From Loxodes magnus (lineage: Eukaryota; Ciliophora; Karyorelictea; Loxodida; Loxodidae), in contig CAMPDV010000380.1 of the NCBI GenBank assembly GCA_946699065.1, positions 186,001 through 250,000 on the forward strand: 64,000 bases of DNA, given 5' to 3'. The notes under the pieces are model-generated. The model had not been told where the DNA came from. It made no database searches and worked only from the letters and a program-made list of their open reading frames with translations. The position numbers and the translations under genes were made by a program. Position 1 is the stretch's first letter, and each line of letters begins with the position of its first letter. Shown here one piece after another: positions 1 through 64,000 of this stretch.

Positions 1-1610
1 TTTAAAATATTTTTTAATTAAGCAAAATTTATAAAATTTGATATTGCATTAAATTTTAAAATAAAAGCAAACGTTTAAATTAATATTATTAATTTTAAAC
101 TTTTTTTATTTTCATTCAAAGTTCTACAAATAATTAATTATTTTAGTTTTAAATTTAAATAAAAATATAAACTTTATTTATTTACTTTTGATATAATAAA
201 ATAATTCATAAATTTAGCTATATTTACTATTTTTTTTATTCCATAGAATTATTTTATTTTTTTCTATTATTAGTCTATAAAATTAAGCTATTAATATCTT
301 TCTTTTATTTTTGCCAAGATTTTCTAGACCATATTTATTAGAAAGTTTAGATATCAGTAATAAATAGTATCAAACAGATATTTCAGCACCAAAAACTTAA
401 AGTATTTGAATTATTTCTTTCACAATTTGTTTATTTTAATTTTATTTAATCCATTAAAATAAATAATGCTATTTTATGAAAAACAAATAAACTTAAAAGT
501 ATTTTGAATTAAATTTCTTTAGCAATTTTAAAATTTAAAATTAATCAGATTTATATCAAATTTATTAAGAAATTATTTAAGATTAATAAAAGTTTTATTC
601 AAGATATAAAGTAAAACTTTTTTGAGCTTTTATTTAACAGAAATATTTCATATAATCTTTTAGAAAATATTAAAAAAATAAACAAAAGACAAGAAGAAAT
701 ATGTAGATAAAGCATAATTAAATCTATCTCAGAAAATCATTTTCTAAAATAACGTGCTAAGATGGTGATTTGAAATATAATTAAAAAAATTATATTTTCA
801 AATGATTAAAATAAAGAATTTTAAAAATTATGATAATTTAAATAATAGCAAATTTATAAAATAAATATGATTAAAATATTTTTAGAGACTCTGTAATAGA
901 TAATTGAAATTTCTTCAATGTTATTAGAAAGATAGTAAATTAATGAAGTTACAAGAAAATACTAAAAAATAAGAAAAATAAATTAAAAAATTATTGATTG
1001 AAAGAAACTTTTAAGATTTTAATCCTTTTAAATCATGCTTTATAATAATTTATTTACAAAAATTTATGGGAAACTTATGATTAGGTTTGCATAAAAAGAT
1101 AACTGAAAAAGAATAAGAGATAATTCAGAAAAAATATAAAATCTATATCTAAGTTATATTATTAAACAAACAAATTCAAGATATTTTAATAGAAAATTGG
1201 CAATCTCAGTAAAGAAGCTTACCCAATTTATTTTTCAGATAAAATGACAAGTGATTTCTGTGTTATAGTTAAATATTTTAAATAAATTAAAATTTTTTTT
1301 TAGGAAATACTGCAAAAAATATTTTTTTATTTTATCATTTAAATATTTTAGAATATTGTTATTATTATACAAACTAAGATTTAACGCTTTGCTAAATTTT
1401 AGCACTTTTTGTTAATTAATTATTTAGAAAGTTAGTTATCATTTATATAATTTTTTATGTTATAAATGCTTACTTTTTTTCCATACTCTTATAGTATAAT
1501 ATTTTAATAATTACTAATAATTATTAGAAGACTCTGAGGTAAATTTTACTTTAAGATGAATAAATTAAACACTTTTTAGTAAAATTTATGAAAAAACAAA
1601 AATATTTAAA
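1..1610. repeat. Long repeat R1, copy 1 (cut by window start)
   Basis: This stretch is nearly identical to 23904-25513. By eye I count roughly fifteen substitutions over 1.6 kb, about 99% identity, with at most one net indel. The copy runs from the first base of the window, so its left end is outside. Similarity stops sharply after the 'aatatttaaa' ending at 1610, where copy 2 continues into repeat R2 instead. No coding motif, terminal inverted repeat or RNA gene is visible. It could be part of a larger mobile element or a recent segmental duplication. Confidence 0.93.
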
Positions 1611-2246
1611 GCTATGATGGAGATATGGAGATTTCACTTTGTTGCTGTATATAACTTTTTTCTTTAGAATGTTTTATAGGAAAATTATAAATTATGTATT
1701 ATTTTTTAATTAAGCAGTGCTTCTAATGACGCTTTTCTCAAAAAAATTAATTGCTACGATGATAAAATAATAATCCTCAATAATTTATATAAACGACTAA
1801 TTATTAGTTTTGAAGCATTTAAGCAAAAAGATTTAATCTATATAAAAATTAATTAAGACAATCAAAATAAATTTAATTTGTTAATCATAAGCATATCATT
1901 ACAAACTAATAAATCATTTATTTATAACCCTATATCACATATTGCATTTCAACTCCAAATATGACATATATAGATAAGTTGTATGTCTTTCAATATAATA
2001 AAATTATTTCTATAGTTTGAGAATTCGTTGAGGGATATATTATATTCCATAGAATTAATTTTGAATAAAAGAAATAATGCAAGAAAATATCCTTTAAATA
2101 GTTTGTAAAAATTAGTTTCCTAATTATTAAATTTATAAGATATTTTAATACTTCAACTTCATTATAAAATATTAAAATAAATAATTACCATAATTACAAG
2201 AAATCAAGAAATCAATAAAATTTGTTATTGCTATATTATAGCAAAT
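1611..2246. other. AT-rich stretch, nothing recognised
   Basis: Unique AT-rich sequence that starts exactly where R1 copy 1 ends. I see no domain motif, RNA gene or tandem array in it. Confidence 0.5.
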
Positions 2247-2890
2247 GGCACCTAAAAATAACAGACCTCTCCAAAAAAACCCGATAACTCGTTACAGGAA
2301 GTTACAGCAATTTTCTTTTTTCTTTAGATGAAGAATCACAATTTCACAAAGGATATTAAAGCTCTATCAGTGAATTTACGATCTAATCAACACTATGAAA
2401 TTTTTTAAATCTGAAAACTCAATATTACGATAGGAATTATCTCTAAATCTGTCTCTGTAGCAAATTTAAGGAAGAATTTTATAAAAAGAATAGATCGTAA
2501 AAGAATTAAAAATTCCAGAAACTCTAAGCCAGAAAAATCCTAATAACTCAACGACCCAATGGATATAAAGAAATAACCTCCAACATAAGAGATTCCCCAT
2601 CAGAAAATAATGATATGCTGGTATTGTAAGAGTCAGAGAATAAAGTACGGAGTTGTTACCAATTTTAGTATAAATAAAAGAGAGCAATAGAAAAATAATG
2701 GAAATATATATTTAAAAAATACTGATCAAACGTAGGCTTACTTTATAGAAAAAAATACTTAAACTTAGCAAATAAGCTCCCTATTTCTAATAAACAGTTA
2801 ATGAATTCAATAGAAAATAATTGTGAATTGACTTATTGGAAAAAATCATGAAAATTAATCTCAAATTATGACATAAAGATCCAAGCAAGT
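2247..2890 (+). CDS. Coding-like stretch, unrecognised
   Basis: From ATG at 2247 the + strand is less AT-rich than its flanks and reads as a Gln/Lys/Asn-rich polypeptide when TAA/TAG are Gln and TGA is Trp. The first residues are MAPKNNRPLQKNPITRYRKL. Two of the three forward frames look protein-like, so frame and extent are uncertain and a frameshift may be present. No known domain is visible. The neighbouring gene (4095-6677) is on the other strand. This may be a decayed gene fragment rather than a working gene. Confidence 0.22.
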
Positions 2891-4094
2891 TAAGGTGAAA
2901 TTTTTTATATAAAATTAAACTTTTTGATTTGTGACAAACCAAATAAATGAAACCCATCATTAATCTATTATGCTATATTATAATTTTTATCTTCATATAC
3001 TTAGAACCAATTATATCCTTTAGTATTATTGATTTACTTATGGATTAACTATCATAGCCTTTATTATAACTTTAAGAAACTTAATAAATTAGTTCTAATC
3101 AAAAAAATAATATTTTCTTAATTTAATTGAGGTTTATTTATATACATTTTTAAAGCTTATTTAATATTCAATAACTTCTCAACTTTGCTTCATAGTCGTA
3201 AAGATCAATCCTCATTGTTTATGAACATTTGCTAGAATGAATTTTTACTGCTTAGACATAATATTAAATTGTAATATTAAATATATCAATAAATGGAGAG
3301 CAATTTCAAGTTTTTTATACATTTTTAGTTATAACTTCCCTCCATTTGACAATGGTTTATTTCTTATCTAATCTTTTTTTAGATCCTATTGTTATAAAAA
3401 GTCTTACTAATTCTCTTCAATTTCTTTATTCTTCTTGTCAAGTCATTAGTAGCAAAAGCAGTTTTTATTATATGCTAGGAAGATTTGCAGTATCAGCATT
3501 TATTTTTTTCTATTTCTGTTTTTATTTTGGAAATAAATTCTATAATTTTTACAATATTCTTGTTATCTTAGTTATCTATATTTCTATCTAATAATTTAAA
3601 TAAGTATCAATATCAATTTTAATTTCTTCAATGGTCGTTGAAATTCCTCTATTCATTTATTCTAGAATTAACGTCAATGTTATTCTTCTGTTAAGATTTT
3701 ATTTTGGATAAATTGCTTCCATAAAAATGTCGTTTCTAAGAAAAGTTGTTCAAGATGCATCATCAGTTCTCTTAATTTATTTGAAAGAATGAAATTACCT
3801 CATCCTTTTTGCTAAGAGTTTTCTTCATTTTGTCAAATTACTTAGCACAGGATGATTTTCCTATTCGATTGTTGAGATGATAACCTAGTTACCTTGTAGT
3901 TTTTACCTTGATTCCATGATAAGTTTTTATTGATTTTTGCTTTTTCTCTTCTAGTCAAACTTATCTCCTTCCTTTCTTTGCTACTTTTTTATGTTCTGTT
4001 AATTTCCATTTTCATGGGTATTTAGAATTAATGTTTACAATTTCATAATGCAGTATAACTTATATAAGTTCATTAATTTAATAAAAACATCACA
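2891..4094. other. No clear gene; weak minus-strand coding-like sequence at 3650-4020
   Basis: Mostly AT-rich. On the minus strand between about 4020 and 3650 there are Lys/Arg-rich, Ser-rich stretches (for example LTRREKAKINKNLSWNQG) spread over two frames. No domain is recognisable. The + strand T-rich run at 3346-3591 is hydrophobic in translation but is probably only the complement of A-rich DNA. Confidence 0.3.
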
Positions 4095-6677
4095 TCACGT
4101 AATTCTATTCCTGTCCTACTCACTCATCTATATGTTGTTTGCTTCACAATTACTCAATCTCATTCCATAATCTAAATATACCCTATTCCAATCCAACTAC
4201 TTTATTATTAAATTAATTAAATTGACACCTACCTATCCTACAGATTCATCAACACTTAACAACCTCTATACATTCCATCTTCTCAAGTAGCCACATACAT
4301 CTCCAGATTAGATCCATCTTGAATCCTTTGATAATGCCAACGAAATTATTGCATATTCGTGGCCACTCAAAGTTATTACACACTAACCAGCTGAAAAAGA
4401 CCATATCTTTATTGTTAAGTCAGTAGAGGCTGATATGATATATCTAGAGTCCAAGGAGATTATTACCGATAAAATACGATTAGTATGTCCCTCTAAAGTT
4501 CTCAGGAGAGTACCATCAGGGAAATTCCAAATCTTTATGGTTGAGTCATTTGATGCTGATACTATATAACTAGAGTCAGAGGAGATTACTACCGAAGTAA
4601 CAGAAGAAGTATGTCCCTTTAAAGTTTTAACACATAAACTAGATAAAAAATCCCAAAATGAACTTTATAACTTTCATATCTTAATAGTTTTGTCATCAGA
4701 TGCTGATATGATATATCTAGAGTCATAGGAGATTACTACCGATCAAATAGTAGAAGTATGTCCCTCTAAAGTTCTCAGGAGAGTACCATCACAGAAATTC
4801 CATATCTTTATGTTTTGGTCAGATGATGCTGATATTATATATCTAGAGTCATAGGAGATTACTACCGAAGTAACAGAAGAAGTATGTCCCTTTAATGTTC
4901 TCAGGAGAGTACCATCACAGAAATTACAGATCTTTATTGTTTTGTCACGAGATGCTGATACTATATAACTAGAGACAAAGGAGATTACTACCGAGAGAAC
5001 ATAAGAAGTATGTCCGGATAAAGCATTTATTAAGGCAGATGTTTAATAATCTCAGATCTTAATTGTATTATCATCTGAACCAGTGATAATATATTGATTG
5101 TCAGGAGAGATAGCTATTGAGCTGATGCAGTCGGAATGACCTTTAAGTTCATGAGGATACTCAGTTTTTATATCGGAAAGATTAGCATTACTCAATACAC
5201 AACCGATAAACTTAGTATTCCTTAAATTACATTGATGAAAACTTGAATTAGAGAAATCACATTCAGTAAATATCATGTCCGATAGATCTGCTTGCACTAA
5301 TCTCATGTTGGAGAAATTTTATTATGATGCAAACTTAACATTCAGGTAGTTAAGTATCGTTATCACATTCGATGATAACTACGATACTTCGCATGATGTT
5401 CTAGATAACTCTAACATCTAATTTAATTTATTAGCCAGTTATGTATTAGATACCCTAGATAACTATAGTAAGACCGATGTTTAAAAGGATAAGCTTTAGT
5501 GATTTAAAGGAGATTACTTCAAAAATTAAATATCGATACTTTGTTGTTGTATTAGTTGGTTTAAGATTTGATATAACTATTCGAACGTTAGAGTATTGAA
5601 ATTCACTAAGGCTTACATTATCAAGTTAGGTTATTCTTACAATTATTGAACTTAAAAGTTCTATTACTCTAACTAAAGTTCAAGGATATATTGAAGTAAC
5701 TGTTAATCATTATTTTATAAAGTACTTGAAACTTCTTGGTATATTTTAAACTGAGATTAGTCTTTTTATTTGACTTATTCTTCACTTTATTATTTGTCTT
5801 AATTTTATTATCTTGGGGAGGCTTAGTCTTAATATAAGTATTATAATTATTGATTTTCCTATATTTCATATTATTGAAGATCCTAAACTTGTTTTTGCTG
5901 AAACTACTATTATTATTATTGGCCTTGACATAAACCACTTATTACATCTTATTAACTGAAATAAGATTCTATTAACTAATTAGCTTTTTACTGAGTTAAT
6001 ATCTAACCCTATGAATGATCTCTTAGGAAATTGAAGGCATTTAAGAGATAATACTGAATATTATATCGCAAACCTTAATCATTCAAATTTAAATTATATT
6101 CTTCCTTTATCACATTGATTTCTCTTAGTATATCCGTAAATTACTACTATTATTCTTATAGATAATAATGATTTGCCTACTGGTGGATATGCTAGCGCTA
6201 TTACTATTATTAAATGTTGAGTTCCGATAATCGATTCAGTAAACTCTTAATCTTATTCGCTCTTTAAGAATATTATTCTATCAAGATCTTGAATATTCAT
6301 TTAATTACCTACTAGCAGATATTATTCCACTACTAACTTACACCATAAATAACATTTCTTATAAACTATAGTTCCTCTTATTTCTAATTCTATTAGTCCT
6401 ATAACCAATTGATTTATTGATTTGACCATACTTAATCCAATGCAAGATGTTGTTGAGGCAACAAAGGTTATATTAGTTATTGTATCATAAAGTTTTGTAG
6501 ATCCTAAGGCCTGATATTAAAAGTTTGTTGGTGATTTCTACAATAAACCATTCCCGTAAGCTGATATATGGCACTTAGACAGTTGAAACATGAAACGCAG
6601 TTGCAAGAAAGTTGCTTGGCTTAAAACTAACCTTAATCGAAAGCATTTCTACAGTTAGGACACTGTTACATATCCAT
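4095..6677 (-). CDS. RING-like zinc finger / Gln-rich / pentapeptide-like / WD40 propeller protein
   Basis: One frame runs from ATG at 6677 to TGA at 4095-4097, about 860 residues, with TAA/TAG read as Gln and TGA as Trp. Residues 6-49 carry eight spaced ligands (C6, C9, C25, C27, C30, C33, C46, H49), a RING-like zinc-binding pattern. Residues about 60-440 are Gln-rich and helical. Residues about 445-500 hold pentapeptide-like A-D/N-L-S-x units (QADLSDMIF, NANLSD). From about residue 505 to 800 there are seven WD40 units with GH...SVVIS...DxTIKIW, one full propeller. In-frame TGA occurs at two WD40 Trp positions (5052-5054 and 4674-4676) and at 6297-6299. An ubiquitin-ligase or scaffold role is inference from the domains. 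The TGA at 6297 could instead lie in a 54-nt GTAAGT...CAAG intron, which would also keep the frame. The unit after 4676 has a short insertion before its FWDF. No homologue can be named. Confidence 0.85.
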
Positions 6678-6911
6678 TTATAAAAAATAAAATTAGTTTT
6701 AGTATTTAGAAACTAATTACAATGAAATAATAATTAAAATATTTAAAATTTAATTATTAAATTTAATTTATTAATAAAATACAAACTAATAAAGATTAAT
6801 TTCTCTTAAAAAATGAGGAAAAAGAGATGGTTTATACCCAAAATAAAGGGGACCAAATCACAAAAGATGGGCTCTCCTATCAAAAATCTGAAAAGATAAA
6901 ATAACTTTAGG

Positions 6912-7337
6912 TAAGAGATACTGAATCTCCAATCATCGAGACGAAGCCCGATGTCGTTATTTATTGTATCTACCTCAGGATTGGGTAATTTACGCGCCTG
7001 CTGCCTTCCTTAGATGTGGTCTCTCAGGCTCCGGAATTGAACCCTAATTCTTCGTTACCTATCACTGCCATACTAATCCAATACCATCGAAAACTGATAG
7101 GGCAGAAACTTGAATGACCTGCCATGCTTCATGGTCCTTATGTATTATAATTCTCACACAAACTAAATATCTAATAAACATTTTGCATGTATTCTAGAAT
7201 TACTACGATTATCTAACACACCATCAAATAAACTATCACTGTTTAATGAGCCTTCGCAGTTCCACGAGTAAATGCTTAAACATGCATGGCTTAGTCTTTG
7301 AGACAAACAAATGACTACTGGCAGGATCAACCAGATT
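6912..7337 (-). rRNA. 18S rRNA, 5' fragment (pseudogene)
   Basis: The minus strand starts at about 7337 with the eukaryotic 18S 5' end (CTGGTTGATCCTGCCAG) and continues through recognisable helices: AAGCCATGCATG, AGTTTCTGCCCTATCAG, GGAAGGCAGCAGGCGCG and AAATTACCCAATCCTGA. Similarity is lost at about 6912, some 430 nt into the gene and before the 530 loop. Normally invariant bases are missing: the stretch between CCGGAG and AGCCTGAGA is shortened, the GGCTA before CCACATC is lost, and several bases after CCAATCCTGA are absent. These deletions argue for a non-functional copy. It lies downstream of the 28S piece, separated by spacer, as the start of a next tandem unit would. Confidence 0.93.
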
Positions 7338-8084
7338 TATACTTTTCTATTTCCATTCACTTTTTCTATATACTCCTTTCCACCCCTTCATTTATGTTTC
7401 ATAACACTACCCTTCTAATATCCATACTACAGCCCACCTTTTACCCCTACTTGTCTTAAAAAATATACGCTAAGTCACCACTATAGCATCAAGATCTTTT
7501 TACCTTCTTAGCCATCCTTCATTTCTTATATATGCATTTCTCAATTTTAGATTCACGCCTTTGTCACACATAACTCATTCATTAAGCACATCATTTTAAG
7601 CTTACAAGTTTCTTTTCTAATTTTTATCTACTTATATTGAATCATCTTTTCTCAAACGGAAGCACTTAAAGTACTTAATACTTAAGTATTATCTTCTTCG
7701 TTCCATTCTTCATCTATCAAAACTTTTTCTTTTGCTTTCTCTTTTTTCAAATTTTCATAAATTTGAAATTTTCACTTCCTTTAGAGTCCAAGAAATCTTC
7801 TTATTTATGCTTTTTACTTTTCTTTTCATTTTTTTATCTCTATCCTTCTACTATTGATTAGCACTTAAAAATTCATCTCTTCTTCATCATCATTAGATAG
7901 TCAAGCATCAATACCTTTTCAAGTTGGGTCTTTAGCAGCTTTATTCAAATTTTCAAAAATTTGAAATTTTGTACTTAATAATAAAAGTAAGTTAAAGTAA
8001 GTAAAACCCCAGAAGAGATAGTAATGAGAATCTCGATGTAAAACCCTAGATAGATGATACAAAGATAAGTAACTAAAGGAAAGA
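7338..8084. other. Ribosomal intergenic spacer-like sequence
   Basis: It lies between truncated 28S and the start of the next 18S on the minus strand, where the intergenic spacer and external transcribed spacer of a tandem rDNA array would be. It is more C+T-rich on the + strand than the surrounding DNA. It includes two similar AT palindromes built on 'aaattt' (about 7745-7775 and 7940-7970). A promoter is expected here by position but cannot be recognised. Confidence 0.55.
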
Positions 8085-8200
8085 CTAGGTACTACTCGGT
8101 ACAACAAGGTACTACTAGGTAAGATTAGGTACTATTAGATACAACTTCTTTTTAACTAGGTACTAATAGGTACATGTACTCGGTACAACTAGGTACGACT
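8085..8200. repeat. Short degenerate repeats (GGTAC units) next to the 28S break
   Basis: About ten imperfect copies of a 10-14 bp unit around 'actaggtacaact' follow each other, directly abutting the point where 28S similarity stops. They probably belong to the intergenic spacer. This places spacer DNA where the last third of 28S should be. Confidence 0.8.
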
Positions 8201-10487
8201 GTGAGCGGTTTCTGTCCGTTCTGAGCTGGCCGTAGGACACCTGTGTTATCTTTTAACAGATGTACCGCCCCAGACAAACTCCCCACCTAACGGTTTCTCC
8301 CACCCAGTTACATTACTAAAAATTACTGCATGACAGGATAAGTAAAGTGACATTAGTAGTAGTATTTCAAGATCGCGGCTTCCCACTTATTCTACGCTTC
8401 CTATGCCACTCTACGCTCCAGACTAGAGTAAAACTCAACAGAGTCTTCTTTCCCTGCTGATTATGCCAAGTCCGTTCCCTTGGCAATGGCTTCACTAGGT
8501 AGTAGATAGGGACAGTAGGAATCTCGTTAATCCATTTATGCACGTCACTAATTAGATAACGAAGGCATTTGGTTACCTTAAGAGAGTCATAGTTACTCCT
8601 GCCATTTACTAGTGCTTCGTTGAATCTCATCACCTTGACTTTCAGAACACTGGGCAGAAATCACATTGTGCTAACATATCACCTTCACAATGCTTTGTTT
8701 TAATTAAACAGTTGGATTCCTCCTACCGCTCCAGTTCTGAGGTGGCCATTCGCCGCAGGGCCGACCACCTTCGGTCATGGCGACAAACTCCCACTTCCGT
8801 GAAAATTAAGTCAAACAATCCCTCCGGTGGAGACTTCTACCTGGCCCTCAGAGCCAATCTTTCTCCCGAAGTTACAGATCTAATTTGCCGACTTCCCTTA
8901 CCTACATTATTCTATTGACTAGAGGCTGTTAACCTTGGAGACCTGCTACGGTATAGGTACGAATACTCCTACATATTACAAACTGCAAGTTTCATGGATC
9001 GTAGTTGGTGCTCCAGACAACACATACAATTTACTACTCTTCCATAAATCACGCCTCCCTCGCCGTAATGGATCCAGGCGCACATGTATGTTAGACAAAA
9101 AAGACAACTCTCCCCCGACATATTGCAGCATATTGTGTCACCACTATGTAGTAAGTACCTATGGAATATTAACCATATTCCCTTTCCCTCATAAGGTTAG
9201 GATCGGGTGACTCATGATCCAGTGCGGCTCTCATGAAAACCTTCTCCACTTCAGTCTTCCAAGTTGGCATTGGAATACTTGCTACTACCACCGAGATCTG
9301 CACTAATACCTGCTCCATAACTCTTAACAGAATTACCTCCATGCAGATACTACGCCCTCCCACACCAGAGGCAGAGTATGGGCACCCGCCTTTCGAAACT
9401 TCCATTTTCAGGGCTAGTCCATTCTGTAGGTGAGTTATTACATACTGCTTAGCGGGTTCCGACTTCCATGGCCACCGTCCTACTGTCTTAATGGACTAAC
9501 GCCTTTACTTGCAGACGGGTTCTTTCGCCTTAACTCCGTTTCAGGTTGCCCTCATCGCCAGTTCTGCTTACCAGGATTGGCCCTCTAGGGACATTTATGT
9601 CATGTCACGTTCATTTATGAAACGTTACTGCACCCATTTAAAGTTTGATAATAGGAGGAAGGAGTGACTCCTCTCGAACCTCTATTTATTGGCTTTACCG
9701 GATAACACGAAAAGTCCCAGCTATCCTGAGGGAAACTTCGGAAGGAACCCGTATTAGATGGTTCGATGAGTCTTTCGCCCCTATACTCAGGTCCACAGAG
9801 CGATTTACAAGTCAGCACCTACACGAACCTCCAATCAGAGTTTCCCCTGGCTTCGTCCTGCTCAAGCATAACTTACCATCTTTCGGGTCCCAGCCATTTT
9901 TCTTACTCTACTTACGGGTCTCTACTGATGGTAGAGATCACTTTCATTTCGCCTACACATTTTCATGCACAGACTCACGATATAGCTAGACTCCTTGGTC
10001 CGTGTTTCAAGACGGGACGGTTCGTCCACTATATCCTTGCAATGCTTCTTTTCAAAGCTTTGCTCAGATTTATTGTAGACACAAAGCTTCCTCTCCAACT
10101 ATTTCAGGTCTTTTAACTCTCTTTCCAAAGTACTTTTCACTTTTCCCTCACGGTACTTGTGCACTATTGGGCTCTGGACGTATTTAGCCTTACAAGGAGT
10201 TTACCTCGCACTTTGGACAGCAATCCCAAGCTGTCCGACTCTTAGATAGTTTGGTTTTTAATCTAATTGAACCTCACGGGGTTATCACCCTCTATGATGT
10301 GTCATTCCTGACCAATTTGCTCAATCAAACCAACACCATTCCTCCCTAACTTAGATAATTCCGAAGATTTACAAGTGGGTTTTGACCGCTTCATTATCCG
10401 TTACTAAGGCCACCCTTGTTAGTTTCTTTTCCTCCGCTTACTGATATGTTTAAGTTCAGCGGGTTATCTTACTCCCCTCAAATCACA
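8201..10487 (-). rRNA. 28S rRNA, 5' two thirds (truncated pseudogene)
   Basis: On the minus strand the gene begins near 10487 with the canonical start region (CCCGCTGAACTTAAACATAT). It continues through GTACCGTGAGGGAAAAGTGAA, CGTCTTGAAACACGGACCAA, GACTCTCTTAAGGTAACC and GGGGCGGTACATCTGTTAAA, then stops at about 8201. By comparison with yeast 25S roughly the last third is missing, including the sarcin-ricin loop. Universally conserved peptidyl-transferase-region bases are changed: AAGGTAACC for AAGGTAGCC, GACTTGGCATAATCAGCAGG for the usual GGCTTGGCAGAATCAGCGG, and an extra T in GCCTTCGTTATC. Many changes are G-to-A or C-to-T, as expected of unselected decay. All standard-code ORFs here are artefacts of rRNA. 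Confidence 0.95.
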
Positions 10488-10553
10488 AATACATATACTC
10501 AGCTTTTTCACTTGGTAAAAGAATTCTTATTCACTTACATTTGTATTTTATAT
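10488..10553 (-). other. Internal transcribed spacer 2
   Basis: Short, AT-rich, non-conserved sequence between the 3' end of 5.8S and the 5' end of 28S. It is much shorter than typical ITS2. Exact ends are estimated from the flanking conserved sequences. Confidence 0.75.
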
Positions 10554-10702
10554 GATACTGAAAGGAACATACCTTGAGTTTCCCCAAGGTGCCTGTTGCG
10601 TTGGGAAACCTGATGACTCACGAAGTCCTGCAATTCGCATTGAATTTCGTGCTTCGCTGCGTCCTTCATCGACGCCAGAGCTTAGGCATCTATTGTTGGG
10701 GC
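10554..10702 (-). rRNA. 5.8S rRNA
   Basis: The minus strand carries the hallmark 5.8S core: CGATGAAGGACGCAGCGAAG, then ATGCGAATTGCAGGACTTCG and TGAGTCATCAGGTTTCCCAA. The copy is about 149 nt, normal for the molecule. The CATCAGGTTT segment departs from the usual CATCGAATCTTTGAACGCA. Together with the mutated neighbours this suggests it is not functional, but lineage divergence cannot be excluded. Ends are estimated. Confidence 0.92.
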
Positions 10703-10794
10703 TTTTGTTTTGTTTAGGTTTATATATTTGATAAAATGAAAAGCAGCATAAAGCTGTAAATAGATTTTGATTTTGTAATGTTTGATATTAATGT
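10703..10794 (-). other. Internal transcribed spacer 1
   Basis: About 90 nt of AT-rich sequence between the 18S 3' end (GGATCATTA) and the start of 5.8S. It keeps the normal order of a nuclear rDNA unit. Confidence 0.78.
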
Positions 10795-11812
10795 TAATGA
10801 TCCATCCGCAGGTTCACCTACGAATATCTTGCTACAACTTCTCCTTCCTCTAAGTGATAAGGTTCAATTAGCTTCCCATTAGTCCGAGAGGTTCACCTGA
10901 TTACTCGAAATCTGAGGAACGATGGGCGGTGTGTACAAAGGGTAGGGACTTAATCAGTGCAAGCTGATGACTTGTGCGTACTAGGAATTCCTAGTTGACG
11001 ACCAAGAATTGAAAGGGTCAATCCCAACTATGATGCAGTTGCAAGGTTGCTGGAATAGCTATATTTAGAAACTCATTGGCTGAGTCAGTGTAGCGCGCAT
11101 GCGGTCCAGGACATCTAAGGGTATCACAGACCTGTTATTGCCTCACACTTCCTCCAACTAAAAGCTGGAAGTCCCTCTAAGAAGACAACTTCCTCGGATA
11201 GAAAGAGTCTATTTAGCAGGTTGAGGTCCCGTTCGTTCGTTATCAGAATTAACCAAACAGATCACTCCACCAACTAAGAACGGTCATGCACCACCACACA
11301 TAAAATCAAGAAAGAGCTCTCAATCTGCCAATCCTTACTATTTCTGAACTTGGTAAGTTTCCCCGTGTTGAGTCAAATTAAGCCGCAGGTTCCACTCCTT
11401 GTGGTGTCCTTCCGTAAATTCCTTTAAGTTTCAGTCTTGCGACCATACTCTCTCCAGAATACAAAGACTTTGATTTCTCGGAAGGTGCCAAGGAGATTTA
11501 TACGGTCTCCCTGATTCCTAGTCGGCATAATTTATGGTTAAGACTAGGATGGTATCCAATCGTCTAGGATCCCTTTACTTTCGTTCTTGATTAATGAAAG
11601 CATCCTTGTCAAATGCTTTCGTAGTAGTTGGTTTTCAGTAAATCCAAGAATTTCACCTCTGACTACTGAGTACCAATGCCCCCAAATGTCCCTATTAAAG
11701 ATAGTAGATAGTCTCGCCAAGACTACCCACGAGCATTATTCCCAGCTGCAGTATTCAGACAGGAGCCTGTCTTAAACACTCTAGTTTCCTCAAGGTAAAG
11801 AGCCGCTAAAGA
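10795..11812 (-). rRNA. 18S rRNA, 3' fragment (pseudogene)
   Basis: The minus strand matches eukaryotic 18S from about position 730 to the 3' end: TTGAGGAAACTAGAGTGTTT near 11790, GGTGAAATTCTTGGATTTAC, GAAACTTAAAGGAATTTACG, GGAGTGATCTGTTTGGTTAA and GTAGGTGAACCTGCGGATGG ending at 10795. The decoding region reads ACACACCGCCCATCG where the near-universal form is CCCGTCG. Similarity is lost upstream of about 11812. With the 5' fragment at 6912-7337, about 300 nt of central 18S, including the 530 loop, occur nowhere in the window. Confidence 0.95.
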
Positions 11813-11839
11813 AATTAAATAAATTTTAACCGATTTAAT

Positions 11840-12500
11840 AATAAGGATTAAAGCACTTTAATGTTAAAACAAATTGGAACAGCTTGAACGAGAAAACTAT
11901 TAAAAATCATGGATCCAATTTATATGCAAGACTTATTATGAACACTGATAATAAAAGTCCAAACATTGTAAGAAGATCTAAATAAAAAGAAGAATTTGAA
12001 GATTTCATTGGAGATAAAGAACCTTACTACGGCAGACATTATAAACATCACAGGAAAAAAAATACTAAGAGATAGTCTTCAAATAATGGAAATCGAGATT
12101 TAAATTTTTCAAGAATAAGATGAAAAAAACTGGGTGAAGCAAGATTAAATAAGCACAGATATTAAAAGAAAACTGCAATAATTCTTACAAGAATCAAAAT
12201 AGAGTGGTTGTATTTCAATGTAAATAGGGAAAAGAAATAAGCAGACATAAATAAAACCAAAGGGAATAAGAAAATTATGCAGCATTTGCAAAAGTTGATG
12301 GTACCTATGACGAAAATGTCCGAAGCAAGCGAAAAAATAAGAGCAATCTGAAGATCGATCTGACATAAGGCAATAATTTTCTTTCCATCGAGGGATCAAA
12401 AGATCTGAAGGAAAAAATCAGATGGAAGCTTGAATTCTATTAGAAAAAAGAGACTCCCATAAACTTTAAGATCTTTTTAAACTTCTAACCGGAAGATATA
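11840..12500 (+). pseudogene. Gag-like retroelement ORF1 fragment
   Basis: Basic, Gln-rich translation on + directly after the 18S fragment. At 12278-12319 one frame gives CSICKSWWYLWRKC, with the exact C-x2-C-x4-[H]-x4-C spacing of a zinc knuckle but Tyr where His belongs. The same 14-residue spacing, with His, occurs in the gag-like ORF at 55867-55908. Two Trp in this stretch are TGA codons. A different frame at 11935-12010 (MNTDNKSPNIVRRSKQKEEF) also looks protein-like, so at least one frameshift is likely. RNA binding by a retrotransposon ORF1 is inferred. The assignment is tentative because all frames are open. Confidence 0.35.
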
Positions 12501-13079
12501 CCTCATTTATACTTTATTATTAAAAAAAATTAAATCTATAAATATAAATAACGTGATTCCACCATTACTATGTTCACCAAAATTCAGAAGAAGAAACCAA
12601 ATTTTACTGTTAATAATAGTCTAAAAATTTTTTTAGTTTTACCTGGCCTTCTTGATGATCATATGCTTCTTCTATCTCCTCTTCCAATTATCTAGTACTT
12701 ACTAATTCGAGAATTAAGGATCTATTTCTATTAATAAATCTTTCTGAAGTAGTTGCTTATTTATTATTACCTATTGTAGTCTTTTTTATCTTCCTTGTTT
12801 TTATTTCATCCGTGAACTTTTTTTTACCTTTCTTAGATCATATTCCAACTTAGTTTCAAATTAGTCTCATTTACTTTTTTCTACTTTTAGTTTTTTCTTG
12901 TTAACAAGTACTTTGTATATTCAGATATGCTCACTTGAACTGACTCTTTAATTCTAACTTATTTTTCTATGGAAAGTGAGGGTTTTATTTAGATATCCCA
13001 TTTTACTTTCTTTGGCAAACTTTCGATAAAATCTTTGAACCTATTAAGATTTTTGTTCTTTCTATAATGATTTACTTCA
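12501..13079 (-). other. Probable 3' region of LINE-A
   Basis: Sequence beyond the last recognisable LINE-A motif (the zinc motif near 13220-13270, minus strand). No motif of its own. A 3' untranslated region is the simplest reading, but no tail or target-site duplication is evident. Confidence 0.35.
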
Positions 13080-16000
13080 GCTTTCAAACTCGTAATTTCC
13101 CCAAACTATTTCAATTAAGATTAATTTAATTAGCATTATATTTGTTTGTTTTTTCTAAGTTCTATTGTCTTTAGTTTTTATGCTAATATATCTCTTTCTT
13201 GTTAGTATTGTCCACATATCTCAATTATGTGAAATTAATTTTCTACGCCATTTGAGCATAGTCTAAATATATCATTTTCTAAAAATTTCTTAACTTTAAA
13301 GTCTATGCGGCCTACTGCATTTGGCTCTAAGTCTAAACAAATAACAAATTTCCCATTTTCTGTGTTTGTTGTATCTTAAATTGGGTGGGCCTATAATAAA
13401 TGATTCCATTAATTAACTTCTATACATGAAACTTGTCGTAATATCCTGTATGCGGTTTATTACTTCTACATTGATGTGAAATTTTATAGCTTCATTTAAT
13501 ATTAATTTGATCTTTTTTCATTTCATTCTTCCTAAACTATAATTCACTCATTGATTGCAGTTTATCAGAACTTTTAAAGATTAAATTTCAAATAGGATGT
13601 TGTTTTTTAGCAGATACATTCAACCGTCTACTGTTGATTCGAAATTTAATAGTAGTTTTTATCTGAACATTACATCTGTTATCATAAATAGAATTAAATT
13701 TTAGTAAACTGTAATTCGCATCTTAATATTTTCGTTTTATTTGCAGAAAGATCCATCTATTATCACTCTAAGGGATCTACGTCAAATTTTTTCTATTTTC
13801 TATTATTTTTACCTATAGTTTCTTCAATGAATGGAATACATTAACTTCCATATCCGAAAATTTAGATAAAGCTTTTAGTATCATTTGCGCATTATATGGT
13901 GTAAAGCCTTCTTATAATGTGATTTAATAAAGGATTCATCCTTATGTCTTTTAACATTCAGTAATCCTAAACTCTAGATGTTTTTAGTGTAATATTTCCT
14001 CTTATATTCCGTGACCTAGATACTTAAAAATATTTAAACTTTATATTTCCATATCAATTAATTTATTGTCGTTTAGAATTTCATATTATTTCCATTTCAT
14101 AATAGTCATTTTTTTGTCAGCTATTGACAAGATGTAACTTTCAGCTCATGTGTCTAATCTTCAATCTTTTTTTGTACTTAGTCTGGCTAAACTATGTATG
14201 CTATGTCATCAGCATAGGCTAGTGCACCACAGTATCTTCGCATTGTATAATATTCTGCTTTTAGTTCCATTACTACTCCAATATGATTTTCTTTAAGTTT
14301 ATTTAGAAGTATATTTATTATAATATTGAAGATACTGGTAAAACATGTGCAACCTTATTTGACTCCTTTTTCTGTAATAAACTTATCCGAAAAGAGGTCA
14401 TTTATTCTCAATTTAATGTCTTCTTCTCTTTATATATCAGCAAGAAGTTTTATTAATTATTCTGATACTCCTATTTTATTCAAGCTTTGTCATATATCTT
14501 CCTTATAACTGATTTAAAAACTTTCATTATACCAATAAAAATAAAAAATGCTTCTTTATTGTTTTTATAAAGATGCTCCTAGATAATTCTGAGGGTGAAA
14601 AATATGTTGAGCTTAAGATTTATTAGGCTTAAAACTGTATTATAATTCATCGTCAAGTCTAATAAGATATGGTTTTAGTTATTCGAATATCAAAAGATCT
14701 ATGATCTTTAGGATATGATTAATAAGGGAAATAAGGTCTTCAATTCATCGGGTCATATGTGTTTATCTTTTTTATGAATAATTATAATATATGGTCTTTT
14801 GTTCTTCTAGGAATATTTCCTGATTTTAATATTTTTTATTATCTAAGTCATCACCTTTATTAATTTTTACCCTCCGGAATTTATTGTGCTTGATTTTATT
14901 TGATCTGTCCTATTACTTTTCATTGTGATAAATTTATTATACATTAATCAATTTCTACCATTTTGATTTCTATTGGTTGCTTATTTCTAAATTGATTTAG
15001 TAGATTTTTATTTCCATTCCTATAGAAATTTTCTCAAGTTGTCTTGAAGAGTTGGATGTCTTCTTAATTTATTAGTATTCGCGTTACTATTTTTCCTCTT
15101 TTATATAATCTCTGCATATTCTTTCATGTGTCACTTAGGTTTTCTTTATTGACTGCATCTAGGAGAATATTAAATTGATTTCTATAATCTTTTTCATACC
15201 CCGCCCATATTCCTGTCTTATTTTGATCTCTCGTATTATATCTGGCTTATCTTATTAATCGTTTTACTTTTATGGCATGACTTTTGAATTATTTTCTTAG
15301 ATGTTTCGGCATAGAAGTAGTATGTCCACATATTAGAGCTGCGCCTTATTGAATTTATTCTTATAATTTGTCATAGAATTTTTCATAACTATGAGAGAAT
15401 TGGTTATTTCCATATCTTCTACTCATTTATCGAATTTTTCTTATACCAATATTTATTGAAGTTTTTAAAACCGATCTTTTTTTACTTTACTTAATCACTA
15501 TTATTTTACTATTTATAATATTAGTCTGCCAGTTTAATGATTTCCTAATGTCCTGCTTTGATAGAATTTAGATTATATTATGTTGTGTGTAATGAATTGG
15601 TCTGTTAGATAGTAGTCAATCTTGAATCTACCTCTCCCTTATTACCGTGATATATATTGGATCTTAAGCTGAGTCTTTTCATGTCAAATTAAACTCTTTG
15701 CATAAAATTCGATAGGTATTTTCCTACTACATTTTGTTTATTTGGTAAAAATTATGGCATATGAGCATTAAAATCCCCCATAATTAGTATTTAAAGCTAT
15801 AAATCGTTTGCTATATGAATAAATTATCTTATGCCATCATAGAAAATACCCAGTTCTGTTTGATCTTAGGATGTGGGTGCGTAAATGCTAATTATCGCTA
15901 GTCTACTATTAAGGCTTAAACTAATTATCTGCAACTCTAATATATTTCTGCTTAGTTAAGTCAACCCACTTCATTTTTTTACTCTATTTATTCGTTTATC

Positions 16001-16190
16001 TCTAACATAAAATGCCACACTTTACTAGATAAATGCCTACTTTTATGGTAGCTCTGAATCCGTAAAGATATAGGATGTCTTAAATTTGAGGTACATGAAT
16101 CTCTTATTTGGACATAATGTGTATCTTATTTTCTTGGATGAATTGAAGTAATAATATTTTGTAAGGTCTTAATCCTCTTATATTGATGTT
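13080..16190 (-). pseudogene. Non-LTR retrotransposon ORF2 (AP endonuclease + reverse transcriptase), decayed: LINE-A
   Basis: Read on minus with TAA/TAG=Gln and TGA=Trp. The endonuclease begins with STNINIRGLRPYKILLLQF and SKQEIHVPQ (catalytic Glu) near 16110-16190, followed by IISIYAPTSQDQTE, ILIMGDFNAHMP (near 15770-15800) and IDYYLTDQ. The reverse transcriptase has GVKQGCTCFTSIFN near 14340-14380 and the catalytic ALAYADDIAYI, whose two Asp codons lie at 14205-14210. A C-terminal Cys-His motif (CSNGVENQFHIIEIC) lies near 13220-13270. It is broken: the endonuclease changes frame at about 16040 and again near 15640, and motif A reads FIGIMKVFKSV without the expected catalytic Asp. No ORF1 is recognised upstream. 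It probably belongs to an APE-type clade (I/Jockey/R1-like), which needs a phylogeny. Confidence 0.88.
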
Positions 16191-16259
16191 TGTAGATTTA
16201 GTTTTTCTTATTCTAATTACAACTGGTTAACCCCTATATTTATGTATGTCTAGTTATTT

Positions 16260-18060
16260 TTGATTGAATATAAGTGTTAATTTTGTGGTTATGGTTTTGT
16301 TGTATGTTATAGTGTTGATGATTAAATGTATTATTAGGAATGTTTTTGTTTTGTTGAGTGTAGGTTATAAGGCATAATGTTGTAAGTTAAATAGTAATAA
16401 TAATTGAATTATATGGGATAATGTTTTTGAAGATAAGATTTGGAATAGTTAAAAGTAGTTAATGATATTGATAGTATTGATAGTATTTTGGTATGTTTTG
16501 TATTAGTAATAGAGTGTAAATATTTGAGGAAGATGAATATAAAGTAATTTGAGAATGATAGTTAATGTTAATGATTTAAATGTATTCTATAATAATTTGA
16601 AATGTTTTTTGTATCTTATATTTTATTATTTTTTTGTTTATAATATGTATCTAAAATTTTTTGGGTATATATAAGATTTTAAAGCATAATCTATTTTTAC
16701 TTATGATTTTGAGTATGCATAAAATAGAATGATTTTAAATAATACTTACTTTAAGAGAGCTATTAATAAAATGAATATTTATATTGGAATTATGTTTAAC
16801 TTATTAAATGTGATTTACTATTTAATTTGGAATTATAAACATTTTGGAGATATTTTTAGTAAATAGATAAAAAATTAAATCTAAATAAGAAAATTTTATT
16901 AATCAAATTAAATAGAAAAAAGATTCAAATCAACAACCTAGTTTAGTGCTTTTAACTTTTATATATATTACTTCAACCATTTCTCTTATTCTCTTTTCCC
17001 AATCAAACAGATTAAAATTCACAAAAAACATTCAATTTTATATTTATACTCAAATTACCTAAATTTAGAGGCTTTAAGTCTATCATATAGGATAATTTAG
17101 CTAAATTCTTATAAAAATACTAATTATTAACTAATATACAGTTAATCTTAGTAATTCTATTATAACTCTATTATTATTTAATATACATCAATATTTCCTA
17201 TTTCTATTATCTTTTCTATCACTAATCATTTTATCTCTATAAATACTAATTTCATTGTTTAACTAAGTCATTTCAATCACTAACCTATTATACAAAGTCA
17301 ATTAAGCTTAGTTTTATTAAATGAGATTAATGCTCTATAATCAAAATAATTATCGTTCTATTATTCGTTAACTAAAATATATCTTCTCTATATTAATAGA
17401 TACTAACTAGATGTTAATTTAGATCTCACTTAAGTAGATATTTCCTCTGAGTCAATTGTATTTTTGAATTTCCATATATATTGCAAATAAGCTTTAATTA
17501 TATCTACTATTTTTTTCTTGGTATCTTAAGTTTATTTTACCTCCTCTATCGTATCAATTGTATACATCAAACTAATATTAAAAGAGAGTAAATTTTTTTC
17601 TTTTTTGCTGACTATAATAACTACTATTCTGAAGCAAAATTCTGCTAGCAACTAAACAACAGAATATTAATATCCTATTCTTTTCCTAACTTATAGTAAG
17701 AATAGTTTACATTCATCTGGGCCAAACTTTTATTAACTCTAGATCGTTTTCTTAATTACCATTCGATATTTCTTTTAGATCTTAAAACTCATTCATTCTA
17801 TATATTTCATGAGATGAAACTTTATCTAATATTAACTATTAAACTTTTCTTTTTTGCTTTTATCTTCATCTACAATATATCCATTCTTATTATATCGCGG
17901 TTTTAGATTCATGGAAGTTTTCAAGGAATTCTGTATTTATTTGAATTCAAAAAAAAGTTGTAGATATAAGAAGTCGCTCATATTCCTGTAATCACAAGAA
18001 CAATAATTTCATTAAAAACGCTGCTAATATAATATTAGTTATTTTAATCTATACTTTGAG
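16260..18060. other. AT-rich intergenic DNA, nothing recognised
   Basis: Upstream of LINE-A. 16260-16620 is G+T-rich on the + strand and might be 5' untranslated sequence of that element. The rest has no motif. A 60-70 residue + strand ORF near 18088-18276 begins with a hydrophobic run but has no supporting evidence. Confidence 0.4.
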
Positions 18061-18279
18061 AAACTCCTATTGATAAGAACTCTTTTTATGATTCTTTCAA
18101 TATTTACATTCTTCTGCTTCAGGAACTCTTCTGACAATAAAAGTTCAGAAACTATCAAATGCTCTTTAAATATTATGCTGTCTGAAACTGAGGATCATAA
18201 AAAAATTATTAAAGCAAGAAATAAAGATTCTATTACTTGCAGCTCAAAAATATCTTTGTATTTTTATTATCGCTAACAC

Positions 18280-20309
18280 TATAATTTTCTAAGGATAAAT
18301 CATATAACTCGTTATAGCTACAATATATATCATATCGTATTAATTAGTAGCATTTTTCATGGCTTCTACTAATAACTTATAATCATAGCTGCTCACAACA
18401 CATTAACCAAATTTAGTAATAGCTGACACACAGTAGCAATATTCATTTTCAACTCCCTGCTAATTTAGCATTCATAAAATCCATATTTTAGCTCATTATA
18501 AGAAATCTTAGTAGAGACTTATTAGCTATAAAAGAGTCCCAAAGGAATTTATTTTCCTCATAAATACATTTAAAGTAAGGCTAATCCTTATTAATCTTTA
18601 AATTTATTAGATAGCCTTGTGGAAGCCTTAAGACACATCTTATAAATAACGCGTTCCTCCATTATAACATACAATCTAGGGATTATGAACTTAATATTGA
18701 ATTGCTAATTATATATCTTTTGAAACCTCACACAGTAGTTATTTTTTTAATTTGGTTACTTATTATAATAGAGGGGAAGTGACAGTTTAAATATAAGGAT
18801 TACTATAATTAAATTTTATAATTTGGATTATCTTACTATGGTTATTAAATAGTGAGTAAATATTGGCTATTTACCTCTAGTAACTGGCACTGTGGGTATT
18901 ATATTATGGTATTATAAGTATATGTGGAAATATTTAAGGTTTGTATATGATAGTTATATAGTATCTTAGTTTAGCATTTTGATATAATACTAATTGATAT
19001 ATTTTAAATAAAATACTAGGATTAGTTATAAGACTAGATTTATTCTAGATATACTGTAATTACAATATTAAAGTACTATTTATTTCAAATCTATAACTTA
19101 TAAAAGATACTTTCTACTATCTCTATAATTCTTTCCTCTTCTTCATCACTCAGAAAATTTAAAACTTAAAATACGTGAAATTCTCCTTGAAATTTAGTGA
19201 GAATGGTGATGGTTGTCTGAATTATAACTGTTGTTAAATATGAACTTCTTATTAGAACTCTTGATTAGTGTAAATAAAGTAATTGATTTATACAATTTTC
19301 TGCAGGATATTAGAAAGATAGTAGAGGAAAGTAGTTATTTTAATAAGTTCTAAGTATAGGGAAATTACTAAAAAGCACAATCATTTGCTCACGATACCTT
19401 AAATTAAAGATCTATAAACATTTACTTTTTCATCTAATTTGAGAAGTATAATCTTTCTCAGTCTATCTCATTAACTATTTAGGACTTAAAGATTTGAAGT
19501 CTACTATTTTATTTGCAATAAGTAAGCATCAAAATGCCAGTAATACCTAGTAGTATCACCTAATTAATAAGATACTATAATTTTTCTAAATACTTCTAAT
19601 ATAGCATTGTAGCATGATAATTAGTACTAAAACATAAAAAATTTAGCAGCCTTTACATATGCAAACTAACAGAGTAATTTAGAAAGGAATACTTATTGTA
19701 GGAGTAGTTAAAGTTCTCTATTTTGTATATTTTGTATATTTTGTGTATTTTAGAGAAATAAAGAATAGTAGTTAGTTAGGGTTATGTAATAATTAGGTTT
19801 GATAGTATGGTAAATTTAGGGATTTGATGTATAGTAATATGATAATGTAGTGGTGTAATAATGTAGTGATGTGTAATAATTTGATGATAATAATTTAGTA
19901 AAGTTGGAATAAAGGTAATCTAAATGTTGATTATATTTGTAAAGATAAGTTTGTAGTTGGTATTGTTAGAGGATATACTAAATGTTTGAAGATAAAAGTA
20001 ATGGGTAGAAGAATATAATATCTACTTATTTAGTAAAGCTATAGAAGTAAATAAGCAATAATATGATAGAGACTTTTTAGTATTTTCTTAAGCAATAAAC
20101 TAGGAATAAATTAAATAGCAGGTTTATTAGTAAGAAGGTTGATAGTAGAGATTGCTTAATTAAATATCAAATATTAACTGCAATTCTATTATTAGCACAG
20201 CTGTATTAAGTCAAACTTTAAAATTGAGACTAAAAATAGAATGTTTTCAAAACTAGTAAATAACTCTTAGTTATTTAGCTAAGAAAATCTTGATGCTTAG
20301 TTTTGATGA
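18280..20309. other. AT-rich intergenic DNA with short simple repeats near 19720-19890
   Basis: No gene recognised. At 19720-19750 there are three copies of a 'ttttgtatat/gtgtat' unit, and at 19840-19885 two or three copies of a 'gtaataatgtagtgatgt' type unit. Neither is long. Confidence 0.4.
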
Positions 20310-20860
20310 ATGGCTGCAAGTAGTGCTGATAATGAATTTGAGTAAAAAATAGAAGTTAATAAAGAAACATTCTTTGAAGAATTTAATACAATACGTTAGA
20401 AAATAACTTAATTTTGTGTAACTGTTCACAAGTTAGAAATAGTTGCTATGCTAATGTAGTATTTTCTAATAACTGGTTTTCTATACATAGAAATGAAGAA
20501 GGAAAAGGAATTATTGTATATCATATAAAAATCCTTATAGATAATTAGAAAGTAGGTAAAATTCTAAAACGAACTAATATTCAGAGTTGCATTATGAAAC
20601 TATTATTGATCTAAGACAATATGAAAGTAAAGATAAAGTTCTTGAAGATACTGCTTATTTTTTTGATTTATAAAGAAGAATAATATTTATGGCATAAAGC
20701 TAGCGAACATTTAAGTAGCATAAGATTTCTTGACGCAATTAAATTCTCATTTCACAAAAACCTTCAAGTTAGTAGTTTTGAAGTTTTAAAACCCAGATAC
20801 TCAAAATGGGATTTATATAGTAATGTGATAATATGAATGATGGAATTTAAAATACTTATA
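20310..20860 (+). pseudogene. Coding-like fragment, unrecognised
   Basis: Read with the ciliate code, the + strand gives an acidic start (MAASSADNEFEQKIEVNKET) at about 20310 and, after one or more frame changes, a second coherent stretch near 20680-20810 (HKASEHLSSIRFLDAIKFSF). Base composition is richer in G+C than the flanks. I do not recognise a family. A decayed host gene or transposon ORF are both possible. Confidence 0.3.
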
Positions 20861-20869
20861 TACAGTGAG

Positions 20870-22999
20870 TGTATTAAGATTAATACTAACTTTAATTGAA
20901 TTTCTAAAGTCATAGTATGAAGAACTTAGATAAATATCATTTAACACTATAAAGAGATATGCAGGAAATGCAATTTAACTTTATTTTCCCTTAAATTTAA
21001 CATTTTATAAGTAGCAAAATAAGGAAAATTTTAGTAAGTGTATGTTTAACCCTTAATGATAAAGCTGATTTGCCCTAAATTAATTTATAAGTTGATAACC
21101 TGAATTCTGAAACTAATAAAAAGCTCTACTATGGATCAATATTTGGAAAATTATAAAATTAGAGTGTTTCAGATATTTTTGAAGAGGTATAAGTTATATA
21201 ATTATTTAGATAATTTATATAAGGAAGTTTATATAATCTAATTTATTCTAATCATCATTACATTAACAAGAGAATTTATCTCTTTAAATGTAAGAAGTAT
21301 CTATTTTAATTCAACTAACCCAACAAATACTAATTCATCATTTCACCTACTTTTTCTTCCAGATTTATCTTAAAAAATGTTTCTTAGTGGAGAACATAAA
21401 CCTAATTATTTCATTTCGTAAGAACTTTACCAGTTCCTTTTTCTACTTTCAATCCAAAATTCCTATTTATTGCTATTTAAGTATTGGATTCTAAACTAAA
21501 TTAAACTAATTATCATTCATCTCTTGTCTAAGCAATGCCAGAAATAAAAAGAATTTAATTATAGACATAAATACTAAAGTTTATATTCATTAGCCATCAA
21601 ATCTTTAAAGTGTAAATTGTTAATTACCTAATTAGCACATATCTTGTAAATTACTATTTAATATAGTTTAACTCTAATTAAAGTATTTTAAACTACTCAT
21701 TTTATCAAATAAAAGTTAAATATTTCAAAATTATTATTTTGCTCTTATAAACTCATTTTATGCTTCTAATTTAGCCAATATATTTTTTTAAACCTTAGTA
21801 GCAATCTTACAAATTAATTGCATAAACATGTAATTATTCTTAGAAACCTTTTTATATACTCAATTTATCAGTTTTTCCAACTAATTTACATAATCTATTA
21901 CTAAACCATACTATTATTCTTATTTTACACTCTGTTTTCTTCACCAACTAATTCGGTTTAATTCACTTCTAAATTTAAACTGAAATGCTTAAAAAATTAA
22001 AAATATCATTTAACCTATCGATTTTAAAAACACTTAGATATACATTTTTACCCTTTACTCATTTAAAATGTTGAAATCTAAATGCATTTTAGAACATTAA
22101 CATAAAAATATAGTAGAAAACACCTAAATAATAAAAACTAAATTGCTAAGATTAAATAATTTAAATACTTAATACAAAATATTAAAATATTATAGAAATT
22201 AACAACTAAAATAATTTTACTATAGATAGATTCTATTAGAAATAATTCTTCTATAAATAAATCAAATTTTAGAAGAATTTTTTTTATTTAATTTAGTTTT
22301 TTTACTTTTTATTATACTATCAAACTTTTTTCAGATGGATTAAATAATAAAGTAAAAATTAATTAAAAACTATTATATTTATAAATTTATATTTATATGG
22401 CTTAAATAAAGAAACATTTTAATAATAAAATTTTTTCGATTATAATTTTCTAAATTAAATAATAGAAAAAGTTTATATTTTCAAATGATGAATTTTAGAT
22501 TTTTCGATATTTTAAAATAGATACAAAAAACTTTTTTTGTTAAACTAAAATATATCTCATACAAAAAGATTTTATAGGTAATTATATTCATTTACATTTA
22601 TTAATATAGAACTTCAAAAAATCATAAAATTAGCAAAAATATGTATTTTGCTTATAATATTTATTAAAAAATAAAAAGTTATCAGATAGAAATAATTTAA
22701 TTTAATTTACTATGTTAGAAATGATAAATGCTTGATCATTTAGAGCTAATATTTAACAATCTTAATTCTTTATAAGAGAAATCAAATCTAATCTTTTATT
22801 AGAAGATAAAGAAATTATTTTTTATTTATTCAAATCTTTTACAAAATAAATAAAATGTTTTTGAAAATAGCAATTATTAATTTTTTATTAGAGGATTGCT
22901 CACTTATCGCTTTTTTTTAGAACTTACTTTTAATGAGTAATCGAGGATTTTATACTAATTAATTTCTGCAAAAATAATTTATCATAAGTAATGAATTTT
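20870..22999. other. AT-rich DNA, nothing recognised
   Basis: Very AT-rich sequence. I found no motif, RNA gene or tandem array. Confidence 0.45.
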
Positions 23000-23640
23000 A
23001 ATTTTAAATAATTAAGTAAGCTTCTTAAATATCTGAATGCTCTCCTCAACCATGAATTTACCGGATATTTCTCTAGTCCAATATATAAATGTTAGCCATT
23101 ACATTGAGTCTTGTATTTTCTAAAGATTTTAATGTCTGTAAACCATTATTTGGATATTATCGGCTAGAACCTTATCAGCTCTTTCTAATTTGCATTGTCT
23201 TAGAATTTCCTATATTCTATAAATTTGTTGTAATATCTCGCCAGACGCCTTTCAGAATTACAAAAGAGAAATTTCTTCTTATTTTTATTTTTAGTCTCAA
23301 CTAACAGCTCTTTTTCACTTTGTTAAACCAATTATTTCATAACCATAATATAAATGTTTCAACTGTAATTCTAAATCAACTTCAGTTTTTATTGATCCAA
23401 AGATATTTTGGACGTTAATTAATAGTAAATTCTAAAGATTTGCTCTTTATAGGCAAACCATGAAATAATTTGTAGTAAATTTTCTAATGAATATCTCTTC
23501 TACCATTAATTTAATTTTATAAAGCTTTTCCAGTCACAACTGTTGTGCCATATCGGTGCTTTATTGCTTACTTTAGAGGAGTTTATGTAAGGGATTATTG
23601 CTAACCGTTTTCTAATTTTCTATTTTTCTTCATAGCTAGT
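23000..23640 (-). pseudogene. Broken coding region, unrecognised
   Basis: The minus strand gives three coherent protein-like stretches in succession, each in a different frame: one starting MKKNRKLENGQQQSLTQTPL near 23630, then FGSIKTEVDLELQLKHLYYG near 23370-23410, then KASGEILQQIYRIQEILRQC near 23200-23260. At least two frameshifts (or undetected introns) are needed to join them. No domain is recognised. R1 copy 2 begins about 260 bp away. It looks like an inactivated gene fragment. Confidence 0.4.
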
Positions 23641-23687
23641 AAGTTTACGATATAATGAAGATTGAGATAGATTAGGATAAGAAGACG

Positions 23688-23709
23688 AGAAAGAAAGAAA
23701 GAAAGAAAA
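23688..23709. repeat. GAAA microsatellite
   Basis: About five consecutive 'gaaa' units on the + strand. Confidence 0.85.
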
Positions 23710-23903
23710 GATGCCACTGTCTATTCACATTTTTTGAGGATGTAGTTTAAAATTTGTTTTGAAGCATTCTAGCATTTTTTATGAATGATAAAATTAATAA
23801 TAAAAAGTTAAAAATATAAAAAATAAATAGTAATTAAAACATATCTTTTTTAATAATTTTTATGCTTTATTGACTCTTAACTTTAGAAATTTAAATAAAT
23901 AGT

Positions 23904-25513
23904 GCTTAAAATATTTTTTAATTAAGCAAAATTTATAAAATTTGATATTGCATTAAATTTTAAAATAAAAGCAAACGTTTAAATTAATATTATTAATTTT
24001 AAACTTTTTTTATTTTCATTCAAAGTTCTACAAATAATTAATTATTTTAGTTTTAAATTTAAATAAAAATATAAACTTTATTTATTTACTTTTGATATAA
24101 TAAAATAATTCATAAATTTAGCTATATTTACTATTTTTTTTATTCCATAGAATTATTTTATTTTTTTCTATTATTAGTCTATAAAATTAAGCTATTAATA
24201 TCTTTCTTTTATTTTTGCCAAGATTTTCTAGACCATATTTATTAGAAAGTTTAGATATCAGTAATAAATAGTATCAAACAGATATTTCAGCACCAAAAAC
24301 TTAAAGTATTTGAATTATTTCTTTCACAATTTGTTTATTTTAATTTTATTTAATCCATTAAAATAAATAATGCTATTTTATGAAAAACAAATAAACTTAA
24401 AAGTATTTTTAATTAAATTTCTTTAGCAATTTTAAAATTTAAAATTAATCAGATTTATATCAAATTTATTAAGAAATTATTTAAGATTAATAAAAGTTTT
24501 ATTCAAGATATAAAGTAAAACTTTTTTGAGCTTTTATTTAACAGAAATATTTCATATAATCTTTTAGAAAATATTAAAAAAATAAACAAAAGACAAGAAG
24601 AAATATGTAGATAAAACATAATTAAATCTATCTCAGAAAATCATTTTCTAAAATAACGTGCTAAGATGGTGATTTTAAATATAATTAAAAAAATTATATT
24701 TTCAAATGATTAAAATAAAGAATTTTAAAAATTATGATAATTTAAATAATAGCAAATTTATAAAATAAATATGATTAAAATATTTTTAGAGACTCTGTAA
24801 TAGATAATTGAAATTTCTTCAATGTTATTAGAAAGATAGTAAATTAATGAAATTACAAGAAAATACTAAAAAATAAGAAAAATAAATTAAAAAATTATTG
24901 ATTGAAAGAAATTTTTAAGATTTTAATCCTTTTAAATCATGCTTTATAATAATTTATTTACAAAAATGTATGGGAAACTTATGATTAGGTTTGCATAAAA
25001 AGATAACTGAAAAGGAATAAGAGATAATTCAGAAAAAATATAAAATCTATATCTAAGTTATATTATTAAACAAACAAATTCAAGATATTTTAATAGAAAA
25101 TTGGCAATCTCAGTAAAGTAGCTTACTCAATTTATTTTTCAGATAAAATGACAAGTCATTTCTGTGTTATAGTTAAATATTTTAAATAAATTAAAATTTT
25201 TGTTTAGGAAATACTGCAAAAAATATTTTTTTATTTTATCATTTAAATATTTTAGAATATTGTTATTATTATACAAACTAAGATTTAACGCTTTGCTAAA
25301 TTTTAGCACTTTTTGTTAATTAATTATTTAGAAAGTTAGTTATCATTTTTATAATTTTTTATGTTATAAATGCTTACTTTTTTTGCATACTCTTATAGTA
25401 TAATATTTTAATAATTACTAATAATTATTAGAAGACTCTGAGTTAAATTTTACTTTAAGATGAATAAATTAAACACTTTTTAGTAAAATTTATGAAAAAA
25501 CAAAAATATTTAA
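23904..25513. repeat. Long repeat R1, copy 2
   Basis: About 99% identical by eye to 1-1610 and in the same orientation. Unlike copy 1 it runs straight into repeat R2 at 25513/25514. The left boundary ('agtgcttaaa') coincides with the first base of the window in copy 1, so the true left limit of R1 is not defined here. Confidence 0.93.
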
Positions 25514-28500
25514 AAATTATAATTTAAAATTTTATATTTAGCAATATTTGTGATAAAGATAAATATTAAAAAATATTAAAATCTTACAAATCTAGCATCG
25601 ATTGACTTTTTAAATAAAGAAATTCAACAAAAAAATATAAAAAATTAAAATTGTTAAAAATGCTAAAAAATGCTAAAAAATTCTCTAACTCTCAGATTTT
25701 TATAATTAGCTTATTCGAAGATAGTTTATTTTTACTATTTTTCATCAATTATGGATGTATATATTGTAAAAGTACTAATTATTTTACTAATCTCAAATTT
25801 TAACTTCAGCTTAAATGGAAACTTTTAAATATTTGAATAAATAAGTAAACAAATTATTTAATTTTTTATTTTCTAATTCTTTTTCTAAACTTAATATGAA
25901 ATCCCGTAAAATGTTTTAAAAGTAATTTAATTCATATCAATATTAAGATTCTAACTTTAAATATTAAGTAAAGTAGCAAAATTAATTAAAATTTTGAATT
26001 AAAAACATATTTATTTTTTAATTTTATTGATTAAAATATACCTATAAATTAAAAAATATGAAACTAGGACCATTTTCTATTAAAAGAAGATTTAAAGTTT
26101 ATTTTAGAACAATAGAAATACAAATAAAATAAGATTAAATTTGTTGATAAATTTCTAATTAAAAAAATAAAATATAAATTATAGTAAATTTGAATATCAC
26201 TCTTGATTATTTAAATATTTTGAATCTAAAACTAAATTTTGTTGTTATTAAATTTTATAAAACTTACTCATTTATAATTACAAATTATAAGCTAAAATAA
26301 TATTATTATAATAATAGTATTTATAATTTATTTATGTATCTTATATTTATTATTTTTATAAATTTAATTTCATAGAAAAATAATTAATAATAATTAGTAT
26401 TTAATAATTAATGCAATCGTTTCTAATTTATAATTAAAATCAAAGTTGTCTAATTATAGAGAGATTGGAAAATGCTATTTTTTACTTAAAATAGATAATT
26501 AAAATTACATAAGAAAAAACTATTTATTTATAAAATAAATTATATCAATAGAGTATAAATCCCTTCTTATTTTTAGTTTACAAATATCCCTTTCTATTAA
26601 AAATCATTTTTTAAACATTTTCTACGAAACTAATTATAAAGGTATCTTTTGTAATCAATTAAAAACTCTATCAAGTTGATAAGTAGTATTTATACTTTTA
26701 TCGAAGAGAATTTTTTTCTAATTATATTATAGCAAGTGGTTATCATACTTTCAAATATATATAAAAATTAAAATATAAATTACATGCATTTTAAAGCCTT
26801 TGCATTATAAAAAATGTATTTTATAGAAATTAATTTAAACAAGAAATTATAAAGTAAATAAAGAATATAATAAATAATTTTACATCATGGATAGATTCTT
26901 TTTATCTATTATAAAAAATATTTAATTTCTTATTATATATTAAAATAATATATTTTTATATTTTACAAAATAGTTTTAATTAATTTTTCATTAAACTTTA
27001 GCAAAATATTTATAAATTAAAAAATATTTAGATATCAAATTTAAAATATTTAATTTGTAAAATGATTAAAAATGTAATAAAACTATAATATTATTTTAAG
27101 CTATAATTAGAAATTAAAGAAATTATAAAATTTATGTATCCTATTTAAAAATGATAGTTACTTCTTACTTAATTTTAAACTATAATTTACAATAACTGCT
27201 AATTTTTTATTATTATAATTATCTATATTATAAAATAAATATAAATTATATTAGCTTTATTATATTAATAAAAATACAAAAAAATGAGTGAGGAAATAAA
27301 GTAAATCTTAGTATTAAAAAAGAAGATATTAATAAGATTTAAATTATTATATTTAATTAATTTTAATTTTATATTACTTTATTATAGTATAAATATATAA
27401 AATTAATTCTTTTTACCATGAAAGATAATTAACTTTAATTTTTAACTATATGCAATATATCACAAATATTATATATATATACACTTTATATTCATAAACA
27501 AAAATAATTTATTTAAAAATTATAGTTTATAAATGTTATAATACTTTATCACTTTTAATTATATTATATTTAAAATACAATGTTTCATAGATTAAATGGA
27601 ATGTAAATTTAATAATCATTAATATAATTTGCCTTTTTATTTAAAAGTAAAAGTTTATTTGTTAGTTTAATTATTTACCCTCCTAACTATTTTACCTGTC
27701 TTATAGTTAATCTTGCAACTTATTTCTTTCTCCAGATTTATTTAAAGATTAATGAAAGAAAAAATAAATATGCTAGTATATAAAAATTATTTGATTATTA
27801 TGCTAAAACATAGATACTTAACCTAGAAATAATATATTGCTTTATATTATATGATAATTAAATTCTAGTCAGATTTAATTAATTTTACATTTAAAAAAAT
27901 TAACACTTTTTAATTTAGACTCATAAATTTAAAATCTTTATAGCTTTATAATATTAGCAATTTGGTATAAAGTTGTAATGTATTTATATAAAATGTAGAT
28001 TTTAGTTAAAAAGTTATAAATTAAAATAAAAGATAAAGACTAATTCTGATTAATTAGTTATCTATCTTGTTATTAATTAAACTACTAATAAAACATATTA
28101 ATAGAACTAGCAACTTTCTTCTAAATAATTAATATTTATTATAATAATTCTATAATTTTTAACCGCAATTTATAATATCTTTTGAATGAATTAAAGTAAT
28201 TAAATATTATATTATAAATGATTTAAATATAATATCAAACCATAAAATACTTTTATAAATATTAAAAGTAAATATTAATATTTTTCAGTTTTTAATTATT
28301 TTAAATGTTCACTAGCTTTATTTTATTATTTTCTTTATTTATTCTATCATCTTGTTAAAAGGCTTAAGTTATCTTTTTTTTATATTTTAATTAATTATCT
28401 CTACTTTTTAAGATAAGAGAACTTTGAGTGATATATCTTAACTAAATATGCTTATTAAAATTAAGTAAAATAGAATTTAATTTTTTGATCTTGTAAAAAT

Positions 28501-28980
28501 GAATTTAATCCTTTCCTCTTCTAATTACTTATTTGCTCAATTTAACCTGTATTTTAGACTAGGATTAATAGTTCATTTTTGAAATTATAGGCAGATTTGA
28601 CTGACAATTCGCTTATTTAAAGTTTTTTATTATTCTTTATATAAAAAATCTTACAATTTTTGTTCAATTAAGTTAAAAATTTTAAATTTATATCCTAAGA
28701 CAGTCATAACATCAATTTCACTTTCTTATCCTCAAAATTATCGGGATTTAATTTATCTTTCTTATCCATCTCTGATAACAATCTAATTTACCGAATTCAT
28801 TTATTTACATCAAAATTGATCTTCATTCAAGCTTTGCTTAATTCTAAAAAAGATAATTTCTATAAGAACTGAGATGTTTAATCTTATTATGATCTAAGCT
28901 ATCATTACCTCAAGAATTTCCTTCATTTACTATTTTAAATGTTTTTCTACTTTCATTAAGCCAATTATATTTTTAAGTTT
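25514..28980. repeat. Long repeat R2, copy 1
   Basis: Matches 60620-64000 in the same orientation over at least 3.4 kb. Identity is lower in the first kilobase, with small indels, and about 99% near 28400-28980. The second copy lacks about 95 bp corresponding to about 27930-28025, between short similar sequences, so that is a simple deletion. The second copy is cut by the window end, so R2 may extend further right. I see no terminal inverted repeat and no recognisable ORF. Confidence 0.93.
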
Positions 28981-29189
28981 GAGCTAGTATACTACTCAAG
29001 AAATATGAATAATAAAACATAAAAATATCTGTAAGCTGCTTCAAAACTTACACAGTCTTTTCTGCTTATAAAATATTTCGATTATGGAAAGAATTAGTAT
29101 TATGATGTATTAGTGACTATAGCAATTTATTATTAAATAACAAAAAAGTTTGATTCATTTTGCCTTATAATAGCATCTGGATTGAAAAA

Positions 29190-29850
29190 CAAAGGTTTTT
29201 TTTCAAATCCATGAGATCAACTTATCTTATTTAAAATATAAGGTTAAATCTCTAGAAATTGACCTCTAAAGGAAAAATTTGTCCAACTTATTTCTACCTT
29301 TCTTCAAATTGAAAATGCAAGAAATAAACTTTAGGCAGGAAATCTAATAGAACGGCATTCTATTTTGCAATAAATTGGTTTTAACGCAATTAAGTGCCTA
29401 TTTAGGTAAAAAACTCTATGATATCTTATCAGACTAATAATCTAAAAAATGTAATTAGAACTTAGAATGGGTTAATTAGAGCAGCTTCAAAATTAGACTC
29501 ACTTTTCATTAAAGGTTGGTAAATCTGTAAAATTAATTGGCTAAAGCTGCTAAAAGGTACCGATAAAAGCTGCAATCACAAGAAAATTCGATTCTTTACT
29601 TAAAAAATTTTTCTTGTAATAAAGTAGGAAACTTAAACCAAGAATAAATGATGAAGTTTTAAAGACTATGATATGCGGATCTGAGAGAAAGAGGTATATT
29701 ATGAGATGTAAGTACTTAAAGACAAGGCTCAAACTTAGAAAGGAAAAATTATCTGATTTTTACAGCCATTTTATCTTAGTTATTTTAAAAGAGAAATAAA
29801 ATCAATGCGTAAGATATGTTACTCAATTAAACTATATAATATATTAATAA
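29190..29850 (+). pseudogene. Coding-like fragment, unrecognised
   Basis: One + frame from about 29510 reads as a coherent basic protein (KVGKSVKLIGQSCQKVPIKA, later CGSERKRYIMRCKYLK) with Gln from TAA/TAG. Upstream (29200-29400) the signal is in another frame. No family is recognised. The antisense hydrophobic ORF at 29550-29732 is a shadow of it. Confidence 0.3.
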
Positions 29851-31240
29851 ACTCTATATCTAATTTAGATAAAGCTTTCAAAAAGCCATAAAATATTAAA
29901 GCTGTGTAAATAAATAAACTTAAGCTTAATTTAATCCCGCCTAAATTAGTTCCTGTCGTCATGATTTAATAGTTTTTAAATTTAAAATAATATTATTAAC
30001 TAAACTAAGCTTTTTTAACTATTTTTCCTTCCTTTTATATCTACTTTAACACTTAATTGTCATGTTTCTGATTTTTTTTAATTAAAAAGATTCTTTCTGT
30101 TAAATGTAAAATCCTTAGACAATTTTAAGGAATAGATTCTTAAATCTATTTTTATCCCAATTCTCTATTTATTCAATCTGATTATTCATTACAATTAAGT
30201 AGCAATGATTTACTTTAATATGCTAGTATGTTTAGTGAAAAGATATAAAGTGAATAATAAAGAATAGGGATTAGAGAGTTATATATAGGTGTGATACAGA
30301 TGATAAGTGTATGCTAACCTTTTAGTAATAGTTAAAAGGTATGAAAATGGATATTGAGTTGTGTAAAAGCAAACTACTATTTTACTTTAAATCATTCTTT
30401 ATCATACTAACATTTTCATATCATTTTTGCCCTTTAACTTAAGCTCATCTAATTATCTAATAATTATTCTAAGAAAAGTGGAAATAAACTAATTTTTGGC
30501 TGTAATGGTTGCCTAATAAAAGAAAGTTTAAAATAATATTGTAGCTTAAGTTTTAGTTAATAGATATATAGAGATAATTAATTACTTTTTATTAATTCTA
30601 TTATATAGCATTATAATTCTAAACATCATTACTTATACTCATTACTTTCATTATTTATCAACTTACCATTTTATCTATTATTACTATCATCTACTAAGAT
30701 ATTTTCCTTCTATCTCATTCAGCTTCTAAGTTTCTATATATTAAACTCTAAGTTATTCTAAAGTAAATAAAAACTAATTTAATCTACCTAATAAGCACTA
30801 ATTCTTATAGCTTATGAACTAGTACATTATTAAATTTAATATATCTACTACCAATCATCTACAATCCTACTTCTTTCAATCTATTTATCATTTCTGTATT
30901 ATCAACGTTTTAACTATACCCTTTAATAATAAATTTATTAATTATCATATTTAAGCTTTCAATCAACATTCTCTTATATTAATTTAATATAAATCTAATT
31001 CTTTTTAAGCATTGTTATAAAGATGCTATAAACATTCTTATTAATCATTCTTATTTTCTCTTACATTTTAAAATTCCTTTCTCTTTAATTTACATTACCT
31101 AAGTTAGTCCAATACTCTTTTTACTTTATATTAACTCTAGTTTTAAAATATAAGAGACTCCTTCTAAAATTATCAAATTAGGAGTTAATATTTGTAATTA
31201 TATCCTATTAATCACTGAGACTATTACTCACTTCCTAGCA
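29851..31240. other. AT-rich intergenic DNA, nothing recognised
   Basis: No motif, RNA gene or array seen. Confidence 0.45.
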
Positions 31241-32160
31241 GCATTCGAGAAATTTTCTTAGAGAGTAATTAGATTAAACTCTGCTCTACTAAGATTCCTT
31301 AAAATCTTGAGGTGCTTTATCTCAGAATAGCAAGTTAACTTTTATCCTTCTAATAAGTTTGATTTCAGACTCACTTATTAGGCTGTAAATGAACTTAATC
31401 TGATTTATTTATTTAGACAAAGCCCATTAATTTTGAAAGTTTTAAAAGCCGTAATTCGATATAATTTAAAGTGATAACTAGATAGACCAGCTCAAAGATT
31501 TTAGTCAGATGAAGTTATTTAATGAATTGCAATGATTTAAGTAGTAAAGAGAGCATATCCTAATTATTACCAAGACTAGATAGCTTAGAGATTTTAATAT
31601 AAATTGGAATTAACTGTCTTAGCTGTAACTGCCTAAGGCTTTAAGTCTTAAAATTTTGATCAAACAATGTGAGCCATCTGGAGTTTTAGTAAAAGGCTAT
31701 AGATCTTACTGTCCAATCTGAGAAGGAGAACTGCTTGAAGAAGATGAATTGAATAGGAAATGTCACAAACCTAGTAAGTACAAACTTAATAGAAGATTAA
31801 TATAATAGATAGATAATGCCTGATCATTTTTTAGTAGACAGCAAAGGTAAAAATATCGCATATCTGAATATATGAGATAGATATCTAATAATGCTATTTT
31901 CTAACTTTGCAGAATCTCAACTTAAATCAAAATCACATCTAAGATTTCCCATTATCAACTCCAAGAAGCTGATAAAACTGATAGTTAGACAAAACTAAAT
32001 CTTTAAAGTTTCTTGAAATGCTGATTTCTTAAAGTTGTCAGAAATTGAATTTTCCTTAAACTAATTAAAAATTCTGAAAAATTTGGATAGTTATACTTAG
32101 TTGTAGTGCTTGAGGTTTCATATTATAAAAGTGAATCTTAAGAGAAAGAGCCCATTAAGA
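31241..32160 (+). pseudogene. LRR-like protein fragment
   Basis: The + strand encodes leucine-rich-repeat-like sequence: LIKLIVRQNQIFKVSWNADF followed by LKLSEIEFSLNQLKILKNL near 31960-32090, with Leu/Ile spacing of about 23-25 residues, and an earlier similar run RLDSLEILIQIGINCLSCN near 31580-31640. The Trp in the first run is a TGA codon. At 31700-31760 YCPIWEGELLEEDELNRKCH resembles a small Cys-rich module with one Cys replaced by a TGA codon. The frame changes between these pieces, so the gene is either broken or contains introns. It lies head to tail with the next coding-like region and could be one gene with it. Function is unknown. Confidence 0.42.
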
Positions 32161-32760
32161 TGTAAAGTTTGACTTTCCTTGAAAATATATACTTACGATA
32201 AAATCAATTTGATTGTAAGTATTACCAATTTTAAAGTAGATGCTAAAGCTCTTAAAATAGAAAGTCAGCTAAGAGACAGTAAAATTAGAAAAACACGAGT
32301 AACAAAATAAAAATTAGAGTTTTAATCAATCTAGTTTAAGAACAAGTTAGAGTAACTAAATTATAATATAGTATGAAAGGATTAAAACCTTAGATTAGGA
32401 TTAAATAGATGAAAATAAAAACAAGAACTTAAATTTATGGCTGGGAATCTTGCTGATCTACTAAGTGAGAAAATTAAAATAGCAAGCTATTAAGAAAATT
32501 CTTAGTAAAAGTTAAATAACTTAAAGTGTGCTAATTAGTAGCTTTTAAAAGACTAATATCACTTATAGTTGAAAATTAGACTAATTCCAAGAGATGGGTA
32601 AGATTCTTTTAAATCCTTTTTGAAAGCTAAGATCCGTTTCACCTAAGAAGATCTTCATTTCATCCATACTTCTTAAGAAATTAAAAAGACTAAGGATTTT
32701 TAAAGCTTCATGGTTATCAAAATTTAGCACTATCATAACTGAAAGCACAACTGAATAGAC

Positions 32761-34600
32761 TTAAGATTGGAATGAAATAGTAGCTCTAAAATATAAAGAA
32801 GAACTCAATGAAATAAAGCTAAATTCCATTAGATATTTGTTTAAAAGCATCAAAGAGACATATTCAGAAAAATCTAAGTCTTATTCTCAACAAGCAAGTT
32901 AGAATACTATTGGTATGTAATGTGATGCAGCTTGATCATCAAAGATATAAACTGAAGATTTACAACTTAAGTTTATCATTAGGAAGATTTTCTAAAATGT
33001 TTTCAACAGAGCATTTTAAGAATAAATAAGGTTTAACCAATCTTGAAAGATAAAATTAAACTAATCAGTAGATATAGAAAAATTTAGTGAGGTAAAGCAG
33101 CTAGATATAGACAAATTAAGCTCTGATATCCCGGAAGAACTAAGTAAAAGAAAATTTAAAAAATTTATAAAATTTACGAGTTCCAAAATAATTAAACTAA
33201 AAAGAGTAATAATAGAGAAGTAGTCAACGTTTGTAATTAGAAGCATTATGAGGATAAGACAGAATATTTTTAAATTTTTCTTTACTATCTCCAGATCTAC
33301 TTGGAGATATTAATTAAAGTAAAGCAATAAATTTAGAAAAAATAATGATAATCAAAATATAAGCGACAGGTTGAATAGTAAATGAAGATATGATAAAAAA
33401 TAATAAAATTTAAAGAATCAAAAAGTTATGTTGTTTCAGAGTGTTTCAGTAATAAGCTCTCAGATTCAGTTAAATTTAGAAAGCCATTTAAATTCTTATT
33501 AGATATACTAGTATAAAAAACTCCTTAAGTTTTATAAAGCCTATAACAATATTAGAGCGAAAAGGGATTCAATTTATGCTATATGATTAAATAGTTCAGA
33601 AAAAATCAGTCTATTCTATTAACTTAAGCTAAACATCCAAGAAGTTAGGGATATATAGAAAGTTAACGAATGCTAAGATAAAAGAAATGATAATAAAAAA
33701 GAGGTAAAGAAGCATACTTTGGCTTAAGGATACAATATCAATAAGAATGTCTTGTATGAAAAGTTCCTCGTCTACCTTGTTCAAATAGAACCTTGAAAAA
33801 AAAGCTAAAAAGTAATAGCAAATGACTTTAAAAGAAACTTCAGTATCTAGAAAAAATATCAAAGTATATTGGTTGAATTAAAAAAGTAAGGATTTATGCA
33901 TAAAATACTAAGAAAATCTAAAATTATCAAAGTAAAATAATAAATAGCTGTTTATTAAAGAAAGAAAATTGAGATATCTACTAAGGAAAAAAGGAAATAA
34001 AAGGAAAAAGAGCTTTCTAGATTGTAGAGATATATGAAGTAGAAGTTTAAATTCACAGATCATTAGATTATTGATTTAGCACTTTAAGATGTTCTAAACT
34101 GTTTGAAATAAAAATAGATTGATGAGTACTAAAAGCTAATTTGTTTAGATAAAAAGAGCCTAAAAAGTTTTTAAATTCAGAGAAGGTCTTGAATAAAGAT
34201 GCTAGTTGTTAATTAAAAAAATGAAGTGATAGTCATCAAACACGATCAAATAGTAGATTTACTCGTCTAATTAAAAGAACTAAAGAAGACATATTTTCTG
34301 AATCAAAATATGTTTATATTACAAGGTAAATTTCTGCCTTTAAAAGATTTAGAAGTGAAGCAATATAAATTGAACAGTAGATAACTCACAGGCAAAGACT
34401 TTATACATATTCTCTTTCAATAATTTTTTCAATCGAGCTGTTAAAGCTTGCTGAGAATTAACGTCATTTTGGTATGTATGGTAAATTTTTTATATGTAAG
34501 ATTAAGAAATTATAAGAACTTTATCAACGATATCACCAAGAAAGTTTTAAATATGAGTAATTTAATATTTTATTGTATAGGTAAAATAGCAAAGAATTGA
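32761..34600 (+). pseudogene. Long Lys/Ser/Gln-rich coding-like region
   Basis: A single + frame remains protein-like for several hundred codons, starting near EELNEIKLNSIRYLFKSIKE (about 32790) and passing IDKLSSDIPEELSKRKFKK (about 33105-33160). TAA/TAG serve as Gln and TGA as occasional Trp. Amphipathic and coiled-coil-like periods are common. A second coherent stretch (FILQGKFLPLKDLEVKQYKL) lies near 34315-34380. No catalytic motif is seen. The hydrophobic minus-strand ORFs at 33061 and 33629 are shadows. It may be the C-terminal part of the LRR-like gene upstream. Confidence 0.42.
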
Positions 34601-34839
34601 ATGATACTCAGTCTTTAAAGTATTTAATTATAAAATAAAGCTTAGCAGGGTAAACAAAGCTTACACCTATAAATTATATGAACTGATTAACATAAATGCT
34701 AACTGAATTTTGCTTCTGTTTACGAAAATTTCAGAATATTTGAGCAAATAATAAACTCTTAATATGGATTCAACGTTTCACAGAAGCCCCTTGTTCTACG
34801 ATAGCTTAAAGCAAATTAAAGAAGCAAGTATAGCAGAAA

Positions 34840-35330
34840 GACATAAACCTAAACTAATTTTCTTTGGCAAAGAAATAGTAAATTCTTTCATTGAAGTATT
34901 TACTAGAAATCTTGTCTGGAAACATGAGAAAATGAACTACTAAGCTTCAATAATTGTAAAGAGCAAGAAATATATAACCTTCATTGAGAAAATTTTTCTT
35001 CCAGACTGCTAAATCTATTTTCTTTTCCAACAAAGAGAGTTAACTCAGTTTTCTATTCTTAAATCTGATTAGCATGGCAAGCTCTAAACAAATGGAAATT
35101 CTTCTTATATATCAGCTTAAGCACTTTCTATAATACTCTTCTTTGTTATGGGTTTAAAATAATTAAATTATCTTCATATGTTTATAATTTACTTGGCAAA
35201 TAAGGTTCTGACTTGTCCTCAGTCGCTTTCTTAGGATAAAGATAAATTAAAAGGAAAAAATTTTAATTTTTATGGGATTGCCAGTTACTCAAGTAAAGGT
35301 TAATCAAGATCAACAACCTTGAAGTGAAAA
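34840..35330 (+). pseudogene. Coding-like fragment with faint kinase-like helix
   Basis: One + frame reads KPKLIFFGKEIVNSFIEVF and later ISAQALSIILFFVMGLKQLN followed by YLHMF. The second stretch resembles the helix that precedes the catalytic loop in protein kinases ('...GLxYLH'). No HRD, DFG or glycine-loop motif follows. I therefore treat kinase ancestry as a weak suggestion only; if true, this is a decayed or truncated copy. No start or stop can be assigned. Confidence 0.25.
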
Positions 35331-35450
35331 TGTTTTTAAGTTCTAGAGTAGTGCATAGGCCTTTTTACTAAAGTAAAGCATTCTCTTAGTTTATTGAACT
35401 AGAATTATGAGACAATTAGTAGTGCTTGAATAACTTGTATTTTTTGAGTA

Positions 35451-36890
35451 TCAATTAATGATTAAATTTCTTCTTTTTAATTACTTAATATTAATACAGC
35501 TTTATCATAGTTAAGACACCCTAGGTTTAAGTATAGATACTAGCTATCTAATTACTATTGAATATTAAAATAGGAAGTAATAAAAATTGCTGATTATTAG
35601 TATCCTACTAATAACTGTAATATAACTGAAATAAGCTTTATACTAGTAATTGATAAGCTAATAATTAGCATCTACTTTGAACAAATAGCTTTAAATATTG
35701 ATAAGCTTACTTAAAGAATGTACATTTAGGTTTTAAATTAAACAAATAAAGGCATAAGTTATTAGTGTCCTAGTTATTACTTATATTTATATAATATCTT
35801 TTAGATAATTTTTCAATCTATTATTTCAAAGTATCTTTAGCTAATTAATGTAACAATTTTAGACTTATAAAAGCTAATTAAATTCCATAAGAGAAGCATA
35901 CAAAGATACTAAACTATTACATTCAAGCTTTCAAAAGGGAATAGTATTTCTCTTGGTGTTTTGCTTAAATGAATTAGAACATTAGAAGGATTAATAATTT
36001 ACTCATTCACTATTCTTGAAATATTCCTTTAGTTATTTACTAATATATAATAACTAACCCATCAAGCACTGCCAACATTATAAACAAGTTTCAGTTAGTA
36101 ACGTTTCTATTAAGCATAACTGTCTTTTAAAAAGATTATATTAAGTGAGAATCTTAAGATAAACATATCTAAGGAGATTGAGAATATAAAATAGATTTTT
36201 TGTAGCTTGAGATTAAATAACTAAATGCTAATATTAGTATTACTAGATTAGCTATAAGAACAATCTTTAAATTGTAGTCCTAACACTATTAATATTAACC
36301 TTACTTGCTATAAAGCTATTTAATCCTAATAATATTTCTATTGCTTATTAATATTTTACCTCTAATATCATTCTTTTATATTTAACATTAAATATATACC
36401 AGTCTAAGTTTTTACTCTCATTTCAATAGTAATCAATCAAGCTTCTAACAAACTTACACAAAAAGGCTAAACTCTAATCTAAATTTTTACCTGCTTTTGA
36501 AGAATATTACAAAGAAAATAAATCTTAATAGTAAAGTAGAGTGTCTAAGATAATTGCTGAAACTAAATTAACTAATATTATTTAAATAAAGCTTCAAAAC
36601 ATTATTAAGAGACAACTAGATTTATTATTAAACTAATTTCCTTAAGACATCGCTTGAAAAATAGAAGGAGCATTATATTGGTAGAAATAAAAAACTTTAT
36701 TTTAAGACTAAAGATCTTAGATTAAATTCAGTCCCTCTATGATACATAAAATGTATAATAAGTAGAATAAATACATTAAAAAGGATAAATAAATAGAAGT
36801 TGATAGAAAGTTGAAGCTAGAGAGTTTGTAGATTATAAATAAATCTAAAACCTTAGTATTAAACTGTAGTTAAATAAGAGATTTATTTTT
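35451..36890. other. AT-rich intergenic DNA, nothing recognised
   Basis: No motif, RNA gene or repeat array found between the + strand coding-like block and the - strand beta-helix region. Confidence 0.45.
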
Positions 36891-36899
36891 GGAGAACGG

Positions 36900-39450
36900 A
36901 GGGTCTTAAAAGGTATATATTTATCAAATAAGGTAATATGACTAAATTATACTCCTATAAACAGTATTTTAGGACTAGTATATTGAACTGCCTTACTCTA
37001 CTCCTGTATTTTTAGTAAATATGCGATGATAAAAGACGAGAACTCTATCGCTCATTTTAGTAATAGTATCTCCAAACTGAGCCTTATTGCTATAGAACGT
37101 AGAATTGTGGATTTCAGTGTAATTGATTTGCTATAATATAATAGCACCACCATATTAAATGGTACTTGTACCTTTACTACCAAGTACGAGTTCTTTACTA
37201 TAAAGCTAACTTATTTGTTCTTAGTTTGTATGCAAGCTGCACTACTCGCGCTGTTATCTGAACAATATAGGTTTTCTATTAGAATAGTGTTGAATGAGTC
37301 TAAATAAATCCCAGCAGATATTTAATTAGTTTTATTGCTTTAAATTGTGGTATTACCAAAGATAATATTTGAGGCTTTATCACTAAAAACACAACAAATG
37401 TACAAGTATTTCCAGAATAATTTAAAGCTCATCCTCTATCAAATTGATTGAATCCGTTTCCAGAAACCACCTCCCCTATTGTTAAGGATTTAGCAGCGAT
37501 ATAAAAAGATTACGGGAGTAACTTTTCTTTGACTAAATTAAATATCCATTGCATATACGATACTTCCTAAATCCTGTGAAGAGACTATAATATTCTTCTA
37601 AGATTCGCTGTTCATAATGTATAAGAAAGTGAAACCCTGCATTCCTTCTACATTTATCAGATAAACTATTTACTGAAACTATTTTTTATTACCTTTAAAG
37701 GTTACTTTATCAAAGATCAGAACACCTTTATGAGACAGATTGAGTAAATACTAACTATAGCTAATATAGCTAATTATTGTATTTTTAAGGATCACCTTTG
37801 AAATTTAATTAGCTATTTCTTTAGATTTGGTCGATTTACTATCTGAAGTCGCTTAATTGTAATCTGTTATAATATGTTAGTCAACTTCAAGAAACTGCTA
37901 TAAGAGTCATTGAAGATCCAGCTATTTATTACCAGGTAAGTCAACTAGATATTGCTATCCATGCTAGATAAGAAGATTAGCCTTCCTTTAATTAACCAGT
38001 TCAAGTTGAAAAAAGAATTGACCATTTAAATATTTTTATTAGTTTGAGTTTAATTTAGAGTCAGTAAAGAGAGAATGCCAGCTTCTGATGCTTAATATTT
38101 AACTAGGGTTGGCAATGATATAGAAGGTATCTATAAGTACATTGTCATTAGTTGCAAATATTATAGCTTAATATTCATCTGTATTACTAGAAAAAATAGA
38201 ATTAGAAATACTGAGAGAAATGCTAAAGTCTAGTTAAATAATTGATGGACCTTAGCCAATGCTTGAATGTCAGAGAATATCGTAATTTATATGATAACAC
38301 TTTTAAAATATTGGAGATATAGTAATGAAGCATTATTCTGATAGCCATTTATATAATTTTTGGAGAATTAGCTTTCCTTTATATATAATATTATGCTAGG
38401 AGTCGATTATCAAAAGGAGAACACATTTTGGGAATTTTATTATTTTTAAGGCTATCTATTATCAAAGTATCAAAGCCTTGAGAGGTAAAGACCTACAGTT
38501 ATATAGCTCCTAAGAAAATCTTGTTATCGCCATAGAGAGAAGTTCAGTTACAAGTCTATTTCCACCGCTAGATTCTAGATATCTCTTATTTAAAAAGAAG
38601 AAAGCTCGTTTTCTGAGAGATGGTATAAGAAATATTAATTACCATCTGGCTAGTAGTTTAATGAGACTCCAAAATACTTTGCAAATTTTTAAGTTTCGAA
38701 GTAAGAATTACTCTAGGATTTTACCTGAAGTAAAGATATTTACAAGTAGTTTTCAATGCTGATAACTGTGGAGCATAAGTTGGAAATAAAGAAGGCATTC
38801 TGAATGAGTAACTTTTTATCTAAGTTAAATTTAGATCAGGAATCGTCTTTCTACTTACCTCCTTATTGATTATTTTACTATTATGAAAATCCGAACAGAA
38901 GAATATAACAATGTTTTGGATTTAATTCGTTTAGTACATGAAGCAAGTGTTTTCCTTGAAGGTCGAGTTCTTTATATTAACATTTGGAATAATAGAGTAT
39001 GAACTAGTTTATAAGAAATAATGTATCTTGAGCTCTGATCTTTGTATCCACCGAAATTATTAGTAAATGAACAATTCTCGACATTTACAGTCAGATCTAA
39101 AATTTGTTTAGTAAGAACGTACTAATAAATATAATCTCCCGTTCCATGCCAAGTTACTACTAAAGATACAATCCTTGAATAACATTCTAGTTACATAATA
39201 TAAATAAATAAAAGCTTGATCACTACAACATTAATCATTTTAGAAGCAATTTACGATCTTATTTTTATCAAAAGTTACTTAGGAGATAGTAATATCATTA
39301 GCAAAATAAGTGAAAAGAAAGCCATTTTAAGATAGTAGAAGGCTCTAATTCTTTTAGGTATTAAGGTTGTAATCTTATGATTTGCGTTATAAATCATGAA
39401 AAAAATTAAGATCAGTTACTGTTCCTTAGTATCATTAAAAGGTTTATACT
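36900..39450 (-). pseudogene. Beta-helix-type (pectin-lyase-like) surface protein, broken
   Basis: The minus strand repeatedly yields short Ser/Asn/Cys-rich segments typical of parallel beta-helix proteins, which are abundant as ciliate membrane proteins: NDITISQVTFDKNKIVNCF (near 39240-39300), MLFKDCIFSSNLAWNGRLYL (near 39130-39190), LDLTVNVENCSFTNNFGGY (near 39040-39100), VNIKNSTFKENTC (near 38930-38970), FSISLSISNSIFSSNTDEY (near 38170-38230) and GEVVSGNGFNQFDRG (near 37430-37480). Successive segments fall in different frames, with at least four changes, so this is an inactivated gene or has many short introns. No signal peptide or membrane anchor could be placed. Function is unknown. Confidence 0.55.
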
Positions 39451-39584
39451 TTATTACTTCTTAATATAGTTTGCAGTTAAAAGCACATTAAATTTATTTT
39501 TTTTAATTAAATTTAAATTTTAAAAATATATTTATTTAATATAATTCTATAAAAATAATTATATTATAATATTATATTCATCTT

Positions 39585-39608
39585 TTATTATTATTATTAT
39601 TATTATTT
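39585..39608. repeat. ATT trinucleotide microsatellite
   Basis: About eight consecutive 'tta' units, 56 bp upstream of the RING gene start. Confidence 0.9.
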
Positions 39609-39663
39609 AACGTATATATACGTGGTTTTTGTTTAAAAGGAAAAGTTTTTTTTAAAATTAATA

Positions 39664-41043
39664 ATGTAATCTGAAATGTCCTAGAATACTAAATGTCTTT
39701 AGTGTCAAGGAAGTTTCGATGGGTAGATTAAAATCCCAGTGTTGTTACCTTGCAATCACAACATATGTTATACCTGTGTCACTGATTAGTTTTAGAAAAG
39801 TTAGGCATTCAAATGCTTTGACTAAAATTGCTAAAAAGTTCATAAGATTCATCCTTTAAAACTTCAGGAAGACACTTAGTTACTCAAACGTCTTGAACAA
39901 ACGAACCTCATGGACAATATAACGATGCTATAGAATCAATCATCAAGAGTTCGTCAAGCTTAAACTTAAATGTCCAAGGTCTAATTTCATTTTATCTAGT
40001 AGTTGATAAAGCACGTGAGTACTTATTTGTTTAAGGAGAATATCAGCTTAAAAAGACAGTTGATTTATCAGGATAAGTAAATCTAATAATAGTTGAAGTT
40101 TTTTAAAATCTAGAAATAGATGATGGATAAAAAAGGGAGCAGCTAGTAGTAGATCGTTTATTAAGAATCTCCATAGAATGAGTAATAAGTTTCCAAATTG
40201 ATAGCTGATGTTTAAAGAATCATCTAGAAGAGCAATCAGGTATCGGTTAAAGTTTTTGAGGAACTAGACTCGTGCAAATTTAATCTAACTTAAGTGATCT
40301 AGGAAAATAATTACTTAAAGAATGAGATGTAAAAGTTGAGTACTTAAATCTAAAATCAATAATAGTAGTTATCATCTATGCAAGTTAAGTAAATCGAATA
40401 GTAACAAGTAAAGCCTTAGGTGATATAGCCTAAGCAAATTCAATAACCTCAAAATATCCCTGCTAAGCTATAGGACATCTAGATAACTATTGTATCGCCA
40501 AACAATAGAACGGTATCGTTATCAGTAAAATAAGAGACTACTATCGGTTAGATAAAGCAATAGATCTAAGCTTAAACTAAGTTATTGCCTGCCGGTTTGA
40601 GTATCGTTAAGAATAAGGTTATATTGGATGACGGTTAAACAGTAGCGAGTTAGAAGTTATTGAATGGTGAGAGGTTGCAAATGGAATTTAGTAAGTTCAA
40701 ATTTAATTTTCTTAAATAATAATATAGACTGTAAATAGATTTTATAACTTTAATAAAGAGAAAGGTGAGTTTAAGATTTACTATATTTAAAAGGATGTAA
40801 GTCTTAAATAATTTCAATAATAGGGAGTAAGGATTAATTATAATATTTAGATGGTAAGTTAGTATTTAATAACAATTTAGAATGTAAGTTTCATTTTAAA
40901 TGTTTTGCGATAAGTTTGTAAGTATCGATGTTAATAAATTACGATTAAAGGGGGTAAATTTCATTTTACTAAATTACGTTTAAAGGGCGTAAGTTTCATT
41001 TTAATAATTAACACTTAAGCATGTAAGTTAAAGTTTAAGGTGA
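39664..41043 (+). CDS. RING-finger (C3HC4) protein, probable E3 ubiquitin ligase
   Basis: ATG at 39664 opens a frame free of TGA until 41041-41043. The N-terminus has a canonical RING: C11-x2-C14-x15-C30-x1-H32-x2-C35-x2-C38-x12-C51-x4-C56, including the segment LLPCNHNICYTC. The middle (about residues 60-330) is Gln-rich with coiled-coil-like stretches, many Gln coming from TAA/TAG. RING proteins usually recruit E2-ubiquitin; that role is inferred from the family. Beyond about 40720 the sequence becomes the degenerate GTAAGT repeat region, and the formal stop lies in the first clean 32-bp unit, so the real C-terminus is probably near 40700-40750 or is reached by splicing. The start is supported by the RING lying 10 residues in and by AT-rich upstream DNA. 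Confidence 0.8.
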
Positions 41044-41712
41044 AAATGAAGTTGGTAAGTTAAAGTTTAAGGTGAAAATGAAGAATGTAAGTTAAAGTTT
41101 AAGGTGAAAATGAAGAATGTAAGTTAAAGTTTAAGGTGAAAATGAAGTTAGTAAGTTAAAGTTTAAGGTGAAAATGAAGAATGTAAGTTAAAGTTTAAGG
41201 TGAAAATAAAGATTGTAAGTTAAAGTTTAAGGTGAAAATGAAGATTGTAAGTTAAAGTTTAAGGTGAAAATGAAGCATGTAAGTTAAAGTTTAAGGTGAA
41301 AATGAAGTGAGTAAGTTAAAGTTTAAGGTGAAAATGAAGTTGGTAAGTTAAAGTTTAAGGTGAAAATTAAGCATGTAAGTTAAAATTTAATGTAAAAATG
41401 AAGTTGGTAAGTTAAAGTTTAAGTTGAAAATGAAGAATGTAAGTTAAAGTTTAAGGTGAAAATTAAGCATGTAAGTTAAAGTTTAAGGTGAAAATGAAGA
41501 TCGTAAGTTAAAGTTTAAGGTGAAAATTAAGCATGTAAGTTAAAGTTTAAGGTGAAAATGAAGATTGTAAGTTAAAGTTTAAGGTGAAAATGAAGATTGT
41601 AAGTTAAAGTTTAAGGTGAAAATGAAGCATGTAAGTTAAAGTTTAAGGTGAAAATGAAGATCGTAAGTTAAAGTTTAAGGTGAAAATGAAGTGAGTAAGT
41701 TAAAGTTTAAGG
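41023..41712 (+). repeat. 32-bp minisatellite with GTAAGT in every unit
   Basis: About 21 tandem units of 32 bp with the consensus core GTAAGTTAAAGTTTAAGGTG followed by AAAATGAAG and three variable bases. Variation is concentrated in the last three positions before GTAAGT (aat, ttg, att, cat, gtg, atc). The period is not a multiple of three and TGA occurs twice per unit, so it is not protein-coding. More degenerate GTAAG(T)-containing units extend left to about 40770 and right to about 41890. It lies at and just beyond the 3' end of the RING-finger gene. Confidence 0.95.
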
Positions 41713-41719
41713 TTACATA

Positions 41720-42590
41720 TAGATCGTAATGTTCTATTTTAGGTTGTAAGTATTTTTTTTATATGTTATTTTTCAGATTGTAATGTGTTTAATATTGATT
41801 TAGGTGGTAAGTGTAATGTTATTGTTAATATAGAATGTAAGTAATTTTAGCATTATAAGGGGGTAATGAGGTTTTTAAAGAAATTATTAGGATGTAAGGG
41901 AATAATATTTTGTTTTGTAGTGATGAAATGAGAGTGAAGAACTTTACGAACAAATTAAAACTTTACTTAATTAAGAATTAAAAAATATATTTATAATTAT
42001 TATTTTCTAATATAAGTTAGGTAGTAAGTATACTTTAGTGTAGTTATATATGTATTTATAAGTTTACTCTATAAGTAGGTTCTTTTTAAGTGATAATAAT
42101 TTATATAAGTTTATAATTATTAGATAGTTTCTAAGTATTTAGGCAATATGTTATTATATATTTGTTTAAAATTGAGAAGTAGGGTTAATCATAAGAGGTC
42201 GTTAAATAGTAGTTTAGAGAGTTAGAGTAATAAATAAATATTGTAAAATGGGTGTGAAGTAGGTGAGTATAGGTGGATAAAGTTTGAATTAAAATATTAT
42301 TAAAAGTGTATAATTTAGTTTTTAAGGTTTAATTTATTTCTTAGGTTTTAGTTGTAAGTATGCAATATGTAAATAATTTTAGTTTGAATAATTTTAGTTA
42401 GAAGTATTTTATATATTTAATAATGTGGATATTAAAGTAAAATTAAAATTAAAAGAGTTTTCAGAGTTTCGCAGAATTTAATTTTAAAAGAGTGTTAGGG
42501 AGTATTAGGCATATAAAAATTTATATTTTAATTTTTTGTAAGTTACTTAATATTTTTTTTTTAAATTTTGAATTTTATGGGTAGACAATT
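41720..42590. other. T/G-rich region with degenerate GTAAGT units, no gene
   Basis: The left part holds eroded relatives of the minisatellite unit ('ggtaagtgtaatg', 'gaatgtaagtaat'). The rest has no recognised feature. Confidence 0.45.
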
Positions 42591-42595
42591 TTTCT

Positions 42596-42690
42596 AAATT
42601 TTTTTTAAGAATTAAGTTTAAAAATTCTTTTATGGATTAAGCTTAAAATTTTTTTTATGAATTAAGTTTGAATTTTTTTTTTAAGTTATT
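42596..42690. repeat. Short tandem repeat, about 33 bp period
   Basis: Three imperfect copies of 'gaattaagtttaaaa...tttttatg' follow each other. Confidence 0.6.
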
Positions 42691-42904
42691 TAAGAATTTT
42701 TGTTCGAAAAATTTTGAATTTTAGGTTTCAATTTTTTTTTAGATTTTGTTCTTTTAGAAAGTTTTTTTTAATCAAAGTATCACGTTAAAAAGTAAAAAGA
42801 AAATTTTTTAAAGTGTCTGAGTATTTTTTTTTAGTATTATGTTATTTTTTTTTATTGTATTTGTTTCTTTTATTATTTTTATTCTTTGAATTTGTATTTC
42901 AGGT

Positions 42905-43690
42905 ATCCAAATTTTCAAAAATTTTATTTTTGTTTTTTTGCTCAGCGTTTTACACTACAAGAGATTTTTTGTGACGGACCAACCTTGCGTGAATTGGGAT
43001 AATTTTTTGAATGGTACTAAGGGAAATTTAAAAAATTAAAGTGTATGATTAGTGATAAATTTAGAATAAGGACTGAAAAATGAAAAATAGTTATAATTTA
43101 AAAAGTTTTTTCAAAAGGAAAAACGGAATAAAAGTTATTTTAGAGATTTTTTTTTAGAAAAAGTTTTAAAATTAAAAAATTTTTAATTTTTTTGTCATAA
43201 ATTCAAAAAGGATATAAGTTAAAAAAAGCAAAAATTTTATTTTTGTTTTTTTGCTCAGCGTTTTACACTGCAAGAGATTTTCGGGGCGGAACAAACTTGC
43301 GTGAATCGGGATAAAATTTTTGGAATGGGAATAAGGGTAATGTAAAAAGGTATTTTTATTGATATTTTTTAATAAGAACTGAATAATGTGTAAAATATTT
43401 TTTTTATTTAAATAGTTTTTCAAAGGAAAAACGGAATAAAGTAATTTTAGGACAAAAGTTGTAGAAAAAAGTTTTTATAAGCAGCTCAAAATTTAAAAAA
43501 GGTCCAATTTTTTTAATTTAATTTTTTTTTTGGATTCAGTCTATTTTTTTTCAATACAAAGCTATTTTTTTTCGGATTTATATAAAAAGCAAAGCTTAAT
43601 TTTTTGGACATAAAAGCAAAAATTTTATTTTTGTTTTTTTGCTCAGCTTTTTACACTGCAAGAGATTTTCGGGAAGGAATAAATCTTTTT
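42905..43690 (+). repeat. Degenerate tandem repeat, about 310-390 bp period, three copies
   Basis: The block TTTTTGCTCAGCGTTTTACA followed by CTGCAAGAGATTTTC recurs at about 42930, 43240 and 43635. The first two copies also share the following 'cttgcgtgaat.gggataa' and, about 190 bp further on, 'caaaggaaaaacggaataaa'. The cores are more conserved than the AT-rich filler. No ORF fits. It could be the remains of a satellite or of a non-autonomous element. Confidence 0.82.
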
Positions 43691-43699
43691 CAAAAATTT

Positions 43700-46600
43700 T
43701 TATGTTTGCAAATATTTTTATCTAAGAAAATCATTTAAAATTTAATTTTTTTTTAGAAAAGATGAAAAATAAAGATTTTTTTTATCGTTTTAAATTTCTT
43801 ACTTGTTTTTTTTTACAAACAACTTAAAAGATAAAAAATATATTTAGAAGGTTGATAAATATTAAAAAAAATTCAATTTTTAGCATAATCATCTTAAAAA
43901 TATCTAGAATGGTTTTCAATGAGTTTTAAATTTACATAAAATATATTTTGCTTACCTAATTTTAAAAAGAATTCGAATGAGAAATAATAATATTCTTAGA
44001 TTTTTTATTTATTTTTTTTAAATAAATTAAGATCTAGTTTAAAAAAAATACGTACTCTGTTTTTGAAAATAAAAATAAAAAAATTATAAATTTTAAAAGA
44101 TTTAATAATTAAGTAAATAGAAAAAACTGTATCTGAAAAATAAATTAAAAACTAAAGCATAAAAAATCTGAATCTATCTAAAATAAAAATATTGCTCTTA
44201 CTTAATTTAAATTGAAAATATTCAGAACTAAATACAAAAAGAACTTTATATCGAAAATAAAAAATAAAACAAAATTAGAATCTTAGTTGAAGTAAAAATA
44301 AAGACATTAGTTGTTATATATATAGCTATTTAAAAATAAGATTTTGTTAATCTTTAAAAACCCTTAGAACATTTTAGATATAGTTACCTTAAAAAATAGT
44401 TTTTTAAATTCGTTATAAAAAAATTAACATTTAACTATAAACCACTAAGTTAAAGGTAAAAAATCTAAACGCCCTGAATTTAATTGAAATTTTTCATTAA
44501 AATATAATGTATCTTAATTAAATCTATTATATCTAATATATTATAAAACATCGTTAAGATTTAAATTTACTTAATTCTCAAAACAAATAAATTACTTAAT
44601 AAAATGTTCTAAATTTCTTATAACGAACTTAGATGAGAGTAACATATTAAAAATCCTAAATGTAATAGAAACTATTGATTTAATCATAGCTTAAACATAA
44701 AATTATTTTAATTTAATCTTTCATAAAAAATCATATATCTATTTTTGATAAAAGTAGATTAATAGAAGAAAATTAGTTCACAGTTAAATTCTCTAAGGTA
44801 AATATTTAATAATATTTTTATCTTTTAATCAAGATTCTTATGTACTAAATTTTTACAATTTAAATATTTGACTGAAATATAAATTCCAATTTATTTATAA
44901 AAGTCTTACTCTACTACTGTAATGTTTTAAAACTTAATAGGGACATATAATTAAAAAATTATAAAATAAAATCTTTAAATTCATTATAAAACTTTAAACT
45001 ATAATTAAAAAAGAGGCAATTAATGAATATTAATAGGAAATTTTATTAACATTTAATTAATCAGAAGTAAATTTTTTATAATAATCATTTATGTATTCTT
45101 TTTATAGAATTACAGAAATAGTAATAATGAAAACATAACCTCGAAAAGTATTTTCTCATATTAATTTTATAAATTTATTTAAAATAGCTATAAATAAATA
45201 TTATTAAATCATAAATAAAACATTTAATTAATACTATCTAAAATATTATTAAACTCTATTTAAATAAATTTAATAATAGTAAAAACAAATAATATCAAAG
45301 AAGTCTCTAAATAAATAGAAATTAAAAATAATTTTCGAACCAAATTCATCAAAATTAAATGAAATTATAAAAAAAGAGTATTTAACAAAATTTTGATAAA
45401 TTATTAAAAAATAAATTATATCTTGATCAGAATTTATAGAATTAATTTTAAGTAAAACTAAGATCAATTTTTATTTAAATCTATAACTTAAAATCTTAAT
45501 CTAATTTAAAACTTCGTTTTAATAAATAAACTAATTTAATAAAAAAAGCAAAAAATCTTTATTGCAAATAATAAGAATTAAATTATCCTAATTATTTAAT
45601 AAACTGATGATCGAAAATAATTTTCTTTATCTTAGATAAGAAAAATAAATTTCGAAAAAAAATTAGTATCTAAAATTAGTTGAAGAAGATAAAAAAAAGT
45701 AAACGAAAAAAAAAATTAGCAAAAAAATTACATAAATTTAATAAAATTTTCCTTTGTGTATGTACTTTTTTTTAATTATAATAAAATACTGCTATTTTTT
45801 CTAAATAAATTATTTTTGACATGCTCGTACCTTTTAAATTTTATAAATATTATTAAAAAATTTTAATAATTTTTAACTTTTTTCTACATAGGTAAATTTT
45901 AGACGTTCCGACCTCTTTCACTTTTTAGATATTTGTAAAAATGTTTACAGATTAAAATAAACATTTTTGTTCTGCTTTCTATTTATACAGTTTATCTAAA
46001 GATCAATTTAAAATTAAAAAAATTATTACATCATAATTTTTCTTCTGAAATTAGTCTATAAATAATCAAACTTCTTAATTAATAAAGAAAATATCGACAT
46101 CACGTATATTTTTTTAAAATAATATCGAAAAGGAGCAATAAAAATTATTTGTATAGTATTTGTTACAGAAAAGGAAAACAAAGTAGGTTAAGAGTTAAAA
46201 AAACTGTAAAAGCATACAAAATTATAAAATATATATTTCTTTTTTATTGTAAAAAATTTAATTAAAAAATTTTCAAATTCTCGAGAAAGTAAGAATAGTT
46301 TGCTTTTAAGTTTATTTTTAAGTTTTACTCCTAAAGATAGCAGAATACTATTTTAGGGACATTGATTTATAAAATATTTTGTTTGAGCCTTATTAGCTCA
46401 TATTATTTATTCAAACTAGCAAATTCTTCTTGCGAAGAAGACAATAATATTAAATATTTAAAGAGAAGATGAAAATTTTTGATTGCAAATTATCTAAAAT
46501 TAGTTAAAAGAAAAAATTATTTGTATAGGCAAGAGAATGCGAAAATTCGAATGTCTCATTTAAACTGTTTGATTTTATTTTTCTGTGCTAGATAACATCT

Positions 46601-48230
46601 TTAGTTCATGAAAATTTTAAAGTACACTTCAAAGAGACTAAAAAATATGTGTGAATGTTTTTAAAGAAAGTGTATTAAAAAACTTTTTTTCGAAAATATA
46701 TTTGCTTATAGCAGCTCTTGTAAAAAACTAGTTTAAGCTATTTTCAAAATTGTGTATTAAAGTTTTTTAAAAAATGCGTGCTGAAAAATTTGAAATAAAC
46801 GTAAAATTAATCATAACAAGAAATTCGCATTTATTTAAGGAAAAAAAAAGCAGAAGAAGAACTGATAATTTAAAAGTGATCAGTTCTATAATTATAATGA
46901 GCAAGCTTGTTAAATTTCACTTTTTATATGAATCATTTAGATGAAAGGATACGTTTAAATAATTTATTTTTATTTATATAATTTCTTTTATTATTTAACT
47001 TTTTTGAAAATTGTTTATTTATCAAATAAAAAGTTACAGACATATATTATTTTAGATTTAATTTTTTTATAATATTTTTTAATGCTTCTGATCTCTTATT
47101 TTTAAAGAGATACGTTTATACTTAAAAGGAGATGTTTTTCGATTTATTTTTAATTTTAATCTGCAATTTTTTTAATATTTTTTTATTAATGGAGTATATT
47201 GAAATTTGATAAAATGACTTTAAATTTCTTATTAGATTTATTCTTTCATATTTTCATCTTTTTTAGATAATAAACTTTTAATTTCTATTCATTATTATTT
47301 TAAAAAGTTCTATTTTTTTAATTTTTAATCTTAATTAAAATAAAAAAATTCTATAAAAGTTAATTTTGATTACACACGCAACTTTTTATATAAATTTTTT
47401 AAAAGATAAAAAAAAATTTCGTAAAATCAAGTTTAAATAATAAAATTTTTGGACATATCTTATTTATATAACATCATTTTAAATTTGTATCTTTTTAATA
47501 ATAAGGAAGTTTATATTTCAACCTTTAAAAAATTATAAATAATCATTTTTAAAATGGTAATCTGCTATTTATACAGATACCTTTTATGAATAGAAAAAAG
47601 AAAATACTAGCAATAAATAAAGATAGATAATAAAATTAATTCTTATATTTCAAGAAAATGAAACTTCTTAAAAAAGAATTTAAAAAAATATAGTTAGAAT
47701 TATATTATGGGAACTTATCTATATTTCTATCTTAAGAGGTTCTATTTTTAAATTAAGCATAAAAAGCTATTTATTAAAATTATTTTTACTAATTATTTTT
47801 TCTAAACTTTATTTTAGTTTTTATAAATTTTTATATGTTTTAGAAAAAATGACTATAATAATTTTATTTTAATAACTTATGAATAAACTTAAAAAATTTA
47901 TTTTTAATAATTTTTAAAAGAAATAGCATTTTTTGTCTTTCATATTTAAAGCAAAAATTTTAAAGAATAAGTTCCTTGTTCTTTATTTCTTTATTTCTTT
48001 ATTTCTTTATTTATAATGATTATATTCTACTTTGAATAAACGAAATTAAGAATCATTTTCATAAAAACTCCATAAAATATTTTTAAAGAATATATTTGAA
48101 TTTTATATTTTTAATATAAATACTGCTTAAAAAGATTAAATTAATTTTAGGAAAGATAGTTAAAAAATAAAAAAGTCCTTTTAAATTAAAAAACATTTAG
48201 ATCTTTAATTTGCTATTGATGTTTTCTTTA
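43700..48230. other. 4.5 kb AT-rich DNA, nothing recognised
   Basis: No domain motif, RNA gene or long repeat seen. It contains only a TTTC-type microsatellite at about 47975-48012. The small standard-code ORFs in it have low-complexity translations. Confidence 0.5.
47975..48012. repeat. Microsatellite 'ctttattt'
   Basis: Four to five successive 'tttatttc' units on the + strand. Confidence 0.85.
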
Positions 48231-48234
48231 AAAA

Positions 48235-48266
48235 TTAATTTAAATTAAATTAAATTAAATTTAAAC
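48235..48266 (-). repeat. Simple-repeat 3' tail of LINE-B
   Basis: A short run of 'aaatt' units lies about 100 bp beyond the ORF2 stop on the minus strand. Short tandem 3' tails are typical of many non-LTR elements, so this probably marks the 3' end of LINE-B. Confidence 0.5.
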
Positions 48267-48367
48267 TAAAAGAGTTTTTTGACGTCTTTAATTGCAAGAA
48301 TTGCTTCTTTCAATTATAGACGTTAGTAAATGTTTTTAAATTGTTTTTTAATCTTGCTTACATTTCA

Positions 48368-51300
48368 TCATTTTTCTTCAATTAGTTCTTCTTTCTATTC
48401 ATCTTTAGCTTCTTCCTTTTTTGCTTTCTCCATTTCTAGAATCTCAAGTCTCCTTGTCATTAGCTTCTTATGAAATATTTTGATCTATAAGTCTAAATAC
48501 TCCAATTTAGACCTTGAAAATGAGTTTAGATATTCTTGATCGTATAGTATAAGGCGCCTTAAGTCATAATTTCCGATCTTTTCCGATAATCAATTCATTA
48601 TATTAGAATAGTACACACATTTAAAGATATGCTCGAAAGTTTCATACTCTCCACACGTACAATAGTGGTTATCAGAGGGGTAATGACGATCTTAAAGATC
48701 CTTGCGGAAATTATAAGTTTAGGTTCTAATTTTATATATACTGATAATTTCTCGTTTGTACTATTTGTTTAATTTAGTATAAGTAATTTTTGGAAATTGT
48801 CAAAGATTACCAAATTATTCAGTATATACTTTAGCTGTTTTCATTCTCATAAATTTTTTAGTAGCTACTTTGTAGAAATATTGTTGTATTTTTTCTCTTA
48901 CATGTTTAGTAAAAGTTTTAAGATTGGTATTATTCTATTAATTCTGCAGATCGATATTATAAAGGTCTGATAATTGCCACACTCAATCATAGGATTGAAA
49001 TCCTTTTTTCCATATATTAATGTAAAGAGAGCCTATTGTTGATCGAGGAAAATCAGTACTTTCTTATTTAATTTTATGGTAGAATCTGAAGAATTTTATA
49101 GCCATAATGTGCACAAAGGGTAATCAATTCATGTCTATATAACATGATTCATTAAATGTTGAAGTTCTACTTAAAAGCTTTTCTTGAAATTAATCTCATG
49201 CTTGATTCTATTCTGTTCAGAAATCCAGTTACTCCTTTTTGAATACTTCATGGTACTAAGTCTCCTCCATATTCTGCTTTAGGTAATGTAAAAAGTCTAC
49301 ATAAAGTTTTAAAATGTCAAGGAGTTACATTCTTATATCTTATCAGTTAAAAAACAGCTTTCTTCATTGCAGCTATATATTTGAAAGCAACTTCTTTGCA
49401 ATAGGGATTTAAATTCTTCTTCTAATGTAGAATAACTCCTAAATATGTTACTTGTTCTTTTTAAGCAATTGGTTAATTTCCTAATTATAAATTTAAAATT
49501 TATTATTTCTGATTCTTCTTTAGAAATTAGATGCATTCGGATTTGGTAACATTAATCTTTAAATGTATTCATGCAAAAACTTTATTTGCTTCATTTATTA
49601 AATTCTACATCTATTTTGCCTATTTGGAAAGAAGAATAAGATCATCTGCCCATCCTCTACAAGCGAAGCTTATACTTGAATCCTGGCATTTAAATCCCAA
49701 TTAGTTACTTTTAATTTCCAGATATCTAATTACTATGTCATAATAAAATAATGCTAAAACTGGTCCATGAGAACTTCCTTACATAACTCCATTTTTGAAT
49801 TATAAAGTTCTGGTGCTCTTTCCATCTATGATAAATGAAGAATTTAGGTTTTTATAAAACGATTCTAATGCTATTATTATTCCAAGTGGTAGTTTAACTC
49901 TCTTAAGTTAATCAAACAAGAGTCTTCTTTCTATTGAGTCAAACATTTTTTCAACGTCTATCAGTGTTGCTATCAATTTAGTCTTACCTTTAGCACATTT
50001 CCGATAGTTATCAATTATTTGTTATATTATTCAAATTTATTAAGTTGTTTATCTGTTTTTCATAAATCCCATTTATGAAGGGTGAATCAAATTTCTCTAA
50101 TAAATAAGATTGTATATTCTTTTTGTTAAAGCTTTATCATATAGTTTTAGAATAGTATTAATAAGAGAAATAGGTCGTCAGTTTTTCCAATCATCTTTAT
50201 TTCCTTTTTTAAATATTGGAATTATCACCGATATATTTAATTCCTAAGGGATTCTTCCAAGTCTTAGCATATTATTCAGAAAAGAATGAAGAATTATTAA
50301 TAAATATTATCCACCATATTTCAGAAGTTTGCCTTTTATTCCATCTGGACCAGCTGCTTTTCCATTCGGAATTTCTTTTATAATTTCTTATATTTCTTTT
50401 ATGGTAAAAAGATCAAATCCTTACAAATACGAGAGTGGATAATCTTTAATTTCTTAAATATTATCGTATATTTTATCTATTTTTTAATTACTAAGATTTA
50501 TCTATTCTTGAGTTAGATTAGAATGCTTGTTAAAAACACAATTTTCCCATGATTCAATTAATTTATTTTTTATTTCTTAATTAAAGTTCATACTATTTCT
50601 CTTCAAAGGATTTAGAATTTTCTTAGCTTGTGAAAAAATTTCCTTAGAATCTCCATTAAGAAGTAGAAATTTCTTTTTTGCTTTGTTTTTTTTAAATTTT
50701 CATAGATTATACTTGAAGTCTTTCCAAAGTCATTTTGCTGCCTCATGAAGATTAGTTACTTGCTAGTTTATTCTTCCAAATTTTACGTGAGCTTCCTTAT
50801 ATTCTGAGTTAGCTCTTTTTGCCTCTATATATTTCTTTGTGAGAGCTCGAGGAAGTTTGTTATAATTTGAGTCTGGAATAAACGAACCTAATGTTTGGTC
50901 AGCATTGTCTTAAATATTACTTTTGATGCATTCATATTAATCTTCAAGATTATCTTAATCTATTTAAAAGAATTCTAGATAAGTTTGTAGGAAAGATTCT
51001 TAATATTTTTGCCTATCTATTGCATCTTATAACCTATTTATTTTATATTTTCTCTGAGTTATCTTTTCCCAATATACTATAGAATTATTGATAAAATCGA
51101 CAGTGATTGGAATATGATCAGAAAATAAACTATTATTATGAGCAGTGAAGTTTGCAAATTAATTAACGTTCAAATGGTTGTTTATAATGATATAATCATT
51201 ACAATACATTTTTCCTGTTCCTTTGTGAATACATGTATTAATGTTGCTATCATTCACTATCTCAAGATTGTTTTATAGTAAGAATTCTTATAGCCTAATG

Positions 51301-51755
51301 TTACTATCGTAAGCATTTTCAGGATTATCACCGAAACCTTATAAAAGAGAATTGAAATTTCCCATTAGTATATGTGGATTATCATTATATAAATTCAGCA
51401 ATGTATTTAGTTGTTCATAAGCTAAATCTTTAAGATCTTAACTTTTTCCACTATCAGGCATGTAACAAGACGTGATTAAAATATTATCCAGTTTAATTGT
51501 TATGAATCTATTTATTTCTTTTTCAACTTATATATGTATTTCTGTACTATTAAATTCTTCTCCTACAATTAATCATACACCTCCTCCTTTTCTTAAGTTC
51601 TTAAAATATGTTTTAAATCCATTTATCAATATTGGAGGAAAGTAATCTTTTTATCAGGTTTCGTTTATTGATAAAATATCTATACTGTTATCTCTGATAA
51701 ATTCTTCAATATTCAAGCACTTGCTCGCTATTCCATTAATATTTATATGTCCCAT
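48368..51755 (-). CDS. Non-LTR retrotransposon ORF2: AP endonuclease + reverse transcriptase (LINE-B), one frameshift
   Basis: The minus strand from MGHININGIASKCL (51755) carries an APE-type endonuclease: DILSINET-W (Glu motif, Trp = TGA at 51654-51656), LRKGGGVW, ILMGNFNSLL and FSDHIPITVDF (near 51110). The reverse transcriptase follows: LIDVEKMFDSI (motif A, near 49950), VMQGSSHGPVLAL (near 49780), GWADDLILLS (catalytic AspAsp at 49641-49646) and EQVTYLGVILH (near 49430-49460). The C-terminus has CTCGEYETFEHIFKC, a CxC-x7-H-x4-C motif, and ends in tandem TGA TGA at 48365-48370. One frame change is needed at about 49200-49245. All other motifs are intact, so this is a young or recently active copy. 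WADD replaces the more usual YADD. Clade not determined. Confidence 0.9.
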
Positions 51756-54288
51756 CTTTATTTTTTAAATTTATTAGTCCTTTCTAATTTTTTCCGAACC
51801 TGCAGGTAGACCACTTTCGTAAATGCAAATGCTTTTCTATCCTTATTGGTTAATCTAAATATGTACTAATCTTTTTCCATACTCAGGATGTTAATGAAAA
51901 TATTGTATCAAAATATATATTACTTACGTCGTATATTTTTTAAGTAGCTTTCTATCTATATCAATTTTACTTTTCACACTATCACATGTACCTTATTCTA
52001 AATATTAAGTAACTGTGACATATCTACCCTATATATTGTATATTTCGTACTATGGACGTCTCCAAGTTTCGGATTTAATAAACTTTTAAAGTTATAGACT
52101 AGTCAGATTGAAATAACATATTATTTAATCACACTATTTTTTATTATTATGTTTACTCATACACTTTGCTGGCGGAATTGCTCTATCTTCTTCTTCATGT
52201 TTCCTTTTAAGAATATTAAGATTAATATTGGAAGATAAGGTTTAATTCTGATAAATAGCATCGATCGAATCTGTTTAGTTTTATTAATCTTTTTGTCATC
52301 TTTTAGTAGAATAATTAAATATATCTGTTTTCAAATTTTAATTAAGTTTTTAAAACTCTTCTATTTTTATCTCAAGTGTCTACATATTTTGGGTACTTTA
52401 AATGAATTTTAAGTTGAGTTAGTGATATTAATGCTATAGTAAAACAAAATCTTCATCTGGCAATTTTATTTGACAGTATTAGTTATTATGTTATGTTATA
52501 ATAGTATTATTTTATGCCTCCTATTAGTTATTTTAAGTTTACATTAACTTGTCTTGCTTGATTATATTTGTTTGAATAAATTTTTGACACAAAAAACTGT
52601 TTATTATTCATTTATATTATCTGTTTAGATAATACTATCCTTTGTTTAAATATTTCCATATAAAGTCTAAGTTTATGCATCTACTAATTACTTCTTCTAA
52701 AATTACTATTAATTACTAAATTCTTTTATATGTTAGATTTAATTCTAAAATAATTCTTTATACATTTTAATTTCCTTATTTTTTAATAAAATTTAATTTT
52801 GAAAAGCTATATTTATTTCATAGTTTTATTATCTTTACTTATCTAATTCGATTTTAAAAGTTAAAATTTCCATTTAAGCTTTCTATTCTTAATCTATAAA
52901 TTACTTATTTTAGTTTTATAATTTTTAATATTAAGAATATAACTCTTGGAGTTAAATTTCGGTTATTATTTTTTATTAGGTAATTTGTTGAAGTAAATAT
53001 TAGTTCTATTCTAATATAGTCTATTGATATCCTTGCTAAGTTTTATTTAGAAAGTTATCTATTTCAATTTAAGTAAAATTTCTAATTTTATTAAAGTTTT
53101 GGCATAGTGAATTATTTACTCCTATCATTTAAGCTTAAGTAAAGCTTTAATTAACATTGGCTTCAATTTGAATCTCTTAATTAGATTATATTTCATCTAT
53201 TGAATTGACTTAATTCTCATAGTTTTTCTATTATATCTAAATTTCTTGAAATATACTAATTATTTCATCTGTTTAAACTATTTAGTTACTGTAATAAGTG
53301 GAGAAGTTTGTTTAAGTAATTTTATGAACTAGTTATTTTGATAGCATTTTTTGTGATATTGCTATATATCAGATTTGATTGACTAAAAATTGTTCTATAA
53401 TTGTTTATATTTCTAATAAATTTTATTTATATAAGTTTTATAATATATTTTGGATATTTCTTAGTTAATTATCAATGTTTAAATATCTCGTTCATATTTT
53501 GCTTTTATATTAATTAGCATTTCATTTAATTATTGGTTCTTATTTATAAGTCTTTTATATTATGTTTAAGTTCTTTTATTTCTAAGGTAAATAAGTTCTC
53601 ATTATACTAATGAATTATTTGATTTTATATTACATTTCTTAAATCAGCAGTTTAATTTTAAGGTTGCTTGCTCTGAAGATCAGGTAAATAATGATTATTT
53701 GAATTATCAGGATTAGTAATATTATATTATTTCTGACTAATTTCATTATTTGAAATTTAATAGAATTGTTAATTAGTATTATTCAAAAATTAATCTTAAG
53801 TTTATGTTATTTTTGACTGCAATACTAGGATATCTTTATTTTAATTTTAATTAGGATTTGAAGGTATATCTTTTGAATTCTAACTATCTAAGATAATATC
53901 TTATTTTTGGAAAGATTTGTTAGGTAATCGTTTCGTATCTTTCGCGGTATTATTTTAGGCGGTTAATCTGTTCATCTATTTATAGGTTGATTTCACTTTC
54001 ATAATAAGCAACAATTAATATCCACGTTGAAGAGAGTTCCTAAGTAGTTTTAATGGGACGCATATGAATTTGTTTTCCGGTTTTTGACTCCAATTTTTAA
54101 GTAGTTATTTTAATAAATTCATTATTAGGTTTACTTATTTAATTTGTAGTTACTCCAAATCTTTCGTTTGAAGATTTTAATGCACCTGCCAATGCTTTTC
54201 CTATGAATTTGCAGCTTTTTGAAATTAATTAAAGAAGAGTCACTATTAAAAACTAATAAATTCTATATTTCATCCATTTTTTCTCCAT
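51756..54288 (-). CDS. LINE-B ORF1-like region (coiled-coil protein), probably frameshifted
   Basis: Minus-strand ATG at 54288 opens a coherent frame (MEKKWMKYRIYQFLIVTLLQ, then KALAGALKSSNERFGVTTNQ) continuing into helical, charged sequence (INLQIDEQINRLKQYRERYE) near 53960-54000. The far end, about 52230-51756, is again coherent (NILKRKHEEEDRAIPPAKC, then GLPAGSEKIRKD) and enters the first Met of ORF2 without a stop. The two ends differ in frame, so at least one frameshift lies in between. Position and coiled-coil character fit ORF1 (nucleic-acid-binding gag-like protein) of a non-LTR element. No CCHC knuckle or RRM was recognised. The lack of a TGA before ORF2 suggests a fused or re-coded ORF1-ORF2. 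Confidence 0.6.
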
Positions 54289-54309
54289 TTTCTTAATTCT
54301 ACTCTATTA

Positions 54310-54950
54310 GTTCACCTTTATACCTCGTTTCTTTTACAAATTATCACTATATTTTTTTATTTTATAACTTCTTTTATACTTTAACATAAATTATTAACAC
54401 ATTTATTTTAATTATAAACTAACTTTTATTTTAATCTTTTCATTTAATATAACTTTTTATTTATTTCTATTTTATTTTTTTTTCGTCTTTCTTATTTTTA
54501 CTTTATACAACTAATTTTTTTTTAGTTAAATATTTTATATTTTATACATTTTATATATTTTATTTTTCATTTCTTTTTCTTTTTTTCAATTTTAATCTGT
54601 TTTTTCTTTTTTTTTTCGATAATTTTGATTTTTCATTATTTCGTTTTTATTCTAAATTTAATTAATTTACGATTTTAGATTTATATGTTTTTTTTTAATT
54701 TTCAAGTCAGTAATTTGTTTCATTTAACTTTTACTTTTTTTAATGAATCTCTTATAAAATTTATTTATGTGCATTTTTTTTATTTTCTTTTATTCATAAT
54801 TTGTTCAAGCGTTTTAAATAATTATGAAAATGAAAATAAGATATTCAATTATTTTATTTTTATTTTTATTTTATTTATCTACTATTTTGTTTATTATTAC
54901 TCTAATTTTTTTTAATTAAATAGTCTTTAGATTCTTTTTTTTTATATAAA
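54310..54950. other. T-rich tract, possible LINE-B 5' untranslated region
   Basis: The + strand is strongly T-rich (A-rich on the LINE-B sense strand). No motif. The hydrophobic ORF at 54685-54915 is a translation of poly-T and is not supported. Confidence 0.4.
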
Positions 54951-55130
54951 AAAACTGTTAGCTTCCACAAGGTTTTTTACTACCTCCTCAATGTGGGAGA
55001 GAAAACCTGAAGTGCTTTCTTCTACCACTTCTTTGCTTTTTAGTCTAACCTTCTTTATATAAATTGAAATCAGACTTATATTCCATGCTCTCAGACTACT
55101 TAAATCCCTTTTCATTGATCAAAGAAACAC

Positions 55131-55991
55131 GATATAATAATACACTCAACGGAAAAAGGATACCAATATGTCTATTATTGGACGGACTTCACTAAAAGGA
55201 GGAGCATAGATTAAGAAAGAAATGAAGTTGTAAAAAAAGTCTCAACCGAAGCTTTAATTTAATAAAAGAATTAGCAACTAATCTCAGCCAACGTCCCGGA
55301 AGACTAAACGGTAAGAGTCTGTTTAAATGCCTATGATGATCTATCAGATATTATGGTCGCAGTTTATTTATACCACTATCTTGAAAATACTGATTTAGTG
55401 AGAAAAAAGTTATAGACTAGAAAGTAATACAAGTGTTTAGGAATTAAATATGGAGCGAGTACGGAAAAGCAGAAGCCAAATTCATCGACAAATAAAACTA
55501 AAAGTATATTTAATATTCAAAAATAAAGAAAGATACTAGCAATTCGCTTAATTTAGGGAATGAACATTCAAAGGAGTTAGAATTCCTATCTTAGCAAGAA
55601 ACTAATTAGAATACTTTGACATTCATAACTACCCAGTTTACTTCATAATAGACGATTACTCAAACATGAAGAAAGTAATGGAAGTAATGAGACAATATGG
55701 AAAATCTAGAGATGAGGTATAGCATACATACCCAAACACTAAAATGCTAGCAGATAGTAGTGATGTGTGCTTAGATTTAAAGGATATAGACGAAGCAAAG
55801 AGAATATGCGAAGTATTAGACCTGAACGGAAACAAAATGAGAATACAGCACCCAGTAAATTTTATCTGCTTTTTATGCAAATTGAAAGGGCACATAGATC
55901 AACAATGCAGAAGGGTGGAAGCAGCAAAAAGGAAAAATTAAATAAAAGATAATTAGAAATGCTTAAAGGATAAATGAAATTAACAATAAAC
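55131..55991 (+). pseudogene. Gag-like ORF1 of a non-LTR element (LINE-C) with zinc knuckle
   Basis: The + strand encodes VPEDQTVRVCLNAYDDLSDI and VAVYLYHYLENTDLVRKKLQ (about 55290-55420), then after a one-base frame change near 55510, GVRIPILARNQLEYFDIHNY and PVYFIIDDYSNMKKVMEVM. It ends with a perfect CCHC knuckle, CFLCKLKGHIDQQC (55867-55908), and a Lys-rich tail. The segment before the knuckle has the beta-alpha-beta look of an RRM-like fold, the usual ORF1 arrangement in many LINEs. No ORF2 follows; the TIR element starts about 290 bp downstream, so the retroelement is truncated or interrupted. The true start is unclear; coherent translation may begin as early as 54960. Confidence 0.72.
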
Positions 55992-56299
55992 AAACCTGAA
56001 TTAAAAGCAAATCAAGCAAATAAGAGGATAATTAAAGAAGGAGAGTATATGATTATAGAGGAAGCAAGGGAAGAAGAGAAGGAAATAAAACTGAGGAGAA
56101 TAGGAAAATAATTAAAACAACTAAACAATTATATAATAAAAATACTTTTATGCAAAACGAATAAATAAGAATTATTTTTCATTAAAATTGAATTGGAATT
56201 ATGTAAGGCAGATGAATAGAGAAATCTTCATAGGACTAAATTAAATAAAATAGAAAACAAAAAAATTATATAAATAATAATAAATAAATAAATAAATAA

Positions 56300-56632
56300 A
56301 TTTGATTATAGAGCGCGTAGCACTCTCATTGGTGCGCAGCTCTTTAAAAAAAAATGTTTCATACTGACAAGAATGTTTGTTACTGATAAAATTATCAGAT
56401 ACTGATAAACCTTGTTCAATACTGGTATAATTATTCAGTACTGATAAAAATGTTCAATACTGATATAATTTTAGAATACTCGTAATCTTTAATACTTGCT
56501 GGAGGTCCAAGGACATGGAGGATTGTGTCTCATCGCATCACCAAAGCAGAGGACGACATGTGTCAATTATGGGTACTTAACTTCCCCAACCTCTGATGAA
56601 AATGACCTTGTTGCTCACCTTCGAACAACTAT
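56300..56632 (+). repeat. Left terminal inverted repeat
   Basis: The reverse complement matches 58046-58352 with very few differences. Positions about 56350-56480 contain six degenerate 18-20 bp subrepeats centred on 'atactgataaaa'. The outermost part has unusually GC-rich 'gagcgcgtagc' and 'ggtgcgcagctc' for this window. Confidence 0.93.
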
Positions 56633-56714
56633 ATTAATAAATAAAAATATATATATAATAAGATATAATATAAAACAAATCAAAGAAAAAAAAAGGATAG
56701 TATAGGATAATTTA

Positions 56715-57405
56715 TGGTAAAAACGCTCTACTCTAATGGATCCTTATGCCCTTACAAAGTCTATATACACTCACCCTTATCAAAGTTTCAAATCTTGATT
56801 GTTCTGTCACCAGAACCAGAAAACATAACACTTGAATCAACACTTAGCTGAATACTACATAAAGCATATGCATGACCTTAAAGAGTACGAATACACTAAA
56901 CAGAAGAGAAGTCCCATATCTTAATAATCCTGTCATCCGAACCCGATACTATATACTTATTATCCTTAGACACTATCACCGATCTATCTCAGTCTGAATG
57001 CCCAATAAGAGTTCGCACAAGCTGACCAGCCTAGAAACCCCAGATTTTTACAGTTGTATCAGAAGATCCCGATATAATATATCTAGAGTCATAGGAGATT
57101 ACTACCAGTCTAACTATATCAGTATGTCCCGCTATAGTTCTTTGGAGATCGCCATTGTGGAAATTTCAGATCTTTATAATTGTGTCATCAGATTCTGATA
57201 CGATATAGTTAGAGTCTTGGGATATTACTACTGATGAAGCATTTGAAGTATGCCCCGTTATAGTTCTTAAAAGAGTACCTGTCTGGAAATTCCAGATCTT
57301 TATCGAATATTTAGGCCATCCAGAACCTGATATAATTCAATTCAAGTCACTTGATATGGCTACCGATAACACAGGTGAAGTGTGACCAGTGAGGACTTAG
57401 TCTAA
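56715..57405 (-). CDS. WD40-repeat protein fragment inside the TIR element
   Basis: The minus strand encodes five WD40 units plus part of a sixth: LTGHTSPVLSVAISSD, ITGHTSNASSVVIS, AGHTDIVRLVVIS, GHSD-W-DRSVIVS, GHAYALCSIQLS, then GHKDPLE. TGA is found at two IKI-W Trp positions (57166-57168, 56788-56790), at GHSD-W (56989-56991) and at 57337-57339. No start codon is evident. A 22-nt GTATTT...TTTTAG segment just upstream (about 57400-57425) could be a tiny intron, giving KVKDQVLTGHT. The stretch 'atatctagagtcataggagattactacc' type sequence is nearly identical to units in the gene at 4095-6677, so this is a paralogous, probably captured fragment. Too few units for a complete seven-bladed propeller. 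Confidence 0.75.
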
Positions 57406-58045
57406 AAAATATTAAAGAAATACCTTTACTTTGTTTATAACTGATTTTATTTATTAACTTTTAGTAACATAAGTTGGGCAGAATTTCATACTTGAAATGA
57501 AGTAGAGATATTTTCCCTAGAATGTGGTTTCTCGCTCTTAGGAGTTTTCTTAAAAAAATACTTTTAGTAAATTGCTTTTCTTTTTTCTCCATTTTAACTT
57601 TTATAACTTACTTTTATAACTATTTAATACAAATAACTCAATAAATTTTACTGATTTAATTTCAATACAATTAAACAATTAAATAATTTATTAAGCATAA
57701 TTATAAATATCTTATTTCTAAAAAATTGATTTTTCTATTTTTGTCTTAAAACAAGATAAGATATAAAACTAATAGTGTACAAACTTTTACAATTTTAATT
57801 ATTTTATATCTTTTTACTTTTAAATAAAAAATTATTATATTTTCTTTAAAACCACCATAGTTGTTCGAAGGTGAACAACAAGGTTGTCTTCATCAGAGGT
57901 TGGGGAAGTTAAGTACCCATAATCGACTTTATGTCTTCCTCTGCTTTGGTTTGGCCTCGAGACATAAGATTCTTAGACCTTCGACGGTGGCTTGACTTGG
58001 TTTCGTTTATTTTTAATACTGGAACGAAAAAGAAATAATATTGCG

Positions 58046-58364
58046 AGCTTCATCAGAAGTGGGGAATTTAAGTACCCATAATTGACACATGTCGTCCTCT
58101 GCTTTGGTGATGCGATGAGACACAATCCTCCATGTCCTTGGACCTCCAGCAAGTATTAAAGATTACGAGTATTCTAAAATTATATCAGTATTGAACATTT
58201 TTATCAGTACTGAATAATTATACCAGTATTGAACAAGGTTTATCAGTATCTGATAATTTTATCAGTAACAAACATTCTTGTCAGTATGAAACATTTTTTT
58301 TTAAAGAGCTGCGCACCAATGAGAGTGCTACGCGCTCTATAATCAAATTTATTTATTTATTTAT
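58046..58364 (-). repeat. Right terminal inverted repeat
   Basis: Mirror of the left arm, including the 'actgataa' subrepeats and the terminal 'gcgcgctctataatcaaattt' type end. Just inside it, 57862-58010 is a diverged repeat of the arm's inner 150 bp containing the very inner end ('agttgttcgaaggtgaacaac'), so the arm was partly duplicated in tandem. Confidence 0.92.
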
Positions 58365-60619
58365 ATCAAAAGTTTATATTGAAGAATTATATCCTTATTA
58401 TAATAACTTTAATATGAATTTATTAATTACTACTTATTTGTGTTTTAAATAAAAACTCTTAATAAGAAAACTTTATTTCTTCGTAGACCCTTTTAATTGA
58501 TAAATAAAATATTACAATTTTTTTTTAAATATTGTTATTAATTATTGTTTTTCACTTACATTTAATCCAAAAAATTATTTGTTAAAGCTTTTTACTAAAA
58601 AATGAAATAAAATAAGTTTCTTATTAATTAGTTTGAATAAATATTAAGAAGCATAAATTATTTAAAGCAAAGCATTTTAGAATTTATAAGATAAACTCTT
58701 TTAATTGCACATTTTCTTACTACTACTTCATTAAAACTTTTTACTTATAAAGGTCTCTCTTATAATAATAAACTAATATAATTTATTACTTATAATGTTG
58801 ATTATAAGCAAAATAGATTATATAAATGTAATAAATAGAAGTAGTAGAAAGTAAATATTTAAACTAACTAAAAATGGTTGATTTCTAATTTTATCTTACA
58901 ATTATTAAATAGTAATATTTAATTTTATTATTAAAATAAGTTTTAATATGTTTAATTATGTCTATTAAATACTTAAAATTTATCCTTTTAGCTTTGTTAG
59001 TTATTAATTTAATTAATTTTCTCTTTAATTTATAAAGATATTAGGTTAGTTGTAATTAATACATTTAGATAACTTTCTCTTTTTATAGCTAACTAATATT
59101 ATATTTATTATTTATGTTATTTTTGGAATTATCATTTCAAATTAATAATACCTAAATTATTCTACTTTATATTACACTTACTTCTTTTCTATTATTCTAT
59201 ACAAATCTATATTATATTGTTACCACTATTAATACTCTCTTTATTAAAATGGGTTTTTTGCTATTAAGAAAATTTATAAGCTTTTAAGATAGAAAAATAT
59301 TTTTAATATATTCTATTATTATTTTCTGAATAATTAGAAAGAGTAAACATAATATAATATATTTCTTTGTATAAGTAAGAGATAATATAAGTATTAGATT
59401 AGCTAGTATAAGTTATTTAAAACTAATCTAACAGATTATTAATTACTCTTAATACATTTTATTAGTCTACTATTATTTTATATCTTTCTGTTCCTAATAA
59501 ACAATTCTTCATGTTTTGCTTTATAGCACATCCTCATTTATTAATCTTATACATTACAAAAGATTAAAATATTAAAAAAAATATAGATAGTTATAGAATT
59601 ATTTGAAACTTAGACATTAAAATAAGTTTGAATTTTAGATTATATATAATTTTCCTAAATTTAAATTATATTTATATATTCCTTTTTTTAACTATCTTTT
59701 GTAATTAACTTTTGTTTGGAAAACTGATAAAAAGGTACATTTTGTAAAATATTTAGTCTTAACTTATCTAAGTTTATTTTAGTGAGTATAAGAATATATT
59801 AAATTTAAAGTATTAATGATACTAGTTCTAAAAATAAAACATTTAGGTAATTATATGTAATAAAATAGTAAGGAGAAAACATTATTCTTTTATATAATAA
59901 AATAAAGAAAAGCTAATTTAAATCTTCTATAGAGTCAATTATTCATATATCTAAAATCCTCTATTTATCTTAAAATCAAGTGTTTAATATATTATAGTCT
60001 CCTTTACTAACTCATTTAGTAATATTAATTCATAAAAACTTTAAAAAAATTCCTTTTTACTTTAGCTTTACTTGCAAATATTCTAAGTAATTTAACTAGT
60101 TAAAGATAGGTTTAATTAGAGACTAATAAGAAATTTTCTTATCCTCTAGATAAAATATTTAATAAAGCTGTGATTGCGTTTCTAATTAATGAAGAATAAT
60201 ATTTTAGATTAAAATAAGGAAAATTAATATTTTTCTATTTGTTTAATAAAAATTTAAAATAATTTATATAAAATCTCTTAACATTTTATAAAAAACCAAA
60301 GTAAATGTAAAAACATTAATTAAATATAATTTAAAAATATTAAGAAATTTATAATTCTAAATGATATTATAAATAAATATTTTATAATGTTTAGATAAAA
60401 CATATAATAAATTATGTAATCTATATTTTAACTTTAGAAATTTAGTAAAATATTCTTAAAAGTTAAATGAAAAATTATAAGGAAAACTTTAGAAATTAAA
60501 TTTTTCTATAAAAAATGAATATAAAATTTACTAATTATTTAATTGACACTATCAACTTCTATTAAACTATTTAAAATTATTGTTAAAGAAAAATAAAGTA
60601 TAAATAGATTAATTTAAAA
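58365..60619. other. AT-rich DNA, nothing recognised
   Basis: No motif, RNA gene or array. It ends at the junction with R2 copy 2. Confidence 0.5.
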
Positions 60620-63600
60620 ATTAAAAAAATTATAATTTAAAATTTTATATTTAACAATATTTGTGTCTAAGATTAATATTAAAAATAAAAATTTTATAAA
60701 TCTAGCATCGATTGACTTTTTAAATAAAGAAATTCAACAAAAACTATAAAAAATTAAAAATGTTAAAAATGCTAAAAAATTCTCTAACTCTCAGATTTTT
60801 ATAATCAGCCTATTTGAAGATAGTTTATTTTTACTATTTTTCATCAATTATGGATGTATTTATGGTAAAATACATATTATTTTACTAATCTAAAATTTTA
60901 ACTTCAGCTTAAATGAAAACTTTTAAATATTTGAATAAATAAGTAAACAAATTATTTAGTTTTTTATTTTCTAAACTTTATATGAAATCCAGTAAAATGT
61001 TTTGAAAAATAATTTAATCCATATCAATATTAAGATTCTAACTTTAAATATTAAGTAAAGTAGCAAAATTAATTAAAATTTTGAATTAAAAACATATTTA
61101 TTTATTAATTTTATTGATTAAAATATACCTATAAATTAAAAAATATGAAACTAGGAGCATTTTCTATTAAAAGAAGATTTAAAGTTTATTTAAGAACAAT
61201 AGAAATACAAATAAAATAAGATTAAATTTGTTGATAAATTTCTAATTAAAAAAATAAAATATAAATTATAGTAAATTTGAATATCATTCTTGATTATTTA
61301 AAATTTAATATTATTTAAATATTTTGAATCTAAAACTAAATTTTTTTGTTATTAAATTTTATAAAACTTACTCATTTATGATTACAAATTATAAGCTAAA
61401 ATAATATTATTATAATAATAGTATTTATAATTTATTTACTTATCTTATATTTATTATTTTTATAAATTTAATTTCATAGAAAAATAATTAATCATAATTA
61501 GTATTTAATAATTAATGCAATTGTTTCTAATTTAAAATTAAAATTAAAGTTGTCTAATTATAGGTTTAAGAGATAGGAAAATGTTAATTGTTTTTGATTA
61601 AAATAGGAAATTAAAATAAGATAAATTATTTATTTATAAAATAAATTATATCAATAGAGTATAAATCCCTTCTTATTTTTAGTTTCAAATATCCCTTTCT
61701 ATTAAAAATCATTTTTAAACATTTTCGACGAAACTAATTGCAAAAATATCTTTTGTAATAAATTAAAAACTCTATCAAGTTGATAAGTAGTATTTATACT
61801 TTTATCGAAGAGAATTCTTTTCTAACTATATTATAGCAAGTGGTTATCATACTTTCAAATATATATAAAAATTAAAATATAAATTACTAGCATTTTAAAG
61901 CCTTTGCATTATAAAAAAATGTATTTTATAGATAGTAAATTTAAACAAGAAATTATAAAGTAAATAAAGAATATAATAAATAATTTTGCATCATGGATGG
62001 ATTCTTTTTATCTATAATAAAAATATTTAATTTCTTATTATATATTAAAATAATATATTTTTAATATTTTACAAAATAGTTTTAATTAATTTTTCATTAA
62101 ACTTTAGCAAAATCTTTATAAATTAAAAAATATTTAGATATCAAATTTAAAATATTTAATTTGTAAAATGATTAAAAATGTAATAAAACTATAATATTAT
62201 TTTAAGCTATAATTAGAAATTAAAGAAATTATAAAATTTATGTATCCTATTTAAAAATGATAGTTACATCTTACTTAATTTTAAACTAGAATTTACAATA
62301 ACTGCTAATTTTTTATTATTATAATTATCTATATTATAAAATAAATATAAATTATATTAGCTTTATTATATTAATAAAAATACAAAAAAATGAGTGAGGA
62401 AATAAAGTAAATCTTAGTATTAAAAAAGAAGATATTAATAAGATTTAAATTATTATATTTAATTAATTTTAATTTTATATTACTTTATTATAGTATAAAT
62501 ATATAAAATTAATTCTTTTTACCATTAAAGATAATTAACTTTAATTTTTAACTATATGCAATATATCACAAATATTATATATATATACACTTTATATTCA
62601 TAAACAAAAATAATTTATTTAAAAATTATAGTTTATAAATGTTATAATACTTTATCACTTTTAATTATATTATATTTAAAATACAATGTTTCATAGATTA
62701 AATGGAATGTAAATTTAATAATCATTAATATAATTTGCCTTTTTATTTAAAAGTAAAAGTTTATTTGTTAGTTTAATTATTTACCCTTCTAACTGTTTTA
62801 CCTGTCTTATAGTTAATCTTTCAACTTATTTCTTTCTCCAGTTTTATTTAAAGATTAATGAAAGAAAAAATAAATATGCTAGTATATAAAAATTATTTGA
62901 TTATTATGCTAAAACAAAGATACTTAACCTAGAAATAATATATTGCTTTATATTATATGATAATTAAATTATAGTCAGATTTAATTAATTTTACATTTAA
63001 AAAAATTAACACTTTTTTAATTTAGACTCATAAATTTAAAATTAAAATAAAAGTTAAAAGACTAATTTTGATTAATTAGTTATCTATCTTGTTATTAATT
63101 AAACTACTAATAAAACATATTAATAGAACTAGTAACTTTCTTCTAAATAATTAATATTTATATAATAATTCTATAATTTTTAAACCGCAATTTATAATAT
63201 CTTTTGAACGAATTAAAGTAATTAAATATTATATTATAAATGATTTAAATATAATATCAAATCATAAAATACTTTTATAAATATTAAAGTAAATATTAAT
63301 ATTTTTCAGTTTTTAATTATTTTAAATCCTCACTAGCTTTATTTTATTATTTTCTTTATTTATTCTATCATCTTGTTAAAAGGCTTAAGTTATCTTTTTT
63401 TATATTTTAATTAATTATCTCTACTTTTTAAGATAAGAGAACTTTGAGTGATATATCTTAACTAAATATATTTATTAAAATTAAGTAAAATAGAATTTAA
63501 TTTTTTGATCTTGTAAAAATGAATTTAATCCTTTCCTCTTCTAATTACTTATTTGCTCAATTTAACCTGTATTTTCGACTAGGATTAATAGTTCATTTTT

Positions 63601-64000
63601 GAGATTATAGGCAGATTTGACTGACAATTCGCTTATTTAAAGTTTTTTATTATTTTTTATATAAAAAATCTTACAATTTTTGTTCAATTAAGTCAAAAAT
63701 TTTAAATTTATATCCTAAGACAGTCATAACATCAATTTCACTTTCTTATCCTCAAAATTATCGGGATTTAATTTATCTTTCTTATCCATCTCTGATAACA
63801 ATCTAATTTACCGAATTCATTTATTTACATCAAAATTGATCTTCATTCAAGCTTTGCTTAATTCTAAAAAAGATAATTTCTATAAGAACTGAGATGTTTA
63901 ATCTTATTATGATCTAAGCTATCATTACCTCAAGAATTTCCTTCATTTACTATTTTAAATGTTTTTCTACTTTCATTAAGCCAATTATATTTTTAAGTTT
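60620..64000. repeat. Long repeat R2, copy 2 (cut by window end)
   Basis: Matches 25514-28980 in the same orientation. The last base of the window corresponds to 28980, so the repeat continues outside. Identity is lower near its start and about 99% in the last 600 bp. The sequence left of 60620 is unrelated to R1, unlike copy 1. Confidence 0.92.

Follow-up and report, generated by a model that had tools for sequence, protein, structure and literature searches.

All three of the usual stop codons stand for amino acids in genes of the karyorelict ciliate Loxodes magnus

The stretch of DNA analyzed here (the window) comprises 64,000 nucleotides of Loxodes magnus contig CAMPDV010000380.1, positions 186,001 to 250,000, and contains a WD40 gene, a second partial WD40 copy, a LINE ORF, a candidate RING and ubiquitin-like gene, and rDNA. 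No ORF of at least 150 aa is found in the 64 kb under table 11 with ATG, GTG, and TTG starts. Pfam scans, run in six frames over about 40 kb (some 24 kb of ends, rDNA, and low-GC stretches lay outside) and in eight chosen frames besides, found nothing other than the WD40 genes, two LINE-type matches, of which the second scores below its curated cut-off, and weak hits to RING and ubiquitin; an automatic codon model yielded three coding stretches only and lacked the power to find genes. Relatives of the LINE and WD40 proteins were not found in a scan of viral contigs, and ARAGORN detected no tRNA genes in the window; for Loxodes, decoding of UGA as Trp is reported to involve a near-cognate tRNA-Trp(CCA) with a 4-bp anticodon stem (PMC13092985). 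A very short 18S, as suggested by a first look at the rDNA, was ruled out, because the 5' third is found downstream of the 28S and there is no conserved 530 loop; the 18S of the window is incomplete. The initial annotation, made from the letters alone, had placed this DNA in a karyorelict such as Loxodes, and this fits a LINE with both reverse transcriptase and endonuclease, eukaryotic rDNA, and the fall in GC past a coding end.

The WD40 gene (4095..6677, minus strand, read from 6677 to 4095) has 860 codons plus an apparent terminal TGA at 4095..4097, with a Cys-rich N-terminus, a Gln-rich middle, and seven C-terminal blades. In frame it contains 55 TAA, 35 TAG, and four internal TGA codons. 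GC content is 0.34 before the terminal TGA and 0.21 after it (about 100 nt on each side); the last TAA upstream lies 71 codons away, and TAG occurs at 7, 11, 34, 46, and 57 codons. The WD40 piece (56680..57405, also on the minus strand, read from about 57405 to 56680) holds five blades and part of a sixth, and the first in-frame TGA past the blades is at 56682-56680. This second copy is a fragment within an inverted-repeat element. The initial annotation, which gave no strand for either, had listed five TGA codons as tryptophan at conserved WD40 positions; all five have the right coordinates and codon and are in frame, and four follow IKI-. One, at 5052..5054, falls on the Trp column of the WD40 profile (Trp emission 0.84), as do those of the piece at 57166..57168 and 56788..56790. 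The TGA at 4674..4676 directly follows KTIKI and is a Trp-column codon by adjacency, with a seven-residue insertion after it, where the profile prefers the TGG at 4655. The fifth, at 56989..56991 (GHSD-TGA-DRS), is not at the conserved Trp column; it occupies unit column 5, where Trp is one among several residues (emission 0.10). Further in-frame TGA codons lie at 4743..4745 in the gene (TI-TGA-SVVIS, unit column 7; an addition to the earlier list) and at 57339-57337 in the piece.

Judged by the preceding residues (IKI in 10 blades, VKI in one, and LRR in one), the Trp column of 12 blades, including the 57294 blade placed by profile analysis, is TGG in seven, TGA in four, and TGT in one, so that TGG does stand at the homologous position in most other blades, as had been claimed. 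Assignment by a profile of 654 distinct units from foreign homologs gives TGA in three, TGG in seven, and TGT in one of 11 blades, the TGA count being lower because TGG 4655, and not TGA 4676, is put in the column across the seven-residue insertion. Random placement would put 3 to 4 of the 7 internal TGA codons on 12 of 594 codons with P of about 2e-4 to 3e-6. Under a null of single-step nonsense mutation, the same outcome has P 0.2 to 0.05, so on its own the window leaves some room for pseudogenes; the code is settled by the genome-wide tubulin test described below. In addition, the youngest blades diverge about equally at the three codon positions (e.g. 5, 6, 7), so the window WD40 gene itself may be relaxed or diversifying. 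Elsewhere in the genome, WD40 arrays gave no support for the Trp column in those arrays: among the units scored, column 30 carries TGG or TGT and never TGA, and TGA sits mainly in the variable columns 5 and 7, in a test biased by reading the best-scoring matches, in which stops score low.

With stops masked as X, the WD40 profile favors Trp for the six aligned TGA codons (+17.3 vs Tyr +2.0). The same procedure on the LINE ORF (49050..51755, minus strand; endonuclease 51743-51114, reverse transcriptase 50201-49428) favors Gln for both TAA (+19.1 vs Asn +10.7) and TAG (+4.3 vs Glu +3.0), although its nine aligned TGA codons show no Trp-column preference (best His +1.6, Trp -4.1), which counts against our main reading. 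In the pooled test, which recovered 42 of 48 sense codons, TGA is Trp (13.2; next Tyr 0.5), TAA is Gln (17.3; next Asn 8.4), and TAG is Gln (8.5; next Lys 5.6). Queries already read with Gln and Trp served to gather the foreign homologs from which the WD40 and LINE profiles were built, a mild circularity from which the comparison of tubulin with solved structures is free. TAA and TAG make up a share of 0.73 of the Gln codons in the WD40 gene, 0.77 in the LINE ORF, 0.58 (7/12) in the WD40 piece, and 0.77 (54/70) in the RING/ubiquitin-like gene, which has no Trp codons.

The code was also tested on tubulin genes across the genome, and gene ends were read in tubulin and histone genes. In a genomic beta-tubulin (L034) aligned to PDB 6u0h_B, TAA falls on Gln at 12/12 positions, TAG on Gln at 3/3, and TGA on Trp at 3/3, with 399 of the 424 remaining residues identical; together with the masked-profile tests, these 18/18 positions bear out the earlier assignment of TAA and TAG to Gln and of TGA to Trp. 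Across 78 distinct tubulin alignments, drawn from 80 of 150 scored matches, seven Trp columns where paralogs have TGG account for 124 of the 181 TGA codons; at W101 of beta-tubulin, the codon is TGA in 37, TGG in 11, and TTA in two. The other 57, scattered across 31 loci, are off the Trp columns and count against the main reading. At the DNA level, 66 of the 72 readable tubulin genes have an in-frame TGA at most 80 codons from a C-terminal marker, and 27 of 29 histone-fold genes have one at their end; most of the tubulin and histone genes read thus appear to terminate in TGA. A GC change-point script places a boundary within a few codons of this TGA in most tubulin genes; for L035 and L066, where the script was unfit, the boundary was judged from 30-nt blocks.

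The same genes carry TGA at Trp columns as well as at their apparent ends, and all three of the usual stop codons are amino acids in genes of L. magnus. We conclude, with a probability of about 95%, that the window is L. magnus nuclear DNA in which UAA and UAG mean Gln, and UGA means Trp internally and stop at 3' ends, with position deciding between the two. In this reading, UGA would be read as Trp by tRNAs that win where the mRNA end is far downstream, and would terminate at gene 3' ends, where the poly-A end is near and the release factor wins. Sensing of the mRNA end is the proposal of Swart et al., adopted here from the literature. These meanings are those of the published karyorelict nuclear code, NCBI table 27 (Loxodes, Parduczia), and each of its assignments (UAA and UAG as Gln, UGA as Trp internally and, at the DNA level, UGA also as stop) was found here; the codon meanings in the initial annotation were already known, and our results confirm them. 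The short AT-rich 3' side described for L. magnus (PMC11441545) likewise compares with the drop in GC after the terminal TGA in the window.

The new part concerns UAA. In table 27, UGA is published as the sole stop, whereas several genes here appear to end in UAA, so that the earlier view of UGA as Trp or stop holds at Trp columns and at most tubulin and histone ends but may be incomplete as an account of termination. We suggest that UAA may well be a working minor stop at mRNA ends, with UAG fully sense (UAG as Gln, UAA as Gln or stop, UGA as Trp or stop), on the strength of TAA at homologous stop positions in the DNA of two H3 variants and some tubulins. The paralogous H3 variants L099 and L102 have TAA where a sister gene ends in TGA; they differ by 38 synonymous and five nonsynonymous codons of 95, and therefore both look selected and old, with the TAA common to both. 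L102 reads TAA TAA TAA at its apparent end, where GC falls from 0.50 to 0.08 (24-nt blocks); over the 47 codons read beyond the first TAA there is no TGA, and a search for a rescuing GT..AG intron (15-40 nt, donor between 30 nt upstream and 40 nt downstream of the GEK codons) found none. In this respect the RING/ubiquitin-like gene of the window and certain tubulin paralogs look similar. This gene (39664..40716, plus strand, 351 codons; both Pfam matches weak, just under the curated cut-offs; no homologs at E <= 1) reaches an in-frame TAA TAA, a candidate UAA stop, at 40717..40722 on a composition boundary, and its first in-frame TGA comes only at 41041.

Another explanation, possible though we do not favor it, is that the TAA-ended genes have no UAA stop: translation runs on to a later TGA, an intron has escaped notice, or mutation has removed the stop. 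Loxodes eRF1 is presented in a review as specific for UGA only, with two altered motifs needed together (PMC4695839), and L099 has a TGA five codons beyond its TAA. Possible introns leading to a TGA include a 37-nt GT..AG intron at 40691-40727 in the RING/ubiquitin-like gene, one of 28 nt just past the TAA in L035, several in L044, 17 and 29 nt in L051, and 17-20 nt in L066; TGA codons off the Trp columns occur in L035 (2), L044 (1), and L067 (3). L102 and the shared, apparently selected TAA of the H3 pair stand against this explanation, as does tubulin L064, whose aligned part is free of off-column TGA codons, whose GC drops from 0.33 to 0.03, and in which no rescuing intron of 15-35 nt was found.

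The Condylostoma magnum code is NCBI table 28. A code of this type, perhaps from a heterotrich, would make all three codons, UAG included, sense codons and context-dependent stops, and TAA at some gene ends, including 40717 in the window, agrees with it, as UAA is described there as both Gln and a stop near the mRNA end, with a tandem UAA end (PMC4967479). UAG also stops there, whereas no clear TAG end was found among 101 ends in two gene families (72 tubulin and 29 histone; the TAG TAA end of the decayed L067 is doubtful), and the nearest TAG codons ahead of TGA stops are 4, 6, and 12 codons away; we regard this code as very improbable here. The Blastocrithidia nonstop code, as described in PMC12153298, resembles ours in UGA as Trp and UAA as sense and stop but reads UAA and UAG as Glu, not Gln, and the termination signal named there is UAA, not UGA. 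Least credible is a plain ciliate code (UAA and UAG as Gln, UGA as stop), under which the window's in-frame TGA codons would be nonsense mutations in WD40 pseudogenes. The one-step change from TGG to TGA, with its single-step null of P 0.05-0.2, the flat divergence of the young blades, and the fragmentary second copy would allow this, but tubulins carrying TGA at three or four Trp columns are full-length in other respects, and L034 closely resembles solved tubulins; this refutes the plain code as a code, while the window WD40 gene itself could be a pseudogene.

If UAA is indeed a minor stop, several consequences would follow. It would explain why, as published for L. magnus, UAA and UGA are scarce just ahead of the stop and UAG is not (PMC11441545). 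The stop state of the published L. magnus gene finder is described as UGA only (PMC11441545), and a UAA stop would therefore affect gene prediction, with UGA-only models overrunning the real ends of some genes, including histone variants. The written code table for Loxodes would change, and the species would sit between a code with UGA as the only stop and the Condylostoma code with three stopping codons, giving a testable prediction on the competition of release factor with tRNAs at the ends of mRNAs.

The meanings of TAA, TAG and TGA, and the double role of TGA, are observed directly, and it is the tubulins of the genome (705,730,643 bp on 7843 contigs searched) that settle the code. With an X at every stop codon, the beta-tubulin L034 aligns to PDB 6u0h_B with TAA on glutamine (12/12), TAG on glutamine (3/3) and TGA on tryptophan (3/3), and 399 of the 424 remaining residues are identical, which bears out the reading that the initial annotation had made from the sequence. 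As UAR for glutamine and UGA for tryptophan or stop are already published for Loxodes, this main claim was already known. Across 78 distinct aligned coding sequences (80 fetched of 150 scored matches), 124 of 181 TGA codons fall on seven tryptophan columns, where paralogs have TGG, the columns being defined by L. magnus alpha and beta references that both come from this genome; in three of the four beta columns, the PDB chain confirms the tryptophan opposite a TGA. The other 57 TGA are off these columns, over 31 loci. Genes with a tryptophan TGA (e.g. L034, L036, L049) also end in TGA, and the codon thus has both meanings within one gene. Twenty-one tubulin matches lie at 619-934 kb of contig C64, and those read are near-identical alpha-tubulins.

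In the window, which is 186001-250000 of contig C380, all five TGA first reported in the WD40 genes are present, in open frames of the minus strand. The WD40 gene opens with an ATG at 6677 and closes with a TGA at 4097-4095 (minus strand; 860 codons, 90 UAR, four internal TGA). Its frame holds 5 TGA, the terminal one counted, against 15 to 27 in five other frames (two on the same strand, three on the opposite), and 90 TAA and TAG, where the others have 43 to 65. This is the pattern to be expected of a frame that uses TGA sparingly and UAR as an ordinary codon. The alignment of units proposed in the initial annotation gives TGG 7, TGA 4 and TGT 1 at the tryptophan position of 12 blades (the unit at 57294, in the second piece at 56680-57405, placed via the profile), with IKI preceding all four TGA. 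A profile of foreign WD40 units (654 distinct ones) puts 3 TGA, 7 TGG and 1 TGT in its tryptophan column, taking the TGG at 4655 over the TGA at 4676 because of a 7-residue insertion. Of the five TGA said to stand at conserved tryptophan positions, the four after IKI hold (three by profile), whereas the one after GHSD is outside the column.

Codon meanings were also scored against profiles of foreign homologs with every stop codon masked. The WD40 profile returns tryptophan for TGA (+17.3, next tyrosine +2.0; six aligned TGA), and the profile of the LINE ORF (49050-51755, minus strand; 58 distant homologs, 20-32% identity) returns glutamine for TAA (+19.1, next asparagine +10.7) and TAG (+4.3, next glutamate +3.0), while giving no support to tryptophan for TGA (best histidine +1.6, tryptophan -4.1). 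Pooled, the profiles read TGA as tryptophan and both TAA and TAG as glutamine and recover 42/48 sense codons correctly, with a mild circularity, as homologs were collected with queries pre-read as glutamine and tryptophan. On the window alone, the WD40 genes may be pseudogenes: the placement of their TGA rejects chance but, taken by itself, not single-step nonsense mutation, and the youngest blades diverge about equally over all codon positions.

Elsewhere in the genome, WD40 matches (L001-L011) span tens of kilobases on each of contigs C1503, C119, C9, C620, C272 and C1832. From 98,993 candidates at first look, 150 were scored, and the pieces read consist of 126-bp units in arrays. A single frame extends over 10 kb of L009, with matches to 70 units; it contains two TGA and lacks TAA and TAG. 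In L010 and L011, variation is clustered at some columns, including 5, 7, 23 and 25. The arrays look as if repeats were homogenised while some positions diversify.

The LINE carries reverse transcriptase (PF00078) and endonuclease (PF03372) domains. Upstream of it, a 338-codon open frame (52331-53347, minus strand; 54 UAR, very glutamine-rich, coiled-coil-like by eye), for which Pfam gave no match, is perhaps its ORF1. A second endonuclease match, PF14529 at 15898-15680 (minus strand), scores 26.9 bits, just below its cut-off of 27.4, and is apparently a decayed LINE endonuclease; it lies towards the start of the 18S fragment. Copies of PF00078 and PF14529 in L. magnus are published as numbering thousands (PMC11441545, in part). 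The eukaryotic rDNA at 6883-11940 (minus strand) is just under one unit, interrupted inside 18S, in the order 18S 3' part, 5.8S, 28S and then 18S 5' part, with the 530 loop of 18S absent from the window; it is an array edge, a rearranged copy or an assembly break. Around the second WD40 piece, inverted repeats of ~305 bp (56284-58364; 100% complementary, 1471 nt apart) form a fold-back or TIR-type element carrying a WD40 fragment. Long, very AT-rich direct repeats pair 2-1610 with 23906-25514 (99% identity) and 25502-28980 with 60616-64000 (94-98%), with a junction near 25510.

Turning to gene ends, an in-frame TGA stands ≤80 codons from the marker column in 66 of the 72 distinct tubulins whose 3' end was readable (L078, unaligned at that column, was left out). 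The six others are L035, L044, L051, L064, L066 and L067. L035 ends in SEDEELL-TAA against SEDEELL-TGA in L037 and L040, with one possible intron 3' of the TAA. L064, a full-length gene whose aligned part has no off-column TGA, ends in EEENY-TAA, with GC at 0.33 before this point and 0.03 after it; among possible GT..AG introns 15-35 nt long, none would bring a TGA close. L066 arrives at SESEEY-TAA, and upstream introns of 17-20 nt could yield a TGA; L044 and L051 each have a TAA near a composition drop and possible introns, and L067 appears decayed. The last 10 codons of 60 distinct TGA-ended tubulins contain 0 TAA, 0 TGA, 8 CAA and 4 TAG (several of these from one gene, L061), which is weak evidence because tubulin tails are homologous.

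Among 29 histone-fold ends read (of 31 matches), 27 reach TGA and none is a clear TAG end. The other two, H3 variants L099 and L102, end in GEKHLTDM-TAA, and their sister L100 in GEKQLTDV-TGA. In L102 the end is TAA TAA TAA, GC drops from 0.50 to 0.08, the following 47 codons of the fetched stretch contain no TGA, and a search for a rescuing intron found none; in L099, GC drops from 0.46 to 0.08 at the TAA, and a TGA follows five codons later. Over 95 codons the two show 38 synonymous and 5 nonsynonymous codon differences, and thus both look selected and long diverged, with the TAA common to both. In the window, the RING/ubiquitin-like gene (39664-40716, plus strand) resembles these cases: its coding signal stops near 40686, TAA TAA stands at 40717, GC goes down to 0.17 and the first TGA is at 41041; a 37-nt GTAAGT..ATATAG intron in place of a TAA end is the alternative. 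Directly 3' of this gene is a 32-bp tandem repeat (41022-41713, ~21.6 copies, G far above C). GC is 0.26-0.37 in four coding stretches of the window and near 0.2 on the 3' side after the WD40 gene; published L. magnus values are 33.5% coding and 18.6% 3' side (PMC11441545, in part).

From this handful of genes, we infer that UAA may also act as a stop in Loxodes. Counting against this, passages of a review present Loxodes eRF1 as UGA-specific (PMC4695839), and a transcriptome study, in the part available, gives UGA as the stop for all its karyorelicts (PMC6935857); searches of the accessible text of open-licence PMC papers turned up no mention of UAA as a stop in this genus. Termination is proposed to depend on how near the codon lies to the poly-A tail (PMC4967479, in part), and close to the end of an mRNA the release factor would read UAA, too. 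Such recognition agrees with a published pattern in which UAA is depleted over the ~20 codons preceding stops while UAG is not, a pattern to which the available portion of that work assigns no cause (PMC11441545).
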